Shown here: piece by piece, positions 1 to 64,000 of the stretch
Position numbering within the stretch: the first letter of the stretch is position 1
Layout: each line of letters opens with the position of its first letter
NCBI GenBank assembly: GCA_021324885.1
Contig: JAJPIF010000006.1
Coordinates: forward strand, 152,554 to 216,553
Direction: 5' to 3'
Length of the DNA stretch: 64,000 nucleotides
DNA from: Pseudomonadota bacterium
GTDB taxonomy: Bacteria > Desulfobacterota > Binatia > Binatales > Binataceae
Position numbers and translations under genes: made by a program
Notes under the pieces: generated by a model
Databases searched by the model: none
Told to the model about the DNA's origin: nothing
The model's input: the letters and a program-made list of their open reading frames with translations, nothing else

Positions 1-247
1 ACGCACAAAGAAACGGCAAATGAGTTAGACAGGACTGGCCGCCGGCGGGCGAAACGTCGATAGACGCCCCTCATCTGCGCCTCTCTCTTTCTCAATTTCG
101 TTTCTCTTTTCTCATCAAACCCGATCCTGCTGTATGATTCCCCGCCTTACCGTTGCTCGACGCGGGACGGGGCGGTTGTGCTAAGGTGCGGTTATCGCTA
201 GCGCATATGGCTTTGCAGGCTAAGTTCTGGCTCGAAGTGACAGCAAG

Positions 248-2467
248 TTGCTAGCCTTTATCTCCAGGTTGATCTTGCGTCCTCAGATGGGCCCGAGTGC
301 GGTTACGACGTCGACGTCCGCAATAGCGGCCAACGGGGCGGCTGCCTTTAACCTGGGTGGCGCGCCGCTGGGCGGGGCGATGATGCTCCACCAGTTGATG
401 GCATTGGCGGTGGCGATCATGGTGGTGCGGCTGCTGGGACTGGCGTTGCGCCGCCTGCGACAGCCGCTGGTGGTTGGCGAGATGCTCGCCGGGATTATGC
501 TCGGCCCCTCCGTTCTGGGCTGGATATCGCCGCGGGTGTTCAGCTTCGTTTTTCCGCCCGAAGCAATCGCGTTTGTCAACGTCTTTGCGCGGGTCGCGGT
601 CGTGCTTTACATGTTTTTGGCCGGACTCGACCTCGAGCCCAAGCTGCTACGGCGGCAGACGCCAGCGACAGGGGCGATCGCGCAATTGGGAATCCTTGTC
701 CCCTTTGCGGCGGGCCTGCTGCCGGCATTCGTTTTCTTCCCCGGCATGCCGCCGGAGCCCGCTTATTTTGGATGCTTTCTGGGACTTGCGATGGCGGTGA
801 CGGCGTTTCCGCTGCTGGCGCGCACGCTTACCGACCGCCGCGTTCACAACACCCCGATCGGCTCGGTCGCGCTCAGCTCGGCGGCCCTGACTGATCTTGA
901 ATCATGGTGCCTGCTGGCCGTGCTGCTGGCAGTGATCGAAGCACGCGCGTTGGGCGTGGTCGCGACGGTGCTGATGTTCGCGGTGTTCGCGGTCCTGCTG
1001 TTTTTCGCGGTACGGCCCCTGATGCTTCGCTTGTCCGTACTTTACGGCAACCGCAGCGGGAGGCTGACACAGGGTCTGCTGGCCACGATCTTTGTCGCGC
1101 TGCTGTTCGGTTCGCTTATTGGCCAGATGATTGGGTTGGGCGCGATATTGGCCGCGTTCGCGCTGGGCGCCGTAATGCCGCATGAAAGCGGCATGACGCT
1201 GGAGCTCACCGATCGATTTGAGGATTTGGTGCTGGTGGTGCTGCTCCCAACTTTTTTTGTGGCCATTGGGTTGCGCACCGATTTGACCGCTTTGGGCGTC
1301 GCGCAATGGCTGTTATGCGCCGCGCTTCTGGCGCTTGGATGGGCCGCGAAATTCGGCGCTGGCGCTCTGGCCGCGCGCCTGGGAGGCTTTCAATGGCGTG
1401 AGGCGTCGGCCCTGGGCGCGCTGATGAACGCCCGCGGTCTCAACGCCCTGATCGTGCTCGATATCGGCTTTGGACTGGGCGTCATCTCGCCGGCGCTGTT
1501 CACCGTCCTCGTTCTGATGACGCTGGCCAGCACCTGTGCGGCGATCCCGATTTTCGATTGGCTGGTTCCGGCCGGGAGCGAAGAGAAGGATCCCGCGCCC
1601 GCTCGGATAAGTCCGGCGCTGGGCCCGGTACGGCGCGCCGCCATCGTGGTTGCGATCTCCAATCCCGAAGGCGCGGCCAACCTGCTCGACATCGCCCTGG
1701 AGGCCAACCGGCCCGACGATCCGCCGCCTCACGTGGTCGCGTTGGCGCGCCGTCCCGCCGAAGGGATGCGTTCGGGTCTGCGCGAGGTCGAGCAAAGAGT
1801 GGCGCCCCAGAGCGCGGGTCTGGCCGCCGCGCTCGATCACGTCCAGGCGCGAGGGACCGCCGTGACGTCGCAGGCGGTCTGGACCGATGATCCCGCCCTC
1901 GACATTCTGCGGGCGGCCCGCGAGGCGCAAAGTGAATGGCTGCTGCTGGGCGCGCACCATTCGGTATTCGGCTCCGACCTGCGGGGCGGGGTGGTGCGCA
2001 GTATCGCCGACCGCGCCGAAAGCATTCCGGTCAAAGTCGCGGTGCTGACGCCGGGACTGGAACAGCCGCTGAACCGCGTCTTCACCGTGGTCGATAACAG
2101 CCCGCATGGACGCGCAGCGCTGGAACTCGGAATCCGTCTGGTAAAGCGAACCAGACGCAGCCTCCACGTAATCCTGGTGCCGCGCAGCAACGTCAAACCC
2201 GACCTTGCACTACTGGAGATGGTCAGATCGATCGGGAGAGCCGAGGGTCTGAGACTGCACACCGACGTATTGGCCGAGCGCAGCGCGGCGCAATTGGCGC
2301 GCCAGGCGCCCGGTCCGCTGACTATCATCGGCACTAATCTGCTTGACGAATTCAAGCTGCCGGCCGGCGGTTTGATCAAGAGCGGCCATTCGATGATAGT
2401 GGTCCAGGGAACAGCGCAAATGTCAGGGGTCAGCGCCCGTCAGGACCGCGCGCGGCGGGAGGGTTGA
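248..2467 (+). CDS. Kef-type cation:proton antiporter with C-terminal universal-stress-like domains
   Basis: Predicted inner-membrane monovalent cation:H+ antiporter of the CPA2 (Kef/NapA) family. The first ~430 residues hold about 12 hydrophobic segments, with family-like motifs such as GEMLAGIMLGPSVLG near residue 78 and an ALGALMNARG motif near 390. The cytoplasmic C-terminus lacks the TrkA-N domain typical of KefC. It instead looks like two tandem universal-stress-protein modules, starting near residues 462 (AAIVVAISNPEG) and 615 (VFTVVDNSPHGR). The ORF-track start is a TTG without a clear Shine-Dalgarno sequence; ATGs at 287 or 380 are alternatives. Transcribed convergently with aroA. 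The ion specificity cannot be read from the sequence. Confidence 0.88.
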   Translation: MLAFISRLILRPQMGPSAVTTSTSAIAANGAAAFNLGGAPLGGAMMLHQLMALAVAIMVVRLLGLALRRLRQPLVVGEMLAGIMLGPSVLGWISPRVFSFVFPPEAIAFVNVFARVAVVLYMFLAGLDLEPKLLRRQTPATGAIAQLGILVPFAAGLLPAFVFFPGMPPEPAYFGCFLGLAMAVTAFPLLARTLTDRRVHNTPIGSVALSSAALTDLESWCLLAVLLAVIEARALGVVATVLMFAVFAVLLFFAVRPLMLRLSVLYGNRSGRLTQGLLATIFVALLFGSLIGQMIGLGAILAAFALGAVMPHESGMTLELTDRFEDLVLVVLLPTFFVAIGLRTDLTALGVAQWLLCAALLALGWAAKFGAGALAARLGGFQWREASALGALMNARGLNALIVLDIGFGLGVISPALFTVLVLMTLASTCAAIPIFDWLVPAGSEEKDPAPARISPALGPVRRAAIVVAISNPEGAANLLDIALEANRPDDPPPHVVALARRPAEGMRSGLREVEQRVAPQSAGLAAALDHVQARGTAVTSQAVWTDDPALDILRAAREAQSEWLLLGAHHSVFGSDLRGGVVRSIADRAESIPVKVAVLTPGLEQPLNRVFTVVDNSPHGRAALELGIRLVKRTRRSLHVILVPRSNVKPDLALLEMVRSIGRAEGLRLHTDVLAERSAAQLARQAPGPLTIIGTNLLDEFKLPAGGLIKSGHSMIVVQGTAQMSGVSARQDRARREG

Positions 2468-2635
2468 AGACCGTAGGGTAAGCGAGAGGGGCTTTTCCGG
2501 GCCATCATCGAAAATAAACGATGCTCAAAGCGAGAGGCCCCCTGCAGAATTCGCGGGGCTTCCTCGATCAAGCAAAAATATCTGGCGCGTTGCGCTTTGA
2601 CTCGGACCACGGTACCCAAAGCGAAAGGGAATCAC

Positions 2636-3910
2636 TCAGCCCAAGGCGGCGAGATCGACGAAAAAGTGCGGATAGGTTTTCGAAACGCAGCCGGGGTCCT
2701 TGATGCGGATGCCGGGAATTCGCAGGCCCATCACGGCGAAGCTCATCGCGATTCGATGGTCATCGTAGGTTTCGATCGTTCCCGGCCGAGGTTGGCCCGG
2801 GTTGATTTCCAGCCCGTCCTCGTGCTCGATCACGCTGACGCCGAGACGGCCGAGTTCCGTCGCCAGGGCGTGGATACGGTCGCTTTCATGATGGCGGATA
2901 AACTGCACGTTGCGTATGCGCGTGGGTGTCTGCGCAAACGGCGCCAGCACCGCCAGCGTCGGCACCATGTCGGGCATCGCATGCATGTCGATATCCAGGC
3001 CGCTAAACTCTCCGGTGCCCTCGACCACCACGGCGTGGCGCCGCCAGTTAACCTTCGCACCCATGCGTCTGAGCACCGACAGGAACTGGATGTCTCCCTG
3101 CACTGAATCGCGGCTGAGATTGCTGAGTTCGACTTTGCCATTGCATAAAAGCGCGGCAGCGGCGAAATAGCTGGCGCTCGAAGCGTCGGCTTCAACCAGG
3201 AAGCATCCCGGCTGATACGCCTGCCCGCCCGGCACGCTGATAAAGTTGTCATCGGTGAAAATGCCCCGGATACCCGCCCGTTCCATCAGTTTGATGGTCA
3301 TCGTGATGAACGGGATTGCGGCCGAACCAACAAATTTGAGCTGCAAACCTTTGCGCCAAATCGGTGACGGGATCAGCAGCGCCGACACGAACTGCGAAGA
3401 CAGGCTGGCGTCAACTACCGTCTGGCCGCCTTCGAATTTGTCGCTGCCGTGGATTACCACCGGCGGACATCCGTTGTTCGCCTCGCAGTGCGTGGCCAGC
3501 CCCAGTTTGCGCAGCGCTTCGATTAGATCGCCGATCGGTCGCTGACGCATCCGCGCATTGCCGTCCAGGCGGAAGTTTCCCTTACCCAGGGTGAGGAATC
3601 CGGCCAGAAACCGCATCGCGGTCCCCGAGCCGCCGACGAACAGGTCGGCGGATTTGACGGGAATGGCGCCGCCGTGCCCCTCCATGACGATTTTGCTGTT
3701 CTGCTCGTCCAGCGCGATGGAATAGCCCAGATGCTGGAGCGCGGCGATCATGTAACGCGTATCATCGCTGACCAGCGCCGACTCGATTACCGAACGCCCT
3801 TCGGCCAGCGCGGTCATCAAGAGCATCCGGTTGGTGATGCTTTTGGAGCCGGGAACCTGAATGGTTGCCGCAAGCGGGCCTAGCAGAGGCTTAATCTCGA
3901 TCTGATCCAT
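2636..3910 (-). CDS. aroA: 3-phosphoshikimate 1-carboxyvinyltransferase (EPSP synthase)
   Basis: Cytosolic shikimate-pathway enzyme that transfers enolpyruvate from PEP to shikimate-3-phosphate on the way to chorismate and aromatic amino acids. It is 424 aa, the usual family length. The substrate-binding motif PGSKSITNR lies at residues 20-28, followed by GGSGTAMRFLAG, RMRQRPIGDL and, near the C-terminus, DDHRIAMSFAVMG. I chose the internal ATG (MDQIEIKP) rather than the ORF-track start eight codons upstream because homology to the family begins there. No other aromatic-pathway gene is adjacent, so it appears to be a stand-alone gene. No strong Shine-Dalgarno is visible. Confidence 0.95.
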   Translation of the reverse strand: MDQIEIKPLLGPLAATIQVPGSKSITNRMLLMTALAEGRSVIESALVSDDTRYMIAALQHLGYSIALDEQNSKIVMEGHGGAIPVKSADLFVGGSGTAMRFLAGFLTLGKGNFRLDGNARMRQRPIGDLIEALRKLGLATHCEANNGCPPVVIHGSDKFEGGQTVVDASLSSQFVSALLIPSPIWRKGLQLKFVGSAAIPFITMTIKLMERAGIRGIFTDDNFISVPGGQAYQPGCFLVEADASSASYFAAAALLCNGKVELSNLSRDSVQGDIQFLSVLRRMGAKVNWRRHAVVVEGTGEFSGLDIDMHAMPDMVPTLAVLAPFAQTPTRIRNVQFIRHHESDRIHALATELGRLGVSVIEHEDGLEINPGQPRPGTIETYDDHRIAMSFAVMGLRIPGIRIKDPGCVSKTYPHFFVDLAALG

Positions 3911-4228
3911 GACGAGCCAACCGGTGCGATGCAATCCGCACGCCGATACTACATCCTAAGTTAAGATCACGGTCAATTCTCATGTTCATACAGCGGCGGC
4001 GCCCTGCGAGGGCTGCCGCTCGCCCATGTTGCGCCGGAGCGGAGCACCGCCGTTTGCGCCTTTTGTGACGATCGTTACGGATCACCGGTGCGGATCATCT
4101 GGGTTGAATGGCCACCGGATTTGCCGGTAGCCTCCCGGTACCCGAACCATGGCAGCTCGATTTCAGCATTACGTTCCATGCCCAGGCGGCGATTAATTGT
4201 TGTGCAACCGTTCGCGCCTGCAGCCGCG

Positions 4229-5512
4229 ATGCGCGACGACGATCGGGAAACCGCCGGCGCCGCGACGCTGGCCAGAATCCGCAGGCGCCTGCTGCCGTTT
4301 ACCTTTTTACTTTACATCGCCGCCTACCTCGATCGCATCAACGTCGGTTTCGCCGCGCTGCAGATGAACCATGATTTGCGGCTGGGCGACGCGGCCTTCG
4401 GCCTGGGGGCCGGCCTGTTCTTTGTCGGGTACTTCATCTTCGAAATCCCCAGCAACCTGATTCTGCATCGGGTGGGAGCGCGGCCGTGGCTTGCGCGCAT
4501 CATGATCACCTGGGGCGCGGTGGCGATCTCAATGGCGGCGGTGCGCGGCGCACCCAGTTTTTACCTGCTTCGATTCATGCTCGGAGCGGCGGAAGCAGGC
4601 TTTTTTCCGGGAATCATTCTGTACCTGACATACTGGTTTCCCACCCGCGAGCAGGCCCGTTCGATCGCCCTGTTCATGACCGCCAGCGCCCTGGCCGGCG
4701 TAATCGGCGGACCATTATCGGGTGCGATACTCAAGACCCGGATCATGATGGGATTATCGGCGTGGCAATGGCTGTTCATTCTGGAAGGCCTGCCGTCGGT
4801 GATCCTGGGCGTGAGCGTTTTGTTCTACCTGCCCAACGGACCGCAGGACGCGTCGTGGCTGGCCGAGAATGAAAAAAGCTGGCTGGCCGAAAAACTGACG
4901 CGCGAAGCCGCCGGCGCACGCGAGCATACGCCAGGCGGCGCATTGACCAGCCGCACAATCTGGATGCTTGGGATGCTTTACTTCATGGTGGTCACCGCTC
5001 TGTATGGCGTCGGGATGTGGTTGCCGCAGATCGTCAAAGGACTGGGCGCGTTGAGCGATCTGCAAGCCGGCATCGTTTCCGCGATCCCGTTTTTCGCCGC
5101 CGCGGTGGCGATGGTGTTAATCGCGCGGTCTTCGGACCGGCGCGCGGAGCGGCGAAAGCATCTGGCCGTTTGCACCTTTGCGGGCGCCGCGGGGCTGACG
5201 GCATCGGCATTGGCGCACAATCCGCCGATGGCTTTGGCCGCGCTCTCGATTGGCGCGGCGGGTATCTGGGGCGTGATGGGTCCGTTCTGGTCGATGGCGG
5301 CGGAAAATCTATCGGGCGCGGGCGCCGCCGCCGGGATCGCGCTGATCAATTCAGTCGGCAATCTGGGCGGCTTCATCGGCCCCTACCTGGTCGGGATCGT
5401 CAAGCAGGTGTCGCACAGCTTCAGCGGGGGACTGGCGGCGATGGCGCTGGTGCTGATGATCGCGGGACTTTTTGCCCTGACCATTCCCGGGCCGAGAAGC
5501 GGCGCGAAATAA
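4229..5512 (+). CDS. MFS transporter, anion:cation symporter-like (ACS family)
   Basis: Major facilitator of the ACS/phthalate-permease type, predicted to import a small organic anion across the inner membrane with H+ or Na+. About 12 hydrophobic segments are visible. Family-like features include YLDRINVGFAALQMN in the first helix region, GYFIFEIPSNLILHRVGARPW in helix 2/loop 2 and EAGFFPGIILYLTYWFP in helix 4. The ORF track opens at a GTG (4088), but the first 47 residues do not look like this family, so I placed the start at ATG 4229 (427 aa). No clear RBS supports either choice. The substrate is unknown. The neighbouring dehydrogenase and amidohydrolase hint at catabolism of an organic acid. 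Confidence 0.85.
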   Translation: MRDDDRETAGAATLARIRRRLLPFTFLLYIAAYLDRINVGFAALQMNHDLRLGDAAFGLGAGLFFVGYFIFEIPSNLILHRVGARPWLARIMITWGAVAISMAAVRGAPSFYLLRFMLGAAEAGFFPGIILYLTYWFPTREQARSIALFMTASALAGVIGGPLSGAILKTRIMMGLSAWQWLFILEGLPSVILGVSVLFYLPNGPQDASWLAENEKSWLAEKLTREAAGAREHTPGGALTSRTIWMLGMLYFMVVTALYGVGMWLPQIVKGLGALSDLQAGIVSAIPFFAAAVAMVLIARSSDRRAERRKHLAVCTFAGAAGLTASALAHNPPMALAALSIGAAGIWGVMGPFWSMAAENLSGAGAAAGIALINSVGNLGGFIGPYLVGIVKQVSHSFSGGLAAMALVLMIAGLFALTIPGPRSGAK

Positions 5513-5614
5513 TCTCACTGCGGCTTTGACGCCGCCGGCCCCGCAGTCGTATTCAATAGACATTACCTGGTAGTTGAAACGGCCGCGACGAGAGGGCGCG
5601 CATCGAGGAGTAAG

Positions 5615-6634
5615 ATGAAAGCAATCGCCAAAACCCGGCCCGCGTTCGGAGCCGAACTCGTCGATATTCCCGTGCCCCGTCCTGGACGCGGCGAACTGCT
5701 GGTCAAGATCGCCGCCTGCGGAATCTGCGGTTCCGATCTCCATATTTACGAATGGGAATTGGGCGCGGAGCGGTTCGCGCCGCGCCTGCCGATGGTGCTG
5801 GGCCATGAGCCGGCGGGCGAGGTGGTCGAGGCCGGTCCCGATGTTACTGGCTTCAAAAAAGGCGACCATGTCGCGCTGGACCCGTTCGGCCATTGCGGGC
5901 GATGCTCAAGCTGCCTGGCCGGGCGGTTCAACCTGTGCGCGTCGCCCACCACGCTGAGCGGCGCGTTCGCCGAATATACCGTCGCGCCGATGGCCAATGC
6001 TCATCTGGTTCCGCCGGCGATGGACCTCGAGCAGGCCGCGTTGCTCGAACCGTTTGCCACCGGATTGCACGGCGTTGAGCAATCGAGCGTCAAGGCGGGA
6101 GATCGGGTAGTGATCGAAGGGCCGGGACCTATCGGAATCAGCACGGCGCTGGCGGCGCGGGCGATGGGCGCCACCTCGATCGTGGTTACGGGATTGCCCG
6201 CCGATGGCGAACGTCTGGAACTGGCGCGGCGTTTTGGTTTTCAAACGGTGTGCGCCGAGGACCAGGACTGGATCGCGCAGGTCAAAAGATGGATCGGTGA
6301 GGACGGTGCCGACGTGGTATTTGACGCCGCCGGGATGATGCAAAGCGTGCGTCACCTGATCAAGCGCGGCGGCCAGTTGGTGCTGCTGGGATGGCCGGCG
6401 CGGGACGTTGGATCGGCGGAAATGCGCTCGCTGTTTTTTCACGGCGTCAACATCATCAGTTCCAGGGTGAGATCGCCGCAGACATGGCGGCGCGCGATCG
6501 CGCTGGTCGCCAACCGGGCCGTGGACCTGGCGCCGATGGTCACTCATCGCGTGGACCTGGTCAATGGCCTGGAAGCTTTCGAATTGTTGCGCAAAAAACA
6601 AGGCGTCAAGGTGCTGGTCAATCCGACGCTTTGA
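5615..6634 (+). CDS. Zinc-dependent medium-chain alcohol dehydrogenase
   Basis: 339-aa medium-chain dehydrogenase/reductase of the threonine/sorbitol dehydrogenase type, expected to oxidise a secondary alcohol or polyol with NAD(P)+. The catalytic-zinc region shows CGICGSDLH (near residue 33) and GHEPAGEVVEAG (near 62). The structural-zinc loop has four cysteines in CGRCSSCLAGRFNLC. A Rossmann nucleotide-binding stretch GPGPIGISTALAA follows near residue 168. The start ATG follows a GAGGAGTAAG Shine-Dalgarno. An amidohydrolase gene starts 47 nt downstream on the same strand, so the two are probably co-transcribed. The substrate cannot be assigned. Confidence 0.9.
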   Translation: MKAIAKTRPAFGAELVDIPVPRPGRGELLVKIAACGICGSDLHIYEWELGAERFAPRLPMVLGHEPAGEVVEAGPDVTGFKKGDHVALDPFGHCGRCSSCLAGRFNLCASPTTLSGAFAEYTVAPMANAHLVPPAMDLEQAALLEPFATGLHGVEQSSVKAGDRVVIEGPGPIGISTALAARAMGATSIVVTGLPADGERLELARRFGFQTVCAEDQDWIAQVKRWIGEDGADVVFDAAGMMQSVRHLIKRGGQLVLLGWPARDVGSAEMRSLFFHGVNIISSRVRSPQTWRRAIALVANRAVDLAPMVTHRVDLVNGLEAFELLRKKQGVKVLVNPTL

Positions 6635-6681
6635 CTGGCCGCACAGAGGCCCAGGTCATTGACCACGGCGGAGGTATCACG

Positions 6682-7797
6682 ATGCGAAATGGAATGAAGG
6701 TCGTCGACACCGATACCCATCATATGGAACCCACCCGGATGTGGGAGCAGTACATCGACAGCCGCTTCAAGAGCGCCGCGCCCCGCCTGGGCCGTACCCA
6801 AAGCGGCCGTTCCACGATGATGGTCGAAGGCGAGTCGCTCACCGCCGAGGAAGGCAAATATCCGATGGACTCGCCGGAGTTCCTGGCCGCCGGCGAGCGC
6901 GCGATGAAGCGCTTCGAGCGCACCAAAAAGGCTGGCTACAGCGCCCAGGCGCGGTTGACCGATATGGACGAAGAGGGAGTTGACGTCCAGATCATTTATC
7001 CCACCGTCGGCGGCCAGCTTCTGGGCCGCGAGTTTCACGATACCGAACTGCTGGCGGCCTGCTGCCGCGCCTACAACGACTGGAGCGCGCAGTATTGCAG
7101 CGCCGCCCCCGACCGTTTGCGATGGGCCGCGATGCTGCCGCTGCAGGACATCGATAAAGCTATCGAAGAGGCGCGCCGCGCGGTGAGCAACGGCGCCGTA
7201 TGCATCTACCTGCGGCCCAATCCGGTCAAGGGCCGCAACCTGCACCATCGCGACTACTGGCCGCTATTTCGCGAAATCGAGCGGATGGACAAGCCGATCG
7301 CAATCCACGACTCCGGCTCGCCGCGTATCCCGTCTTATGGCGACCGGATGGAGACGCATACCAGCGGCCATATCCTCGCTCATCCCTTCGAGGCGATGTC
7401 CGCGATGGCCGGCCTGATCTGGTTCGGCGTTTTCGAGCATTTCCCGCGGCTCAATGTGGTGCACGTTGAAGCCGACGCCGGGTGGGCGCCCTACTGGGTG
7501 CAACGGATGGAGCAGCATTGGGAATTCAGCGGCAACGCCGAACATCCGGACATGAAGATGCGCCCGACAGAGTATTTCAAACGCAACGTATTCGTGGCCT
7601 GCCGCGCCGACGAGATGACGTTGAAGTCAGCGATCGACTTGCTGGGCGACGATAATTTTGTGTGGAATTCCGATTACCCGCATCCCGACGGCACCTGGCC
7701 GTGGGCGCTGGGCAAGTTGGATCAGCAACCGATCGCGCAAAGCAGCAAGCGCAAGATCCTGTGGGATAACGCCGCCCGCGCCTTCCGCCTGGATTGA
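6682..7797 (+). CDS. Amidohydrolase-2 family metal-dependent hydrolase
   Basis: 371-aa TIM-barrel hydrolase of the amidohydrolase_2 (ACMSD/decarboxylase-like) family. Visible metal-ligand candidates are DTDTHHMEP at the N-terminus, AIHDSGSPR mid-protein, VVHVEADAGWAPYW and WNSDYPHPDGTWPW near the C-terminus. These proteins commonly hydrolyse or decarboxylate aromatic or cyclic carboxylates, but the exact reaction is unknown here. The ORF track extends upstream to 6391 inside the dehydrogenase gene. I chose ATG 6682 because it follows a GGAGG Shine-Dalgarno and matches where the family begins. It is likely co-transcribed with the alcohol dehydrogenase. Confidence 0.88.
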   Translation: MRNGMKVVDTDTHHMEPTRMWEQYIDSRFKSAAPRLGRTQSGRSTMMVEGESLTAEEGKYPMDSPEFLAAGERAMKRFERTKKAGYSAQARLTDMDEEGVDVQIIYPTVGGQLLGREFHDTELLAACCRAYNDWSAQYCSAAPDRLRWAAMLPLQDIDKAIEEARRAVSNGAVCIYLRPNPVKGRNLHHRDYWPLFREIERMDKPIAIHDSGSPRIPSYGDRMETHTSGHILAHPFEAMSAMAGLIWFGVFEHFPRLNVVHVEADAGWAPYWVQRMEQHWEFSGNAEHPDMKMRPTEYFKRNVFVACRADEMTLKSAIDLLGDDNFVWNSDYPHPDGTWPWALGKLDQQPIAQSSKRKILWDNAARAFRLD

Positions 7798-8009
7798 TTT
7801 TTCGCACCCGGGCGAAAGCACACGGTCGTCCGCCCGCAAAGCCCGAAAGAAGACCGTGTCAACGCCGCGTGCGCGAGGCGGTGCTGGGCACGTCTTTATG
7901 CTACCGGCACGCGATTCCTGAAATTATCAGGGCCGGCGGCGCAGCGATCGCCGACATGTTGTCCAGCGCCTTGGCCGGGACTCACGGTGACTGAACCGGT
8001 CGTCTTCCC

Positions 8010-9635
8010 TCACTTCTCGATCTTCTCGACCGGATCGAACAGCACTCCGGGATTCAGGATCGCGTTCGGATCAAGCGCGCGCTTGGCTGCCTGGAGCGCG
8101 CGTCTGAAGCCTTGCGGAGTTTCACGCTCGTACCATGGCCGATGATCGCGGCCGACCGCATGATGGTGCGTAATAGTCCCGCCGAGCCTGATCAGCGTGT
8201 CGGATGCCGCCTGTTTGATTTCGTCCCACTGTTCAAGTTCGCTGCCGATACGGCCGGGCACCGTGATGGTGTAGTAGGGAGCGGGGCCGTCGGGATAGAC
8301 GTGCGTGATGCGACAGGTAACGGAACCCGGATGGCCGCACACCCTGAGCACAGCCTCGCGCACCGCGGCCATTAGCTGATCGTGGAACGACTCAAAGCGC
8401 TCCCAGGTGATCGCCGTCTCCAAGGTCTCGGCGATAATGCCCATTCGGACCAGCACTTCCCTCAGGTAGGGCGCGTTGAGAAAACTGCGGCGCCATTGAC
8501 CGGCCGCTCCCTCGCGCGCACCGCTGGATCCGGTTCTGGTCTGCCCGGCATCCGATGGAAAGCGACCCTGGTGATCGGCGCAGCACTCGAGCGCCCGGCG
8601 CATCGACGCGGCGGGATCATGGTCCGCCGACTCAAACGCCAGCACCATGACGGCTTCGCGGCCGTCGCCTGCGCCGGAAATCAACGCTTCGCCCGGGTCG
8701 AGCACGCGGCAATTGGCCGGATACAGTCCCGCCTGTCCAAGCTGGCGCAGCGCGCGCATCGCGGCGAGAAAACTGTCGAAGCTGACCGAGGCGTCGGCGC
8801 GAAAACGCGGACGATCCTGCAAGCGCATCCAGGCTTCCGTGATGATTCCCAGAGTACCTTCCGATCCAATAAACATCCGCTCCGGGTTCGGTCCCGCTCC
8901 CGACCCCGGCAGGCGGCGTGTTTCGATTACGCCGGTCGGGGTGATAACGCGCAGCGATTCGACAAAGTCATCGATATGAGTGTACAGAGTGGCGAAATGG
9001 CCGCCTGAGCGCGTCGCGATCCATCCGCCCAGCGATGAGAATTCAAACGACTGCGGAAAATGCCGCAGGGTGAAATTGCTGCGGTGAAGCTGCTCCTCGA
9101 GCGAGGGCCCGAAGACGCCGGCCTGGATGCGGGCTGCGCGCGACACCGGGTCGATTTCGAGCACGCGATCCAGACGGCGCAGGTCGATCGATACGGCGCC
9201 TGCGCACCGCTCGGCACCAGGCGCCTCGACACCGCCGACGACACTGGAACCGCCGCCATAAGGAATCGCGGCAAGGCGCGCGCTGTCACACCACTCCAGG
9301 ACCGCGATCAGCTCCGGTTCATTGCGCGGATATGCCACCAGGTCGGGCGGATTGGGATAATGACGGCGAAACCCGCGCACCAGGTCGCGAAATGATTTAC
9401 CGTAGTGATGCGCGGCGCGATTGTAGGCGTCAGCAGCACAGATCTGTTGGAGCGCGGCAGGCGGTTTGACACGCACCGGCCGCAGCGCAATCTCCTCGAG
9501 CTTCGGCGCCGGTGCCAGCGACAGCGCGCGATTGAACCGCGCGGCCGTGCGTTCGCACAAACGCCGCTGCGCGTCTTCGCTGGGGCCGTCGCCCTCGTAG
9601 CCCCATCCCCAGAATTTCAAACGCCGCTCGTTCAT
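8010..9635 (-). CDS. FAD-binding oxidase, alkyl-dihydroxyacetonephosphate synthase-like
   Basis: 541-aa vanillyl-alcohol-oxidase-type flavoprotein. The FAD-binding PCMH domain is marked by AAIPYGGGSSVVGGVE near residue 120. The C-terminal FAD-oxidase domain ends with ALDPNAILNPGVLF. The N-terminal motif LKFWGWGYEGD and the histidine cluster GGTITHHHAVGRDHRPWYE are typical of alkyl-DHAP synthase. That enzyme swaps the acyl chain of acyl-DHAP for a fatty alcohol in ether-lipid synthesis. Bacterial members may also act on other 2-hydroxy or acyl substrates. The internal ATG at 9635 is preferred over the upstream GTG because GAGGTGAGCGGC supplies its Shine-Dalgarno. Divergent from the aldo/keto reductase. 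Confidence 0.85.
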   Translation of the reverse strand: MNERRLKFWGWGYEGDGPSEDAQRRLCERTAARFNRALSLAPAPKLEEIALRPVRVKPPAALQQICAADAYNRAAHHYGKSFRDLVRGFRRHYPNPPDLVAYPRNEPELIAVLEWCDSARLAAIPYGGGSSVVGGVEAPGAERCAGAVSIDLRRLDRVLEIDPVSRAARIQAGVFGPSLEEQLHRSNFTLRHFPQSFEFSSLGGWIATRSGGHFATLYTHIDDFVESLRVITPTGVIETRRLPGSGAGPNPERMFIGSEGTLGIITEAWMRLQDRPRFRADASVSFDSFLAAMRALRQLGQAGLYPANCRVLDPGEALISGAGDGREAVMVLAFESADHDPAASMRRALECCADHQGRFPSDAGQTRTGSSGAREGAAGQWRRSFLNAPYLREVLVRMGIIAETLETAITWERFESFHDQLMAAVREAVLRVCGHPGSVTCRITHVYPDGPAPYYTITVPGRIGSELEQWDEIKQAASDTLIRLGGTITHHHAVGRDHRPWYERETPQGFRRALQAAKRALDPNAILNPGVLFDPVEKIEK

Positions 9636-9735
9636 GCCGCTCACCTCGATTCGGGTCGTATGTTAACTTTATAGCTTAAGCAGCTTTCCAACCCGCAATC
9701 GCAACCAGCTCGAAAACTTATGAAGGATCGGAGCG

Positions 9736-10749
9736 ATGAAGTACGTCAAACTGGGCCGAACCGGACTCACGGTTTCAAGAATCTGTCTGGGATGTATGAG
9801 CTACGGCACCAGACAGTGGCGCGACTGGGTGCTGAGCGAAGATGAGGCGCGAGCGCATTTCGCCCGCGCAATCGAGGCCGGAATCAATTTTTTCGACACC
9901 GCCAACGTGTACTCGATGGGGGTCAGCGAGCAGATCACCGGCAAATGGCTGGGCGAGATGGGCCGGCGCGACGAACTGGTGATTGCCACCAAGGTACACG
10001 GCCGGATGGCGCCGGGACCCAACGGCGCCGGACTCAGCCGCAAGCACATAATGGCGCAATGCGACGCTTCATTGCGCAGACTTAACACCGACTATATCGA
10101 CCTCTACCAAATCCATCGATGGGACTACACCACTCCAATCGAGGAAACGCTCGACGCGCTGGATTGCCTGGTCCGCGCCGGCAAGGTCAGATATATCGGC
10201 GCCAGCAGCATGGCTGCCTGGCAATTCTCCAAGGCGCTGTTCACCGCGCGCGAAAACGGATGGCATCAGTTCGTCTCGATGCAGAACCATTACAACCTGG
10301 TCTATCGCGAGGAAGAACGCGAGATGATTCCGCTGTGCGTGGATCAGGGCGTCGGCGTGATTCCGTGGAGTCCACTGGCCCGTGGCTTCCTGTGCGGCAA
10401 TCGTACGCGCGAGGGCAAGGCGATAACCACGCGCGCCGCCAGCGATCCATTTGCCGGGCCCTATTACACCGAGGATGGCTACGCGATCGTCGAGGCGGTC
10501 TCCAACGTGGCCCGGGCGCGCGGCGTGACTGCGGGCGAAGTCGCGCTGGCGTGGATTCTTCAGGCACCGGGCGTAACCGCTCCGATCGTCGGAACCACCC
10601 GGCTGAACCATCTGGAGGAGGCAATCAGAGCCCTGGATTTGCAACTGTCGCCGGAAGAAATCGCTGCGCTCGAGGCGCCTTACCGACCCAAACCGATTGC
10701 CGGTCACGAACAGCCCAAAGCGGCCATTATGCTCAAGCAGCGCGGATAA
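9736..10749 (+). CDS. Aldo/keto reductase
   Basis: 337-aa NADPH-dependent oxidoreductase of the aldo/keto reductase superfamily, TIM-barrel fold, similar to YajO/PdxI-type or general stress members. The catalytic tetrad is visible: Asp and Tyr in FFDTANVYSMG (near residue 50), Lys in VIATKVHGR (near 84) and His in YQIHRWD (near 118). The cofactor region IPWSPLARGFLCG and the C-terminal APIVGTTRLNHLEEA are canonical. The start ATG follows GGATCGGAGCG. It is divergent from the alkyl-DHAP-synthase-like gene, with about 100 nt between them that must hold both promoters. The physiological substrate is unknown. Confidence 0.93.
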   Translation: MKYVKLGRTGLTVSRICLGCMSYGTRQWRDWVLSEDEARAHFARAIEAGINFFDTANVYSMGVSEQITGKWLGEMGRRDELVIATKVHGRMAPGPNGAGLSRKHIMAQCDASLRRLNTDYIDLYQIHRWDYTTPIEETLDALDCLVRAGKVRYIGASSMAAWQFSKALFTARENGWHQFVSMQNHYNLVYREEEREMIPLCVDQGVGVIPWSPLARGFLCGNRTREGKAITTRAASDPFAGPYYTEDGYAIVEAVSNVARARGVTAGEVALAWILQAPGVTAPIVGTTRLNHLEEAIRALDLQLSPEEIAALEAPYRPKPIAGHEQPKAAIMLKQRG

Positions 10750-10985
10750 ATCTCAGCGTTAGTTGCATGACACTATTGTGGCGGAGGGCCTTGGTTCCGT
10801 CTCCTTTCAGGAGAGGGTTAGGAAGAGGTTTTACGCCCCGGCCTCGATACGCCCTGCACCTCGGGGCCATATGTGTTTCGCGGTCATTAGCTGACGACAA
10901 AATTCTCGCTTTGGTGCTAGGATAGGCGGACCGCGCCCGGCGCTTGCGGCAAGGGCCGCAGCCCCAGGCCGCAAGGAGCAGGACC

Positions 10986-12224
10986 ATGGAATTCGATCTG
11001 ACCGATCCCGAATGCTTCGCCAAACACGACCCGCATCCGGTGTTCAAGCGTCTGCGCACCGAGGATCCTATCCATTGGACCACTGGCGGCCGAATCCAGC
11101 GCGGCTTCTGGTCGATCACGCGCTACGAAGACGCACTCACGGTCTATCGCGATCCCATCCGGTTCAGTTCGCAGCGCTATTCGGTGGGGCTGCCCTCCAA
11201 TTCGGAAGCGGAAACGATGCTGAGCCCCGAGATGCGCGGCTGCGGCCAGATGCTGATCGGCACTGACCCGCCCCGCCACAATGCGATGCGCAAGCGGTTT
11301 AACGGCGCCTTCCTGCCGCGCGCAGTCGCGCAGTTGGAATCCTCCGGCCGGCAAATCGTTGCGGAAATAATCGACGCGGTCGCGGCGCGCGGCGAATGCG
11401 ACTTCGTGGTCGAGGTGGCGGCGCGGCTGCCCATGGCGGTCATTTGCGAGATGATGGGGATTGCGCGCGCCGACTGGGGCTTTATGTTCAAGTGTGCCAA
11501 CATGGTCATCGGCGGCGAAGATCCCGAATACCAGGTTGGCGGCTCGGCGATGCAGACCGCGATGATGGGCGGGATGCAGCTCTTCAACTACTGCCTGGAT
11601 TTGGCCAAAAAGCGGCGCGCGAATCCCGGCCGCGACCTGCTCAGCGTGATCGGCAACGCCCGCCTTGACGGCGAACCGCTCAACGACATGGAAATCGGCC
11701 ACAACGCCGTCATGTTCGTGCTCGGCGGGCTGGAGACCACGCGCAACGCGATCTCGGGCGGCGTGCTCGAATTGATGCGCAATCCGGATCAATGGCAGCG
11801 GCTTGCGCACGAGCCGGCCCTGATGCCTACGGCGATCGAGGAAATCCTGCGCTGGACCAGTCCCATCACACACATCATGCGCACCGCCACCTGCGACTTC
11901 CAATGGCGCGGCCGGCAGATCCGTGACGACGACTGGATCGTGATCTGGAATCCGTCGGCCAATCGCGATGAGGATGTTTTCCCCGACCCCTATCGATTCG
12001 ATATAACACGCAATCCCAATTACCATCTAGCCTTCGGACAAGGTGAGCACTTCTGTATCGGATCACATCTGGCCCGCCTGGAACTGCGCCTGATGCTGGA
12101 GGAGGTAATGCGCCGATTGCCAGATCTGAGGCTGGCGGGAGAAGTCGAACGCCTGACCTCGATCCAGGTCGCCGGGATCAAGCATATGCAGGTCAAATTC
12201 ACGCCCAAGCGGGCTGCCGCCTGA
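10986..12224 (+). CDS. Cytochrome P450
   Basis: 412-aa soluble bacterial P450 monooxygenase. The heme-thiolate loop FGQGEHFCIGSHLARLE carries the ligand cysteine near residue 357. The I-helix oxygen-activation motif appears as GGLETTRNAI, and the K-helix ExxR as EEILRW. The sequence style resembles CYP enzymes that hydroxylate sterols, terpenes or alkyl chains in actinobacteria and Binatota-like genomes. I set the start at ATG 10986, which follows an AAGGAGCAGGACC Shine-Dalgarno, not at the ORF-track start 42 nt upstream. No ferredoxin or ferredoxin reductase gene is adjacent, so redox partners must come from elsewhere. Confidence 0.94.
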   Translation: MEFDLTDPECFAKHDPHPVFKRLRTEDPIHWTTGGRIQRGFWSITRYEDALTVYRDPIRFSSQRYSVGLPSNSEAETMLSPEMRGCGQMLIGTDPPRHNAMRKRFNGAFLPRAVAQLESSGRQIVAEIIDAVAARGECDFVVEVAARLPMAVICEMMGIARADWGFMFKCANMVIGGEDPEYQVGGSAMQTAMMGGMQLFNYCLDLAKKRRANPGRDLLSVIGNARLDGEPLNDMEIGHNAVMFVLGGLETTRNAISGGVLELMRNPDQWQRLAHEPALMPTAIEEILRWTSPITHIMRTATCDFQWRGRQIRDDDWIVIWNPSANRDEDVFPDPYRFDITRNPNYHLAFGQGEHFCIGSHLARLELRLMLEEVMRRLPDLRLAGEVERLTSIQVAGIKHMQVKFTPKRAAA

Positions 12225-12444
12225 ACCGCACCCCGAGATCATGGAGTCTGTTCATCGAAACCTGAGTACCGCCGGCATCGCCGGCGTGGGGCAGGGCGGA
12301 CACGATGTTCGCTGCGCTAATCAGGCTGTCAAACCGTCTTAGCGGCGCCGTACCGCCCCCTCAGCGCGATTTTCAAACCAGGCATGTAGAAAATTCCCAC
12401 TACAAACATGGTGGCGTAAAACCGCTGCCCGCTCTTCCTCAGGA

Positions 12445-12461
12445 TTGGCACGAGTTTCGCT
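12445..12461 (+). promoter_or_regulatory. Candidate sigma-54 promoter of the small secreted protein
   Basis: TTGGCACG-AGTT-TCGCT matches 12 of 13 defined positions of the sigma-54 consensus TTGGCACG-N4-TTGCW, with exact GG-N10-GC spacing. The -12 GC lies 46 nt upstream of the ATG at 12506. That predicts a leader of about 34 nt containing the strong GGAGG ribosome-binding site. Confidence 0.65.
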
Positions 12462-12505
12462 GCGTTGGGAAATAACTCAATTGGCCAAGAGGAAGGAGGT
12501 CAGAA

Positions 12506-12913
12506 ATGCGAAGATTCTTCTGTGTTCTCGCGGCGGGAACGATGGCGGTGGCGATGGCCGTCCCGGTTATCGCCCAGGCCGGTCCGGCCGATACCAATAG
12601 TCAGCCCATGCAGATGGCATCGGTAAAGTCCGGCAACGTGATTATCGAAGGAGGAGGAGGGTCCACCGCCGACCTCAACGTCGCGCGCTATAAGGCCTGG
12701 GACGAATTCCGCAGCAATCATCCGGAAATAGTTCGTGAAATACGGCGCAATCCAAGGCTCGTGGGCAGCCAGAGTTTCCTCCGCCGCCACCCTGCCCTGG
12801 CACGGCTGTTCGATTCCAACCCGGGTATGCAGCAGAGTATGATGCGGTATCCGGGTAATTACGTTGTCCCGGCGATGACGCATCGCTACCGGATGGCTAA
12901 AGCTACCCGGTGA
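12506..12913 (+). CDS. Small secreted protein of unknown function
   Basis: 135-aa protein with a clear Sec signal peptide: basic MRRFF, a hydrophobic core and a likely AQA cleavage site near residue 25. The mature part has a polar linker with four glycines, then a charged helical segment (KAWDEFRSNHPEIVREIR) with repeated 'NHPEIV / RHPALA / NPGMQQ' phrasing. I do not recognise a named domain. A strong AGGAAGGAGGT Shine-Dalgarno precedes the ATG, and an excellent sigma-54 -24/-12 site lies upstream. Both point to a genuinely expressed and regulated periplasmic or exported product. It is convergent with the enoyl-CoA hydratase, with a hairpin between them. Confidence 0.75.
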   Translation: MRRFFCVLAAGTMAVAMAVPVIAQAGPADTNSQPMQMASVKSGNVIIEGGGGSTADLNVARYKAWDEFRSNHPEIVREIRRNPRLVGSQSFLRRHPALARLFDSNPGMQQSMMRYPGNYVVPAMTHRYRMAKATR

Positions 12914-12929
12914 TCGCCACGCGTGAAAG

Positions 12930-12959
12930 GGGGTTCTACGCTCGCACGCAGAGCCCCCA
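12930..12959. terminator. Possible bidirectional hairpin between convergent genes
   Basis: An inverted repeat, GGGGGTTCT with AGAGCCCCC around a 12-nt loop, sits between two convergent genes. No U-tract follows on either strand, so intrinsic termination is only possible. Confidence 0.35.
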
Positions 12960-12987
12960 ATCCCAGATTCGCCGCTGCCAGCTTGCC

Positions 12988-13803
12988 TCATTTACCGGTG
13001 AATTTGGGCTGGCGCTTCTCGGCGAACGCCGCGGTGGCTTCCTTGTGATCCTGCGTATACATGGTCAGAGTTTCGTAGGCGAGCGCGGCGTCGTCGTTCA
13101 TTAGCGCCAGGTTCTTGATGGTCTTGTTGACCGCCAGCTTGGTCCAGCGGATAGCCCAGGTCGGGCCGTCGGCCAATTGTCGCGCAAGTTCTCGCGCCTT
13201 GGGCAGCACCTGATCCTTGGGTAGGGCGTAATTGACCAGGCCGATCTTGGCCGCTTCCGCCCCGCTGATGAAATTGCCGGTCATGAGGTATTCCTTGGCG
13301 CGTGAGGGGCCCACCAAAAGCGGCCACATGATCGCGCCGCCGTCGCCCGCCACCAATCCCACCTTGACGTGCGTATCCGCCAGCTTGGCGCTTTCGTCGC
13401 ACACCGTGATGTCGCACAGCAGCGCCAAACTGCATCCGAGGCCGACCGCCGCGCCGTTGATCGCCGCCACGATGGGCTGCTCGACGTCGAGCATGTTGTG
13501 GATGATGCGGCGCGCTTCGGTGGCGTTCATCGGAAACGGACCTTTGCGATGAGTCCGGCCGTCAGGACCCTCGTGACCGAAGCCTTTGACGTCGGCTCCG
13601 GCGCAAAACGCCTTGCCGGCCCCGGTCAACAGGATGGCATTGACTTCGGGATCTTCGGAGACGTCCACCCAGATCGTTTCCAGTTCGTGGTGCATCGTAG
13701 GAATGATGGCGTTAAGCGACTCGGGCCGGTTGAGGGTCAAGGTAATCAACCCGTGGTCCTTCTCGATCTTGATGTATTTGTAACCGCTGTAATCTACTGA
13801 CAT
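12988..13803 (-). CDS. Enoyl-CoA hydratase/isomerase family protein
   Basis: 271-aa crotonase-fold protein, expected to hydrate or isomerise an acyl-CoA in fatty-acid or aromatic side-chain degradation. The oxyanion-hole regions are visible as GAGKAFCAGADVKGFG and INGAAVGLGCSLALLCDI. The region that carries a catalytic Glu in classical hydratases reads GLVAGDGGAIMWP here, so the exact chemistry is open. The ORF track reaches 63 codons upstream. I use ATG 13803 because it follows an AGAGGAGGACCGTC Shine-Dalgarno and the family homology starts at once (MSVDYSGYKYI). The acyl-CoA dehydrogenases of the window may act in the same pathway. Confidence 0.92.
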   Translation of the reverse strand: MSVDYSGYKYIKIEKDHGLITLTLNRPESLNAIIPTMHHELETIWVDVSEDPEVNAILLTGAGKAFCAGADVKGFGHEGPDGRTHRKGPFPMNATEARRIIHNMLDVEQPIVAAINGAAVGLGCSLALLCDITVCDESAKLADTHVKVGLVAGDGGAIMWPLLVGPSRAKEYLMTGNFISGAEAAKIGLVNYALPKDQVLPKARELARQLADGPTWAIRWTKLAVNKTIKNLALMNDDAALAYETLTMYTQDHKEATAAFAEKRQPKFTGK

Positions 13804-14243
13804 GACGGTCCTCCTCTGGCTCCGGTTTATACCGCGTTTGCCGGTCTGGCGAAAATGCCGGCTCAACTGCGGGCCCGATCTGGTCTGGCTTGTTCGATTC
13901 TGATCTGGCTTGACCTGGAGGCAAATATTGCTATCTTTGACTCGCTTATCCAAGCCTCCCGGGGGGACGCGAATGAAAACTGGGGAAAACACGCGTTGGC
14001 AGCGTGTTCACGGCAGCCGTACTGTCTGGGCCGTCAGCGGAAACCCACGTTCGGCATGGCACGCTCGTCGCCAGTGGGGATCGGCGCCCATCCGATTTTG
14101 CGCCGCGGTGGCTTTAAGGCTGCGCTCGCCTTTATTGAGCTTTTTGCGCTTGCGGCTGGTACGCCGGGCGCACACGCGATCTCGCTAGCCCAAACCATCG
14201 CCATGATTACTTGAAGATAAACATAAGGGGGGATCCCACAACA
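13804..14243. other. Intergenic region, no supported gene
   Basis: This 440-nt gap separates divergent genes. Track ORFs here (119 and 92 aa) are Arg-rich with no domain. An ATG at 13972 has a G-rich upstream stretch but gives an implausible product. A perfect inverted repeat AACACGC-N7-GCGTGTT lies at 13988-14008 and could be an operator. Confidence 0.5.
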
Positions 14244-16214
14244 ATGCAAAGCTTGATCGGGGGCGTTCGATGGCGTGTTGGCCTCGCCTGCGCCATTGTG
14301 CTCTTCGCGGCCTCGGCGATGGCATTTGTGAATCCTGACGCCAGAAACGTATCCAATACCGCGTCAGTCAGGATTCAGGGCTATCCGTTGGACTGGAGTT
14401 TCAAACACCTGATCTTCTCGCACCCAGCTTCGGCATCGATCGCGCAGCGAATGGAACGGGACCCGCGCTACCGCCTTCAGCAAGCGTGGCGAACTCGCCA
14501 ATCTCAAACCGCAACGGTTGAGCAGTATATGCGATCGCTGGACGCCATAGCTCAGCAGCTTGCGTTCGCGTCGACGAGGAGCGGCAACAAAAAAAAGAGC
14601 AAACAAACCAGGCTGACGGGCGACTGGAGCGTCAATCTGGGGAGCGGCGCCAAGGTGGGAGCCGGCAGGTTTCCGGCGAAATTCTCGTTCAATCCGGATG
14701 CCACGCCGAACTGTTCCAGCGATTTCGTGGTCTTCAACACCAGTCTTACCGGCAGCCCCAGCCAGGCCAGTGTGATCGCCTTTAATCAGCTCTATGCCAC
14801 CACCTGCGGCACCGCTCCGGCAGTGTATTGGGCATACAATACCGGGGGCATGGTCAATAACTCAGTGGTGCTCTCGGCTGATGGCTCGCAGGTCGCCTTC
14901 ATACACTCCGGAACCCCTCCTAGCCTGGTAATCCTGAAGTGGAAGGCGGGACAGGGAACAAGCGCCTCTTCGCCAATGAGTTCCAATGGAACGACCTTCA
15001 TCAGTACATCAACCGCCTCAACCTACGTGAGTTGCAAGACGACTTCCAACGCATGCCAGTTGACTCTGCCTTTTTTTTCCTACACCTTCGCCAACGATTC
15101 CCTGTCATCTCCTTTCTATGACTATACCAACGACATACTCTATGTGGGCGACGACGGCGGTGCGCTTCATAAATTTACCGGCGTATTCAATGGCACACCC
15201 GCGGAAGTGGGCTCCGGATCTCCCTGGCAAACCATTGAAAATGGCACGGCGTTGACGTCGCCGGTTGTTGACTATGGCGCGGCGACTCCAACGATATACA
15301 TCGGTGAATATAAAACGGGGTATGTCGATTATGTCACTACCTCAGGAACGAACCACACCAGATCGGGACACATAGGTTTCAATACCAACGTCGATATCAA
15401 AGACGCTCCCGTTGTGGACGCCACGGCCGGAAAAATTTATGTGGCGGTGGCGGCGGATTCAGCAGGCAACAACGCCATATACATGTTTAATCGCGGTTTC
15501 GCCGGCGGAAATACCGGCAGCGAAGCAATAGTTGGAACTGGCTCTTTGACCAATTCAGTTCCGCTCCTGGACGGCGATTTCGATCAGGTTTATTATGCCT
15601 CCTCCAACGCCACAGGTAATCTTTATGTCTGCGGTGATACCGGCGGTAGTGCAAAACTCTATCAGGTGCCGATAAACGCGGGAATCTTCGGCAGCGCGCT
15701 CACAGGGCCAACGCTGAGCAGCGCGAGCATCACTTGTTCTCCCGTTACGGAAATATACAACACGGCGGCATCTGACGGACCGTTCGACTGGATTTTTTTG
15801 AGCGTGCAGGGCAGCGGCGCTCTTGCGAATTGCGCGGGCGGCGGTTGTGTGATGAGCTTTACCGTCACACAATGGCAGGCCAACACAGCCTACTCGTTGA
15901 ACCAGGAGGTTCTCGACACCAACCTGAACATCGAGAAAGTCACCACCGCGGGAACTTCGGGAGCCAGCCCCCCATCCTGGAACATCAGTTCGGGTGGTGT
16001 AACCGCGGACGGCAGCGGCACGCTGGTCTGGACCAACCAGGGTTCGATGGCAACCAACGCGGCCTCGCGCGCCGAAGCCGGCGGCACCAGCGGTATCATT
16101 ATCGATAACGTATCCACTACAACAGGAGCTTCCCAGGTCTATTTTTCCACGTTGAGCAACGGAAGTTGCGGCGGGGGCTGCGCGGTGCAGGCGTCACAAT
16201 CGGGTCTGAATTGA
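14244..16214 (+). CDS. Large secreted beta-rich protein with a carbohydrate-binding-like module
   Basis: 656-aa exported protein. The signal peptide runs to about residue 28 (VLFAASAMAFV). After a basic segment (NKKKSKQTR near 115), the body is Gly/Ser/Thr-rich with several 'DDILYVGDDGGALHKF'-like blades, suggesting a beta-propeller of PQQ or Kelch type. Near the C-terminus, WQANTAYSLNQEVLD followed by SPPSWNIS and VWTNQGS resembles the small aromatic-rich modules seen in chitin-binding and phage adhesin proteins. Several cysteines (CKTTSNACQL, CAGGGC, CGGGC) suggest disulfides. The start at ATG 14244 follows AAGGGGGGATCC and gives the signal peptide. The residue composition is unlike the neighbours. 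Function unknown; possibly a surface or adhesion protein. Confidence 0.8.
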   Translation: MQSLIGGVRWRVGLACAIVLFAASAMAFVNPDARNVSNTASVRIQGYPLDWSFKHLIFSHPASASIAQRMERDPRYRLQQAWRTRQSQTATVEQYMRSLDAIAQQLAFASTRSGNKKKSKQTRLTGDWSVNLGSGAKVGAGRFPAKFSFNPDATPNCSSDFVVFNTSLTGSPSQASVIAFNQLYATTCGTAPAVYWAYNTGGMVNNSVVLSADGSQVAFIHSGTPPSLVILKWKAGQGTSASSPMSSNGTTFISTSTASTYVSCKTTSNACQLTLPFFSYTFANDSLSSPFYDYTNDILYVGDDGGALHKFTGVFNGTPAEVGSGSPWQTIENGTALTSPVVDYGAATPTIYIGEYKTGYVDYVTTSGTNHTRSGHIGFNTNVDIKDAPVVDATAGKIYVAVAADSAGNNAIYMFNRGFAGGNTGSEAIVGTGSLTNSVPLLDGDFDQVYYASSNATGNLYVCGDTGGSAKLYQVPINAGIFGSALTGPTLSSASITCSPVTEIYNTAASDGPFDWIFLSVQGSGALANCAGGGCVMSFTVTQWQANTAYSLNQEVLDTNLNIEKVTTAGTSGASPPSWNISSGGVTADGSGTLVWTNQGSMATNAASRAEAGGTSGIIIDNVSTTTGASQVYFSTLSNGSCGGGCAVQASQSGLN

Positions 16215-16332
16215 AGCGCCCCCGGGACCGGTAGCCGGCCCCTTGGCTGGCGGGACAAGGCCAGGCGGCGCGGCGTTTCGGCGGACGGTAGATCGTGTTA
16301 TACGACGCGAAAAGGCCGCAGGAGGCACCAAC

Positions 16333-16791
16333 ATGCGCGGAGTATCACACGTTGCTGTCGGCGTTGCCGATATGGAGAAGTCGCTGCACTTCTATCGCGA
16401 TCTGCTGGGACTGCGCGTCGTAATCGACGAAGTCCAGGACATCGGCGGGATCCAGGCGATGAAGGAGGGCACCGCGCGCCCGTCCCGCCGCGCCGTCCAT
16501 CTGGTATGGGACGATGAACCCTGGGCGACTTTTATCGTCCTGTCGCAGTTTCCCGGCGTGCAGTCCAATCCGCCGCCGAAACTGAACCAGGTCGGGATCA
16601 ACCATTTCGCCTTGTGGGTCGACGATCTCAGGGAGCGTGCGGCCAAGCTGGAGCAGGCCGGAGTAAAATTCCAGCTCAAGCCGTCCGAGGTTCCCGCGCC
16701 GACTTACGGCGGCGGCAAGACTCAGAAAGTTCTGACCTGTATCTTTGAAGATCCGGATGGAACGCTGATCCAGCTGGATCAGCAGCTTTGA
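16333..16791 (+). CDS. VOC (glyoxalase/dioxygenase-fold) family protein
   Basis: 152-aa vicinal-oxygen-chelate protein, one full set of paired beta-alpha-beta-beta-beta modules. It begins MRGVSHVAVGVADMEKSLHF, the usual first strand with a metal-ligand His, and ends ILEDP-like (CIFEDPDGTLIQLD), where the Glu is another ligand; INHFALWVDD lies between. Members include glyoxalases, extradiol dioxygenases and methylmalonyl-CoA epimerases; this one cannot be assigned further. ATG 16333 follows GCAGGAGGCACC. The next gene, an acyl-CoA dehydrogenase, starts 3 nt after its stop, so the pair is almost certainly co-translated, pointing to acyl-CoA metabolism. Confidence 0.88.
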   Translation: MRGVSHVAVGVADMEKSLHFYRDLLGLRVVIDEVQDIGGIQAMKEGTARPSRRAVHLVWDDEPWATFIVLSQFPGVQSNPPPKLNQVGINHFALWVDDLRERAAKLEQAGVKFQLKPSEVPAPTYGGGKTQKVLTCIFEDPDGTLIQLDQQL

Positions 16792-16794
16792 CGA

Positions 16795-17979
16795 ATGGAT
16801 TTGAACTACAGTCCCGCGCAGGAGGAATTCCGCCAGCGCGTGCGCGCTTTCATGCGCGACAACCTGCCGCCAGGATGGGGCTCGCCGGGCCATGTGCCGC
16901 CCAAGGGCGAAGCCTTTTTGGAATTTCAGCGCGACTGGCAGCGCCGCCTTTACGAGCACGGCTTTCTCGGCCTGGAATGGCCCAAAGAGTATGGCGGGCA
17001 GGGCGCCAGCCTGGTCGAGAGCGCGATCTTCGGAGAAGAACAGGCGCATGCTCACGCGCCCCAACCGCTCAACCTTGTCGGCTTGTTCCTGACCGGTCCG
17101 ACTCTGCTGGCGCACGGGACCCGGGAGCAGAAGCACCGCTATCTGCGCAACATCCTGTCCGGCCAGGAAATCTGGTGCCAGGGATTTTCCGAACCCGGTT
17201 CCGGATCTGACCTCGCCGCCCTGCGCACCCGCGCCGAGCTTGACGGCGATCACTTGGTGGTCAACGGACAGAAAGTCTGGACCTCCCTGGCGCATATCGC
17301 ACATTGGTGCATGCTGCTGGTGCGCACCGATCCCGCCGCCCCCAAGCACCGGGGTCTGAGCTTCCTGCTGGTCGATATGAAAACACCGGGAATCCGGGTC
17401 AAGCCGCTGCGTCAAATGACCGGCGACGCCGAGTTCAACGAAGTGTTCTTCGACAATGTGCGGGTGCCGCGAGCCAACCTGCTGGGTGGATTGAACAACG
17501 GGTGGCAGGTAGCGATGACCACGCTCATGAACGAGCGCGGCGCGCCGGTAATAACCGTCGGCGCACAATATTACGTGCTGTTCACCGAAATCGTGGAGCT
17601 GTGCCGCCGCATGCGCGGCGTGTCGGCGACCCGCGCTCCGCTGATCCGCCAGCGCATGGCGCAGTTGTACGTCGAATTGCAGGGGATGCGCCTGACCTCC
17701 TACCGCGCCTTTTCCACCATCCTCAAAGGCGGTACGCCCGGACCCGAGGGCTCGATCCTGAAACTGATGTGGTCGGAAACTAACCAGCGCATGCAGGACT
17801 TCGCGATGGAACTGGAGGGGCCGTCCAGCCAATTGCTGGAGGGCCCATACGCGGTGGACGGCGGCCGATGGCAGTTCGAGTTCCTCTACTCGCGCGCCAA
17901 TACCATCCAGGGCGGCACCTCCGAGATTCAACGCAACACCCTGGCCGAACGCGTGCTGGGCCTGCCCCGCGCGCGTTAA
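16795..17979 (+). CDS. Acyl-CoA dehydrogenase
   Basis: 394-aa FAD enzyme that introduces a double bond into an acyl-CoA. N-terminal helices are followed by the flavin/substrate motif FSEPGSGSDLAALRTRAELD near residue 130 and VNGQKVWTSLAH. The C-terminal signature reads IQGGTSEIQRNTLAERVLGL. In medium-chain enzymes the catalytic Glu precedes that GT; here it is Gly, so the base must lie elsewhere, as in FadE-type or isovaleryl-like enzymes. The gene starts 3 nt after the VOC gene and is followed 25 nt later by a second acyl-CoA dehydrogenase. The two could be subunits of an alpha2-beta2 heterotetramer like those acting on steroid side chains, which is an inference. Confidence 0.93.
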   Translation: MDLNYSPAQEEFRQRVRAFMRDNLPPGWGSPGHVPPKGEAFLEFQRDWQRRLYEHGFLGLEWPKEYGGQGASLVESAIFGEEQAHAHAPQPLNLVGLFLTGPTLLAHGTREQKHRYLRNILSGQEIWCQGFSEPGSGSDLAALRTRAELDGDHLVVNGQKVWTSLAHIAHWCMLLVRTDPAAPKHRGLSFLLVDMKTPGIRVKPLRQMTGDAEFNEVFFDNVRVPRANLLGGLNNGWQVAMTTLMNERGAPVITVGAQYYVLFTEIVELCRRMRGVSATRAPLIRQRMAQLYVELQGMRLTSYRAFSTILKGGTPGPEGSILKLMWSETNQRMQDFAMELEGPSSQLLEGPYAVDGGRWQFEFLYSRANTIQGGTSEIQRNTLAERVLGLPRAR

Positions 17980-18004
17980 GCTCTATAGCAATCCGCCGAA
18001 GGCC

Positions 18005-19183
18005 ATGGACCTGAGTTTCACCCCCGAGCAACAGCGCTACCGCCGCACGCTGCGGCAATGGCTCGCCGCCAATCTTCCCGAACATCCCGAAGAGCAGGAC
18101 ACTGCCAGACCGGGATGGCTCGAAGCGGCCAAAGCCTGGCAGCGCAAGCTGCTGGAGGCGGGCTACCTGGCGGTTGCGTGGCCGAGGCAATACGGCGGTC
18201 AGGGACTGGCGCCTATTTACCAGGTGATCGTCAACGAGGAGATGGCGCAGGCGGGCGCGCCGCGCCTGGCCGGTGAGGAGGGCCTGCTGACGCTGGGGCC
18301 GACGCTACTGGCGTGCGGCAGCGAGGAGCAAAAGCGCCGCTATATTCCGGGGATTATCAGCGCCGAAACCATTTGGACGCAGGGCTACTCCGAACCGCAG
18401 GCCGGGTCGGACCTGGCTTCGCTGACCACGCGCGCCGAGCTGGCCGGCGATCATTTCATCGTCAACGGCCGCAAGCTTTGGGCCTCGCACGCGCAAATTG
18501 CCGATCGCATGTTTGCGCTGGTCCGCACCGACCCCAATCGCCCGAAGCACCAGGGAATTTCGTATCTACTAATTGACATGCGTGCGCCCGGAGTTACGGT
18601 CCGCCCGTTGGTACAAATCGACGGCAAGCGGGATTTCAGCGAGGTAACCTTTCGCGACGTGCGCGTGGACAAGGAAGATCTGGTGGGCGGCCTCAACAAC
18701 GGATGGAAAGTCGCGAACAGCACGCTGGCCAATGAGCGCGGCAACATGGGGCTTAACTCCGCGCCCTTGATGGCGTTTGCCCAGTTGGTGCAGACCGCGC
18801 GCAACATTAAACGCCAAAACCGCGCGCTGATCGAAAATCCGTACTTCAGGCATCGTATCGCCCAACTCCAGATTGAGCTCGAAGCGCTGCGCCTGCATTC
18901 ATACCGCCAGCTCACTAACTCGATCCGTGGCCGAACTGCGGGCGTCGATTCGATGGTGACCAAGCTGGTCGGCAGCCAACTTGCCTACGAACTGGCGTCG
19001 GCCGCGATGGAAATGTTCGGGGATTACGCGATGGCGGAGCGGGACGAACACGACATACATCTGCGCGGCCAATGGGCGCAACATTTGATGACATCGATCG
19101 CATTCCAGATCGCGGGCGGCACTTCGCAGATCCAGAAAAACATCATCGCTCAGCGCGGCCTAAGAATGCCGCGGGAACGGTAA
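18005..19183 (+). CDS. Acyl-CoA dehydrogenase (second of a pair)
   Basis: 392-aa paralogue of the preceding gene. It begins MDLSFTPEQQRYRRTLR and contains YSEPQAGSDLASLTTRAEL, a flavin-binding stretch, IVNGRKLWASHAQIADRM and the C-terminal IAGGTSQIQKNIIAQRGL. As in its partner, Gly replaces the usual Glu before GT. The pair arrangement and the upstream VOC gene suggest one catabolic operon for a branched or cyclic acyl-CoA. The physiological substrate is not readable from the sequence. Downstream, 284 nt separate it from sodB, which probably has its own promoter. Confidence 0.93.
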   Translation: MDLSFTPEQQRYRRTLRQWLAANLPEHPEEQDTARPGWLEAAKAWQRKLLEAGYLAVAWPRQYGGQGLAPIYQVIVNEEMAQAGAPRLAGEEGLLTLGPTLLACGSEEQKRRYIPGIISAETIWTQGYSEPQAGSDLASLTTRAELAGDHFIVNGRKLWASHAQIADRMFALVRTDPNRPKHQGISYLLIDMRAPGVTVRPLVQIDGKRDFSEVTFRDVRVDKEDLVGGLNNGWKVANSTLANERGNMGLNSAPLMAFAQLVQTARNIKRQNRALIENPYFRHRIAQLQIELEALRLHSYRQLTNSIRGRTAGVDSMVTKLVGSQLAYELASAAMEMFGDYAMAERDEHDIHLRGQWAQHLMTSIAFQIAGGTSQIQKNIIAQRGLRMPRER

Positions 19184-19467
19184 GAACTGACAGCGGACTT
19201 AAAGCCTTGACGCGGACTGGCGCCATCCATATCGTCAGGTTACGGATGCTTTGGTTGGCTGCGCGACGTTGGCCCGTTCAAGGCGGAGCGCGATGTGCGC
19301 AGCCGGCGTTCGGCCGAAATTGTAACGGCACGCCTGCGCCGTGCGCCTGTGCTCGCTGTTTCAACCCGACCACGCCGGGATTGAAGGACGGGCGCCTTTG
19401 ATTTGGGCGCGCTGGGCTCCCTTTGGACGGCGAGGTGGGCCGCTAACACGAAGAGGAGAGACGAAAA

Positions 19468-20046
19468 ATGGCCTTTGAATTGCCCAAACTACCCTATGCC
19501 AAGAACGCACTCGCTCCGCATATTTCCGAGGAGACGCTGGAGTTCCATCACGGCAAACATCACGCGGCCTATGTCGCCAAGCTCAACGAGCTGGTGGCCA
19601 ACACCAAATTCGCCACCATGCCGCTGGAGGAAGTGGTACGGACATCCGAGGGAGCTATCTTCAACAATGCCGCCCAGCATTGGAACCACAGCTTTTACTG
19701 GAACTGCATGGCTCCGAAGGCGGGTGGATCGCCCAGCGGTGCGATCGCGGCTGCAATCGACAAGTACTGCAAGGGCTTCGAGCAGTTTAAAAAGGACTTC
19801 ACCGAGGCCGCCGTCGGACAGTTCGGCAGCGGATGGGCGTGGCTGGTGCAGAAGAACGACGGCTCATTGGCGATCGAGAAGACTTCGAACGCCGAAAATC
19901 CACTAACTCGCGGTCTGCGCCCGCTGCTGACCTGCGACGTATGGGAGCACGCCTACTATATCGACTACCGCAACGCCCGCGCTAAATACGTCGAGGCGTG
20001 GTGGAATGTCGTCAACTGGCAATTCGTGGCTTCCAACATGAAATGA
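19468..20046 (+). CDS. sodB: Superoxide dismutase, Fe/Mn family (iron-type features)
   Basis: 192-aa cytosolic dismutase converting superoxide to hydrogen peroxide and oxygen. Metal ligands are visible: His in EFHHGKHHAAYV (near residue 27), His in NNAAQHWNHSFYW (near 74), and Asp/His in DVWEHAYYIDYRNAR near residue 157-161. The Gln in AAQHWNHSFYW and the phrase FGSGWAWLV favour the Fe-type over the Mn-type. An AAGAGGAGAGACG Shine-Dalgarno precedes the ATG. No leader peptide is present, so it acts in the cytoplasm. It is convergent with rpoD, with a hairpin terminator in between. Confidence 0.96.
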   Translation: MAFELPKLPYAKNALAPHISEETLEFHHGKHHAAYVAKLNELVANTKFATMPLEEVVRTSEGAIFNNAAQHWNHSFYWNCMAPKAGGSPSGAIAAAIDKYCKGFEQFKKDFTEAAVGQFGSGWAWLVQKNDGSLAIEKTSNAENPLTRGLRPLLTCDVWEHAYYIDYRNARAKYVEAWWNVVNWQFVASNMK

Positions 20047-20065
20047 CGCCCGCGCCGGCGGGGCA

Positions 20066-20097
20066 GAAAAATGGGGCTGCGCGCCGGACAGCCCCAT
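20066..20097 (-). terminator. Intrinsic terminator of rpoD
   Basis: Perfect 9-bp inverted repeat ATGGGGCTG / CAGCCCCAT with a 9-nt loop. On the minus strand it is followed by TTTTTC, a good U-tract. It lies 24 nt beyond the rpoD stop, in the convergent gap with sodB. Confidence 0.7.
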
Positions 20098-20120
20098 CGT
20101 AATGCCCGGGCTGGGGAACG

Positions 20121-21860
<1,740 letters not shown>

Positions 21861-21955
21861 TCTGATTCCAGACATGCCGTGCTGATTGACCCCGCATCGT
21901 ACCTCGACCGGACTCAAGTGCAGTTTTCAACATGCAAAACGCCCAAGAACCCACG

Positions 21956-21985
21956 AGTGTAAGCCAGTGCGACGCGTGAAGTCAA
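21956..21985 (-). promoter_or_regulatory. Candidate sigma-70 promoter of rpoD
   Basis: TTGACT (-35) and TACACT (-10) separated by 18 nt on the minus strand, about 96 nt upstream of the rpoD ATG. This is five of six and four of six matches to the consensus, a moderate call. Confidence 0.4.
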
Positions 21986-22300
21986 ACGCTTTGCTTACAT
22001 TGTAACCACGATTGGGGAGGTTCACAGGGCAGCCGCCACTTTTTTGGGCATCAGCACCGCTCTCCTTCCCAATCCCGGTAATGATTAGATTCAACTTGTG
22101 GCTTTTTTACCCAATCAAGCTGGTACAGACGCCTCCATTTGCCGGCTTTTTTAGTCTTCTTCTAAGACCGGATTCGATTATCGCAATTCGGATACCTCAC
22201 GCTTTCCAGGTCTCGTTCAACGGTCCATAATTTTGTCTCGGGCGCCCAATTAAATAGACGAAGCCAGCCGCGAAAATGAATGACTTGTCAGGAGAACTTT
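21986..22300. other. Intergenic region between rpoD and sufT
   Basis: This divergent gap is noticeably more AT-rich than its surroundings (runs such as TTTTTTAC and CTTTTTTAG). It must contain the sufT promoter. I see no ORF, tRNA or recognisable structured RNA in it. Confidence 0.5.
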
Positions 22301-22834
22301 ATGGAGAGAGTTGAATTGAGCCGCGATTGCGACGCGATCCAGGTGCCATCCGGAGATGTCGTGCGGCTCAGACAGGGTACCGAAGCGATCATCACTCAAT
22401 CGTTAGGCGGAACGTTCACGGTCCAGGTACCATCTTACGGCGGATTGTTCCAAATTGCCGGCAAAGATGCCGACGCCTTGGGGAAGGAACCTGGCGGCAC
22501 GGTGGTGCAATCGGGCAGCGGCGACCTGGAGTCCATGGTCTGGGAGCAACTGAAAACCTGCTACGACCCCGAGATTCCGGTAAATATCGTCGATCTCGGG
22601 CTGGTTTACGGGATGACCGTGGCACCCCGTCCCGAGGGCGGCCATGTGGTCGAGGTCAAGATGACCCTTACCGCCCAGGGATGTGGCATGGGAGCATCTA
22701 TCGCCTACGACGCCAAGCAGAAGATCAGCGCCTTACCGGGGGTGGCCGAAGCCAATGTTGATCTGGTGTGGGATCCCCCCTGGAATCCGCAAATGATCTC
22801 GCCGCAAGGACGTGAACGTCTGGGGTTGGACTGA
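22301..22834 (+). CDS. sufT: Putative Fe-S cluster assembly protein SufT
   Basis: 177-aa protein matching the long SufT architecture. An N-terminal ~75-residue part (MERVELSRDCDAIQVPSGD, then TQSLGGTFTVQVP) precedes a C-terminal MIP18/DUF59 domain with YDPEIPVNIVDLGLVYGM and VKMTLTAQGCGMG. The Cys in the last motif is the conserved family residue. SufT proteins assist maturation of Fe-S proteins, particularly under high cluster demand. The ATG at 22301 follows CAGGAGAAC and is preferred to the track start seven codons upstream. Unusually, no other suf genes are adjacent. Convergent with the PDZ gene with only 31 nt between. Confidence 0.9.
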   Translation: MERVELSRDCDAIQVPSGDVVRLRQGTEAIITQSLGGTFTVQVPSYGGLFQIAGKDADALGKEPGGTVVQSGSGDLESMVWEQLKTCYDPEIPVNIVDLGLVYGMTVAPRPEGGHVVEVKMTLTAQGCGMGASIAYDAKQKISALPGVAEANVDLVWDPPWNPQMISPQGRERLGLD

Positions 22835-22865
22835 GCGGCCCGCTGTTGCTTTTTCAGGCCCCGGT

Positions 22866-23546
22866 TCACTGGACCCGGACCGGGAGTTGGAAACGATGCC
22901 CGCTGCGTACGATCGCCATATACACCGTGTCGCCGGGCCTGAGGTCGGCTACGCTCTGCATCAGGTCCATGGTGTTGCGCACCCGGTAACCGTCGACCCC
23001 GACGATGAGGTCAGATGATCGCCCGAGGTTGCTGTGAGCAATCATGGCAACCACGACGATGGCGGGCGGGAACAGCACCGCCGAGGCTACTCCCGCCCCG
23101 ATTAAGGCGCCGTTGACCAACACATGGGAAACCTCATGGGTACCCAAGGCTTTGGCCGCCGGACTATGCGGCGCAATGTCCACCACCTCCGCTCCGGACA
23201 TCGATTCCCCTCCGTCCAGGGTGGCGGTTCCGTCGCGGACCATGATGCCGAGCGATGGGACTTCGACCGGCTCCTCGCTGGTATCAAGGTAATCCTTGAT
23301 CCCGGGTAAGTTAGAGGTTGCCCCGGGGGTGTCGTTGACAAGTGTGGCTGGCGGCGTAGCCGCCGACTGCTGAGCGCCCAGACGGCCCGCAAATGAAAAC
23401 ATACCAAGGCAGCACACTGCGATTGCTGCCCACAAAAGCGGCGCACTGAGCGAATGCGGGAATAAACACCGCGGCAATCGGGCGCGAACCAGCCGCTGGC
23501 AGTTGCGATGAACTGAGCTTTCAATTGGCAGCCGGTCACGCATCAC
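22866..23546 (-). CDS. PDZ-like membrane or exported protein with an internal hydrophobic insertion
   Basis: 226-aa protein with an N-terminal hydrophobic segment (LLWAAIAVCCLGMFSFAG, residues ~37-55), a signal anchor or signal peptide. The rest reads as a PDZ domain in two parts. The first is GIMVRD...GAEVVDIAPHSPAAKAL; the second is SDLIVGVDGYRVRN followed by PGDTVYMAIVRSGHRF. Between them lies a ~30-residue insertion containing a strongly hydrophobic run (GVASAVLFPPAIVVVAMIA) that looks like a membrane segment or hydrophobic loop. No protease domain is present. It may tether or scaffold envelope proteins. The start is uncertain, as several Met codons lie within the first residues. Confidence 0.7.
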   Translation of the reverse strand: MMRDRLPIESSVHRNCQRLVRARLPRCLFPHSLSAPLLWAAIAVCCLGMFSFAGRLGAQQSAATPPATLVNDTPGATSNLPGIKDYLDTSEEPVEVPSLGIMVRDGTATLDGGESMSGAEVVDIAPHSPAAKALGTHEVSHVLVNGALIGAGVASAVLFPPAIVVVAMIAHSNLGRSSDLIVGVDGYRVRNTMDLMQSVADLRPGDTVYMAIVRSGHRFQLPVRVQ

Positions 23547-23842
23547 AGCGTCTGCCCATCAGAGATAAGTGAGAGTACAAAAGTTACCTATACTATTGTG
23601 CTATCTCGCTTAGCAAACGCCAATCTGCTCGATCGAAAGGAAGCTCGAATTTTCGCCAAACAAGCCAGGCCGTGCGACACTGGGGACGCCCGTCTTATAT
23701 TCCTCCCCCGGCCGGAAACCAATCAGGGAAGGAAATCAGGATTGATCGCCCAGCCGGGGTGGGTCTGAATCTTAAGTGGCGTTCAGGAGCTGAAGCTTTG
23801 AAACTCTGGCGGGCCGCGGCTCAGACTCCGGCAATGATACCG
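23547..23842. other. Intergenic region upstream of the PDZ gene
   Basis: This 296-nt gap contains no supported ORF. It should hold the promoter of the PDZ gene. A partial sigma-54-like sequence (TTGGCGTT-N4-AAGCG, minus strand) is too weak to call. Confidence 0.45.
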
Positions 23843-24214
23843 CTATTGCAAATCTGCGAAATTGGAGCGCGGAACGAAGCCCATCGGCGCCATGTATCCC
23901 TGTACCGGCCATCCCTGATAATCATGGCGGAGGTCCCAACGCTGCGCGTGAAGAGCCATGTAGTCGCGGCGCAAATCATTGCGCTGGGCCTGCGCGGCCC
24001 ACCAGTTGCCGGTCGCGATGTCCCGGCGCAACTCGAAACGGTCATGGCGGATGTCCCGGATCTGCCGACGTAAGTTGTGCCGGTCCCAAGCGATATCACG
24101 ATGGCGCAGACTGCATCCATAACCCGGCGCACCCCACTCCTGCGCCTGCGCGCCAAACGGAATCACCACCATCAGCCCCAATACCGCCGCCGCTACAATC
24201 GTGAGTGTTTTCAT
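23843..24214 (-). CDS. Small secreted basic Arg/His-rich protein
   Basis: 123-aa exported protein with a clear signal peptide (MKTLTIVAAAVLGLMVV, cleavage near AQA at residue 25). The mature region is rich in Arg, His, Asp and Trp with a loosely repeated helical pattern (HNLRRQIRDIRHDRFELRRD and QRNDLRRDYMALHAQRWDLR), probably a long amphipathic helix or coiled coil. The tail QGYMAPMGFVPR is flexible. A GAAGGAGGCTTGG Shine-Dalgarno supports ATG 24214 over the track start 16 codons upstream. Function unknown; metal or polyanion binding in the periplasm is possible. Confidence 0.72.
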   Translation of the reverse strand: MKTLTIVAAAVLGLMVVIPFGAQAQEWGAPGYGCSLRHRDIAWDRHNLRRQIRDIRHDRFELRRDIATGNWWAAQAQRNDLRRDYMALHAQRWDLRHDYQGWPVQGYMAPMGFVPRSNFADLQ

Positions 24215-24296
24215 TTCCAAGCCTCCTTCTGCATTCACCATCTCAGACGGAGGCCAACTCACGGGTGTTTACCTGATCCGATAGCTAATGGTGAGC

Positions 24297-24503
24297 CTAA
24301 TGGCTTCCCGGCTTGTCCTGCGCCTGCAGTTTGCCACCTGCGGCGGCCGCAGTTTTGTGGCATTCGCACGAGCATTCATGCCTTAGGACACCGCGGGGGT
24401 TATCGGGACTGCGGGGACGGGCACCCGGCACCTCGAACACACCCTCGCAGGTCGAATGCTCGCCACCTCTGCACATTTCGAACAGCCTGACTTTGGTTTC
24501 CAT
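24297..24503 (-). CDS. Small cysteine-rich protein, possible metal-binding
   Basis: 68-aa protein with five Cys and several His residues. The features are FEMCRGGEHSTCEG near the N-terminus and HECSCECHK near residue 42-50. The C-S-C-E-C-H cluster together with C11 and C19 would suit a zinc site or another small metal site. A TCAGGAGGACGC Shine-Dalgarno sits immediately upstream of the ATG, which supports real translation despite the short length. No signal peptide is visible, so it is likely cytoplasmic. I do not recognise a named family. Confidence 0.65.
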   Translation of the reverse strand: METKVRLFEMCRGGEHSTCEGVFEVPGARPRSPDNPRGVLRHECSCECHKTAAAAGGKLQAQDKPGSH

Positions 24504-24654
24504 GCGTCCTCCTGATCAAAACGAGGCGCGACCGGAGGTGTCAACGCGGTAAAGCCGCCGCGCTTCAGCTCTTACTGGAAGCTTGTATCACTTAATTTCC
24601 GGGGCGAAAACAGCAGCGGCGCCGGCAAGCGTACCGGCGCAACGGCTGCGGGAT

Positions 24655-25137
24655 TCATTTGAGATAGTCGCGGATAACCTTGCCGCCCCATTCTTCGCCG
24701 CCAACCGGACGGCGGTAACGATATTTCAGATACCAGCGATCGCCATGCTTTTCGAAGTCCCAATGGTTGAATCCGCAGGTAAACGGTTCATAGCTATCGC
24801 CCTTCTTCAGGTACACGACGGAGTAACCCTCGGCCCACGCCGTATTGCCGTTTACCCGGATGAAATAGTTCATCGAGGTGTGCTGGCACCGGCCTTCGAT
24901 CGCTTTGTGACCGCCCTTGGGATTGGCGATAAAATCCATCAACTCCTCTCTGCCCGTCCACTTGGTGGTGGGGGCGAGGTCGATGGTGCCGTCGGGCGTG
25001 TAATTGTTGACGTATTCCTCGGAGCGTCCCAGGTCGGCATTGAAGGAATACCGCGACAGGCATTCACGAATCTTTTCCTGGTCCTCGAGCACCTGCAGGC
25101 GAGCTTCCAGTTCCTTGACCCGCGCTTCCAAATCCAT
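24655..25137 (-). CDS. SnoaL-like (NTF2-fold) family protein
   Basis: 160-aa protein. An N-terminal amphipathic coiled-coil helix (LEARVKELEARLQVLEDQEK) leads into a SnoaL-like/NTF2-like alpha+beta cone: IRECLSRYSFNADLG, NNYTPDGTIDLAP, a beta-sheet core and WYLKYRYRRPVGG at the end. Members of this fold include ketosteroid isomerases, polyketide cyclases and dehydratases, as well as non-catalytic subunits. The reaction here is unknown. The internal ATG at 25137 follows ACAAGGAGGCACTGCT, which decides the start. Stand-alone gene, with no obvious pathway partner next to it. Confidence 0.85.
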   Translation of the reverse strand: MDLEARVKELEARLQVLEDQEKIRECLSRYSFNADLGRSEEYVNNYTPDGTIDLAPTTKWTGREELMDFIANPKGGHKAIEGRCQHTSMNYFIRVNGNTAWAEGYSVVYLKKGDSYEPFTCGFNHWDFEKHGDRWYLKYRYRRPVGGEEWGGKVIRDYLK

Positions 25138-25456
25138 AGCAGTGCCTCCTTGTGTTATGCAGCTCAGCTCTAATGAACCACCATCCAGGCTGCAAGCGGT
25201 CCCTCGCTTGCGCCACATTTTGGGTCGGTTTTTGGCGCATAATTGCGTTCAGGGGGCAGGGCGATGACTCCTGGGAAAGAACTGATTCATCGGTACATCG
25301 AGGCCTTCGATCGCCGTGGTACGGTGGGTGAGGGCATGCTTCACAGCGATGGCGCCATCGTGGGCGCCGACCGCCGGCCTCAGCGGCGATTTCTCAATGC
25401 CCGGGAGCGGCGGTGCGGCGAGAGCGTTTCGTCGGCCCCGATTCTTTTTGCCAGCC
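25138..25456. other. Intergenic region with a possible ORF remnant
   Basis: This 319-nt gap holds a short plus-strand reading frame from ATG 25264 (preceded by GGGGGCAGGGCG). Its first ~30 residues (ELIHRYIEAFDRRG) resemble the first helix of SnoaL/NTF2-like proteins. The remainder loses any resemblance and overlaps the pqiC-like gene antisense. It is at best a decayed fragment. Confidence 0.35.
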
Positions 25457-26137
25457 CTAGCCGCTGTCTCCCAGAAGCGCGCGGTCGGATGGCCGCAAAC
25501 TTCCGGGTCCGGCAATTGTGGGAACCCGCCGTACCCGCTCAGCCAGCATTTGCGCCAAATCTCCGACCAGCCTGCTGAGCGCCGCCGCGCGCACATCCGC
25601 GGAAGCATCGGGCGGAATGCCTTGTACGCGGACAAACTGCCCCCGCGCCTCCAGGCTTCCGGTGCGCGCATTCAGCACGCTCCAGTTGGCCCGGATCTCG
25701 GCCGAGTTGGTCGCATTGTTGAAAGCGAAGTCGATCAGATCAACCGTGATCTGGCGATCGACAACGGTCGTTCTATACCAAGGATAATCGATAATCTGAT
25801 CCTGATTGAGTTCCTGTGCCAGGTCCTGCTTGAGAACCTGGTTAAAGCCGTCGCGCAGCGGCTCACCCCATTGATCGTGCGCTGACACGTACAGCCGATT
25901 GCCCGCGCCGCGTGAGACTATCCATTGCTGGTCGAGATAATCGGGCAGGCTGACCGGACCCAAACCGATCCTCATGGTTGAATTGGCATTATGGACTACA
26001 GATTGGGCCGGTCCCGCGATCGGCGTGAGGACGTAAAATCGCGTTGGGTCGGGCTGCGGAGCCAGCGGATTGCATCCCGCCAGGATTGGCAGGGCCAGCG
26101 CTGAAGCGGCGAAAATTCGCAACCGTCGCGGCTTCAC
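25457..26137 (-). CDS. ABC-type transport auxiliary lipoprotein (PqiC/LetC-like)
   Basis: 226-aa lipoprotein with a lipobox LAGC (Cys near residue 21). A beta-rich domain begins FYVLTPIAGPAQ, typical of the ABC-type transport auxiliary lipoprotein family (PqiC and MlaX-like). These proteins sit at the inner leaflet of the outer membrane and assist MCE-protein lipid transporters. The start ATG overlaps the stop of the MlaD-like gene by 4 nt (ATGA-type), so translation is coupled. It is the last gene of the MlaE-MlaF-MlaD-PqiC operon, confirming its link to envelope lipid trafficking. Confidence 0.87.
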   Translation of the reverse strand: MKPRRLRIFAASALALPILAGCNPLAPQPDPTRFYVLTPIAGPAQSVVHNANSTMRIGLGPVSLPDYLDQQWIVSRGAGNRLYVSAHDQWGEPLRDGFNQVLKQDLAQELNQDQIIDYPWYRTTVVDRQITVDLIDFAFNNATNSAEIRANWSVLNARTGSLEARGQFVRVQGIPPDASADVRAAALSRLVGDLAQMLAERVRRVPTIAGPGSLRPSDRALLGDSG

Positions 26138-27165
26138 TTGCCGTCCTCGGTTGAAATGTAGCGGCCGCGGATCAGCACGCTCGGATTGCGATTGAGCATG
26201 CGGCTGAGATCGGCCAGATTGGCCGCCGCCTCCCGCACCTCGACCAGGGTGCGATTAAGCTCCACGATCGGCGGGGCAGTTGGATTGACGACGCTGCCCA
26301 CGCCTTCGAGCGTAATGTTGGCGGTACTGAGTGTCTGGTTTGCATGATCGAGCGTCTGCGAGATCTTTTGCTCTATCGGTCCAAAATCAGCGTCCACGCG
26401 CGCAATCAGCTTGCGCATATCGCCCAGCGTCAATTGTGCGGTGTTTATTGCCGAGCGCGCCTGCGCCATCGTCAATTGCGCTTCGACCAGCGTCTGGTGA
26501 AGCGCGGCTATGGTCGTGGGCAGGTTCGGATCGGAACTGAGCAGGGCCAGCGAATTCATCGCGCGGGTGGCCGAATCGACCAGTGCGCCGATATCGACCT
26601 TCTGAATGTCCTGAACCGTTTGCATCAATTTTTTCTGAAACAGTTCGAGGTCCGTGGGGCGGGATGGAATTTCGGGAATTTCCGAATCGCGCGGTTGGTA
26701 AAGCGTGTAAGGCGTTCCCGGATAGAAGTCCAGGTCAACGTAAAGCAGCCCGGTCAGCAGACTTTCCATCGACAGTTGCGCCCTCAGTCCCTCCTTGATG
26801 GCCTCGCGAAGATTGGCGCGATTGCCAAAATCAACCGAGCCGCCCTTGCGCAGCAACTGGCGCTGCTCCAGTTCGATTATCACCGGCAGCGCAATGTTGT
26901 TGGGGTTGATCTTCCAGGCCGGGGTGCGGTACTCGTCCGGCCGCTTAAGCGACAACCTGACGGCTACTACCCGGCCCAGTTCCACCCCTTTGAATTTCAC
27001 CGGCGCGCCGACCTTAAGTCCGTTCACGCTGCCAGTGAAATAACAAACGTACCGAGTCGAATGAGAGAAAAGGCGGCCGGAAGCCACATAGGCGATCGCG
27101 ACCAGCGTTATGATCAGGCCGCCGAAGACAAAGACGCCGATCGCGGCCGGGCTGAATCTACGCAT
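26134..27165 (-). CDS. MCE/MlaD family lipid transport protein
   Basis: 343-aa periplasmic substrate-binding component of an MCE lipid transporter. One N-terminal transmembrane helix (AAIGVFVFGGLIITLVAIAY) is followed by a single MlaD/MCE domain (YFTGSVNGLKVGAPVKFKGVELG). A long alpha-helical region then probably forms a coiled-coil needle or tunnel (repeated TTIAALHQTLVEAQ, ARSAINTAQ). The ATG at 27165 overlaps the end of the ATPase gene by 8 nt and is preferred to the longer track ORF. It is followed immediately by the lipoprotein gene. Longer than E. coli MlaD (183 aa), it is closer to the PqiB/LetB style but with one MCE domain. Confidence 0.92.
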   Translation of the reverse strand: MRRFSPAAIGVFVFGGLIITLVAIAYVASGRLFSHSTRYVCYFTGSVNGLKVGAPVKFKGVELGRVVAVRLSLKRPDEYRTPAWKINPNNIALPVIIELEQRQLLRKGGSVDFGNRANLREAIKEGLRAQLSMESLLTGLLYVDLDFYPGTPYTLYQPRDSEIPEIPSRPTDLELFQKKLMQTVQDIQKVDIGALVDSATRAMNSLALLSSDPNLPTTIAALHQTLVEAQLTMAQARSAINTAQLTLGDMRKLIARVDADFGPIEQKISQTLDHANQTLSTANITLEGVGSVVNPTAPPIVELNRTLVEVREAAANLADLSRMLNRNPSVLIRGRYISTEDGK

Positions 27166-27955
27166 GGCGTTGGGTCCGCTCCTGTCCCCGGTTGAGAAAT
27201 TCGATGACCTTGGGATCCTTCGATGTCGCCGCGAGCACCTTGGGGTCGCCCTGCGCAATCATGGTGCGAGTCTCGGCGTCGAGCATGATGCCGTTGTTGG
27301 CGATTGCGAAGATGCTGGGCAGTTCGTGGGTGACGATCATGACAGTGGCCTGAAGGCTATGGCGCAATTCCAGGATCAGACGATCCAGCCGATACGAGCT
27401 GATCGGATCCAGACCTGCGGAGGGCTCGTCAAAAAACAGGATTTCCGGATCCAGCGCCATCGCACGGGCCAGCGCCGCCCGCTTCTGCATCCCGCCGCTG
27501 ATCTGGCTGGGGTAGTAATCCTCGAATCCGCGCAGTCCGACCAGCGCCAGTTTCAGGCTGACCTGGCGACGAATCTCCGCGGCCGAATAGCCGCTGAATT
27601 CGGTCAGCGGCAGGGCTACGTTCTCGGCCAGCGTCATCGAACTCCACAGCGCCCCGCCCTGATAGGAGATGCCGCAGGAACGCCGCAGGAAGGCTCCCCG
27701 CTGCTCCTCGGTGGCGGCAGTGAAATTGAAGTCGCCGTAATAGATGTCGCCTTTGGCGGGCTCCTTAAGCCCGACCATGGTGCGCAGCAGCGTGCTCTTG
27801 CCGCATCCACTGCCGCCCATGATCACGAAAATGTCCCCCCGGTGCACATCGAAGCTGACATCGTGCATCAAGACGTAGCTGCCAAATGCTATGGTCAGAT
27901 TTCTGACTCGGATGTGGGAGTCGCGCTCGCGCGGCGCCGGCGTTTGTTCAGCCAC
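27158..27955 (-). CDS. ABC transporter ATP-binding protein (MlaF-like)
   Basis: 265-aa ATPase that powers the MCE lipid transporter. Walker A is GGSGCGKST (near residue 48), the signature region reads QISGGMQKRAALARAM and Walker B is EILFFDEPSAGLDP. IVTHELPSIFAI is the H-loop. The GGMQKR form of the signature is characteristic of MlaF/Ttg2A ATPases. The gene starts 3 nt downstream of the permease stop codon and overlaps the MCE gene, so the subunits are co-translated. It would assemble with the permease on the cytoplasmic face of the inner membrane. Confidence 0.94.
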   Translation of the reverse strand: MAEQTPAPRERDSHIRVRNLTIAFGSYVLMHDVSFDVHRGDIFVIMGGSGCGKSTLLRTMVGLKEPAKGDIYYGDFNFTAATEEQRGAFLRRSCGISYQGGALWSSMTLAENVALPLTEFSGYSAAEIRRQVSLKLALVGLRGFEDYYPSQISGGMQKRAALARAMALDPEILFFDEPSAGLDPISSYRLDRLILELRHSLQATVMIVTHELPSIFAIANNGIMLDAETRTMIAQGDPKVLAATSKDPKVIEFLNRGQERTQRHA

Positions 27956-27958
27956 GAT

Positions 27959-29116
27959 TCAGATTCCAACCAGGTTGAGAATGAAGGCGGAGATACCGCA
28001 GGCCACCACGATCATCACGATCGAGGTAACCACCGCCGAGGTAGTGGCGTAGCCGACTGCCGAGGAACTGTTGCCGCATTCAAACCCGCGCAGGCATCCG
28101 GCGAAGCCCACCAGCACGCCGTAAATCGCGGCCTTGACCACGCCGATGGTGAAGTCCGACATGGTGAACGCGCTCATGGTTTCGTGGAAATAGGCGCGCG
28201 GCGCGACGTGCAGCATGACGCTGCCGATAAAAGCACCGCCGGCAATTCCCAGCAAATCAGAATAGATGCACAGAATCGGCATCATCAGGCACAGCGCGAG
28301 GACCCGCGGCAAACAGAGAAACTCCACCGGCGAGATTCCCATCGTGCTCAGCGCGTCGATTTCCTGCGCCACCTTCATCGAACCCAGTTGCGCCGCGAAC
28401 GACGCCCCGGTGCGTCCGGCCATGATAATCGCCGTCATCATTGCGCCCATCTCGCGCAGCATCCCGATCGCAACCAGGTCGGCGACGTAGATCGAGGCGC
28501 CGAAGCGCTCCAGTTCAACCGCGCCCATGAACGCGAGGATCACGCCGACCAAAAAACTGATCAGGCTGACGATCGGCAGCGCGTCGGCGCCGCACGCCTG
28601 CATCTGCTCGAAGACATCCGCGATTCGGGTGCGAGCGCGCCCGCTCACAAAGCGGCCAAAGGCGATACTGAGCAGGCCCAGGAAATCGAAAAGCATGGCG
28701 GCCGCATCGACCGCGGCAATGGTTTTCTTTCCCAGGCCCGCAAAAAAGCCGTCGCGCGCGTGGCTCACCCGCGCATCGGTTTTTTCCGGCACCGCATCGG
28801 CCAGCGCGATCAGCCTGGCGACCCCGTCAGGAAGCAGATTGCGCTCTACCGCTACCTGGAATTCGGTGCAATGGGTCTGGAGGTCAAAAATGTAGCCGAC
28901 AAACGAGCTATTCCATGCTCCAACCCCACGCGCATCGAGTACGACCTTGCTGGGACGCGGAGGTCGGCTGATCTCTTCAAGCAGCGATCCAAGTTGAGGC
29001 AGCGGAAATTTGCCGGTCCAGTCGCCGCTCAGGCTAATTGCATAGGCCCCCCCGGTGGTCCGTTGACCTGCAGCGCGAGGCTCTTGCGGCACGGCTTGCG
29101 CTTCACCGTTAGCCAT
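27959..29116 (-). CDS. MlaE-like permease with N-terminal STAS-like extension
   Basis: 385-aa integral membrane subunit of the MCE ABC transporter. The C-terminal ~260 residues are a MlaE domain with several hydrophobic helices and the family phrases ADLVAIGMLREMGAMMTAII and AGRTGASFAAQLGSM. About 110 N-terminal residues form a STAS-like domain (AISLSGDWTGKFPL, VVLDARGVGAWNSS); here it is fused instead of encoded separately as in E. coli MlaB. The start is uncertain: ATG 29116 has GGAGG 17 nt upstream, while the track opens at a TTG 17 codons earlier. First gene of the operon. The 303 nt upstream contain no ORF. Confidence 0.9.
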   Translation of the reverse strand: MANGEAQAVPQEPRAAGQRTTGGAYAISLSGDWTGKFPLPQLGSLLEEISRPPRPSKVVLDARGVGAWNSSFVGYIFDLQTHCTEFQVAVERNLLPDGVARLIALADAVPEKTDARVSHARDGFFAGLGKKTIAAVDAAAMLFDFLGLLSIAFGRFVSGRARTRIADVFEQMQACGADALPIVSLISFLVGVILAFMGAVELERFGASIYVADLVAIGMLREMGAMMTAIIMAGRTGASFAAQLGSMKVAQEIDALSTMGISPVEFLCLPRVLALCLMMPILCIYSDLLGIAGGAFIGSVMLHVAPRAYFHETMSAFTMSDFTIGVVKAAIYGVLVGFAGCLRGFECGNSSSAVGYATTSAVVTSIVMIVVACGISAFILNLVGI

Positions 29117-29419
29117 CAAACAAACACTCAAATCCTCCGGCCGCTGATAGCATCGCCAAAGTCGCAAAAAACTCGCGGCCTGCTAAGCCCATTGAGCAGA
29201 AAACTTCCACCGTTATGTTGCTTTGGTCCCAGTCTCGCGCAAATCCCACGCTTTCAGCCACGCCAGACTAACACTTGCCACAAATGATGCCAAGGAGAGT
29301 AAGCGCAAGTAATGGCGGGATGGGGTGGGCGGTTAATTGGCCAACTGTCGTGAAAATCGAGAACCTCGCCGAAGGCGGCGAGACGAAGCCCAACTCGGGC
29401 CGACATACCGCCAGCCATG
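29117..29419. other. Intergenic region upstream of the MCE operon
   Basis: No supported ORF. The region should contain the MCE operon promoter. A short hairpin (CTCGCC-N6-GGCGAG, 29365-29382) followed on the minus strand by GTTCTCGATTTTC could be a weak terminator for the merR gene. I call it only tentatively. Confidence 0.4.
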
Positions 29420-29893
29420 CTAGTGTTTCAAAATCTGATAGATCGATTCGAGATCCCGGCGGATCTCCATCAGGGCCTGGCGGTCGGCGGCCACAACCTG
29501 ATGGTTTGCATTATCAATTGCCGATGCCCTGTCCGCCTTCATGGACGTAGCCGACGCTGGTTTCGGTCCGCTGTTGCCGGTAGTCAGTTCCCTTATCCGT
29601 TTGCGGGCGCCCTCGATCGTGAAACCCTCTTCGTACAACAGATGCTTAATCAGGCGCAGCGTCTCGAGGTCCTGGGGTTTGTAGAGCCGATGCTTACTGG
29701 CGGTATGGTAAGGACGAAGATCGGGGAACTGGGTTTCCCAAAAGCGCAGTACGTAAGCCTCCACTCCCAACAGCCGCGCGGCTTCACCGATTTTCAGCGT
29801 TTTCGCCGACGCCGTTGCGGAGTTGCCGGCATCGGCCGATTTGTTCCCTTTCTTTCGGCGTGATTGTAACCGCCATGCCGATTTGCGTACCAT
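29420..29893 (-). CDS. MerR family transcriptional regulator
   Basis: 157-aa DNA-binding protein. The winged-helix N-terminal domain is LKIGEAARLLGVEAYVLRFW near residue 33, followed by PYHTASKHRLYKPQDLETL. A helix (YEEGFTIEGARKRIRELT) and a short C-terminal coiled coil (LMEIRRDLESIYQIL) complete it. There is no cysteine metal-sensing tail, so the signal is unknown. Known genomes often place this regulator just after pheT and ihfA. Here it follows pheT by 85 nt, with ihfA missing. The start is uncertain because a basic, Ser/Lys-rich 32-residue extension precedes the HTH. Confidence 0.88.
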   Translation of the reverse strand: MVRKSAWRLQSRRKKGNKSADAGNSATASAKTLKIGEAARLLGVEAYVLRFWETQFPDLRPYHTASKHRLYKPQDLETLRLIKHLLYEEGFTIEGARKRIRELTTGNSGPKPASATSMKADRASAIDNANHQVVAADRQALMEIRRDLESIYQILKH

Positions 29894-29978
29894 TCACACA
29901 ACCCCGTCATGAGGGTACACGCTCGCGACGGCCAGTTACAAGGTTTGTCTTCGCTGTCTGTTCACCACCGCTTCCCGC

Positions 29979-32411
29979 CTACTGGCGCATCTGCGCGTTA
30001 AGCTTCGGCAGCACCTCTCGAACCAGTTCCTCGTGGGCTCGATTTACCTCCTCGTCGGTCAGGGTTCGTTCCGGGCTGCGATAGCGCAAGGAGAGCGCCA
30101 CGCTCTTTTTACCCGCAGGAACGCCTTCGCCGGTGTAGACGTCGAAGATCTCGATACTCTCAAGCCACGTCTGGTTCACCTGCTCAACCACGCCGATAAT
30201 GCGGGCGGCCGGAATATCCTGATCGAGCACAATCGCAAGATCGCGTCGTATGGCCGGGAATCGCGGCGGCGGCTGGATCGATTTGACCGGACGTTGAAAG
30301 GCTGCCAAGGCAGCGAAATCCAACTCGAACAGAGCGCAGCTGCGGGCCAATTCCAGCCGCGATGCCTCCATCGGATGCAGTTCGCCCACGACCCCGATTG
30401 GCTTGCCAGCCAAACTGATTTCCGCGGCCACCCCCGGATGCAGATAGGGTGCGCGGTCCGGATCGATTGCCGCAAACGAGACCTCGTCGGAGATTCCGAG
30501 GGTGCGGAAATAGGTCTCCAGGATTCCTTTGGCGGTAAAGAAGCCGGCTTCCAGCGGTGCCTTTCCGATTGCGGTCCGAACGAAATCCCCGTAGCTGATT
30601 GCGCTCAGCCGCTGGTTCTCGGTGGGCACGCCGGCGCGATTCTCAAACGTCGTGGCAATCTCAAAGGCGTGCAGCGCAAGCGCCTGCCGATTGAGGTTAA
30701 AACGCAGCGCGGCGATCAGTCCGGGCAGCAAACTGGCGCGCAGTTCGCTCAGCTCGGCCGAGAGCGGATTGCTGACCGCCACGGGCGAGCCGCCGCCGAT
30801 CGATGGAAAGCGTCGGTTGTCGTCAGGCGCAATGAATGCGATAGTGCGCAGTTCCGTCAGCCCGCATCCCAGCATCGTTGCCCTGCTTGCGGCTGTGAAC
30901 GCGCGCAGAGGCTCTCGCCGTGTGATCCGCGCGGGATGCTCCGGGAGCCGTTCCGTGACTTCCTCAAAACCACGCAGCCGCCCAATCTCCTCGGCCAAAT
31001 CCGCAGTCTCATTGAGGTCGGGCCGGAAAGACGGCACCACGACACCGATTCGATTCCCGCCGATGTTGTGGACCTGAGCGCCGATCGAAATCAGCCGCCG
31101 CCGCATCTCCTGGCGCGGCAGCGCGACGCCCAACAAATCGGTGACCCGCCGCGGATCAAGAACAACCTCGCGTTGGGGTGCCGCTTCAGGCTCGACGTCG
31201 CGCACCGGCGCCAGTTCGCTTCCACCCGCTGTTTGGCGGATCAGCTCCGCCACGCGTCGGGCCGCTTTGACCTGGAGCTGGCGATCGATTCCGCGTTCAA
31301 AACGGTAACTGGCCTCGCTGTGCAAACCCAGCCGCCGCGCTGTGCGCGCTATGGCCATCGGCTCGAAATAGGCGCTCTCCAGCAGGATCCGGCTGGTGTT
31401 GTCGCTGACTTCGGAATCCAGACCGCCCATCACTCCGGCAATCGCCAGCGGCCGCGACGCATCGGCAATCATCAGGTCGTCAGGATGAAGGACTCGGCGC
31501 TGGTTGTCGAGCGTGACAAACTGACGATCATTCTCCGCCCGGCGCACGACGATCCTGCCGCCTTCGATTCGATCCAGGTCGAACGCGTGCAACGGCTGCC
31601 CCAGCTCCAGCATCACGTAGTTGGTGGCATCAACCACATTATTGAGGGCGCGCATCCCGCACAGCTCAAGCCGCCGCCGCATCCACATCGGCGAGGCGCC
31701 GATTCGGATTCCGCCCATCGGCAGTGCCGCGTAGCGCCGGCACAGGTCGGGCGCATGGATTTCAATATCGGGGCATTCGCCGTTGGCGATTTTGGGGATT
31801 GTGATTTTTGGCAGCTTGAGTTTGAGGTCGAACAAGGCCGCCACTTCACGGGCAAGCCCCAGAATCGAAAGGCAATCACCGCGATTGGGAGTGATGGCGA
31901 TATCGAACACGGTTTCTTCCAGTTCGAGGTACTGCGCCAAATCGCTGCCCAGCGGGGCATTCGGATCAAGTTCGAGGATTCCGCTGTGATCCTCCGAAAG
32001 GCCCAGTTCGCGGCCCGAACAGAGCATCCCCTCGGAGCGCACGCCGCGAATCTCGGCGGCTTGAAGCGGCGCCACTTCGTTCAACGATTCGGCGGCATCC
32101 TTGCGTTCCCCGCCCAGCCGCGCCCCGACTCGCGCCAACGGCGCGATCATGCCGGGCTTGACGTTGGGCGCCCCGCATACCACCCTGAAATGACCGTACT
32201 GGCCCGCATCCACTTCGCACAGGCTGAGTCGGTCCGCATTGGGATGGCGCTCGACGGTCAGAACACGGCCGATGGTGACGCCGTTGAATGACGGATGGCG
32301 CCGCTCGATATTTTCGACCTCCAAACCCGCCACGCTGAGCCGATGGCTGATTTCGGCCGGCTCAGCCGTTATCGGAACGAATTCTTTCAACCAGCTAAGA
32401 GGCAGCTTCAT
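29979..32411 (-). CDS. pheT: Phenylalanine--tRNA ligase beta subunit
   Basis: 810-aa beta chain of the alpha2-beta2 phenylalanyl-tRNA synthetase, which charges tRNA-Phe in the cytosol. The order matches the family: an N-terminal tRNA-binding OB domain (GVTIGRVLTVERHPNADRLS), the B3/B4 editing domain (GGIRIGASPMWMRRRLEL), B5, the pseudo-catalytic core and a C-terminal FDX-ACB domain (FPAIRRDLAIVLDQDIP). The length is standard. The start codon follows pheS by only 12 nt, so the subunits are translationally linked. Downstream is a MerR gene. Confidence 0.97.
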   Translation of the reverse strand: MKLPLSWLKEFVPITAEPAEISHRLSVAGLEVENIERRHPSFNGVTIGRVLTVERHPNADRLSLCEVDAGQYGHFRVVCGAPNVKPGMIAPLARVGARLGGERKDAAESLNEVAPLQAAEIRGVRSEGMLCSGRELGLSEDHSGILELDPNAPLGSDLAQYLELEETVFDIAITPNRGDCLSILGLAREVAALFDLKLKLPKITIPKIANGECPDIEIHAPDLCRRYAALPMGGIRIGASPMWMRRRLELCGMRALNNVVDATNYVMLELGQPLHAFDLDRIEGGRIVVRRAENDRQFVTLDNQRRVLHPDDLMIADASRPLAIAGVMGGLDSEVSDNTSRILLESAYFEPMAIARTARRLGLHSEASYRFERGIDRQLQVKAARRVAELIRQTAGGSELAPVRDVEPEAAPQREVVLDPRRVTDLLGVALPRQEMRRRLISIGAQVHNIGGNRIGVVVPSFRPDLNETADLAEEIGRLRGFEEVTERLPEHPARITRREPLRAFTAASRATMLGCGLTELRTIAFIAPDDNRRFPSIGGGSPVAVSNPLSAELSELRASLLPGLIAALRFNLNRQALALHAFEIATTFENRAGVPTENQRLSAISYGDFVRTAIGKAPLEAGFFTAKGILETYFRTLGISDEVSFAAIDPDRAPYLHPGVAAEISLAGKPIGVVGELHPMEASRLELARSCALFELDFAALAAFQRPVKSIQPPPRFPAIRRDLAIVLDQDIPAARIIGVVEQVNQTWLESIEIFDVYTGEGVPAGKKSVALSLRYRSPERTLTDEEVNRAHEELVREVLPKLNAQMRQ

Positions 32412-32423
32412 ATATCGTGCACG

Positions 32424-33449
32424 CTAGAACTGTTCGAGAAAACGTAAATCATTTTCAAAGAACAGCCTCATGTCATCGACGCCGAGCTTGAGCAGGGCGG
32501 TGCGTTCGATTCCCACGCCGAAAGCAAAGCCCTGGTATTCGGCGGGGTCGTATCCGACCGCGCGCAGCACGTTGGGATGGATCATCCCCGAGCCGAGGAT
32601 CTCGACCCATCCGGTTTGCTTGCACACGCGGCATCCTGCGCCACCGCACAGCAAACAACTTATGTCGACTTCGGCGCTGGGTTCGGTGAAGGGAAAAAAA
32701 CTGGCGCGGAACCTGACCCGGGTTGACGCGCCGAACAGCCCGCGCAGAAATTCCGAGAGCACGCCCTTAAGATGCGCCATCGTGACGACGCCGGCCCGAT
32801 CCACCATGAAGCCCTCGATTTGCGAGAACATGGGCGAAGCGCGCACGCTCAGTTCGTCGCGGCGATAGCAGTTGCCCGGACAAATCACGGCCAGCGGCGG
32901 CTGCCGATGTTGCATCACATGAATTTGGCCGTTGGAAGTATGCGTGCGCAGCAGCAGGCCGCCGGGCAGGAAAAAGGTGTCCTGCATCTCGCGCGCAGGA
33001 TGGTCGGGGGGAAAGTTCAGTGCGGAGAAATTATGGAAGTCATCGTCCACGTCCTGGGTGGCGGCGGTCTCGAAACCCATCGTTTCGAACAGCCCGATCA
33101 TTTCCTCGGCGACCTGAGTCAGCGGATGGAGCCGACCGCGATTGATCCGCGTCCCGGGTAGCGTGACGTCGACTTTCTGCTCTGCCAAAGCACGCTGCAT
33201 CCGCGCGCGTTCCTGCGATTCCTGCAGCGCCTGGATCCGGCTTTCCAACTCGCGCTTGATCTCATTGACCAGTTGGCCGATGGCGGGCCGTTCCTGCGCG
33301 GGCACGTCGCGCATCCTGCGCATAATCGCGGTCAATTCGCCCGACCGTCCCAGCACCCCCACGCGCACCTGCTCGATTTGCTCCGCAGTGGCATCGTCAG
33401 GGAGTTGCGCCAGGGCACGGCCGCGGATGGCCTCAAGCTGTTCTTTCAT
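32424..33449 (-). CDS. pheS: Phenylalanine--tRNA ligase alpha subunit
   Basis: 341-aa catalytic chain of phenylalanyl-tRNA synthetase. The N-terminal coiled-coil arm is followed by the class II motifs: HPLTQVAEEMIGLFETMGF and DDFHNFSALNFPPDHPAR, motif 2 around RTHTSNGQIHVM, and motif 3 GVGIERTALLKLGVDDMR at the C-terminus. This length and order are typical. It lies 249 nt downstream of rplT, with a strong hairpin terminator or attenuator in the gap, so expression may be controlled there rather than simply reading through from infC. Confidence 0.97.
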   Translation of the reverse strand: MKEQLEAIRGRALAQLPDDATAEQIEQVRVGVLGRSGELTAIMRRMRDVPAQERPAIGQLVNEIKRELESRIQALQESQERARMQRALAEQKVDVTLPGTRINRGRLHPLTQVAEEMIGLFETMGFETAATQDVDDDFHNFSALNFPPDHPAREMQDTFFLPGGLLLRTHTSNGQIHVMQHRQPPLAVICPGNCYRRDELSVRASPMFSQIEGFMVDRAGVVTMAHLKGVLSEFLRGLFGASTRVRFRASFFPFTEPSAEVDISCLLCGGAGCRVCKQTGWVEILGSGMIHPNVLRAVGYDPAEYQGFAFGVGIERTALLKLGVDDMRLFFENDLRFLEQF

Positions 33450-33631
33450 GATGCGCCTTCTTTCATTCGGCGAGCACAGAGGAGCGAGGGAAGAAAAGTG
33501 AGCGGAAAAGCGGAAAAGAGCGCAGAAAAAATCTGACCTCGAGTGTTAAGCTCGGTCCTCATTCGATTGTGAATCTCTCATTTATCTTTCTCATTTTCCT
33601 CTACCCGGCCTCTCACTTCTCGCCGAGTCGA

Positions 33632-33667
33632 TAAACAAAGACCATGTGGCTGTACAACCACATGGTC
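33632..33667 (-). terminator. Intrinsic terminator or attenuator between rplT and pheS
   Basis: On the minus strand GACCATGTGG-N8-CCACATGGTC forms a perfect 10-bp stem, followed by TTTGTTTATC. It lies 31 nt past the rplT stop and about 180 nt before the pheS start. It could end the infC-rpmI-rplT transcript or attenuate pheST. Confidence 0.7.
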
Positions 33668-33698
33668 TTCCTGATGCGCGCGGCTGATTTCTAAAAAA

Positions 33699-34064
33699 TT
33701 AAGCGGCTTCCATACCCAGGGCGCTTTTGGCCGTGCGCACCAGCTCGCTAAACAAGCCGTCGCGATCGGTGGCAAGAAGCGCGAGTTGTTTGCGGTCAAT
33801 GGCCACGCCGGCCTTCTTGAGCCCGTCGATCAGGCGGTTGTAACTAAGCCCGTATTCCCGCGCCAGAGCATTGATGCGCGTGATCCAAAGCGCGCGGAAC
33901 TGGCGTTTCTTCTGCTTGCGGTCCCGATAGGCGTAGGTCAGTCCCTTTTCGAGGGTGTTGCGAGCCTGGCGGTAAAGCTTGCGACCGCCCACGTAACCCG
34001 AAGCAAGTTTCAACTGGCGTTTATGGCGTCGGCGGCTTTTGAATCCGCCCTTTGCACGAGGCAT
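33699..34064 (-). CDS. rplT: 50S ribosomal protein L20
   Basis: 121-aa, very basic ribosomal protein that binds 23S rRNA early in 50S assembly. The family signature is present from the start (MPRAKGGFKSRRRHKRQLKL, then ASGYVGGRKLYRQARNTLEK), with LWITRINALAREYGLSYNRL in the globular C-terminal half. Third gene of the conserved infC-rpmI-rplT operon, 35 nt after rpmI. In other bacteria L20 represses its own operon translationally. The leader here was not shown to carry such a site. Confidence 0.98.
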   Translation of the reverse strand: MPRAKGGFKSRRRHKRQLKLASGYVGGRKLYRQARNTLEKGLTYAYRDRKQKKRQFRALWITRINALAREYGLSYNRLIDGLKKAGVAIDRKQLALLATDRDGLFSELVRTAKSALGMEAA

Positions 34065-34099
34065 TGAAGTTGGGTCCTTCCCTTACGTTTTCCCGCAAC

Positions 34100-34297
34100 T
34101 TACTTGTATGGCACCAAGGCATGCGCCCGCTCGGCGTCGGTCTTGCCTAGCATTCCGGGACGGCGCAGATGGCGCTTGCGGCTGCGGCTTTTGGAGCTGT
34201 TCAGATGGCGCAGGTAGGCCTTTTTGTGCTTGACCTTGCCATTTTTGGTGAAGCTGAAGCGCTTGGCCGCGCTGCGATTGGTCTTCAGTTTAGGCAT
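34100..34297 (-). CDS. rpmI: 50S ribosomal protein L35
   Basis: 65-aa basic protein of the large ribosomal subunit. It starts MPKLKTNRSAAKRFSFTKNG and carries HKKAYLRHLNSSKSRSRKR, the family's conserved core. It lies between infC (31 nt upstream) and rplT (35 nt downstream), the canonical order. Its length matches the family. Confidence 0.97.
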   Translation of the reverse strand: MPKLKTNRSAAKRFSFTKNGKVKHKKAYLRHLNSSKSRSRKRHLRRPGMLGKTDAERAHALVPYK

Positions 34298-34328
34298 CGG
34301 TGTTTCCGTTTCAATTTTCGACCCAAAA

Positions 34329-34862
34329 CTAGCGCGGAGTCAGCAGCACCGACATATTGCGCCCTTCCATCCGCGCCGTTCCCTCGGGCTGGGCGATATC
34401 CTGAACCAAGCCCACGATCTGTTCCAGCATCTTCTGGCCCATTTCGGGATGGGTGATCTCCCGGCCGCGAAAGAAGATCGACACTTTAACACGCTGCCCG
34501 TCCTCGACAAAGCGCCGGATATGCCTGACCTTGAACTCAAGGTCGTGCTTGTCGGTGCGAGCGCCCATCTTGACTTCCTTGATGCTCGAACCACCCGAAC
34601 TCTTTTTGGTGTGGGATTTCTTCTTTTGCGTGTAACGATATTTGTCGAAATCCATCACCCGGCAAACCGGCGGTTGGGCGGTAGACGCGACTTCAACCAG
34701 ATCCAGTCCGCGGCTTTGCGCCAAACCCAGAGCTTCACGCGCGCTCATGATTCCGGCTTGATGGCCGTCGGCGTCGATCACCCGGACTTCGGGCGCTCGA
34801 ATCATTTCATTAACCCGGACCGATGGCTCGCGCACCGGGGGAAGACGATAATTCCTAGGGAT
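34329..34862 (-). CDS. infC: Translation initiation factor IF-3 with an ATC start codon
   Basis: 177-aa IF-3, which binds the 30S subunit and proofreads start codon and initiator tRNA choice. The N-domain has VRVNEMIRAPEVRVIDADG and YRYTQKKKSH precedes the linker; the C-domain has KVRHIRRFVEDGQRVKVSIFF and GREITHPEMGQKML. The ORF track begins at a GTG (34835), but the family N-terminus requires more residues. An in-frame ATC at 34862 lies 6 nt after a perfect AAGGAGG and yields PRNYRLPPVREPSVRV, matching typical IF-3. Rare start codons (ATT, ATC, ATA) are known for infC and let IF-3 repress its own synthesis. Confidence 0.93.
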   Translation of the reverse strand: MPRNYRLPPVREPSVRVNEMIRAPEVRVIDADGHQAGIMSAREALGLAQSRGLDLVEVASTAQPPVCRVMDFDKYRYTQKKKSHTKKSSGGSSIKEVKMGARTDKHDLEFKVRHIRRFVEDGQRVKVSIFFRGREITHPEMGQKMLEQIVGLVQDIAQPEGTARMEGRNMSVLLTPR

Positions 34863-35066
34863 AAAACACCTCCTTGGTCGCGCGCGCAGCGCGCTACCCC
34901 ATTAAAGACTTTGCAAATAAAGGTTCTACAAAAACAAGGACGTCGCCGCCACGCAGCACTGTACTGCGGCTCAGTATAAAATCCCCAACTTTGATCGCAA
35001 TATCAGCCCGCAATCCAGACTTGCGGACACCCTCCTTCGACTCGCTATCCATCGCAGCGGAGCGTT

Positions 35067-36983
35067 TCAGCATGGCAGCGGCTCGGCCTTGAGCAGATCG
35101 ACAAAGCCCTCGAGGGTCAGGGTCTGGCTTTTTTCGCCGCGCAAGCGACGCAAGGAAACTCCCCGCGACGCCGCTTCGCGTTCTCCGACCACTGCCATAT
35201 AAGGAATTCTGGCCAATTCTGCCTCGCGCACCTTAAATCCGAGTTTTTCATTACGTAGATCGGCGCGGGCGCGAAATCCAGCGGCCGAGATAACCTGCGC
35301 GATTTCAGCCGCATATCCTTCGACTTTTTCGCTCAGCGACAATACCCGCACCTGCTCCGGCGCAAGCCAAAACGGCAGGATGCCGCCGGTATGCTCCAGC
35401 AGAACTCCGATGAACCGTTCGAGCGTCCCCAGCACCGCGCGATGAATCATCACGGGCCGGGCTTCGGTGCCGGCGCTGGCCGTATATTCAAGCTCGAAAC
35501 GTTCGGGCATGTTGAAGTCCAGTTGGATGGTCGCAACCTGCCATTTGCGCTTGAGCGCATCGGGCACATAGATCTCGATCTTCGGACCGTAAAAGGCGCC
35601 CTCGCCCGGATTAATCTCGAATTTGAAGCCGTGGCGCCGCATCGCGACGGCCAGCAGCTCTTCGCGCTGGTGCCAATCCTGCTCGAGGCCGAGATGCTTT
35701 TCCGGCATCGTGCCCAGCTTCAGCTCGATATCGCCGAATCCCAGGGTCTGGTAAACCTCGCGCACCATCTGCAGGTTAAGGTCGATTTCGCCCGCAATCT
35801 GCTCTTCGGTGCAGAAGATATGAGCGTCATCCTGCGACATCGCGCGCACCCGCGTCAGACCATGCAGCGTGCCCGAACGCTCCGCCCGATGGAGCCGGCC
35901 GAAATCCGCGAACCTGATCGGCAGGTCCCGATAGGACCGCTTCTCACTGCGATACATCACGCAATGGCTCGGGCAGTTCATCGGCTTGACGCCGTAGTCC
36001 AGCTCGCCCGAAGCATTCTCCCCATCAGTGGTCAGGAACATGTTCTCGCGAAACATGTCCCAATGACCCGAAGTGCGCCAAAGCTGATTCTTGAAAATCT
36101 GCGGCGTAATCACTTCCTGGAAGCCATAACGGCGGTACAGCCGACGGATGTATTCGATTAACTGGTTGTAGATCAGCGCGCCTTTCGGCAGAAAAAAGGG
36201 GGATCCCGGCGCGATTGGATCGAAAAAGAACAGCTCCATCTCGCGGCCGAGCTTGCGATGGTCGCGCGCCCGCGCCATCTCGAGCAGGCGCAGATGCTCC
36301 TCCAGCTCCTCTGTGGACGGGAACGCAGTGCCATAAATCCGCGACAGCATCGCATTGCGTTCGTCGCCCCGCCAATATGCGCCCGCCACGCTGGTCAGCT
36401 TGAACGCCTTGAGATATCGGGTTGACGGCACATGGGGACCGCGGCACAAATCGATCCAATCGCCCTGACGATAAAGCGAGACCCGGTCCTCGGGAATTCC
36501 CCGGATGATCTCGACTTTGTACTTCTCGTTCATCGAATCGAACAGCGCGATCGCCTGGTCGCGGTCCATCTCAATGCGCTCGACCTTGAGATCGGCCCTG
36601 GCCAATTCGCGCATCTTGGCCTCGATTTTTGGCAGATCCTCGACCGTAAACGGACGGGGCGGAGCGAAATCGTAGTAAAACCCGTCCTCGATCGTCGGCC
36701 CGATCGTCACCTGGGTGCCCGGGTAAAGCGCCTGCACCGCTTGCGCCATCAAATGGGCCGTGGAATGGCGCAGGATATCGACGCCCTCGGGGGAATCGGC
36801 CGCAACCGGTTCAACCCGTGCATCAGTCTCGATCCGGCGGCTGAGATCGACGACTTGGCCGTTGACGCGCGCAGCGATCGGCCGCACCCCGTCGCCGTAC
36901 AATTTGAGCAGTTCGCCGGCAGTAATACCGGCGCGGGCCACATGAACGGATCCGCCAACCGTAACCTGAATTTCCGGACTCAT
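35067..36983 (-). CDS. thrS: Threonine--tRNA ligase
   Basis: 638-aa class II synthetase that charges tRNA-Thr and edits mischarged Ser-tRNA. Order: an N-terminal TGS domain (GITAGELLKLYGDGVRP), the editing SAD domain (HSTAHLMAQAVQALYPG), and the catalytic core with MNCPSHCVMYRSEKRSYRDL, where Cys is a zinc ligand. RTSGHWDMFRENMF is motif 2 region. The C-terminal anticodon-binding domain contains FRARADLRNEKLGFKVREAE. Full family length. 204 nt separate it from infC, which follows on the same strand as in many bacteria. tRNA-Val lies upstream. Confidence 0.97.
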   Translation of the reverse strand: MSPEIQVTVGGSVHVARAGITAGELLKLYGDGVRPIAARVNGQVVDLSRRIETDARVEPVAADSPEGVDILRHSTAHLMAQAVQALYPGTQVTIGPTIEDGFYYDFAPPRPFTVEDLPKIEAKMRELARADLKVERIEMDRDQAIALFDSMNEKYKVEIIRGIPEDRVSLYRQGDWIDLCRGPHVPSTRYLKAFKLTSVAGAYWRGDERNAMLSRIYGTAFPSTEELEEHLRLLEMARARDHRKLGREMELFFFDPIAPGSPFFLPKGALIYNQLIEYIRRLYRRYGFQEVITPQIFKNQLWRTSGHWDMFRENMFLTTDGENASGELDYGVKPMNCPSHCVMYRSEKRSYRDLPIRFADFGRLHRAERSGTLHGLTRVRAMSQDDAHIFCTEEQIAGEIDLNLQMVREVYQTLGFGDIELKLGTMPEKHLGLEQDWHQREELLAVAMRRHGFKFEINPGEGAFYGPKIEIYVPDALKRKWQVATIQLDFNMPERFELEYTASAGTEARPVMIHRAVLGTLERFIGVLLEHTGGILPFWLAPEQVRVLSLSEKVEGYAAEIAQVISAAGFRARADLRNEKLGFKVREAELARIPYMAVVGEREAASRGVSLRRLRGEKSQTLTLEGFVDLLKAEPLPC

Positions 36984-37071
36984 CGAGAGCGCATTGCAGT
37001 CAAGGGCAGGGTTGAGCAGGCGGCGATTGCGGACAATCGCACACCGGACAAGCAGGTGGCGCGTTCAGCCA

Positions 37072-37146
37072 TGGTAGGCACGGGCGGGATTGAACCGCCG
37101 ACCCCTTCCGCGTCAAGGAAGTGCTCTCCCGCTGAGCTACGTGCCT
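37072..37146 (-). tRNA. tRNA-Val (GAC anticodon)
   Basis: A complete cloverleaf is readable on the minus strand. Acceptor stem AGGCACG pairs with CGTGCCT, with A discriminator and encoded CCA. The D arm is GCTC-AGCGGGA-GAGC, the anticodon arm CTTCC-TTGACGC-GGAAG and the T arm GGCGG-TTCAATC-CCGCC. The anticodon is GAC (valine, GUC). It sits just upstream of thrS on the same strand. Confidence 0.93.
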
Positions 37147-37303
37147 GATGATACAAGTTTGGATACAACGTTCTCACCGGTAACAAAAAATTTGGGTACG
37201 GGCAATAACCTCAAACTTCAAGCCTGGCTCAAAGCAGCAAAGGGCGACCGGGCCCTCCCTTTCTGATAGATTCGACCACTGCCGCACAGGCGACGCAAAC
37301 CAT

Positions 37304-38377
37304 ATGGACCGCGAACGAATCGTCCAGATCTTTCTGCTGGGCTCGTTAATCCTGATGGCCTACGAGCTCTACCGCATTTTGCAGCCGTTCCTGGTGCCGG
37401 TGGTATGGGCGATGCTGCTCGCCTTCATTTTCCATCCCCTGATGCTTCGGACCGAACATTTCATGAAAAACCGCTCTTTGGCCGCCTTGTCGATCACGCT
37501 GCTGGTCGCCTTGGTCGCGATCATCCCCGCGCTATGGCTTACGACCCTACTCGCCGCCGAAGCCCATTCCCTCTACAACGAAGCCTACACGTTGGCTGGA
37601 CAGGGTGGGTTTGGAAAAGTGCAGGATATCGCGCTGCATTCCCGCGTCGGAATGTCACTTAACAAGCTACTCAACCGCATCCACATCCGCCTGGACGAGG
37701 AACTGCCCAAAATCGCGCTGCAAACGGCACAATTCGCCAAGGACACTATGGTCGGTTATGTCACCGGCGCCTTCAAAAATCTGCTGACCGTGGTGGTCGA
37801 TTTTGGACTAATGCTAGTAATTTTATTTTACCTGCTGCGCGACGGCGAAAGCTACTACCACGCCTTTCGCGACATGACACCGCTGCACGAAGAGGACAAG
37901 CACGCCGTTTTCGAATCGCTGCGCGTGACGCTGTCGTCGGTGATACGCGGGCTGCTGGTGACCTCGCTCATTCAAGGCGTGGCGATTGGTGCCGGGCTGG
38001 CGGTAAGCGGCGTTCCCTATTGGGCCTTTTTATCCGTTGCCACCGCCGGTGTGGGTCTGCTTCCGATCGGCGGTACCGCTCTAATCTGGGTTCCGGCGGC
38101 GGCGTATTTGTTCTATGTCAGCGGATGGGTATGGGCGGCCGGATTCGTAGCCTGGTGCATAATCGTCGTGACGGTGATTGACAATTTCATCAAGCCGCAA
38201 CTGACCGGGCGCGGCACCGGGCTCCCGACTTTGGCTTTGTTTCTGGGTATAGCAGGGGGGCTGGAAGCTTACGGTGTTCCCGGTTTATTCGTGGGGCCCG
38301 CGGTGATTGCGGTTCTGGCGTCGCTGCTGCGCGCGTACAACAAAAGCTACAATCCGGTCCAACGCGAAGCGGCCTGA
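37304..38377 (+). CDS. AI-2E family transporter (PerM-like)
   Basis: 357-aa inner-membrane protein with about 7-8 hydrophobic segments. The family marks are RILQPFLVPVVWAMLLAFIF near the N-terminus, VTIDNFIKPQLTGRGTGLPT-like sequence (VIDNFIKPQLTGRGTGLPT) near residue 290 and FLGIAGGLEAYGVPGLFVGP at the end. Members export or exchange small solutes or ions and were named after autoinducer-2 exporters, though many are Na+/H+ antiporters. The substrate cannot be assigned. Stand-alone gene starting 157 nt beyond the tRNA-Val and convergent with the cytochrome gene. Confidence 0.9.
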   Translation: MDRERIVQIFLLGSLILMAYELYRILQPFLVPVVWAMLLAFIFHPLMLRTEHFMKNRSLAALSITLLVALVAIIPALWLTTLLAAEAHSLYNEAYTLAGQGGFGKVQDIALHSRVGMSLNKLLNRIHIRLDEELPKIALQTAQFAKDTMVGYVTGAFKNLLTVVVDFGLMLVILFYLLRDGESYYHAFRDMTPLHEEDKHAVFESLRVTLSSVIRGLLVTSLIQGVAIGAGLAVSGVPYWAFLSVATAGVGLLPIGGTALIWVPAAAYLFYVSGWVWAAGFVAWCIIVVTVIDNFIKPQLTGRGTGLPTLALFLGIAGGLEAYGVPGLFVGPAVIAVLASLLRAYNKSYNPVQREAA

Positions 38378-38430
38378 ACGATCTATGCCCTACGCCAGGG
38401 TATAAGTTACGAGACTGGTGAGCAAAGAGC

Positions 38431-38473
38431 AAAAGCAGCGCGATGCGGTTCTAAGCGAGGGCCGCATCGCGCT
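38431..38473 (-). terminator. Intrinsic terminator of the cytochrome c gene
   Basis: Perfect 12-bp inverted repeat AGCGCGATGCGG / CCGCATCGCGCT with a 13-nt loop. On the minus strand it is followed by GCTTTTGC. It lies in the convergent gap between the AI-2E transporter and the cytochrome. Confidence 0.6.
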
Positions 38474-38496
38474 GGAGAGCTGGTGTGGTCGCCCGG

Positions 38497-38991
38497 TTAC
38501 TGAGCCTGGATACTCTCGATGTAGGCGATGATCGTGTCGATTCTGTGCTTAACCTGGGCAGGCGTCCGGACGGGAGCGCCGGGCATGACGCGCTGGGCAA
38601 AGACGGTACCCCAAATTGGCATCTCGCGGGTACCGTGACTTGCGATTACTTCCTGACCGCTAATCATGTTGTAGACTTCGTCGTAAGGAAACTTGCCGCC
38701 ATGGTTTTTGGACAACAAAGTGAGGTTCGCCGGCTTCTTCTTCAGCGTATCAGCCACCGGACCGTTCCCGGTCGCGTCCATGCCATGGCAGGGCGCGCAG
38801 TACTGCCTGAACATGAGCTTGCCACTGGTAATCTCGCCGCTGGTAGCGTGCAGAGTCACTTCATGCCCCGGTCCCGGGCCCGGCGGTACACTGACTTGGG
38901 CTAAAGCTGTCTTCCCAGTCGCGACGACAAACAACACCGCCAACGCCGCAATGATGGACAGGCTAAGGTATTCCAGACTTTTTGCCACCAT
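38497..38991 (-). CDS. Secreted mono-heme c-type cytochrome
   Basis: 164-aa periplasmic electron carrier. A signal peptide or membrane anchor spans residues ~10-32 (SIIAALAVLFVVATG). The single heme site is CAPCH at residues 65-69, and the methionine axial ligand is likely in REMPIWG near residue 120. The 'MPIWG...F' phrase occurs in c-type cytochromes associated with terminal oxidases or with alcohol dehydrogenases. A proline-rich linker (VPPGPGPG) precedes the heme domain. Divergent from the CCA-adding enzyme. Its partner enzyme is not in the neighbourhood. Confidence 0.88.
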   Translation of the reverse strand: MVAKSLEYLSLSIIAALAVLFVVATGKTALAQVSVPPGPGPGHEVTLHATSGEITSGKLMFRQYCAPCHGMDATGNGPVADTLKKKPANLTLLSKNHGGKFPYDEVYNMISGQEVIASHGTREMPIWGTVFAQRVMPGAPVRTPAQVKHRIDTIIAYIESIQAQ

Positions 38992-39148
38992 TATCCTCTT
39001 CCCCCGTGCAATGGGTTTAATAGACTAGCGCGACCTTGTAGCAAATAAGCGGGCACACGTCAAAGCCAAAAGCCCAATTAAGTTTTGCTTAATGTCGGGA
39101 ACACCACGATATAGCTCCGGGCGGGGCTTATCGTTAAGCTGTGGCTCA

Positions 39149-40477
39149 ATGAAGGAAGCCAAAGAGGCCAAGGCGCTGAGCATAATCCAGCGTCTGCGCG
39201 AACATGGTTTTGTCGCGTATCTGGCCGGCGGATGCGTCCGCGATCGTCTCCTGGGCGTTAAAGCGAAGGACTTCGATATCGCCACCGACGCGCGCCCTGA
39301 AGCCGTGCAGCAGCTTTTCAGCAATACGATTGCGGTCGGCGCCAAATTCGGAGTCGTGCTGGTGTTGATTGACGGCGACCCATTCGAAGTCGCCACCTTT
39401 CGCGCTGATGCGCCCTACTTCGACGGCCGCCGCCCTTCGGCCGTGCGTTTCGGTTCGCTTGAGGCTGACGCCGCGCGGCGCGATTTCACCATCGGCGGAA
39501 TGTTTTACGATCCCCAATCCGAACGCGTGATCGACCTGGTCGGCGGCCAGCGCGATCTTCGCGCCGGCATCATTCGCGCTATCGGCGACCCGCGCCAGCG
39601 CTTCGCCGAGGACCGGCTGCGGATGTTGCGCGCGATTCGCTTCGCGGCCCGCCTCGACTTCGAGATTGAACCCGCCACTATGGAAGCGATTCGCCGCGCC
39701 GCACCCGCGATTACCGACATTTCCGCCGAACGAATCGGCGACGAACTGGTGATGATCGTAACCGAGGGGAAGGCAGCGCGCGGAATGGAATTGCTGCGGC
39801 AAAGCGGCCTGATGCGCCCGCTGCTACCCGAAGTCGAAGCGCTCATCGGATGCGAACAGCCAGCCAACTACCATCCTGAAGGCGACGTCTATCGCCATAC
39901 GATGCTGGCGATGTCGATGCTGGATTACGGATGCACGGAAACGCTGGCCTTCGGCGTCCTGTTTCATGACATTGCCAAGCCCCGCACGCGCGAAGTCAAG
40001 GGCGACAAGACCACGTTTTACGGCCATACCGAGCAGGGCTCCGAGATGGCAATTCAGATTCTACAGCGGCTGCGGCGTTCACGATTCGTGCAGAACCGGG
40101 TAGCTTACCTGGTGCGCTACCATCTGCGCCTGGGGGACGCGCCCAAAATGCGTCCGTCGACGCTGAAACGGATGCTGGCCGAAGACGGGTTCGACGAGCT
40201 GTTGTCGCTGGCGCGGATGGACGCCCTTGCTTCCAGCTCCTATCTTGGTTTCTACCACTTTTGCCGCCGCGCGATGCTTGCGCACGAGCCCCAACAGTTG
40301 CACCCGCCGCGCCTGCTCAACGGCAACGACTTGATCGCGATGGGATTCACGCCAGGTCCGGATTTCAAAACCATCCTCAAGCAAGTCGAAGATCTCCAAC
40401 TCGACGGTGAACTGGCCGATCGTGACGCCGCGATTGCCTGGGTGCGCGGCCATTTCCATCCTGCTCCAGAGGCCTGA
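39149..40477 (+). CDS. CCA tRNA nucleotidyltransferase / poly(A) polymerase family
   Basis: 442-aa cytosolic nucleotidyltransferase that adds or repairs the CCA end of tRNAs, or adds poly(A). The catalytic head contains GGCVRDRLLGVKAKDFDIAT with the DxD metal pair. RRDFTIGGMFYDP and EDRLRMLRAIRFAARL are typical of class II enzymes. The C-terminal part holds an HD-phosphohydrolase-like region (HDIAKPRTREVKGD, HTEQGSEMA), as in long bacterial CCA enzymes. Start ATG 39149 is chosen because the family begins there; the track start is 19 codons upstream. The ABC transporter ATPase follows 21 nt after the stop. Confidence 0.93.
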   Translation: MKEAKEAKALSIIQRLREHGFVAYLAGGCVRDRLLGVKAKDFDIATDARPEAVQQLFSNTIAVGAKFGVVLVLIDGDPFEVATFRADAPYFDGRRPSAVRFGSLEADAARRDFTIGGMFYDPQSERVIDLVGGQRDLRAGIIRAIGDPRQRFAEDRLRMLRAIRFAARLDFEIEPATMEAIRRAAPAITDISAERIGDELVMIVTEGKAARGMELLRQSGLMRPLLPEVEALIGCEQPANYHPEGDVYRHTMLAMSMLDYGCTETLAFGVLFHDIAKPRTREVKGDKTTFYGHTEQGSEMAIQILQRLRRSRFVQNRVAYLVRYHLRLGDAPKMRPSTLKRMLAEDGFDELLSLARMDALASSSYLGFYHFCRRAMLAHEPQQLHPPRLLNGNDLIAMGFTPGPDFKTILKQVEDLQLDGELADRDAAIAWVRGHFHPAPEA

Positions 40478-40498
40478 ACGGGCCGTATCTCGGCGCAA

Positions 40499-41989
40499 GT
40501 GCAAAACCTGCTGGAAGCCTGCGCAATTACCAAACACTTCGGCGCGACCGTCGCCCTTGACGCTGTCGATTTCAGCGCCAGAGCGGGAGAAATCCATGCG
40601 CTGCTTGGACAAAACGGCGCGGGCAAAACCACCCTGATGAACATACTGGCGGGCCATCTGCGGCCCGATCTCGGCACGGTTACGCTTGACGGCGTTGCGA
40701 TTAAAACGGCCTCGCCACAAACCGCCTTGCGCGCTGGAATTGCGGCCGTCCATCAAAGCCCGATGCTGTTCGAGCATCTGAGCGCCGTCGAAAATCTGGC
40801 GTTAGGCGGCTTTGTGCGGCGCGGATTAGCTTTGAACGAGGTTGCCGAACGGGCAGGGGCGATGGCACGGTCGCTCAGTTTCCCCGTGCAACTGCCGCCA
40901 AAGAACCTGACTGGATTGTCGCTCGCACAACGGATGCGCCTTGAAATTCTGCGCGCGCTCAGCTTCCAGCCGCGCGTGCTGATGCTTGACGAACCCACCG
41001 GGCTGCTTGCACCCGGCGAGCTCAGCGGCTTTCTTGATTTGCTGCGGGCTTTGCGCAATCGCGGATGCGCGGTCGTGTTCATCACTCACAAGCTGGCCGA
41101 GGCGATGGCGGTCGCCGATCGCATCACGATGCTGCGGGCCGGACGCGTGGTCGATCAAACTTCACCGCCGCAGACCACCATCGAGCAACTGGCCGCGCTG
41201 ATGCTCGGAAATGCGGTGGAACTCGCCCGCCCGAAAAAGTCTCATCGCCGTGGAGCCGAGGTTTTGAGGCTCGAGGGTCTCAGCCTGGAAGTGGACGGCG
41301 TGGCGCTTGTGGACGAAGTCTCGCTGCGTCTACATGCGGGCGAAATCCTGGCCATCGCAGGAGTGGACGGCAACGGCCAGCGTGAACTGGCGGAAATACT
41401 GGCCTGTTCCCGCCGCCCAACCAGCGGCCAAATCCTGCTTCACGGACAACCCGCCGGCGCTCGCGCGATGGGTCAGATCGCCGTCGTGCCGCAAAACCGC
41501 GACCAGGAAGGGCTGATTCCCGGCATGGAGCTATGGGAGAATCTGCTGCTCTCACCGGCGCTGCGCCGTCAAATGCAAACCGCCGGAGTGCAGCGGCGCT
41601 CCGCGGCAATCGCGCTGTGTTCGGTGCTGCTCAAGCGCTTCTCCATTCGCGCGCGAAGCCCCCGTCAAAAGGCCGCCGATCTTTCGGGGGGCCATCGCCA
41701 GCGCCTGATGATCGCGCGCGCACTGGCCTCGCGTCCCGCGGTACTCGTGGCTCACGACCTCACGCGCGGCCTGGATGTCAGTGCCGCCGCGGAAGTCAGC
41801 CGCATCGTGCGCGAGTTTGCCGATCAGGGCGGCGCTGCAATCATGATCTCGACCGATCTCGACGAGGTTTTCGGCCTCGGCGACCGCATAGCCGTAATCA
41901 GCCGCGGCCGGCTGTTCGAAGTCCCCACTGCCAACCTCACCATCGAACGGGTCGGCCTGCTGATGGCCGGGGTCGGCCAACACCGGTGA
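40499..41989 (+). CDS. BMP-type nucleoside/sugar ABC transporter ATP-binding protein
   Basis: 496-aa ATPase with two fused nucleotide-binding domains, as in YufO/RbsA-type importers. The first domain has Walker A GQNGAGKTT, signature LSLAQRMRLEILRAL and Walker B VLMLDEPTGLLAP. The second has a degenerate P-loop GVDGNGQREL, signature LSGGHRQRLMIARAL and AVLVAHDLTRGLD. In this family the first domain hydrolyses most ATP. The GTG start at 40499 is the only good one. It is separated from the two permease genes by 208 nt without ORFs. Nucleosides are the usual BMP-family substrates; other possibilities exist. Confidence 0.92.
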   Translation: MQNLLEACAITKHFGATVALDAVDFSARAGEIHALLGQNGAGKTTLMNILAGHLRPDLGTVTLDGVAIKTASPQTALRAGIAAVHQSPMLFEHLSAVENLALGGFVRRGLALNEVAERAGAMARSLSFPVQLPPKNLTGLSLAQRMRLEILRALSFQPRVLMLDEPTGLLAPGELSGFLDLLRALRNRGCAVVFITHKLAEAMAVADRITMLRAGRVVDQTSPPQTTIEQLAALMLGNAVELARPKKSHRRGAEVLRLEGLSLEVDGVALVDEVSLRLHAGEILAIAGVDGNGQRELAEILACSRRPTSGQILLHGQPAGARAMGQIAVVPQNRDQEGLIPGMELWENLLLSPALRRQMQTAGVQRRSAAIALCSVLLKRFSIRARSPRQKAADLSGGHRQRLMIARALASRPAVLVAHDLTRGLDVSAAAEVSRIVREFADQGGAAIMISTDLDEVFGLGDRIAVISRGRLFEVPTANLTIERVGLLMAGVGQHR

Positions 41990-42197
41990 CTTGCAAAATT
42001 GCTGAGGCGGACCGCCGTGCCTACCATGGCACGCGGCCAAGCCACGCCACCATTGTGGTTAGCCAGGATAGGCGGGTCGCGCGCCGGATTGCTAAAGAGT
42101 GCTCGACTGTCAATAGCCGGCAGGAGCGTCTGCCCGACTGGAAAATTTGGATGAATTGGGCTGAATTCGGAGTTGGGATGTTAAAACGAAATCCACG
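41990..42197. other. Intra-operon gap between ATPase and permease
   Basis: This 208-nt stretch lies inside an otherwise compact operon. No ORF with coding character is visible, and I see no known riboswitch signature. The permease start at 42198 has only a weak Shine-Dalgarno (AAACGAAATCC). Confidence 0.45.
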
Positions 42198-43256
42198 ATG
42201 TCACCCGTGATTTCCGCAACCGTTAAGCCATTAGCCGCGATGGCTGTTGCGATCGGCCTGCTGGCCATTGGGCTGGCAGCGTTGGGGGCTAATCCCGCCG
42301 TCACCCTGACCGCGCTGCTAAGCGGGGCGTTCGGAGATTGGCTGGCCGTCGCTGATACGCTGCTGAAGGCGACGCCGCTGGTGTTTACCGGGTTGAGCGT
42401 AAGCCTCGCCTTTTCAGGATCAATATGGAACATCGGCGCCGAAGGCCAGTTGCTGTTCGGCGCGCTGGCTGCGACCGCCTGCGGTATCCATCTGGCGCGT
42501 TGGTCCCATGTTGCGGCGATTTCAGCCGTCCTGGGCGCGGGCGCCATCGCCGGTGCCTTGGCAGGCGCGCTTTGCGGATGGCTGCGGACGCGTTTTTCGG
42601 TCAACGAAGTAATCAGCACGATCATGCTCAACTTTATCGCGCTGCAAGCCGTCAGTTGGGCCGTTCATGGGCCGCTGATGGAGCCGTCGCATTCCTATCC
42701 GATCAGCCAAAAGCTACCTGCCGCCGCCTGTATGCACTGGTTTTTTCCTCCCAGCCGGCTTAATTGTGGGTTGCTGCTCGCGATTGGGTTGGCTCCCGCC
42801 TGTTATTTCTGGCTATACCGCACCAATTCGGGCTTTGAACTCCGCGCCGTGGGCAGGAATCCGCGCGCAACCGCGTTTTTTGGAATTGCCGCCGGTCCCA
42901 TCACAGTGGTGGCGATGGCTCTCAGTGGCGGTCTCGCGGGTCTGGGCGGTGCCGTGCAGGTCTGCGCTATCACCCAGCGCCTGTTCGAGCGTTTTTCTCC
43001 CGGATGGGGCTATGAAGCGATCGCGGTAGCGTTGGTGGCGCGGCTTAATCCACTGGCCGTGGTTCCCAGCGCGCTATTCTTCGGTGCGCTGGACAACGGC
43101 GCCCAGGTAATCCAGCGCACGCAAGGGGTCTCGCCGGTCCTGGTCCAGGCCGCACAAGGACTGATAATTTTCGTGCTCCTGGCCTTCGATACCCCAATAC
43201 TGGCGCGAGGGCGCTCCGCCACGCTCCCTCACCACAAGCAACCCGCTGATGCTTGA
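42198..43256 (+). CDS. BMP-type ABC transporter permease (YufP-like)
   Basis: 352-aa inner-membrane subunit with about 9-10 hydrophobic segments. The typical phrases of the branched-chain/ribose-type permeases occur: GSIWNIGAEGQLLFGALAA near residue 75, FSVNEVISTIMLNFIALQAV near 133 and NPRATAFFGIAAGP near 220. In BMP-type transporters this protein pairs with a second permease, encoded next, and a double ATPase. The second permease overlaps its end by 8 nt, so both are co-translated. No periplasmic binding protein gene (bmpA-like) is present in the cluster. Confidence 0.92.
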   Translation: MSPVISATVKPLAAMAVAIGLLAIGLAALGANPAVTLTALLSGAFGDWLAVADTLLKATPLVFTGLSVSLAFSGSIWNIGAEGQLLFGALAATACGIHLARWSHVAAISAVLGAGAIAGALAGALCGWLRTRFSVNEVISTIMLNFIALQAVSWAVHGPLMEPSHSYPISQKLPAAACMHWFFPPSRLNCGLLLAIGLAPACYFWLYRTNSGFELRAVGRNPRATAFFGIAAGPITVVAMALSGGLAGLGGAVQVCAITQRLFERFSPGWGYEAIAVALVARLNPLAVVPSALFFGALDNGAQVIQRTQGVSPVLVQAAQGLIIFVLLAFDTPILARGRSATLPHHKQPADA

Positions 43257-44160
43257 CGCTTTCCTCAGTTCGACCATCAGCATGGCCGCACCACTGCTGC
43301 TTGCCGCCCTGGGTGAACTGCTGGTCGAACAAAGCGGCCTCATCAATATTGGGATTGAAGGGGTGATGCTGACCGCAGCGTTCTGCGCGATGGCAGCGGC
43401 ATACGCCACGGGAAGCATCGCGACCGGACTGGGCTGCGCCATTGCGGGCGCCCTTTTGATGTCGGGTTTGTTTGCTGTCATGGCCGTGAACCTGGCCGTA
43501 AATCAGGTCGTGGCGGGCACCGCACTTGATATTTTCGCGCTCGGGGTAACCGGCGTGCTTTACCGTCGTATATTCGGCGAAACCGGTAAGGCCCTGACCG
43601 TGCGCACGCTGCGCGGGGTCTTTCGCGGCGCGCTCGCACGCCTGCCGTTGGTCGGTCCCGCTCTGCTCCAGCAAAATGGCCTGGTGTACTTCGCCTTTTT
43701 GATGGTGCCGGTCTTGCACTTGGTTCTTTACCGTACCCGCTGGGGCCTCAAACTGCGCGCCGCCGGCGAAAGACCCGAGGCCGCGGACGCCCTGGGCCTG
43801 GGCGTTTACTGCTTGCGATGGCAGGCGCTGATGATCTCGGGCGTGATGACCGGATTGAGCGGCGCTTACCTGACGCTCGGATATGCCAACACCTTCGTGG
43901 AAGGGATGTCAGCGGGACGCGGATTTATCGCGCTTTCGATCGTTATCCTTGGCGGATGGCGTCCCGTGCGTATCGCAATCGCATCGCTCCTGTTCGGCGC
44001 CGCCCTCGCCCTGCAATTCGTCCTACAAGCGGTAAATACCGGCCTCCCCTACCAACTTTTCCTCGCCTTGCCCTATGTCCTGACGCTGGTTGTGCTGACG
44101 ATACTCGGCGGGCAGGGGCCGGTGCCCAGCGCATTGGGCGAACCTTACGTCCGAGAATAA
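43249..44160 (+). CDS. BMP-type ABC transporter permease (YufQ-like)
   Basis: 303-aa membrane protein with about 8-9 hydrophobic segments. Family phrases include LVEQSGLINIGIEGVMLTAA near residue 24, NQVVAGTALDIFALGVTGV near 85 and RAAGERPEAADALGLGVYCL near 170. It overlaps the preceding permease by 8 nt (stop and start within the same stretch). With the double ATPase upstream it would form a complete importer apart from the missing solute-binding protein, which must be encoded elsewhere. The downstream 224-nt gap leads to an unrelated gene. Confidence 0.92.
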   Translation: MLDAFLSSTISMAAPLLLAALGELLVEQSGLINIGIEGVMLTAAFCAMAAAYATGSIATGLGCAIAGALLMSGLFAVMAVNLAVNQVVAGTALDIFALGVTGVLYRRIFGETGKALTVRTLRGVFRGALARLPLVGPALLQQNGLVYFAFLMVPVLHLVLYRTRWGLKLRAAGERPEAADALGLGVYCLRWQALMISGVMTGLSGAYLTLGYANTFVEGMSAGRGFIALSIVILGGWRPVRIAIASLLFGAALALQFVLQAVNTGLPYQLFLALPYVLTLVVLTILGGQGPVPSALGEPYVRE

Positions 44161-44384
44161 AAAAGCAAAGGACGCCGCGAAAAGAGCGCGGAAGATCATT
44201 TTACGTCGATTTGTCCGACAAGTTGTGAAACAATTCAATCAAACTGATTATTCCGCGCATACCACCTGGGCAATGCGCCGATCCGTTGCAAGCCCGCAGG
44301 TGGTAAGTCCAGGACGAAAATCAGACGGCGGATTCAATAATCTGTGTTTCGGCTCGTTGGACCGTTTGGGTAAGGAGGGATTGG

Positions 44385-45191
44385 ATGGAATTTCTGCTGT
44401 ATTGGGGGACTGCCGCTCAGATGGCCTTTATTATAATCGTCTTTGGCGGCGGCAGTGTCGCGGGCCTGTACATCGTCAGGCGCCTGGTGCCGCTCGATCG
44501 CCTGCAGAAAAATCACGAGATCGCGAGCGTCACCTTCGGCGTGCTGGGAGCTTTTTACGGTCTGGTGCTGGCTTTTGTGATCGTCGCCACCTGGGAGCGC
44601 TTCAGCGAGGCCAACGCCAACACGCACGACGAAGCGACCGCGCTGGAGTCGCTGTACAAGCTGGGCGCAGCGTTATCGGAGCCGATCAGCAGCCGCATCG
44701 ATGAGGCGGTTTTGCAATATACGCGCACCGTAATTTACGAGGAGTGGCCTCAAATGGCTCGAAGGCGCTTCCGGCCGGATAAGGCCGGCGCCCAGGAGAT
44801 GTGGTCCGCAGTGCTCTCCTACCATCCGATAGACGGCCGGGAACAATTGCTGATGGACAAGGCGATCGATCAACTCAACGAGATCAGCCGCACCCGAAGC
44901 GAGCGCCTGCTCTTTTATGACGACGACCTTCCCGCAGTTGTCTGGCTGGTGATTTACCTGGGATGTCTGATTACGATCGGCTTCAGCTACTTCTTCGGCG
45001 GTGACATCTTCCGCGCCCAGATGACCATGTGCCTGTTCTTTTCGATCCTGCTGGGAATGACAATCCTGGCAATTTTGGAAATGGCGCATCCGCACCAGGG
45101 CCGCGTTGCGGTACCCGACCAGCCGTTCCGATACGCGCTTGCGCGCATGCAGGAGCTGGCCAACTACCGGATGGCAAAAATCACGCACTGA
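44385..45191 (+). CDS. DUF4239-like integral membrane protein
   Basis: 268-aa protein with four hydrophobic segments: two near the N-terminus (MAFIIIVFGGGSVAGLYIV, VLGAFYGLVLAFVIVAT) and two near residues 180-230 (VWLVIYLGCLITIGFSYFF and a following helix). The central soluble helical part begins FSEANANTHDEATALESLYKLG. This matches the DUF4239 (bestrophin-like) family, found in many Gram-negatives with no established role. An AAGGAGGGATTGG Shine-Dalgarno precedes the ATG. mscL follows 80 nt later on the same strand, so the two may share a transcript and an envelope-stress context. Confidence 0.85.
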   Translation: MEFLLYWGTAAQMAFIIIVFGGGSVAGLYIVRRLVPLDRLQKNHEIASVTFGVLGAFYGLVLAFVIVATWERFSEANANTHDEATALESLYKLGAALSEPISSRIDEAVLQYTRTVIYEEWPQMARRRFRPDKAGAQEMWSAVLSYHPIDGREQLLMDKAIDQLNEISRTRSERLLFYDDDLPAVVWLVIYLGCLITIGFSYFFGGDIFRAQMTMCLFFSILLGMTILAILEMAHPHQGRVAVPDQPFRYALARMQELANYRMAKITH

Positions 45192-45271
45192 AGCGCGAAA
45201 CTGGAACTTTTCACGAAAAAGGGGCAGGGTAGGGGCGATTTCCCTTCGTTCCCGATTTTCAGGAGGTTTTT

Positions 45272-45673
45272 ATGCAAGGCTTCAAGGAGTTCTTGTTGCG
45301 CGGCAACGTGGTGGATATGGCAGTGGGTATCGTGGTCGGAGCCGCTTTCGGCACCGTGGTCTCTTCTTTCGTAAAGGATCTGATGACGCCGTTTATCGCG
45401 GCCGTGGTGAAAAAGCCCGATTTCTCGCGGATCGCCTTTGAAATCAACGGCAGCAAGTTTCTGATTGGCGACTTCGCCAACGCCGTGGTCTCGTTTATTT
45501 TGATTTCCGCCGCCGTCTATTATGCGGTGGTGCTGCCGGTCAACGCGCTGGTATCGCGCGCGCGCAAACAACCGCCTCCCGATCCCACAACCAAGAAATG
45601 CCCGGAATGCGCCAGTGAAATTCCGATCCAGGCCCGGCGATGCGCCTTCTGTACCTCGGCGCTGGTGGCCTGA
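45272..45673 (+). CDS. mscL: Large-conductance mechanosensitive channel with C-terminal zinc ribbon
   Basis: 133-aa homopentameric inner-membrane channel that opens on hypo-osmotic shock. The N-terminus is highly conserved (GFKEFLLRGNVVDMAVGIVV), and TM1 (~16-45) and TM2 (~72-95) are clear. Instead of the usual short charged helix, the C-terminal tail carries two CxxC pairs, CPEC (110-113) and CAFC (124-127), forming a cytoplasmic zinc-ribbon-like element. A TTCAGGAGGTTTTT Shine-Dalgarno precedes the ATG. A hairpin follows at 45742-45791. The zinc ribbon could regulate assembly or redox sensing, but that is speculation. Confidence 0.95.
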   Translation: MQGFKEFLLRGNVVDMAVGIVVGAAFGTVVSSFVKDLMTPFIAAVVKKPDFSRIAFEINGSKFLIGDFANAVVSFILISAAVYYAVVLPVNALVSRARKQPPPDPTTKKCPECASEIPIQARRCAFCTSALVA

Positions 45674-45741
45674 TCGCTGTCGAAAATTTCAAACTCGAAG
45701 ATAGCCGCTCTCCCAAATCCTTCCCGTCGCGCCACAGTGCC

Positions 45742-45791
45742 CTCATCCTCCCCTCTCCCTGGGACCGGTCAGGAAGAGGGGAAAGGATGAG
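45742..45791. terminator. Bidirectional hairpin between mscL and the lipoprotein gene
   Basis: CTCATCCTC-CCCTCT pairs with AGAGGGG-AA-AGGATGAG around a loop of ~18 nt. It lies between convergent genes. Similar C/T-rich hairpins are common intergenic repeats in bacteria; a related sequence (GGAGAGGGTTAGGAAGAGG) occurs near 10811. Confidence 0.45.
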
Positions 45792-45809
45792 AGCTGGCCC
45801 AGGAGGACC

Positions 45810-46757
45810 CTAGGGACGGGGCAGTACCAGCACCTCAGAGCGCGCCATCTGCAGATTAAGCCGCGCAAGGTAAACTGGCAAACCGTTGGAATCTACGGCC
45901 ACATGCGTGGAGCCGTCGCATTGGCACCAGACGCTGAAGGCGTCGTTGATGCGGGCGAACTTCTCGGGCGCAATCGCTGATTGCTTCAGGTTGTCATCAG
46001 GGACCTTCAGTTCAAGCGTATGCCCTGTGATCGCGATCGCCGAAAGCATCGGCACCCCAGCCGCCGAGGTGTCGCGTCCGATCCAGCGCTTGAACGCCCG
46101 CTGGTTCATCATGTGCAAGCCGGGATAGTCCTCGTTCAGAACCACCAGAACATGACGGACGTGGCGTTTGCTGTGGCGCAGCGAAATCTGGTCGCGGCGG
46201 TCGACCGCGGTCCACAACTGCCGCTCCATCCGGGAAACATTGCCGGTGTCATCTGGAGCGACTCGCAAGTAAGTCTGCAACGCTGAGGAGGCCCGGCCGA
46301 TATCACCGTTGTGCAAGGCCTGTTGGAAACTCGCCGCTTCCTGACGCTTTAAATCGCTGTCGATTGCGGCCAACCGCGGGCCGCTCGAACTGCCCGGCTC
46401 CTGCACCGCTTGTTGGCAGGTCAGGTGCTGACGCCATAACGAATAGGTCGGCGGGCCGATTTGAACCTCGGTGCTGCAAAGGTCGTCCTTTGCCTCGCGA
46501 CGCTCTTGCGCATTCAACGAGGGATCCTGCAAGGCCGCTTCCAACTCCCGATGGGCCTGTGCATAATTGCCGGAGTCGATGCTGGTGCGGGCCGAGGACA
46601 GCATCGCGTTGGTGCACCCGCTCAACGTAGCTAACCAGAGCGAAGCGAGGACCTGCAGCCAGAATAGCAGCGGGTAGCGCTGGAGGGGCAGGTTGGCAAA
46701 CCGGGCCCCAGCCTCACCGATGCTTGCGACTGGCGCTGACCAGACGGTACCGTTCAT
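45810..46757 (-). CDS. Predicted lipoprotein with helical repeats, unknown function
   Basis: 315-aa protein with an unusually long n-region, then LFWLQVLASLWLATLSGC: a lipobox LSGC with Cys48. The mature part begins with a helical repeat resembling a TPR (SIDSGNYAQAHRELEAALQDP). A second half is mixed alpha/beta (HVRHVLVVLNEDYPGLHMMN and AIAITGHTLELKVPDDNLKQ) and ends DSNGLPVYLARL. No catalytic signature is recognised. ATG 46757 is the best start; the track ORF runs into the divergent methyltransferase. A possible weak sigma-54 site precedes it. Convergent with mscL. Confidence 0.6.
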   Translation of the reverse strand: MNGTVWSAPVASIGEAGARFANLPLQRYPLLFWLQVLASLWLATLSGCTNAMLSSARTSIDSGNYAQAHRELEAALQDPSLNAQERREAKDDLCSTEVQIGPPTYSLWRQHLTCQQAVQEPGSSSGPRLAAIDSDLKRQEAASFQQALHNGDIGRASSALQTYLRVAPDDTGNVSRMERQLWTAVDRRDQISLRHSKRHVRHVLVVLNEDYPGLHMMNQRAFKRWIGRDTSAAGVPMLSAIAITGHTLELKVPDDNLKQSAIAPEKFARINDAFSVWCQCDGSTHVAVDSNGLPVYLARLNLQMARSEVLVLPRP

Positions 46758-46792
46758 GAAAAAAATCGCACCCCGCGAAAAACCCGGCGGAT

Positions 46793-46809
46793 AGCAACGC
46801 GTATGCCTG
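46793..46809 (-). promoter_or_regulatory. Weak candidate sigma-54 promoter of the lipoprotein gene
   Basis: CAGGCATA-CGCG-TTGCT on the minus strand keeps GG-N10-GC spacing and a perfect TTGCT -12 element, but only four of eight -24 positions match. The -12 GC is 37 nt upstream of the ATG. Confidence 0.3.
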
Positions 46810-46896
46810 CAAAAACCGCAGCCATTTCCGTTAGAAAAAGCCCTAGCGCGCATGTAAAAACTACACCTTACAAAGGGCCGGCAGACTGGAAAATTA

Positions 46897-47649
46897 ATGG
46901 ACCCGGACAATCCCTACGCCCGCATCCGTGAAGCGACCGCCGCCGAGCGGGTAAAAATTTACGCTGAAATTTACGATTCCGGTCCGGCCGTTAGGAGCCC
47001 AGGGACAGACAAGGTTAGCGCACCTTCAGCGCGCCGGCGCCGGCGGCTGGCCCTTTACTCCAAAATCATCGGCGGAGGCCACCGCGCAATCGTGGAAATC
47101 GGCTGCGGCAGCGGCGATCTGACTTGTGCGCTGGCCGAACTGGCGCAACGCGTCGTCGGCATCGATATGGCCGGAGCGGTCCTGGGCCTGGCAAGGGAGC
47201 GCATCCGCCAGCTCCCGGCCAATCTGGCACAGCGGGTCCAATTGATCAAAATGAACGCGGTTAGCCTTGAGTTTGCCAAAGAGGTGTTCGACTGCGCCAT
47301 AAGCACTTCCATGATCGAGCATCTGCACCCCGACGACGTCGATACCCATCTGCGTGAAACCTGGCGCGTCCTCAAACCGGGGGGCCGCTACCTGGTCTGG
47401 TGCCCCAACCGCCTCGGCCACCATAAGGATCGCCCGGACCATCTCAGTATGATGTCATACGCCGAATTGGTGGACCGGATGCGTCGCGCGCGTTTTGTGG
47501 ATTTTGTCTCGCCGTTATTTACCGGGCCACCGATGGTTGATACGCGGCTCAAGATATGCTGGGAACAGGCTCTCAGCCGCGCCCATATCGGCGTGTTCTG
47601 GAGCCATCTCGGAATCAGGAACATGCTTGTCGTCGCGCGCAAACCGTAA
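46897..47649 (+). CDS. Class I SAM-dependent methyltransferase
   Basis: 250-aa cytosolic methyltransferase with the Rossmann-like SAM fold. Motif I is VEIGCGSGDLTCALAELAQ near residue 66, motif II carries the acidic residue in VVGIDMAGAV, and CAISTSMIEHLHPDDVD and TWRVLKPGGRYLVWCPN are motifs IV-V. The fold is that of the UbiE/ubiquinone and sugar- or lipid-modifying families; the target is unknown. An N-terminal extension (NPYARIREATAAERVKI) precedes the core. The start ATG at 46897 is in a divergent gap with the lipoprotein gene. Convergent with a small hypothetical gene 12 nt beyond its stop. Confidence 0.88.
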   Translation: MDPDNPYARIREATAAERVKIYAEIYDSGPAVRSPGTDKVSAPSARRRRRLALYSKIIGGGHRAIVEIGCGSGDLTCALAELAQRVVGIDMAGAVLGLARERIRQLPANLAQRVQLIKMNAVSLEFAKEVFDCAISTSMIEHLHPDDVDTHLRETWRVLKPGGRYLVWCPNRLGHHKDRPDHLSMMSYAELVDRMRRARFVDFVSPLFTGPPMVDTRLKICWEQALSRAHIGVFWSHLGIRNMLVVARKP

Positions 47650-47661
47650 GTCGCGCCAGCT

Positions 47662-47979
47662 TCATTTTTCAGCAAGAAGGCTTCGCAGCATCTTGCGCAG
47701 ACGCGGCGTGGATTTCAAGGCGGCAGCGAGTTCGTCAAGATCAGCCTGATCGACAATCAGCGGCGAGCGCTGAAACCTGCCTCGATGGTCATAGTAGCAG
47801 AAGCGGACCTGGCTGGCGCCTGCCGCCGGGCCTGTGCGGAAATCCAGCAGCTGAATAGCGGGACAATGGTAGGGACCGCTGGTTCGGACCTCCTCCGCGA
47901 TAACTCCGGAGCCCCAATGCACAGAGAATGTTCGGAGTTTCGCCGGAGAATGCCTGTTGCTTCTTAAACGTTGGCGCAT
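47662..47979 (-). CDS. Conserved-looking hypothetical protein
   Basis: 105-aa ORF without a recognised domain. The last ~75 residues have coding character: YHCPAIQLLDFRTG, then ASQVRFCYYDHRGRFQRSPL and a helical end (QADLDELAAALKSTPRLRKM). The C-terminal ADLDELAAAL helix and beta-like VRFCYYDH pattern suggest a small alpha+beta protein. The start at ATG 47979 is a guess; the longer track ORF to 48117 has an unlikely composition. Convergent with the methyltransferase. Moderate confidence that it is a real gene. Confidence 0.5.
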   Translation of the reverse strand: MRQRLRSNRHSPAKLRTFSVHWGSGVIAEEVRTSGPYHCPAIQLLDFRTGPAAGASQVRFCYYDHRGRFQRSPLIVDQADLDELAAALKSTPRLRKMLRSLLAEK

Positions 47980-48151
47980 GCCTGAGCATTTTCTCGCGCC
48001 GATTCGATTTGCAACCGATCCCGTGGTCGAGACTGGACGGGTTCCGGCCGGGGCGAATTTCCAAGCACCCATGGCTGTATCCGAACGGGCCGAGGTGATG
48101 CCTTTTTGGAGCCACACGAAACGGGGGTAGGTTGGCGGTCAGCGAAATATG

Positions 48152-48167
48152 AGCCCAAAGCTGGGCT
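48152..48167. promoter_or_regulatory. Inverted repeat upstream of the sigma-54 activator promoter
   Basis: AGCCCA-AAGC-TGGGCT is a perfect 6-bp inverted repeat. It is centred about 41 nt upstream of the -24 element of the activator promoter and could be an activator site. No matching motif was found upstream of the other sigma-54 promoters. Confidence 0.3.
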
Positions 48168-48198
48168 GTATGGCAGGAAGACGGCGGGAATTGAAAAA

Positions 48199-48215
48199 TC
48201 GGCTCGGAATTTGCT
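48199..48215 (+). promoter_or_regulatory. Candidate sigma-54 promoter of the activator gene
   Basis: TCGGCTCG-GAAT-TTGCT matches 11 of 13 positions of TTGGCACG-N4-TTGCW with GG-N10-GC spacing. The -12 GC lies 56 nt upstream of the ATG at 48270, implying a leader of about 44 nt and possible autoregulation. Confidence 0.6.
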
Positions 48216-48269
48216 TCACCAAAGCGCAGCTCCGGGAAAGCAGAGAAAGCCGAGTGGAATGCCATCTCG

Positions 48270-49772
<1,503 letters not shown>

Positions 49773-49841
49773 ACCTTCGCGGCGTCCGAAGGCCATCAAT
49801 CGGCGAGATTCAGCCATACGTTGCCAAGAGTGGAGAATTAC

Positions 49842-50570
49842 ATGGTCGAGCAAATGCGAGAGGAAATCGTCCACCAAGTACGTGCCGCCCTGGAACACGA
49901 GCCGCGCCTTAACCTCCATCGTTTTCCACTCCTTATCCGCCAGGCCTCGGACGGAACCGTGGTGCTGCAAGGCGAAACTCAAAGCGTCGCGGCCAAAAAA
50001 CTGGCCCTCGAGGTAGCCGCCGCGACGCCCGGCGTAGCCGACATTATTGACCGATTACATGTCGCTCCGGCGCGCCACATGGGCGACGGCGAGATCCGCG
50101 ACCATGTGCGTGACGCCCTGCTGCAGGAGCCCGTCTTTCAAAACCATATAATCCGCACCGCCTCGGGCGGCCGCGACAAGAATGCGCCCTCGCCGGGGCT
50201 ATCCCGTTATATAGAGATTGCTGTCGAGGAGGGCGTCGTCGCCCTTGACGGGCAGGTCGGTAGCTTGTCCCACAAGTCCCTGGCGGGGACGTTGGCCTGG
50301 TGGGTACCCGGAACCCGCGACGTGATCAATGCGATTGACATTGTGCCGCCGCAGCAGATCAACGACGCCGAGATCAATGATGCCGTGATGCTCATTCTGG
50401 AGAAGGACCCATGGGTAAACACGAGCCGAATCCGCGTGCTTACCCGCAATCGCATAGTCGTTTTGGAGGGTTATGTGAGCAGTTCGGATGAACGGGAGAT
50501 GGCTGATATGGATGCATGGTGCGCTTTCGGCGTCGACCTGGTAATGAACCGTCTGGAAGTCCAACCGTAA
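49842..50570 (+). CDS. Triple BON-domain protein
   Basis: 242-aa protein made of three BON domains in tandem: residues ~1-70, ~80-165 and ~172-240, each with the pattern DGTVVLQGETQSVAAKKLA or GVVALDGQVGSLSHKSLAG or NRIVVLEGYVSSSDERE. No signal peptide is visible at the chosen start (MVEQMREEIV), which follows GTGGAGAATTAC, so the protein is probably cytosolic; OsmY-like relatives are periplasmic. BON domains bind phospholipids and are linked to osmotic or envelope stress. It is 69 nt downstream of the activator and probably shares its transcript. Confidence 0.85.
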   Translation: MVEQMREEIVHQVRAALEHEPRLNLHRFPLLIRQASDGTVVLQGETQSVAAKKLALEVAAATPGVADIIDRLHVAPARHMGDGEIRDHVRDALLQEPVFQNHIIRTASGGRDKNAPSPGLSRYIEIAVEEGVVALDGQVGSLSHKSLAGTLAWWVPGTRDVINAIDIVPPQQINDAEINDAVMLILEKDPWVNTSRIRVLTRNRIVVLEGYVSSSDEREMADMDAWCAFGVDLVMNRLEVQP

Positions 50571-50809
50571 CACATCTAGGGATGCATATTATATCTAAAT
50601 TTGCTATATTTATTTATTCATGCCAGCGATAACCGGCGGTTGTTACGCGGTTGCGTGGCGCACAATCGTACGCGCATCCAGCACAGCCAATCTAAGCACG
50701 TGATTAGGAATTAAAGCTCCGACCTATTTGCCACGCCAGAATATCGGTGTACCCTCATAATATAGCCCTCCGATGTGAGTCCAAACGGAAGGTGTTTAGG
50801 GAAAATACG

Positions 50810-51049
50810 ATGCGATACGAAAGGAGTAGCCCAAAGGGCGGCCGGACCGTCGAAGGAGCGGCGGGCGGCGCAAATGAAATCTGGACTGTGTCGATGCTGG
50901 CACGGTATCTGCGGTGCCATCCCAGCACCATTTATCGCTTGCTGAAACGTGGCCAAATACCTGCATTCAAAATCGGCAGCGACTGGCGCTTTCAGAAGTC
51001 AGTAATTGATCGCTGGCTGAAAAAATCGACCATCGATTCTCTCGCAGGC
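50810..51049 (+). CDS. Excisionase-like helix-turn-helix protein
   Basis: 79-aa small DNA-binding protein of the excisionase/MerR-like HTH_17 type. The domain is WTVSMLARYLRCHPSTIYRL, followed by LLKRGQIPAFKIGSDWRF and SVIDRWLKK. A basic N-terminal tail (MRYERSSPKGGRT) precedes it. ATG 50810 is preferred (upstream GGGAAAATACG); the ORF track extends 21 codons more. In such proteins the partner is often an integrase or a restriction system, but neither lies here. It stands alone between two gene-poor stretches of relatively AT-rich DNA. Confidence 0.75.
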
Positions 51050-51052
51050 TAA

Positions 51053-51327
51053 ACGGGTCTTAAAGATACGTGGCTGATGCGTGGCTATACAAGTATGCGC
51101 CTGCAGTCATCGCAGCATAACTCCGGTATTGCGGCCAGGCTTCGCGCTTCGAGGTGAGGCGTTATAGCTGATCCAGAATAAGAGTGCATCGAGCCGCTTC
51201 AACCCAGCGGCGATTCGGTCAGGTATCCGTTGATCAGAGTTAGCGGCGTATTTTGATGCCGTGCGTTCGAATTGGCAGTTCGGACGCTCTGCGGCACAAA
51301 CGTCCTGGCACTCAATTTTGCGCGGTT
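51053..51327. other. Intergenic region after the HTH gene
   Basis: 275 nt without a supported ORF or a clear terminator. The minus-strand ACP operon ends here. Confidence 0.5.
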
Positions 51328-51579
51328 CTATTTATTGTTGATGCGTGGCCTCAAATACCTGACAAAGTCCTCTATTGTCAGAATCTTGGGGTAGTCGGCT
51401 TCGGGAATCTCGACGCCCGTGGCATCATGGATAGCAACCATCAAGTCCAGGACGTTCATTGAATCGAGATCGACCTGATCACGTAAATTGATTGTGGAAT
51501 CGATTTGCGCAGGGTCGATCTCGGGTGCAATGTTGCATAGCTCGCGCAATACCAACTCTCTGATCTCGCTGTCGGTCAT
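51328..51579 (-). CDS. Acyl carrier protein
   Basis: 83-aa acidic carrier protein. The phosphopantetheine attachment motif is DLDSMNVLDL with Ser40, and helix III sequence IEDFVRYLRPRI closes the fold. The ATG at 51579 overlaps the stop of the E2 gene by 4 nt (ATGA), and CCGGAGAAG gives a Shine-Dalgarno. The track ORF starts 46 codons earlier within the E2 gene and is not credible. Unlike the standard AcpP, it lies in a 2-oxoacid dehydrogenase operon, suggesting a specialised role such as acyl-chain handling for lipoylation or a dedicated acyl pool. Confidence 0.92.
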   Translation of the reverse strand: MTDSEIRELVLRELCNIAPEIDPAQIDSTINLRDQVDLDSMNVLDLMVAIHDATGVEIPEADYPKILTIEDFVRYLRPRINNK

Positions 51580-52856
51580 AACTTCTCCGGGTTCTGCAGC
51601 AGGCGGTCCAAAGCTGCGAGGAACAAACCACCACGATGGCCGTCGCTGGCGCGATGGTCGCCCGAAAGCGAGGCCATGATTATTGGCCGCGCGCCGATCA
51701 TGCCACCTTCCGCCCACGGTCGCTCAACGATCTTGCCGAAACCGACCAGTGCGACTTGCGGCGGATAAATCACCCCGAAGACGCTCTCGATTCCCTGCTC
51801 GCCGAGGCTCGTCACGGTGATAGTGGCGTCGGCGATTTCGGAACTGCGCAGCACTCCGGCCCGCACGCGCTTAACCAGGCCGCGCAGGCTGACCATAATT
51901 TCGCTCAGACTCTTTTTGTCCGCGTCATGAATGGCAGGAGCGACGAGACCGCCCAGGCGCAGCGAAATTGCCACACCCACGTGTATCCCATCGCCGGGCT
52001 TGAAAGCGCCGTCCACCCAGAACCCATTAAGTTCAGGAAACTCGCGCAAAGTCAGGGCCACTGACTTGAGCAGCATCGCCGAGTAAAGCAGACGGTCATT
52101 GATACTGCGCCTGAGATTTTCCTCCCGCAGCCATGCGATCGCGCGGCTCATGTCGATTTGCGTGCCGAGATAATAATGCGGGATTTCACGCTTGGAGCGC
52201 GCCATCGCCGCCGCGATCGCCCGGCGCATCGCCGCTTGCTTGTCTGCCGCCATCATCGCGGGGCGAATCTCTTTGGCTGCAGGCGTGGGAGTCGGCGATG
52301 GCGTTGCGATGGGAGGAGGAGGCGGTGGCGCCGCAGCGGCTTTGCCCTTGGCGGCCGCTTCCACATCGAATCGGGTGATGGCGCCGCCCGGACCCGTTCC
52401 TTTGACCGTGGCCGGATCGATGCCAAGTTCCAACGCCACGCGCATCGCCAATGGCGAGATGCGCAGATGAGCGGTAGCTGCGGCGGACGCTGGTTTTGCG
52501 GCGGGCGCGGCAGGCGGAGCCGCCGGCGCAGGCGCCGTCGGCAATGCGGCAGCCGGACGCAGCGAAGATGGGGCAGGAACGACAGGCACAGGCTCACGCA
52601 CGGGCGGCGCCGGAGTCTCGCCGTCTGTTGCGATCAGCGCCAGGGTGGCGCCGACTGGAACTTTATCGCCCTCCTGCACCGCAAAGCTTTGCACGGTACC
52701 ACTTTGGAACACCTCGATTTCGATCGCGCCTTTTTCCGTCTCAACGACGGCGATGATATCGCCACGATTGATGCGGTCGCCGGGCTTGACCAGCCACTGT
52801 ACCAGCGTGCCCGTTTCGATATCAGCGCCCAGCGATGGCATCCTGAACTCAATCAC
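51576..52856 (-). CDS. 2-oxoacid dehydrogenase E2 (dihydrolipoamide acyltransferase)
   Basis: 426-aa core of the 2-oxoacid dehydrogenase complex, which moves the acyl group from E1 to CoA. An N-terminal lipoyl domain has the lipoylated lysine in [12 protein letters not shown] (Lys42). An Ala/Pro-rich linker ([14 protein letters not shown]) leads to the E1/E3-binding domain [16 protein letters not shown]. The catalytic domain carries [12 protein letters not shown] near the C-terminus (His401, Asp405). The GTG at 52856 overlaps the end of the E1-beta gene by 8 nt and is preferred over the downstream ATG. The ACP gene overlaps its stop. Confidence 0.94.
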
Positions 52857-53862
52857 GTTTGCCCACCAGTGCGCGCGCGGTCTCGACAATCACCGACACC
52901 TGGGGAAGCGCCGCTTCCTCCAGGTGCTTGGGATAAGGCATGGGCGCTTCGGCGCTGCACACACGCTGCACCGGCGCGTCGAGCTCGTAGAATGTGCCTT
53001 CCATGATTCGGGCGCTGATTTCGGCCGAAATGCTGCCGCTGCGCCATCCTTCATCGATGATCACCGCGCGATGGGTCCGCGTGACGGAATCGACAATGGC
53101 GTCGTTGTCGAGCGGGCGCAGCGTGCGCAGGTCCAGCACTTCGGCGTCGATCCCGGCGGCGGCAAGCTCCAGCGCCGCCTGCATCGCTTTGCCCAGGGTG
53201 CCGCCGTAGGTGATCAGGCTCAAGTCGGAGCCGGGGCGCCGGATCGCGGCGTGTTCGATATCGACCGCGCCGGCGTCGGCGGCAAGTTCCCCCTCCATGT
53301 TGTAAAGGCTGCCGTGCTCGAAAATAAGGACCGGATCGGGATCCTCAAGGGCCGTCCACAGCATCCCGCGAGCATCCTCGAGCGTGGCTGGAGCAAGCAC
53401 CTTGATACCGGGGATATGCGCATACCAGCCCTCCAGCGAATGCGAATGCTGCGCAGCCAATTGCCGTCCGGCGCCGGTGGTCATACGGATCACCAACGGG
53501 ATATTGAACTGACCGCCAGACATGTGAAGTATGGTCGCAGCGTTATTCACGATCTGATCAAGCGCCAGCAGGCTGAAGTTGACCGTCATGATTTCCACGA
53601 TCGGACGCATCCCACCCATCGCCGCGCCGATACCGGCGCCGACGAAGGCCGATTCGGAAAGCGGAGTGTCGCGAATGCGTTCGGGGCCGAACTCCTCCAG
53701 CAGTCCCTTGCTGACTGCGAAACATCCGCCATAACGCCCGACGTCCTCGCCCATCAAAAAGACGCGTGGATCGCGGATCAGCGCGTCCCGTATCGCCTCG
53801 CGCATCGCTTCCCGATAGGTCGTGTGGATCGTTTGAGGCCTGGTTTGTTCTTGGGCACTCAT
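52849..53862 (-). CDS. 2-oxoacid dehydrogenase E1 beta subunit
   Basis: 337-aa beta chain of the E1 heterotetramer. Family phrases are [20 protein letters not shown] near the N-terminus, [19 protein letters not shown] and [16 protein letters not shown]. It helps bind thiamine diphosphate with the alpha subunit. The ATG at 53862 overlaps the E1-alpha stop by 4 nt (ATGA) and follows CCGAAAGGACGCGAAC. The E2 start overlaps its end. With E1-alpha and E2 it forms most of a pyruvate- or branched-chain-type complex; E3 (lpd) is not in this cluster. Confidence 0.95.
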
Positions 53863-54866
53863 GTTCGCGTCCTTTCGGAATAGACGAAACGCGTCAGGTC
53901 CTCTACCGGTTCCCACGTTCCCGCTTCGGCAAAATCAACCGCTTTCTGTACTTCGGCGGCAACCCCATCCTCGATTCGCTTGAGCCGGTCGTCGTCCAGG
54001 AGTCCGGATTCGCGCAGACGGCCGTCGTAAATCAAAATTGGGTCGCGCTTTTTCCATTCGTCAATTTCCTGTTTGGTGCGATAGAGTTGGGGATCGAACA
54101 TCGAATGCGCCCGGAAGCGATAGGTGCGGAACTCCAGGAACACCGGACCACCCCCGCCGCGCACCTCGGCCGCCGCGCGGCGCGCGGCATCTTCGCAGGC
54201 CTCGACATCCATTCCGTCAACGGGCCAGGCGGGAATTTCGTAACTGGAAGCCTTAAGGCACAGATCGGTTTCGGATTCGGAACGCCCCAACGCCGTGCCC
54301 ATCGCGTAGAGATTGTTTTCGCAGAAAAAAAGCACTGGCAGTTTCCATAATGCGGACAGATTGAGACATTCGTGAAACTCACCTTCCGCCACCGCGCCTT
54401 CGCCAAAAAAGCAGGCGGTGACGCGCGGACGCCTGGCTAATCTGTCAGCCAACGCCAGGCCCACCGCGAGTGGCAGACCACCGCCCACGATCGCGTTGCC
54501 ACCATAAAAGCGCGTGGCCGCGTCGAACAGATGCATTGAACCACCGCGCCCGCGGCTGCATCCTTCCTGCTTGCCGTACAATTCCGCCATCACTGCGGGG
54601 GCAGGAACGCCGCGTACCAGCGCGTGCCCGTGTTCGCGATAGGTCGCAACCACCGCGTCGTCGGGCGCGAGCGCCTGCATGGCGCCGGCGGCAATCGCTT
54701 CCTCTCCGATGTACAGGTGCACAAAGCCGTGAATCTTGCCGGCGCGATAGAGTTCCGCGCACTTCTCCTCGAAGCGCCTGATCAGCACCATTTGTCGAAA
54801 CAAATCGAGGGCGTGTTCCCTTTGCGGTTGCGCCTGCGCGGCGGTGATGGATGTAATCGCAGTCAT
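53859..54866 (-). CDS. 2-oxoacid dehydrogenase E1 alpha subunit
   Basis: 335-aa thiamine-diphosphate-dependent dehydrogenase alpha chain that decarboxylates pyruvate or a related 2-oxoacid. The ThDP/Mg motif reads [18 protein letters not shown] with [11 protein letters not shown]; the first Asp of the usual GDG is Glu, a variant seen in the subfamily with the NLYAMGTAL phrase. The substrate loop [18 protein letters not shown] precedes it. It overlaps the acyl-CoA synthetase gene upstream by 4 nt and E1-beta downstream by 4 nt. This is strong evidence for one polycistronic, translationally coupled unit. Confidence 0.95.
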
Positions 54867-56620
54867 TGGCTCTCCAGCGTAGAGAGGTCGCCCTCAGCCA
54901 GTCCAAGTTCACGTGCCTTGAGCAGACGCCGCATGATTTTGCCACTTCGGGTTTTGGGCACATTGGCGACGCAATCGATCTCGCGCGGCGCCACCACCGC
55001 CCCCAGGCGCTGGCGCGCGAAGCCAAGCAGTTCCCGGCGCAACTTGTCGTTCCAGGTGTAAGCGGGCTTGAGTGAAACGAACGCTTTGACCACCTCGCCG
55101 GCAACCGGATCGGGTTTTCCGATCACGCCCGCTTCGGCCACCGCCGGATGTTCCAACAACAGGCTTTCGACTTCGAACGGCCCAATCAAATGACCGGAGG
55201 ATTTGATCACGTCATCGGCGCGGCCGACGAACCAGAAGTAGCCGTCCGCATCGCGCCGCGCCAGGTCGCCTGTCAGATACCATCCGCCGATAAAACACTT
55301 GCGATAGCGCTCCTCATCGTTCAGATAGCCGCGGAACATCGAGGGCCATCCGGGACGAAGCGCGAGTTCTCCCTCGACTCCAGGCTGGGTCACCTCCTCG
55401 ACCGCATTGTCGCCGACGCGGCGCACGATACCCGCCTCGATGCCAGGGAGCGGGCGGCCCATTGAACCTGGGCGGATGTCCAGCGCGAGATAGTTGGCAA
55501 TCATGATGCCGCCAGTCTCGGTCTGCCACCAGTTATCGTGGATGGGAAGCCCGAACGCCTTCTGGCCCCAAACCACGCCTTCAGGGTTGAGCGGTTCGCC
55601 AACGCTCGCGATCAGGCGCAGGCTGCTGAAGTCATACTTGCGAATCACATCAGTTCCAACCTTCATCATCATTCGAACCGCGGTCGGTGCGGTATACCAA
55701 ACGCTTACCCTCTGTTCCTGGACGATTCGGTACCATTGCTCGGCGTCGAAATCAGCCTCATTAACGATGCTGGTGATGCCGTGAGTCAGGGGCGCGATGA
55801 TGCCGTACGAAGTGCCGGTGACCCAGCCGGGATCGGCAGTGCACCAGAAAATGTCGCCGGGATGGAAATCGAGGGCGATGCGGCCGGTCATATAGTGGGC
55901 GACCACCGCCTCGTGGACATGCATCGCACCTTTGGGGGTCCCAGTGGTCCCACTGGTGAAATGCAGCAGGGCCAAATCTTCGGGCTGGGTCGACGCAATC
56001 GCGAAGTCCTCGCCTGCTTGAGCCATTAATAGGCGGAAATCATGAGTGCCGGCTATGGCGTTGATTTCGCCGGGTTCGCCGATCAGCAGAATATGCTTCA
56101 ATCCCGGTAGCGACGCGCAAACTTCCGCCACTTTGCGCTTGAACAACGCTGCGGTGGTGACGAGCACGCGGCCATCGGCCAGGCTGATGCGCTGGCGAAT
56201 CGGCTCGGGGCCGAATGCCGAAAAAAGAGGGCAGAAGACATGACCGCCCTTAAGCGCGCCGAGCGCACTGATGTAGAGTTCCGGAATTCTGCCCGCGAGC
56301 AGAAAAACGCGCTCGCCGCGGGCGAGGCCAAGTTTTTTCAGCACATTGGCGAAACGATTGGTCTGTTTGGCTAACTCACCGTAGGTGAAGTCGCGTGTTT
56401 CGCCGCTGCGCCCAAGCCATCGCAACGCCAGGTGGTCGCGCCGCGATCCGAGCGCGTGACGATCGACGGCTTCATAGGCAATATTCAGACGCCCGTCAGG
56501 CAGTCCGTCCAGCGCACGGCGCGCTTCCTCCCAGGAAAACGTCTCCCGGGTCTTTTCATAATCGAGCAGGTTGGGCGCCAACGTCCATGCGCGCGGCTTC
56601 TCTATCGTCTTCCAGGCCAT
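54863..56620 (-). CDS. Acetyl-CoA synthetase-like acyl-CoA ligase
   Basis: 585-aa AMP-forming ligase of the AcsA/acetyl-CoA synthetase type. P-loop-like motif [19 protein letters not shown] lies near residue 223, the adenylate-binding [13 protein letters not shown] and [11 protein letters not shown] follow, and the C-terminal lysine motif [16 protein letters not shown] is in the lid domain. It activates acetate or a short acyl group. It is first in the overlapping synthetase-E1alpha-E1beta-E2-ACP operon and follows the HPF-cold-shock gene by 34 nt, with GCTGGAGACCAA as Shine-Dalgarno. The link to 2-oxoacid dehydrogenase suggests control of acyl-CoA supply. Confidence 0.95.
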
Positions 56621-56654
56621 TTGGTCTCCAGCTCAAAATCGCCGCGAGTTGGGG

Positions 56655-57191
56655 TCAGTGCCTGCGTTCAGCGACGGTTACGGTGCTCGCTTGCGGTCCT
56701 TCGTCGCCTTCCTCTTCGACGAAGCGGACCTGGGTCCCGATTTGAAGTCTGTCGAAACCGCCATTCAACACGCTGTTGCGATGAAAATAGATTTCGCGGC
56801 CGTCCGCGGTCTCGAGAAAGCCGTAATCAGCCGACAGCCTGGACACGCGACCTTGCGCTGGCGCCTCGTGTGCTTTGACGTCGCCGCGATGCTCGCGGAC
56901 ATAATCTTCCAATTGGCGCCTCATCGCGTCGAAGGCCTCGCGGATGGCCGCGGCCAGGCCCTCCTCGGATTGCCGGTTCACGATCAGTTCCTTGCCCGGA
57001 ACGGTCAGTCGGACATGTACCTTGAACGGACCGCCTTTGCGATGATGCTCGACCGGAGCTTCGACGGTCACATCGCAGCCCGTGATTCTGGTGAAATAGG
57101 TGTCCAGTGACGCGGCCTTTTCCCGTATTTCGGCCTCGAAGGCCTCAGACAGGGCGAAGTCACGAGCGGTAATATTCAGTGCACGTTGCAT
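56655..57191 (-). CDS. Ribosome hibernation promoting factor fused to a cold-shock domain
   Basis: 178-aa fusion. Residues 1-~105 match the HPF/RaiA N-terminal domain (MQRALNITARDFALSEAFEA, KVHVRLTVPGKELIVNRQSE and LEDYVREHRGDV), which binds 30S subunits to make idle ribosomes. Residues ~118-175 form a cold-shock (CspA-like) OB fold: GRVSRLSADYGFLETADGR, then EIYFHRNSVLNGGFD. ATG 57191 follows GGCAGGAGAAAGC; the track ORF begins 27 codons earlier. A sigma-54-like promoter lies upstream. HPF-CSD fusions are known, but the start of a metabolic operon right behind it is unusual. Confidence 0.9.
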   Translation of the reverse strand: MQRALNITARDFALSEAFEAEIREKAASLDTYFTRITGCDVTVEAPVEHHRKGGPFKVHVRLTVPGKELIVNRQSEEGLAAAIREAFDAMRRQLEDYVREHRGDVKAHEAPAQGRVSRLSADYGFLETADGREIYFHRNSVLNGGFDRLQIGTQVRFVEEEGDEGPQASTVTVAERRH

Positions 57192-57243
57192 GCGTAAGCT
57201 TTCTCCTGCCAATTCCCTTTTTCCTCCCCCGCAGTCTGACAGT

Positions 57244-57260
57244 AGCAATTGACGTGCCCT
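57244..57260 (-). promoter_or_regulatory. Candidate sigma-54 promoter of the HPF-cold-shock gene
   Basis: AGGGCACG-TCAA-TTGCT on the minus strand: GGCACG and TTGCT are perfect, with GG-N10-GC spacing (11 of 13 positions). The -12 GC is 54 nt upstream of the ATG at 57191, leaving a leader of about 42 nt. Transcription could continue into the synthetase-dehydrogenase operon. Confidence 0.62.
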
Positions 57261-57390
57261 CTGAATTCGCATCGCAGCCAGCCTGGCGCGGCCAAACGGC
57301 GGCGTATCATGCTACCGAAGGATTCAGCAGGCTGATCCCGTCGGCACCAGAAGCATGGAGGTGAGGAGAAAGTGGGCCGCGGGGATGCGA

Positions 57391-58122
57391 TTACAGTCTG
57401 GTGATAACATCGGCCGGCGTGTAGCCGATGCTTACGGCCAGCAACACGGCGGCGGCGGCGAGCTGCAGCGCGTCGCTTTGCGCTTGGATCAGTGCGCGCA
57501 GGGCGATGATGTGGCAGGCAGGCGAGCGGATCCCGTTTTCAGCCAGGCCGGACCACGGATCGGAATCGAAGATGGCGTCGATGAGCGGATTGCAGTCAAA
57601 GCCGGATTCCGCCAGCGCTTCGCGGATGGCGACGCGGCGGAATTCGGCCGGTTCGGTTCTTTCGAAATCAACCAGTCGCGCAATACGCTTGCGCATCAAT
57701 GGGAGCAGCCGGGCATAGTTTGCGACCGCACTCAAATATGGCGTGGCCTCCTGCTGATCGAGAAAATCCCCCACCGTACCTTCCTCAGCATAGACTCCGA
57801 TCGAACCGAACGCGGGTTCCAGCCTGATGAATCTTTCGGTGCCGGCCGTGCTTTCGATCCCGAGCGGATAGAGGCGGCACGGCAATGGCCTGCCCGAATG
57901 GATGCTGCAAAACCCGTTGCGCAGAAAGACGCAGGAGCCGTCGTGGCTGAACCGCAGGAGGGAGCCGCGCCTTAAGCTATAGCGAGAGATCAGCTCGGCT
58001 GTTCCCAGACCGGTCACCGACGCCATCCGCATCACGTCATACGGCGAAAGCGTGATGACCTTGTCGCGACAGCACAATCCACAGCATCCACAGCGGTAGG
58101 AAAACGCGCTCGATCGATCCAT
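57391..58122 (-). CDS. YkgJ-family cysteine cluster protein
   Basis: 243-aa protein with the YkgJ (CxxCxxxxC-type) cluster: CGCCGLCCRDKV near residue 11, CVFLRNGFCSIHSGRPLPC near residue 64 and RLYPLGIES. Such proteins likely bind zinc or an Fe-S cluster; the family is annotated as 'zinc/iron-chelating', with no confirmed role. The remainder is helical, with a Leu/Ala-rich C-terminus. The start ATG is at the beginning of the cluster region. Stand-alone gene in a divergent position to the acyl-CoA dehydrogenase and 199 nt from the HPF gene. Confidence 0.9.
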   Translation of the reverse strand: MDRSSAFSYRCGCCGLCCRDKVITLSPYDVMRMASVTGLGTAELISRYSLRRGSLLRFSHDGSCVFLRNGFCSIHSGRPLPCRLYPLGIESTAGTERFIRLEPAFGSIGVYAEEGTVGDFLDQQEATPYLSAVANYARLLPLMRKRIARLVDFERTEPAEFRRVAIREALAESGFDCNPLIDAIFDSDPWSGLAENGIRSPACHIIALRALIQAQSDALQLAAAAVLLAVSIGYTPADVITRL

Positions 58123-58246
58123 TGATAAGGGTCACAGCCTCGGCTTTAACATAGCATGCGGCGTGCGGACTTCATTTCCACGCCGCTTCGTGCAACAAAG
58201 GTACTGAGCCAGTGAGCGACGGCGAATTCACAAGGAGCGCACGGTA

Positions 58247-59431
58247 ATGGACTTCGGCTACACGCCCGAACAGGAAGCCTTTCGCAACGAGGTGAGGTCC
58301 TGGCTGGAGGCCAATCAGCCGCCGCCGCTCACGCGCGAGGAGAAGGAAAATCTCACCGACGATTTGCTGTGGGAGCGCGGCAAGGCCTGGCACGCCAAAT
58401 TGTATGAAGGTGGATGGGCGGGGATAAGCTGGCCCAGGAAATACGGGGGGCGCGGCGCCAGCTTTATCGAGCAGGTGATCTTCGGGCAGGAACTCGCCCG
58501 CCTCGGCCTGCCGCCCGGGATCAACTTGCTGGGTATCATCATGACCGGTCCCGCCCTCATGCAATGGGGCACCGAGGAGCAGAAGGTGCGCTACCTCAGC
58601 AAGATCCTCAAGGCGGAGGAAATCTGGTGCGAGGGCATGTCGGAGCCGGGCGCCGGATCGGATCTGGCGGCTATACAAACACGCGCCGACCTTCAGGGCG
58701 ACACTTTTATCGTCAATGGGCAGAAGATCTGGACCACGCACGCCCACCGGGCGCACTTCTGCCAGCTCTTCGTGCGAACCGATTTCCAGGCACCCAAACA
58801 TAAGGGACTCAGCGCTCTGCTGGTGGACATGAAGTCGCCGGGCGTCACCGTGCGCCCTTTGCGCCAGATTACGGGTGAAGCGGAATTCAACGAGATCTTT
58901 TTCGAGGATGTGCGTGTGCCGCGGGAAAACCTGCTGGGACCGCTCAATGGCGGATGGCAGGTGCTGGTTTCCACCCTGATGCATGAGCGGTTCGGAATCG
59001 GCGAAACATTGGGCGCAAGCCAGCAAACGTTGACTGAACTGGTGGAACTGGCCAGGGCGATGGAGATTAATGGACGGCCGGCGGCTGAAGATTCCGCAAT
59101 CCGCCAGCAACTTGCCCAGTTCGCAATCGAGGCGGCCGCCAAGAAGTACAACGGCCTGCGCAGCCTGACCAGCCGGCTCAAAGGTCTGCCGCCGGGGCCC
59201 GAAGCTTCAATCAGCAAACTGGTCTCGACCGAACTGGCCCAGCGGATGGTGAAATTTGCCACGAACCTGTTGGGCCATTATGCGCTCCTCGATCCTCGCA
59301 GCCCGCTTGCGCCCTCAGGTGCATGGCTGCTGCGAATCCTCGGATGCGAGTCCCTCACGATCGCCGGCGGCACCACGGCGGTGCAGAAGAACATGATCGG
59401 CGAGCGCGTGCTGCAACTGCCCAAGGGGTGA
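58247..59431 (+). CDS. Acyl-CoA dehydrogenase
   Basis: 394-aa FAD-dependent dehydrogenase similar to the pair at 16.8-19.2 kb. Features: DFGYTPEQEAFRNEVRSWLE at the start, the flavin motif MSEPGAGSDLAAIQTRADLQ near residue 134, IVNGQKIWTTHAHRAHF and the C-terminal IAGGTTAVQKNMIGERVLQL. The Glu normally preceding GT is Gly, as in the other two. A CAAGGAGCGCACGGTA Shine-Dalgarno precedes the ATG. It is monocistronic as far as the sequence shows: a 454-nt gap follows before hsp20. The substrate is unknown. Confidence 0.93.
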   Translation: MDFGYTPEQEAFRNEVRSWLEANQPPPLTREEKENLTDDLLWERGKAWHAKLYEGGWAGISWPRKYGGRGASFIEQVIFGQELARLGLPPGINLLGIIMTGPALMQWGTEEQKVRYLSKILKAEEIWCEGMSEPGAGSDLAAIQTRADLQGDTFIVNGQKIWTTHAHRAHFCQLFVRTDFQAPKHKGLSALLVDMKSPGVTVRPLRQITGEAEFNEIFFEDVRVPRENLLGPLNGGWQVLVSTLMHERFGIGETLGASQQTLTELVELARAMEINGRPAAEDSAIRQQLAQFAIEAAAKKYNGLRSLTSRLKGLPPGPEASISKLVSTELAQRMVKFATNLLGHYALLDPRSPLAPSGAWLLRILGCESLTIAGGTTAVQKNMIGERVLQLPKG

Positions 59432-59832
59432 GGACAATTCTTCCTGCTTGCATGAAGGCTCCCTTGCCGTGTCATGAATGCCCGCAGGAGAAGCCAGGCG
59501 AGGGAACCTTGAACATCGCGTAATTTTTCCAGCGGCGCAGTAAAAAAGTTCCTGACCTGGTGCCAAAAAGGGCGCGTCTGACTCTGAGCATCTCCCGCCC
59601 CGCGTTGAAAAAAGCGCCGACGGCCTGTGGGGTGCGGAACTTTGCTCCGGGGCTGCCGCTCTCTGACTCTGTAAAGAATAGCTGGCGACATGCACCCGGG
59701 TGCGCATCTTCATGGCAAAGCCGTCGAACCTGCATCTTCCGGAAACATATCGAATCACAAATTTTTGATTCCGGCGGAGTCAGTGGTTATCAAGAATTTA
59801 AGGGGCCCTTCCGCCCCTGGTGGATTGGGCCG
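59432..59832. other. Intergenic region upstream of hsp20
   Basis: No supported ORF; two track ORFs are shadows of unusual composition. It contains the perfect palindrome GCACCCGGGTGC at 59692-59703, and the hsp20 promoter lies at its end. No ncRNA signature was recognised. Confidence 0.45.
59692..59703. promoter_or_regulatory. Perfect palindrome upstream of the hsp20 promoter
   Basis: GCACCCGGGTGC is a 12-bp perfect palindrome centred about 135 nt upstream of the -24 element. This is a typical distance for a bEBP enhancer site, but no copy was found at the other candidate promoters. Confidence 0.3.
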
Positions 59833-59849
59833 TTGGCAAGGCATGTGCA
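59833..59849 (+). promoter_or_regulatory. Candidate sigma-54 promoter of hsp20
   Basis: TTGGCAAG-GCAT-GTGCA matches 11 of 13 positions of TTGGCACG-N4-TTGCW with GG-N10-GC spacing. The -12 GC lies 38 nt before the ATG at 59886, with the CAGGAGG Shine-Dalgarno in the leader. Confidence 0.6.
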
Positions 59850-59885
59850 GTTGGAAGGCGCTTAAGCTTTTCAGGAGGTAGTGAG

Positions 59886-60347
59886 ATGGCAAATCCAATC
59901 CAAATCTGGAATCCGTTTCGCGAGATGGAGCATTTTCGCCGGGACTTCGATGATCTGTTCGATCGATTCCTGGGACGCACCAAACGTGGCGGCAGGGAAC
60001 CGGGCCTCATCGAACCAGCCATCGAGTCGTATATCGAAGGCGACAAGCTGGTGGTACGGGCCGATCTGCCCGGAATCGATCCCAAGAACGTGGAAATCAC
60101 TGTAACCGGCGACATTCTGACCATCAAAGGAACCCGCGAGGAGAAGCGCGAAGAGAAGGAGCGCAATTTCGTTTTCAAGGAGGTCAGCTACGGTTCCTTT
60201 GAGCGCTCGATTACGCTGCCGGCAGGGGTTAAAGCCGACGACATTAAAGCGTCGTATAAGGACGGGGTACTGGAATTGACGGCGCCGGCGCCCAAGGAAC
60301 TGGCCGCGCGCAAAGTTCCAATCGAGGTTGGCAACGCGAAACGGTAG
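59886..60347 (+). CDS. Hsp20/alpha-crystallin family small heat shock protein
   Basis: 153-aa ATP-independent chaperone that holds unfolding proteins in large oligomers. The N-terminal arm (PIQIWNPFREMEHFRRDFDD) is followed by the alpha-crystallin domain: ESYIEGDKLVVRADLPGIDP, ILTIKGTREEKREEKERNF and DGVLELTAPAPKE. The C-terminal RKVPIEVGNAK carries the I-x-V oligomerisation motif (IEV variant). ATG 59886 follows a TTTTCAGGAGGTAGTGAG Shine-Dalgarno; the track ORF reaches 22 codons upstream. A sigma-54-like site precedes it. Convergent with dapA, and the terminator hairpin overlaps the dapA stop codon. Confidence 0.94.
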   Translation: MANPIQIWNPFREMEHFRRDFDDLFDRFLGRTKRGGREPGLIEPAIESYIEGDKLVVRADLPGIDPKNVEITVTGDILTIKGTREEKREEKERNFVFKEVSYGSFERSITLPAGVKADDIKASYKDGVLELTAPAPKELAARKVPIEVGNAKR

Positions 60348-60357
60348 CCTTGGGACG

Positions 60358-60391
60358 GAGATGGGGCGCCTTACAGCAGCCCCATCTCTTT
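60358..60391 (+). terminator. Terminator of hsp20 overlapping the dapA 3' end
   Basis: Perfect 10-bp inverted repeat GAGATGGGGC-N11-GCCCCATCTC followed by TTTC on the plus strand. The right arm lies within the end of the dapA coding sequence, so the two convergent genes share this terminator region. Confidence 0.6.
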
Positions 60392-61243
60392 CATCACCCC
60401 TTTGAGCTTGTCGGCCGCCACTGATGACATCGGCGTCAGCGGCATGCGGACTTCGGGCGAGCATTTCCCGAGCAGCGACATCGCGTGCTTGATCGGGATT
60501 GGATTGGTTTCGATGAACAGCGCGCGCATCAGCGGCAGCATCCGGTAGTGGATTTCGCGGGCGCGCGCGTAGTCCTGCTTGAGCGCTGCCGATGTCATCT
60601 CGACCATCTCGCGCGGCATGATGTTGGTGATCACCGAGATCACGCCGCTGGCGCCCAGTGCCATCAACGGCAAGGTCGCCGAGTCGTCGCCGGAGAGAAT
60701 GGTCCAGCGGTCGCCGCACAGCCGGTGGATGTCCGACACCTGGTCCATCGAGCCCGACGCTTCCTTGACGCCCACGATGTTGCGCACTTCGCACATCCGC
60801 GCCATCGTCTCGGGCGCAATATTGGAGCCGGTGCGTCCGGGGATGTTGTAAATGATAATCGGCAGGTCAACGCTCTGCGCGATCATTTTGTAGTGCTTGT
60901 AGATGCCTTCCTGGGTGGGTTTGTTGTAATAGGGTGAGATCAGCAGGGCCGCATCGGCGCCCATCTCGCGCGCCGCCGCGGTCAAGCGAATCGCCTCGGC
61001 GGTTGAATTAGAGCCGGTCCCGGCGACGACTGGTACGCGTTTGCGGGTCTGCTCGACCGCAATTTTGATCACCTGCTCGTGCTCGGCGTGCGACAGGGTG
61101 GCCGATTCGCCGGTGGAACCACAGGGCACGATCCCCTCGATACCCTCGCTGATTTGCCACTCGATCAGATCGCGCAGCGCTTTCTCATCGATGGTCCCGT
61201 CGCGAAAAGGCGTCACAATTGCCGACAGCGCGCCTGTGAACAT
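60371..61243 (-). CDS. dapA: 4-hydroxy-tetrahydrodipicolinate synthase
   Basis: 290-aa TIM-barrel aldolase that condenses pyruvate with aspartate semialdehyde, the first committed step to DAP and lysine. Family motifs are visible: GSTGESATLSHAEH near residue 42, the Tyr in ISPYYNKPTQEG, IIYNIPGRTG and the Schiff-base Lys in VGVKEASGSMDQ. Start ATG 61243 follows CTGGAGGTGGTT; the track start two codons earlier is not needed. It is the last gene of a lysA-dapF-dapA cluster and has the standard length. Confidence 0.96.
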   Translation of the reverse strand: MFTGALSAIVTPFRDGTIDEKALRDLIEWQISEGIEGIVPCGSTGESATLSHAEHEQVIKIAVEQTRKRVPVVAGTGSNSTAEAIRLTAAAREMGADAALLISPYYNKPTQEGIYKHYKMIAQSVDLPIIIYNIPGRTGSNIAPETMARMCEVRNIVGVKEASGSMDQVSDIHRLCGDRWTILSGDDSATLPLMALGASGVISVITNIMPREMVEMTSAALKQDYARAREIHYRMLPLMRALFIETNPIPIKHAMSLLGKCSPEVRMPLTPMSSVAADKLKGVMKEMGLL

Positions 61244-61288
61244 AACCACCTCCAGGTTCTAACAACGCGTCCTGACCGGAACCGGCTT

Positions 61289-62179
61289 TCAGGCGGCCGT
61301 GATAAGTTCGTCGGACCCCACCTCGATTTGGCCGCGAAATACTTCCACCGCCTCACCGGTCATCAGCACATGGTTGTCCTGCCCGGCGCCGTTGCGCCAT
61401 TGGATCTCGAGGACACCACCGCGCAGTTCGACCGCCACCGACGCTCCAGCGCGTCCGGTCAATGACGCGGCGACCACGGCGGCACAGGCTCCGGTGCCGC
61501 AAGCCAGAGTCTCCCCCGATCCGCGCTCCCACACGCGCATACGCAGGCGGCGCTCGGAAAGCGGCAGGATGAATTCCGTATTGACGCCGCGGGGAAAGAA
61601 TGGATGGCGCTCGAACTGGCGGCCCAGCCGCGCAAACTCGTCATCGGGGAGCTTGAACACCGCATCGTCCTGGACGAATACGACGCAATGCGGATTGCCC
61701 ATCGAAACCGCGGTAATCCGCTCGATGCGCCCGCCGACGGCGAGCGGATAATCGATGATTGGTCCGTCGGCGCAGGCCGGTATTTCGCGTCCCTCAAGAA
61801 TTGGCGCCCCCATATCGACGGTGGCGGCGCTCGGGCGGCCGTTTTCGAGCTTCAGCCACACGGTTTTGATTCCGCAATCGGTCTCGATGCGGATCGGGTT
61901 GCGGCGCGCCACCCCCGACTCATAGGCGAGCCGGGCCAGGCAGCGGATACCGTTGCCGCACATCTCGGCGCGGCTGCCGTCGGCGTTGTACATCTCCATC
62001 CGCGCGTCGGCGCAATCGGAGGGGCTGAGCAGGATCAAACCGTCGCCGCCGATCCCGAAGCGGCGGTCGGACAATTTGACTGACAGGCGTGCGGGGTCAG
62101 CCGGCCGCGACTTGATTGCAACCATGTAAACATAGTCGTTGCCGCAACCATGCATTTTGGTGAATTCGAGCAGTGCCAT
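61289..62179 (-). CDS. dapF: Diaminopimelate epimerase
   Basis: 296-aa PLP-independent epimerase converting LL- to meso-diaminopimelate, a building block of peptidoglycan and precursor of lysine. The two catalytic cysteines are visible in AEMCGNGIRCLARLAYE and ETLACGTGACAAVV. The N-terminal FTKMHGCGNDYVYM is diagnostic of the fold. Start ATG 62179 (MALLEFTKM) is preferred over the track TTG two codons earlier. It sits 19 nt after lysA and 45 nt before dapA on the minus strand, consistent with one operon. Confidence 0.96.
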   Translation of the reverse strand: MALLEFTKMHGCGNDYVYMVAIKSRPADPARLSVKLSDRRFGIGGDGLILLSPSDCADARMEMYNADGSRAEMCGNGIRCLARLAYESGVARRNPIRIETDCGIKTVWLKLENGRPSAATVDMGAPILEGREIPACADGPIIDYPLAVGGRIERITAVSMGNPHCVVFVQDDAVFKLPDDEFARLGRQFERHPFFPRGVNTEFILPLSERRLRMRVWERGSGETLACGTGACAAVVAASLTGRAGASVAVELRGGVLEIQWRNGAGQDNHVLMTGEAVEVFRGQIEVGSDELITAA

Positions 62180-62198
62180 CGTCAATTCCCAATCCGCT

Positions 62199-63455
62199 TC
62201 AGGATTGGAATTCCACCAGTTTTTCCCGCTGCACCTGGTCCTCGAAGCTATCGCGCTCGCGAATCACATGCATGGTCTTCCCTTCCACCAACACCTCAGC
62301 CGCACGCGGCCTGCTGTTGTAATTCGACGCCATCACGAAACCGTACGCGCCGGCGCTCATCACCGCCAGCAGCTCGCCGTCGCGCGGATCGGGCAGTTCG
62401 CGATCCTGGGCGAAAAAGTCGCCGCTTTCGCAGACCGGTCCGACCACGTCGGCAATCACGCCTGGACGCCCTTCAAACTTCTGAACCGGCCAAATGGCGT
62501 GGTAAGCCTCGTACAGGACCGGACGAATCAGATCGTTCATGGCGCCGTCAACCACGATAAAACGCTTGACGTCGGTCTGCTTCACGTACAAAACCCGCGT
62601 GACCAGAATTCCCGCATTGCCCACCAGCACTCGTCCGGGTTCGGCGATGATTTTGACGCCCAGTCCCGCCAACGGTTTGAGAATGGCGGCAGCGTATTCA
62701 GCGGGTGGCGGCGGTTCTTCCTGGTATGGGATACCCAACCCGCCGCCGATATCGAGATAGCGCAGCGCGATACCATCAGCCTTAAGCCTGCGCACGATCG
62801 TGGCTACCTTTTCGCCTGCCTCGATAAACGGTCCGGTGTCCGTGATCTGCGATCCGATATGGGTGCTGAGGCCAACCAGTTCGAGATCGGCAAGACCGCG
62901 AGCTTCGGCGTAATAGTCAAAAACCTCGGACAGGGGGATGCCGAATTTGCTGGTGCGATGGCCGGTTGAGATGTGAGGATGAGTACCCGGATCGAGGTCC
63001 GGATTGACTCGCAGACTGACGGGCGCCTTGAGTTTGAGGCGGCGCGCCACCTCGGCAATACGATAAAGTTCCGGCCGCGACTCGACATTGAACATCAGGA
63101 TGCCGGCCTGGAGCGCTGCGGCAATTTCCTCGTCGGTTTTGCCGACACCCGAAAAAACAATCTTTTTCGGATCCGCCCCCGCGCGCAGGCAACGCATCAG
63201 CTCGCCCACCGAAACAATATCGAACCCCGAGCCCATCGCGCCGAACAGTTTCAGAATACTGAGGTTCGACAGCGCCTTCATTGCATAGCAGATCAGATGA
63301 TCGGCGCCGGCGAAGGCTTCATCGAACACGCGGAAATGGCGGCGCAGAGTGCCGGCGCTATAGATATAAACCGGAGTACCGATTTGTGCGGCGATGTCCC
63401 TGACAGCCACCTCCTCGGCGTAAAGTTCGTTATTTCGATAGGCAAAATAATGCAT
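62199..63455 (-). CDS. lysA: Diaminopimelate decarboxylase
   Basis: 418-aa PLP-dependent fold-III decarboxylase converting meso-DAP to L-lysine. The PLP lysine is in ICYAMKALSNLSIL near residue 59, GSGFDIVSVGEL follows, and the glycine-rich phosphate site is YLDIGGGLGIPY near residue 230. The C-terminal HVIRERDSFED region and catalytic Cys in VVGPVCESGDFFAQDREL are in place. First gene of the lysA-dapF-dapA cluster, divergent from the carboxymuconolactone-decarboxylase-like gene. No strong Shine-Dalgarno is visible upstream of the ATG. Confidence 0.96.
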   Translation of the reverse strand: MHYFAYRNNELYAEEVAVRDIAAQIGTPVYIYSAGTLRRHFRVFDEAFAGADHLICYAMKALSNLSILKLFGAMGSGFDIVSVGELMRCLRAGADPKKIVFSGVGKTDEEIAAALQAGILMFNVESRPELYRIAEVARRLKLKAPVSLRVNPDLDPGTHPHISTGHRTSKFGIPLSEVFDYYAEARGLADLELVGLSTHIGSQITDTGPFIEAGEKVATIVRRLKADGIALRYLDIGGGLGIPYQEEPPPPAEYAAAILKPLAGLGVKIIAEPGRVLVGNAGILVTRVLYVKQTDVKRFIVVDGAMNDLIRPVLYEAYHAIWPVQKFEGRPGVIADVVGPVCESGDFFAQDRELPDPRDGELLAVMSAGAYGFVMASNYNSRPRAAEVLVEGKTMHVIRERDSFEDQVQREKLVEFQS

Positions 63456-63635
63456 TTTCGTAGTTCGACCGGGGAATCCAGCGTACTCGCGAACCTAGCA
63501 CACGTCCCGGATTCGGCAAAGCCGGTGGCAATCGGCAAGGTCCGGCTCCTGCCCTTTATTTTGCTGATCGGTGGATCGCCCGAGGTCAAACCAGAGTATA
63601 AGTGGAAGGGCAATGCAAAGTATCGGAGGAATACG

Positions 63636-64000
63636 ATGGTCGAAAGAAAACAGCGAATCCCCCTGCGCGATCTTTCCACCCTGTCCGCCGAGGATCGGGA
63701 GATGGCGGAGAAGAACCGGGTCCAGGGCAAAATCCCCAACATTTTCACCACTCTGGTCAATCATCCGAAGCTCGCGCGCAGTTGGCTGCGCTTCGCTGGC
63801 TATATCCTCTCGCGTCAGACCTTGCCCGCCCGTGACCGCGAGCTGGCGATCCTGCGTATCGGATGGCTCAACCAGGCGCCCTACGAATGGGAGCAGCACG
63901 TGCTGATCGGCCAGCGTTCAGGGATCTCGCCAGCGGAAATCGAGAACATCAAGCAGGGAGCCGGAGCGGGATGGACCGGACACGAACAGGCAATCATCCA
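63636..64000 (+). CDS. Carboxymuconolactone decarboxylase family protein (truncated by window end)
   Basis: N-terminal 121 codons of an open frame running off the window; it is missing from the ORF track for that reason. It starts MVERKQRIPLRDLSTLSAED after a TATCGGAGGAATACG Shine-Dalgarno. The AhpD/CMD-like helix region is visible: PARDRELAILRIGWLNQAPY with EWEQHVLIGQRSGISPAEIE. In this family the second helix usually carries a CxxC or Glu-Trp-His set; here EWEQH is present and no CxxC is seen so far. It may decarboxylate a lactone or act as a peroxidase-like enzyme; the function is open. Confidence 0.85.
   Translation, partial: MVERKQRIPLRDLSTLSAEDREMAEKNRVQGKIPNIFTTLVNHPKLARSWLRFAGYILSRQTLPARDRELAILRIGWLNQAPYEWEQHVLIGQRSGISPAEIENIKQGAGAGWTGHEQAII

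What the first reader, a model, noticed from the sequence alone, without database searches (positions are those of the whole stretch)
12445..59849. A putative sigma-54 stress regulon in one window
Four close matches to the sigma-54 promoter consensus TTGGCACG-N4-TTGCW (11-12 of 13 positions), each with the strict GG-N10-GC spacing, precede genes at 12506, 48270, 57191 (minus) and 59886. All are correctly oriented and 38-56 nt from the start codon. By rough chance estimate an 11/13 match should be rare in intergenic DNA. The genes are a sigma-54 activator, Hsp20, a hibernation-factor/cold-shock fusion and a small secreted protein. Together they suggest an envelope or stationary-phase stress programme controlled by an activator with an unusual sensor domain.
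Basis: partly seen in the sequence, partly recalled or inferred. Interest (0 to 1): 0.72.

Follow-up and report, generated by a model that had tools for sequence, protein, structure and literature searches.

The report
Sigma-54 stress promoters, globin-fold activator
A soil bacterium of the little-studied Binatia group appears to switch on a small heat-shock protein and a ribosome-parking protein through sigma-54 promoters, probably driven by a family of activators that carry a globin-shaped sensor; such a one-protein version of a low-oxygen switch does not appear in the papers searched.

Summary
The four sites are real and more than chance. With a sigma-54 matrix, 5 of 53 window genes carry a correctly oriented site (>=12 bits), against 0.2 in shuffles and 1 of 350 in a random sample of the same genome (p=2e-4). 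Boxes before the secreted-protein gene and the HPF/cold-shock gene are conserved in relatives; the Hsp20 box also is, slightly displaced.

It is not shown to be one regulon. Unbiased motif search across relatives found a palindromic enhancer, TGTATCC-N3-GGATACA, upstream of sigma-54 promoters next to orthologues of this activator (USP, CBS-domain, Hsp20 genes). In the window only Hsp20 (two copies, one conserved across the genus) and HPF (weaker) have it. The secreted-protein and activator genes do not, and the activator's own box is poorly conserved.

The activator's sensor is a globin-fold domain (model pLDDT 91), apparently without the canonical haem histidine. Relatives sit beside terminal oxidases, hemerythrins, USP and CBS genes, resembling the oxygen-linked Nmp pathway of Myxococcus condensed into one protein. 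Best reading: a low-oxygen or energy-limitation survival programme. "Envelope stress" is unsupported. Binding, signal and transcription are inferred.

The parts
12445..12461 (+). sigma-54 -24/-12 box TTGGCACGAGTTTCGCT, 17.0 bits, before secreted-protein gene
   Evidence: same place in G001 and G002 (-62, CTGGCATGAGATTCGCT) and in G003, G010 with diverged flanks
12506..12913 (+). small secreted protein (135 aa), no Pfam family
   Evidence: homologues in 32 of 57 genomes
   Evidence: similar boxes before the orthologues in G001 and G002
45810..46757 (-). gene downstream of the fifth box, no Pfam family, lipoprotein-like N-terminus
48199..48215 (+). weak sigma-54-like box TCGGCTCGGAATTTGCT, 12.6 bits, before the activator; doubtful
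   Evidence: present in G002 (-95), absent in G001 and nearly all other relatives; no enhancer motif
48270..49772 (+). sigma-54 activator: globin-fold N-domain (about 17-175), AAA+ (187-350, loop GAFSGA), Fis-type HTH (457-497, recognition helix SRKKLYATIDKYGL)
   Evidence: Pfam; fold; HTH comparison
49842..50570 (+). three BON domains; follows the activator here and in G001, not in G002
56655..57191 (-). ribosome hibernation factor (S30AE) fused to cold-shock domain, 178 aa
   Evidence: start codon supported by homologues aligning from residue 1
57244..57260 (-). sigma-54 box AGGGCACGTCAATTGCT, 13.6 bits, before HPF gene
   Evidence: G002 GGGGCACGCCGATTGCT at -79; boxes also in G010, G011, G021, G028, G034 and one same-class genome
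57310..57326 (-). candidate enhancer TGAATCCTTCGGTAGCA (2 mismatches to TGWNTCC-N3-GGANWCA)
   Evidence: P=0.008 in shuffles; 4 of 346 random genes do as well
57333..57349 (-). second, weaker enhancer-like site TGGTGCCGACGGGATCA (3 mismatches)
   Evidence: G002 has TGATTCCAAAGGAGCCA upstream of its HPF box
59731..59747 (+). distal enhancer TGCATCTTCCGGAAACA (2 mismatches)
   Evidence: aligns with TGCTTCCTTTTGAAGCA (G001) and TGCGCCCTTTGGAAGCA (G002)
59766..59782 (+). proximal enhancer TGATTCCGGCGGAGTCA (0 mismatches), 50 nt before the -24 box
   Evidence: upstream of Hsp20 also in G001 and G002, where it is the only exact TGANTCC-N3-GGANTCA in the genome
59833..59849 (+). sigma-54 box TTGGCAAGGCATGTGCA, 14.1 bits, before Hsp20
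   Evidence: G001 TTGGCACGTTTAGCGCT (-69), G002 CTGGCACGTTTTGCGCT (-73)
59886..60347 (+). Hsp20 small heat-shock protein, 153 aa

Best explanation
The window holds several genuine sigma-54 promoters. The core that belongs together is Hsp20 and the HPF/cold-shock gene: each has a -24/-12 box and, 49-85 nt upstream, palindromic enhancers with the core TCC-N3-GGA. They are most likely activated by a member of the globin-fold sigma-54 activator family, i.e. the window's own activator (48270-49772) or its 73% identical paralogue at contig C10. The proposed mechanism: the globin-fold domain senses low oxygen, redox state or a related signal and frees the AAA+ ring; Fis-type helices hold it on the paired palindromes; the ring remodels RNA polymerase-sigma-54; the products (Hsp20, HPF, elsewhere USP, CBS-domain and oxidase proteins) preserve protein and park ribosomes during energy limitation. 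The secreted-protein gene and gene 45810-46757 have sigma-54 boxes but probably another activator. Shown: boxes, their enrichment and conservation, the enhancer motif and its association with this activator family, the predicted globin fold. Inferred: binding, which paralogue acts, the signal, transcription.
For: Oriented sites 5 of 53 genes against 1 of 350 in a genome sample. Footprints in relatives. Loci around activator-family genes (USP, CBS and REC neighbours included): 44 of 506 genes with a >=13-bit site, reversed matrix 0. Enumeration of all 6-base half-sites and spacers over 62 promoters put TGTATC-N5-GATACA first: 14 promoters against 0.08 in shuffles, z 15.7, where the highest z in a shuffled set was 4.2. 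Enhancer-like sites are more frequent in genomes with the activator: 2.25 against 0.72 per genome, p=0.0008; within the family p=0.015. Window Hsp20 has 0- and 2-mismatch enhancers, HPF a 2-mismatch one; in G010 HPF and Hsp20 lie in tandem behind a 17.2-bit box. Globin fold: pLDDT 90.8; top structures cytoglobin, AfGcHK and BpeGReg sensor globins, target TM-scores up to about 0.7, prob 1.00; weak Protoglobin hits in 6 of 18 members. Oxygen context: COX operon directly upstream of the activator in G001 and G002; cbb3 genes (P-type ATPase, CcoN-FixO) divergent from the homologue in Myxococcales with a 16.8-bit box; hemerythrin neighbours.
Against: No expression or binding data. Foldseek E-values are only about 0.02, so fold identity rests on probability and TM-score. 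The position of the proximal haem histidine of sensor globins aligns to leucine here, so an oxygen signal through ordinary haem ligation is doubtful. In this genus the strict TGTATCC form is nearly absent (0-1 per genome), so the link to the variant TGAYTCC-N3-GGAGTCA rests on the shared core and on the neighbourhood argument. The activator is not on the same contig as Hsp20 or HPF in G001 and G002. The Hsp20 box is shifted about 20 nt against its congeners and has weak -12 elements (GTGCA, GCGCT). Other activators exist in the genome (17 homologous AAA+ hits). Labels activator-present/absent were assigned by me from the hit table.
Confidence: 0.58

Rival explanations
1. One regulon: all four genes, the activator included, are controlled by the window's activator in an envelope or stationary-phase stress programme.
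For: All four boxes are oriented and the window is enriched; HPF is a classic stationary-phase function.
Against: No enhancer motif upstream of the secreted-protein or activator gene; activator box absent in G001 and most relatives; secreted-protein promoter has another inverted repeat (around 12382); nothing envelope-specific among targets in relatives.
Confidence: 0.12
2. Genuine sigma-54 promoters served by several unrelated activators; Hsp20 and HPF are switched by a different NtrC-type protein and the globin-fold activator controls only genes beside its own orthologues.
For: 17 AAA+ homologues in the genome; the window enhancer is a variant of the family motif; no sigma-54 site >=12.5 bits lies upstream of a called gene in the 20 kb around the activator in G001 and G002.
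Against: The same TCC-N3-GGA architecture; an Hsp20 gene near the activator orthologue in G019 carries TGTATCCATCGGATACG plus a box; enhancer counts follow presence of the activator across genomes.
Confidence: 0.25
3. The boxes are chance matches in a GC-rich genome.
For: Raw whole-genome counts equal the reversed control.
Against: Oriented upstream enrichment, footprints and paired enhancers.
Confidence: 0.05

Closest known systems
NmpRSTU / NmpR regulon of Myxococcus xanthus (PMC11841059, PMC6211767)
   Same: Sigma-54 NtrC-type activator with Fis-type HTH, paired palindromic enhancers; targets CBS-domain protein, USP, P-type ATPase and cbb3 oxidase; a globin sensor heads the pathway, and AfGcHK, homologue of NmpU, is among the best structural matches of the sensor here.
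   Different: There the globin is in a histidine kinase and the activator is a phosphorylated response regulator; here the globin-fold domain is fused to the activator. Enhancer differs (GCGCA-N5-TGCGC against TGTATCC-N3-GGATACA). Hsp20 and HPF are not in the published Nmp target list that was read.
DosR dormancy regulon of Mycobacterium (from general knowledge)
   Same: Same kinds of output: Hsp20, USPs, CBS-domain protein, hibernation.
   Different: DosR is a NarL-type regulator without sigma-54, fed by haem GAF kinases; no relation by sequence.
RsbR sensor globins of stressosomes (7o0i; PMC4976288)
   Same: Best sequence-profile match of the sensor domain (E=0.0038); haem and non-haem versions known; oxygen control in Vibrio.
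   Different: Output there is a STAS domain in a stressosome, not an AAA+ sigma-54 activator.
NorR and other one-component sigma-54 activators with N-terminal sensors
   Same: Sensor-AAA+-HTH layout; NorR senses NO directly.
   Different: NorR senses through a GAF domain, not a globin fold.

Membership tests
bacterial enhancer-binding protein (sigma-54 activator) | AAA+ sigma-54 interaction domain with Walker motifs and GAFTGA loop | tested here: met
   Pfam PF00158 E=1.6e-63; sequence shows GESGTGKE, FLDE and GAFSGA, a conservative variant
bacterial enhancer-binding protein (sigma-54 activator) | C-terminal Fis-type HTH | tested here: met
   PF02954 E=3.4e-9
sigma-54 promoter | GG and GC elements 10 bases apart, oriented, near the start codon | tested here: met
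sigma-54 promoter | rpoN in the genome | tested here: met
   one Sigma54_DBD match, E=2.3e-62
sigma-54 promoter | transcript start downstream of the -12 element, dependent on rpoN | not testable with these tools
   no expression data
globin-coupled sensor | globin fold of the sensor domain | tested here: met
   model pLDDT 90.8; sensor globins among top matches, prob 1.00, target TM-scores up to about 0.7, but E about 0.02
globin-coupled sensor (haem) | proximal histidine in the F helix | tested here: not met
   aligned position is Leu (L100, nearly invariant) in the profile alignment to 7o0i; other conserved His (54, 115, 144) exist
globin-coupled sensor (haem) | haem binding | not testable with these tools
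   needs purified protein
Nmp-type oxygen regulon | response-regulator receiver phosphorylated by a globin kinase | tested here: not met
   no receiver domain in the activator; sensor is fused
Nmp-type oxygen regulon | CBS, USP and high-affinity oxidase targets | tested here: met
   in relatives, not in the window itself

The most novel reading that the evidence does not exclude
A family of one-component, globin-fold sigma-54 activators in Binatia, with members in Myxococcales and Latescibacterota MAGs, directly couples oxygen or redox sensing, possibly without classical haem ligation, to a dormancy-type programme (USP, CBS, Hsp20, HPF, terminal oxidases) through a TGTATCC-N3-GGATACA enhancer. 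In the window's genus a duplicated paralogue with a changed recognition helix (YAKI to YATI) may have acquired a variant enhancer, TGACTCC-N3-GGAGTCA.
Probability: 0.4. Interest if true: 0.75.

Novelty: new variant of a known kind. Interest (0 to 1): 0.56.

Why it matters
If true, it is a minimal, single-protein counterpart of a multi-component oxygen circuit and a new route by which uncultured soil bacteria enter a protected, low-activity state. It gives a defined enhancer, an activator and a target list that can be tested in a laboratory host, and a natural case of a paralogue pair whose DNA specificity may have split.

Tried and rejected
Whole-window and whole-genome counts of consensus matches: not informative, equal to controls. 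First palindrome search with raw counts and 5-base half-sites was swamped by GC-rich words; z-scores solved it. The reversed-pattern control for the TGA...TCA enhancer is low partly because it contains CTNAG words, so I do not rely on it; many 1-mismatch enhancer hits in the genome lie inside genes. A shared GCATGTARAAA word upstream of the secreted-protein gene and gene 45810-46757 was derived from the two sites themselves and stays a lead. The Pfam name 'Sigma 54 modulation protein' for HPF is historical and is not evidence. Early alignments with unoriented loci were discarded and redone.
Full report
What was checked. Counting matches anywhere in the window or genome shows nothing: 5 strict matches against 2.35 in shuffled windows, and 37 genome hits against 39 for the reversed pattern. 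The informative measure is oriented sites upstream of genes. With an approximate sigma-54 matrix of my own and a simple gene caller, 5 of 53 window genes have a site of 12 bits or more; shuffles give 0.21, and the minus-strand and reversed controls give 0. A random sample of 400 kb of the same genome gives 1 of 350 genes, as many as its controls; the difference to the window is significant (p=1.8e-4). The sample also shows that such promoters are rare in this genome, so the window is a real cluster, with the caveat that it was singled out because a reader saw the sites.

Conservation. The organism belongs to a family whose named relatives are Candidatus Binatia/Binataceae MAGs, several from soil and groundwater. 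The secreted-protein box sits at -61 or -62 in all three species of the genus and at -60 to -68 in two other genera, while the flanks have diverged. The HPF box is kept in G002 and, at different distances, in G010, G011, G021, G028 and others. The Hsp20 box is present in both congeners but about 20 nt further from the start. The activator's own box is found in G002 only. Gene 45810-46757 keeps a weak box in both congeners. Loci of up to 20 kb around activator-family genes hold many strong sites: 44 of 506 genes, reversed matrix 0. These stand before a USP-CBS fusion, CBS-domain proteins, receiver-domain proteins, an NADH-dehydrogenase-like reductase and Hsp20.

Enhancer. Enumerating all palindromic 6-mers with spacers 0-11 over the 220 nt upstream of 62 such promoters gave one clear winner, TGTATC-N5-GATACA (14 promoters, 0.08 expected, z 15.7), i.e. 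TGTATCC-N3-GGATACA. It lies mostly 50-160 nt upstream of the -24 element. Genomes with the activator have more such sites (2.25 against 0.72, p=0.0008), and sites with a promoter downstream precede, among others, Hsp20, a protein that looks like cytochrome oxidase subunit II and one that looks like a pyruvate:ferredoxin oxidoreductase subunit (the last two by eye). In the window, Hsp20 has an exact match to the degenerate form TGWNTCC-N3-GGANWCA (TGATTCCGGCGGAGTCA) and a second one at 2 mismatches; no random gene of 346 has a match within 1 mismatch. HPF has one at 2 mismatches (P=0.008). The secreted-protein and activator promoters have none. In G001 and G002 the only exact TGANTCC-N3-GGANTCA in the genome is the one before Hsp20. 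The recognition helix reads SRKKLYAKI in most family members but SRKKLYATI in the window's activator and its two orthologues; that this explains the variant enhancer is a guess.

Sensor. The N-terminal domain has no Pfam match in the window protein, weak Protoglobin matches in 6 of 18 homologues and a weak profile match to the globin part of a stressosome RsbR. AlphaFold2 gives a confident helical model (pLDDT 90.8) whose best solved matches are globins, among them the sensor globins AfGcHK and BpeGReg. The usual proximal histidine is a leucine, so the domain may be a non-haem globin like the Bacillus RsbR domains described in PMC4976288, or may bind a ligand in another way.

Function. In G001 and G002 the activator follows a COX2-COX1-COX3-COX4 operon; in G002 that operon has a box and two enhancer-like sites (TGTTTCCAAAGGGGGCA and TGTATCCTTCGGGGGCA, by eye). 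In Myxococcales MAGs the homologue is divergent from a P-type ATPase and a cbb3-type oxidase with a 16.8-bit box and is followed by a hemerythrin; a hemerythrin also precedes it in a Latescibacterota MAG. The published Nmp pathway of M. xanthus has the same logic spread over several proteins: a protoglobin kinase, an NtrC-type activator, and CBS, USP, P-type ATPase, cbb3, HemN and hemerythrin targets (PMC11841059). I therefore read the system as a low-oxygen or energy-limitation survival programme rather than envelope stress. No paper found in the library describes a globin domain fused to a sigma-54 activator, but the library is incomplete.

Limits. Gene calls, the matrix and the thresholds are mine. 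Which of the two paralogues acts at Hsp20 and HPF, and whether either does, is not shown. All statements on binding and signal are inference.

Noticed in passing
window 47649-48270; L063, L064: In G001 a COX2-1-3-4 operon lies between the methyltransferase gene and the activator (in G002 it also directly precedes the activator); in the window these two genes are neighbours and the operon is absent there. The genome keeps other COX1 homologues (best 53% identity).
   Followed up: partly
window 51328-57191 (minus): The HPF gene is followed after about 35 nt by an AMP-dependent acyl-CoA ligase, then genes that look like dehydrogenase E1 alpha, E1 beta, lipoyl E2 and an acyl carrier protein, all on the same strand: the sigma-54 promoter could drive a long operon.
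   Followed up: no
window 12382-12392 and 46850-46860: GCATGTARAAA occurs exactly twice, upstream of the secreted-protein gene and of gene 45810-46757, both with sigma-54 boxes; possible site of a second activator. The word was derived from these two places.
   Followed up: partly
window 50747-51052: Small ORF with an excisionase-like HTH, 101 aa, in an otherwise gene-poor 1 kb after the BON gene; a 14-bit sigma-54-like site lies inside it.
   Followed up: no
L023, G000 C20:240553: Strong sigma-54 box (18.4 bits) before a short Flp-type pilin-like ORF in the same genome.
   Followed up: no
G000 C20:218836 (L211): Own-genome USP gene with enhancer TGTGTCCGTTGGGAACA and box TTGGCATGCTGCTTGCC; a likely further member of the regulon.
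   Followed up: partly

Follow-up and report, generated by a model that had tools for sequence, protein, structure and literature searches.

Background

The DosR regulon of mycobacteria, whose members include Hsp20, CBS and Usp proteins, is controlled by a response regulator not known to act with sigma-54. It is a dormancy regulon, and it raises the hibernation factor RafH (PMC10799931). A hypoxia regulon that does involve sigma-54 is described for Myxococcus xanthus, where it is controlled by the NtrC-like activator NmpR (PMC11841059). A hibernation factor and sigma-54 are also joined by gene order in the rpoN-hpf cluster of E. coli (yhbH/hpf) and many Proteobacteria (PMC3162934). HPFcold is a hibernation factor of Coxiella burnetii (CBU_0020; PDB 9T0Z, 9TZE). 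According to the available passages of its description, the N-domain occludes the decoding centre and the cold-shock domain (CSD) grips the anti-Shine-Dalgarno tail, thus protecting 70S ribosomes; these passages treat the protein and its structure, and no promoter (PMC13392368). In the literature searched, which excludes most subscription papers and preprints, we found no published sigma-54 promoter of a hibernation factor, nor any papers on control of the HPFcold gene.

Here we describe an HPFcold-type gene, hpf-csd, in the window (the whole stretch of 64,000 nucleotides analysed), which is part of a 4.53-Mb MAG. We consider it probable that a genuine sigma-54 promoter at 57259-57244 drives hpf-csd together with acs-E1alpha-E1beta-E2-acp, as part of a regulon under the activator encoded at 48270-49772 (Table 1). 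Judged by analogy, the design appears closest to that of NmpR, and to that of DosR. As in the NmpR regulon, predicted sigma-54 promoters and dyad sites precede CBS and universal stress protein genes, the activator would be autoregulated, and a globin-type sensor would act in the pathway. As with DosR and RafH, a hibernation factor would be co-regulated under a dormancy signal. It departs from them in its dyad, in the inclusion of HPFcold and in a sensor of predicted globin fold that is part of the activator. In the NmpR system, the sensor is a heme globin kinase that acts upstream and passes phosphate on to the response regulator, whereas here the activator itself includes the predicted globin-fold domain, which lacks the heme His. 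The dyad is of the type TGTATCC...GCGNCA and does not conform to the GCGCA-N5-TGCGC dyad of NmpR. The putative regulon contains both a hibernation factor and Hsp20, neither of which is mentioned in the NmpR paper (PMC11841059). Finally, HPFcold has a CSD, and RafH, a long HPF, has none.

Table 1. Coordinates, strands and basis of assignment of features discussed in the text.
Feature	Position in window	Strand	Basis or score
Candidate activator site GGCTGTATCCGAACGGGCCGAGGT before activator gene	48073..48096	plus	14.8 bits, p 0.026
Sigma-54-like element CGGCTCGGAATTTGCT, 54 nt before activator gene	48200..48215	plus	13.9 bits
Candidate activator: globin-fold N-terminal sensor, sigma-54 AAA+, HTH_8	48270..49772	plus	Pfam, AF2, Foldseek
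Triple-BON-domain protein downstream of activator	49842..50570	plus	Pfam BON x3
Acyl carrier protein-like (PP-binding)	51328..51579	minus	Pfam
2-oxoacid dehydrogenase E2	51576..52841	minus	Pfam 2-oxoacid_dh
2-oxoacid dehydrogenase E1 beta	52849..53862	minus	Pfam Transket_pyr/Transketolase_C
2-oxoacid dehydrogenase E1 alpha	53859..54866	minus	Pfam E1_dh
AMP-forming acyl/acetyl-CoA synthetase (acs), second gene of putative operon	54863..56620	minus	Pfam AMP-binding
HPFcold-type hibernation factor (hpf-csd), Ribosomal_S30AE and CSD, 178 aa	56655..57191	minus	Pfam, phmmer
Sigma-54 -24/-12 element GGGCACGTCAATTGCT	57244..57259	minus	Sequence reading, orthologue conservation
Candidate upstream activator site TTCTGGTGCCGACGGGATCAGCCT of hpf-csd, centred 81 nt before -24/-12 element	57329..57352	minus	Motif scan
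Candidate activator site before Hsp20 gene	59727..59750	minus	11.2 bits, p 0.066
Sigma-54-like element TGGCAAGGCATGTGCA, 36 nt before Hsp20 gene	59834..59849	plus	12.7 bits
Hsp20 small heat-shock protein	59886..60347	plus	Pfam HSP20

The hpf-csd gene and its probable promoter

Both the promoter element and the identity of the gene behind it can be read from the sequence. Pfam places a Ribosomal_S30AE domain and then a CSD in the ORF at 57191-56655, in agreement with the fusion named in the first-pass annotation. By its homology to CBU_0020, which extends from end to end (phmmer 1.2e-38 against 9T0Z, over residues 1-176), the product is HPFcold, the same two-domain protein as in Coxiella. The fusion is not new, because the ribosome-bound HPFcold structure 9T0Z was published in 2026.

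The element, read from 57259 to 57244 on the minus strand, has the layout GGGCACG-TCAA-TTGCT. GGCACG and TTGCT are both exact, as had been claimed along with canonical spacing; the spacer is 4, the GG-N10-GC core is intact, and the first base, a G where the consensus has T, is the sole departure from TGGCACG-N4-TTGCW. From the element to the ATG at 57191 there are 52 nt (not 54 nt, as first annotated). Transcription is predicted from the general sigma-54 distance rule to start at about 57233, 12 nt past the GC, and the leader would then span about 42 nt and include AGGAG. Neither a sigma-70-like promoter nor a terminator was found in the region 57150-57420.

An in-frame alternative ATG at 57272, which would put the element within the ORF, was judged unlikely for four reasons: with 57191 taken as the start, the Pfam match begins at residue 5; the alignment of orthologues opens with this Met; AGGAG stands before its codon; and in the sister species the distance from element to ATG shifts by 10 nt, which is no multiple of 3.

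The genome encodes rpoN and 20 strong sigma-54 activator genes. Together with the intact core, the conservation in relatives and the spacing control, these support the central proposal of the first-pass annotation, that the HPF-CSD gene is directly under a sigma-54 promoter. Its appeal to rpoN-hpf linkage calls for a correction: the linkage is present in this genome, but the gene adjoining rpoN is a separate, canonical hpf (G000:C13) and not hpf-csd. The described rpoN-hpf clusters thus concern another hpf gene and a positional linkage, whereas hpf-csd has a predicted promoter of its own.

Conservation before orthologues

Upstream regions were scored with an approximate, self-made sigma-54 matrix, using genes from our own gene caller; elements of at least 12 bits with spacer 4 and within 150 nt of a start were counted. 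Of 39 orthologues, drawn from the same class and from MAGs like this one, 15 have such an element, and no element was detected before over half. Nine other spacers together gave one sense and one antisense match among these 39 orthologues, no antisense element with spacer 4 was found among them, and spacer-4 elements are likewise absent from the orthologues of other phyla (0/58). Within the family, 7 of 21 orthologues have the element compared to 3 of 137 baseline genes (Fisher p 2.5e-5, kinship ignored), a value that is indicative only, because the genomes compared share ancestry.

In the sister species, GGGCACGCCGATTGCT lies 62 nt before the hpf-csd start, and the elements of other genera include TGGCACGCTGTCTGCT, TGGCACATCCGATGCA and TGGCAAGCCGGTTGCT. 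Between independent genera, the distance to the start shifts while the element stays. Some orthologues that lack a direct element follow a CBS gene of the same direction that has one: at L181 and L186 this CBS gene bears a strong element, and at L172 a weak one (12.9 bits).

At L007, L027, L030-L032 and L194, the element ends just 10-15 nt before the hpf-csd ATG, and a nearly leaderless mRNA would be needed, a point against the promoter reading. In some of these cases an SD-like GGAG is present within the gap.

A probable stress regulon with a shared upstream dyad

In 412 kb of hpf-csd surroundings from the family (window included), 33 intergenic sites with spacer 4 lie at most 160 nt before starts, and other spacers yielded 0-4 sites each. 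The genes behind the spacer-4 sites encode CBS and DUF2267 proteins, Hsp20, FBPase, PRPP-synthetase, glucan phosphorylase and similar proteins; the CBS, DUF2267 and Usp identities in this genome come from searches, and the others from reading of the proteins or from similarity to window proteins. Control probably reaches beyond one gene, to a stress/dormancy regulon and the downstream acs-E1a-E1b-E2-acp operon. Nutrient state, as named in the first-pass annotation, is a hypothetical input; by analogy, the gene set is closer to dormancy regulons of the low-oxygen or low-energy kind than to one for nitrogen.

An unsupervised motif search of the 200 nt upstream of the elements recovered TGTATCCGTTGGCGNCATT, a dyad located 40-150 nt upstream that is common to many of the island sigma-54 promoters (consensus TGTATCC-N~5-GCGNCA; LLR 398, compared to 112-134 in shuffled sequences). 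When the hpf promoters were left out of training, the motif scored them at a mean of 11.7 bits, compared to 2.7 for controls (p 1e-4). The window's own hpf-csd site (57329-57352) has 9.8 bits and is weak alone (single-site empirical p 0.09). Like the conservation of the element, the co-occurring promoters and the shared motif were established by sequence comparison. Motif models restricted to symmetric forms had a lower score than the free model, and a match in the window at 50898-50913, inside the HTH_17-like gene, was dismissed as chance.

Other sigma-54-like elements of the window are found at 12446-12461 (plus strand), 44 nt before the gene at 12506-12913, and at 46793-46808 (minus strand), 35 nt before the gene at 45810-46757. 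Neither gene has a Pfam match, and both elements lack the shared dyad and are probably under other activators. Elsewhere in the genome there are strong sigma-54-like elements at L230:3554-3569, L225:4420-4435 and L227:3855-3870; one of the genes behind them encodes a Flp pilin, and the others have no assigned function. The excisionase-like HTH_17 gene (50810-51052) adjoins the activator gene, and a sigma-54-like element lies 18 nt before a related HTH_17 gene at L242.

The candidate activator

The first 190 residues of the candidate activator have no match in Pfam, and a sequence-profile search of the PDB with the N-terminus returned only weak calcium-protein noise. The AF2 model of this N-terminal domain (pLDDT 86.9) predicts a globin fold. 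Its top Foldseek matches are all globins, though at E of only 0.01-0.1, and they include the sensor domains of AfGcHK and BpeGReg as well as the non-heme pXO1-118 (E 0.01-0.06, TM by target mostly 0.65-0.79). A heme sensor is unlikely because helices E/F (residues 63-102) contain no His in any of the 21 aligned rows, and heme-based oxygen sensing was set aside for want of a proximal His.

Among the approximately 20 sigma-54 activators in the genome, this one was singled out by the shared motif and by co-occurrence. The activator family is present in 19 of 19 searched family genomes that have full-length hpf-csd and absent from 6 of 16 that lack hpf-csd (hypergeometric 0.005, calculated by hand with kinship ignored). 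It is rather unlikely, in our estimation, that the promoter and regulon are real but belong to another of the roughly 20 enhancer-binding proteins, such as an NmpR-type response regulator. Several sigma-54 elements do precede genes for response-regulator activators, and more distant relatives bearing the element (e.g., G058) lack the globin-fold family, and must therefore use another activator. However, motif candidates occur at the activator, hpf and Hsp20 promoters of the window, two other and unrelated sigma-54-like promoters there score below zero, and the activator gene is located inside islands that hold the same target families.

A paralogue of the activator is encoded at G000:C10:213799 (L223:6740-8305), with USP+CBS, CBS and AAA/APH genes as neighbours.

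Under the favoured assignment to the 48270-49772 protein, this globin-fold enhancer-binding protein would bind dyads of the TGTATCC...GCGNCA type 40-150 nt upstream and would open the sigma-54 holoenzyme complex under stress related to energy or oxygen. The hpf-csd promoter would be one member of the lineage's sigma-54 stress/dormancy regulon, and transcription from about 57233 would cover hpf-csd and then acs-E1alpha-E1beta-E2-acp. By homology to the Coxiella protein, HPFcold would block the decoding centre of idle 70S ribosomes and cover the anti-Shine-Dalgarno end of 16S rRNA. We also put forward, tentatively, a bolder reading that is quite possible: in this uncultured lineage, a one-component, non-heme globin-fold sensor fused to a sigma-54 activator may directly induce HPFcold and a dormancy set (Hsp20, CBS, Usp, DUF2267, BON, PRPP synthetase, FBPase and glucan phosphorylase), as a DosR-like regulon rebuilt on sigma-54.

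Genes downstream of hpf-csd

The acs gene begins 34 nt after hpf-csd, and the order is the same in the sister species (L171). Because of this short gap and common order, the promoter probably drives acs-E1-E2-acp too. Sigma-54 control of aco operons by AcoR, which has a GAF/PAS-type sensor, is established. The same arrangement would fit a promoter that serves acetoin/pyruvate-type catabolism, as in aco operons, with hpf-csd as a passenger first gene and another activator in control. We regard this as improbable, since in other genera hpf-csd retains the element (L175, L177 and L187) where no acs module of the same direction is adjacent; at L173 and L176 acs is separate and either divergent or convergent, and no strong element was flagged before it. 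Also, the sensor of the candidate activator is predicted to be a globin fold, not GAF/PAS. The module at 51328-56620 (acyl-CoA synthetase, E1a/E1b/E2 and acyl carrier protein) moves as a block near hpf-csd at L171, L173 and L176.

Chance expectation in the genome

There are four occurrences of GGCACGNNNNTTGCT in the genome, compared to none for the reversed control. With one mismatch allowed, TGGCACGNNNNTTGCW has 37 matches genome-wide and the reversed pattern has 39, so motif similarity alone is weak evidence; counting across the genome was therefore dropped as a discriminator, and location and conservation were used instead. Among the first 30 one-mismatch matches, 14 fall between genes and 11 are no further than 150 nt from a start; for 30 reversed-pattern matches, the respective figures are two and none. 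Conservation across orthologues places the element well beyond chance. It is very improbable that the element is a chance match in GC-rich intergenic DNA, with transcription of hpf-csd due to a housekeeping promoter that escaped detection or to read-through out of the same-strand CxxCxxCC gene (200 nt upstream, with no terminator between), despite the similar one-mismatch counts, as the element is kept at shifting distances in independent genera, is spacer-specific, is absent on the opposite strand and is enriched before starts, and the gap upstream of hpf-csd has no sigma-70-like site.

Implications

How bacteria come to park their ribosomes is understood in few lineages, and gene order has so far been the main ground for linking sigma-54 with hibernation factors. 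With the conserved promoter, the activator motif common to many promoters and the candidate sensor described here, this link becomes testable. The findings suggest that a little-known soil group, mainly known from assembled genomes, has come to use all-or-none control by sigma-54 for a dormancy programme.
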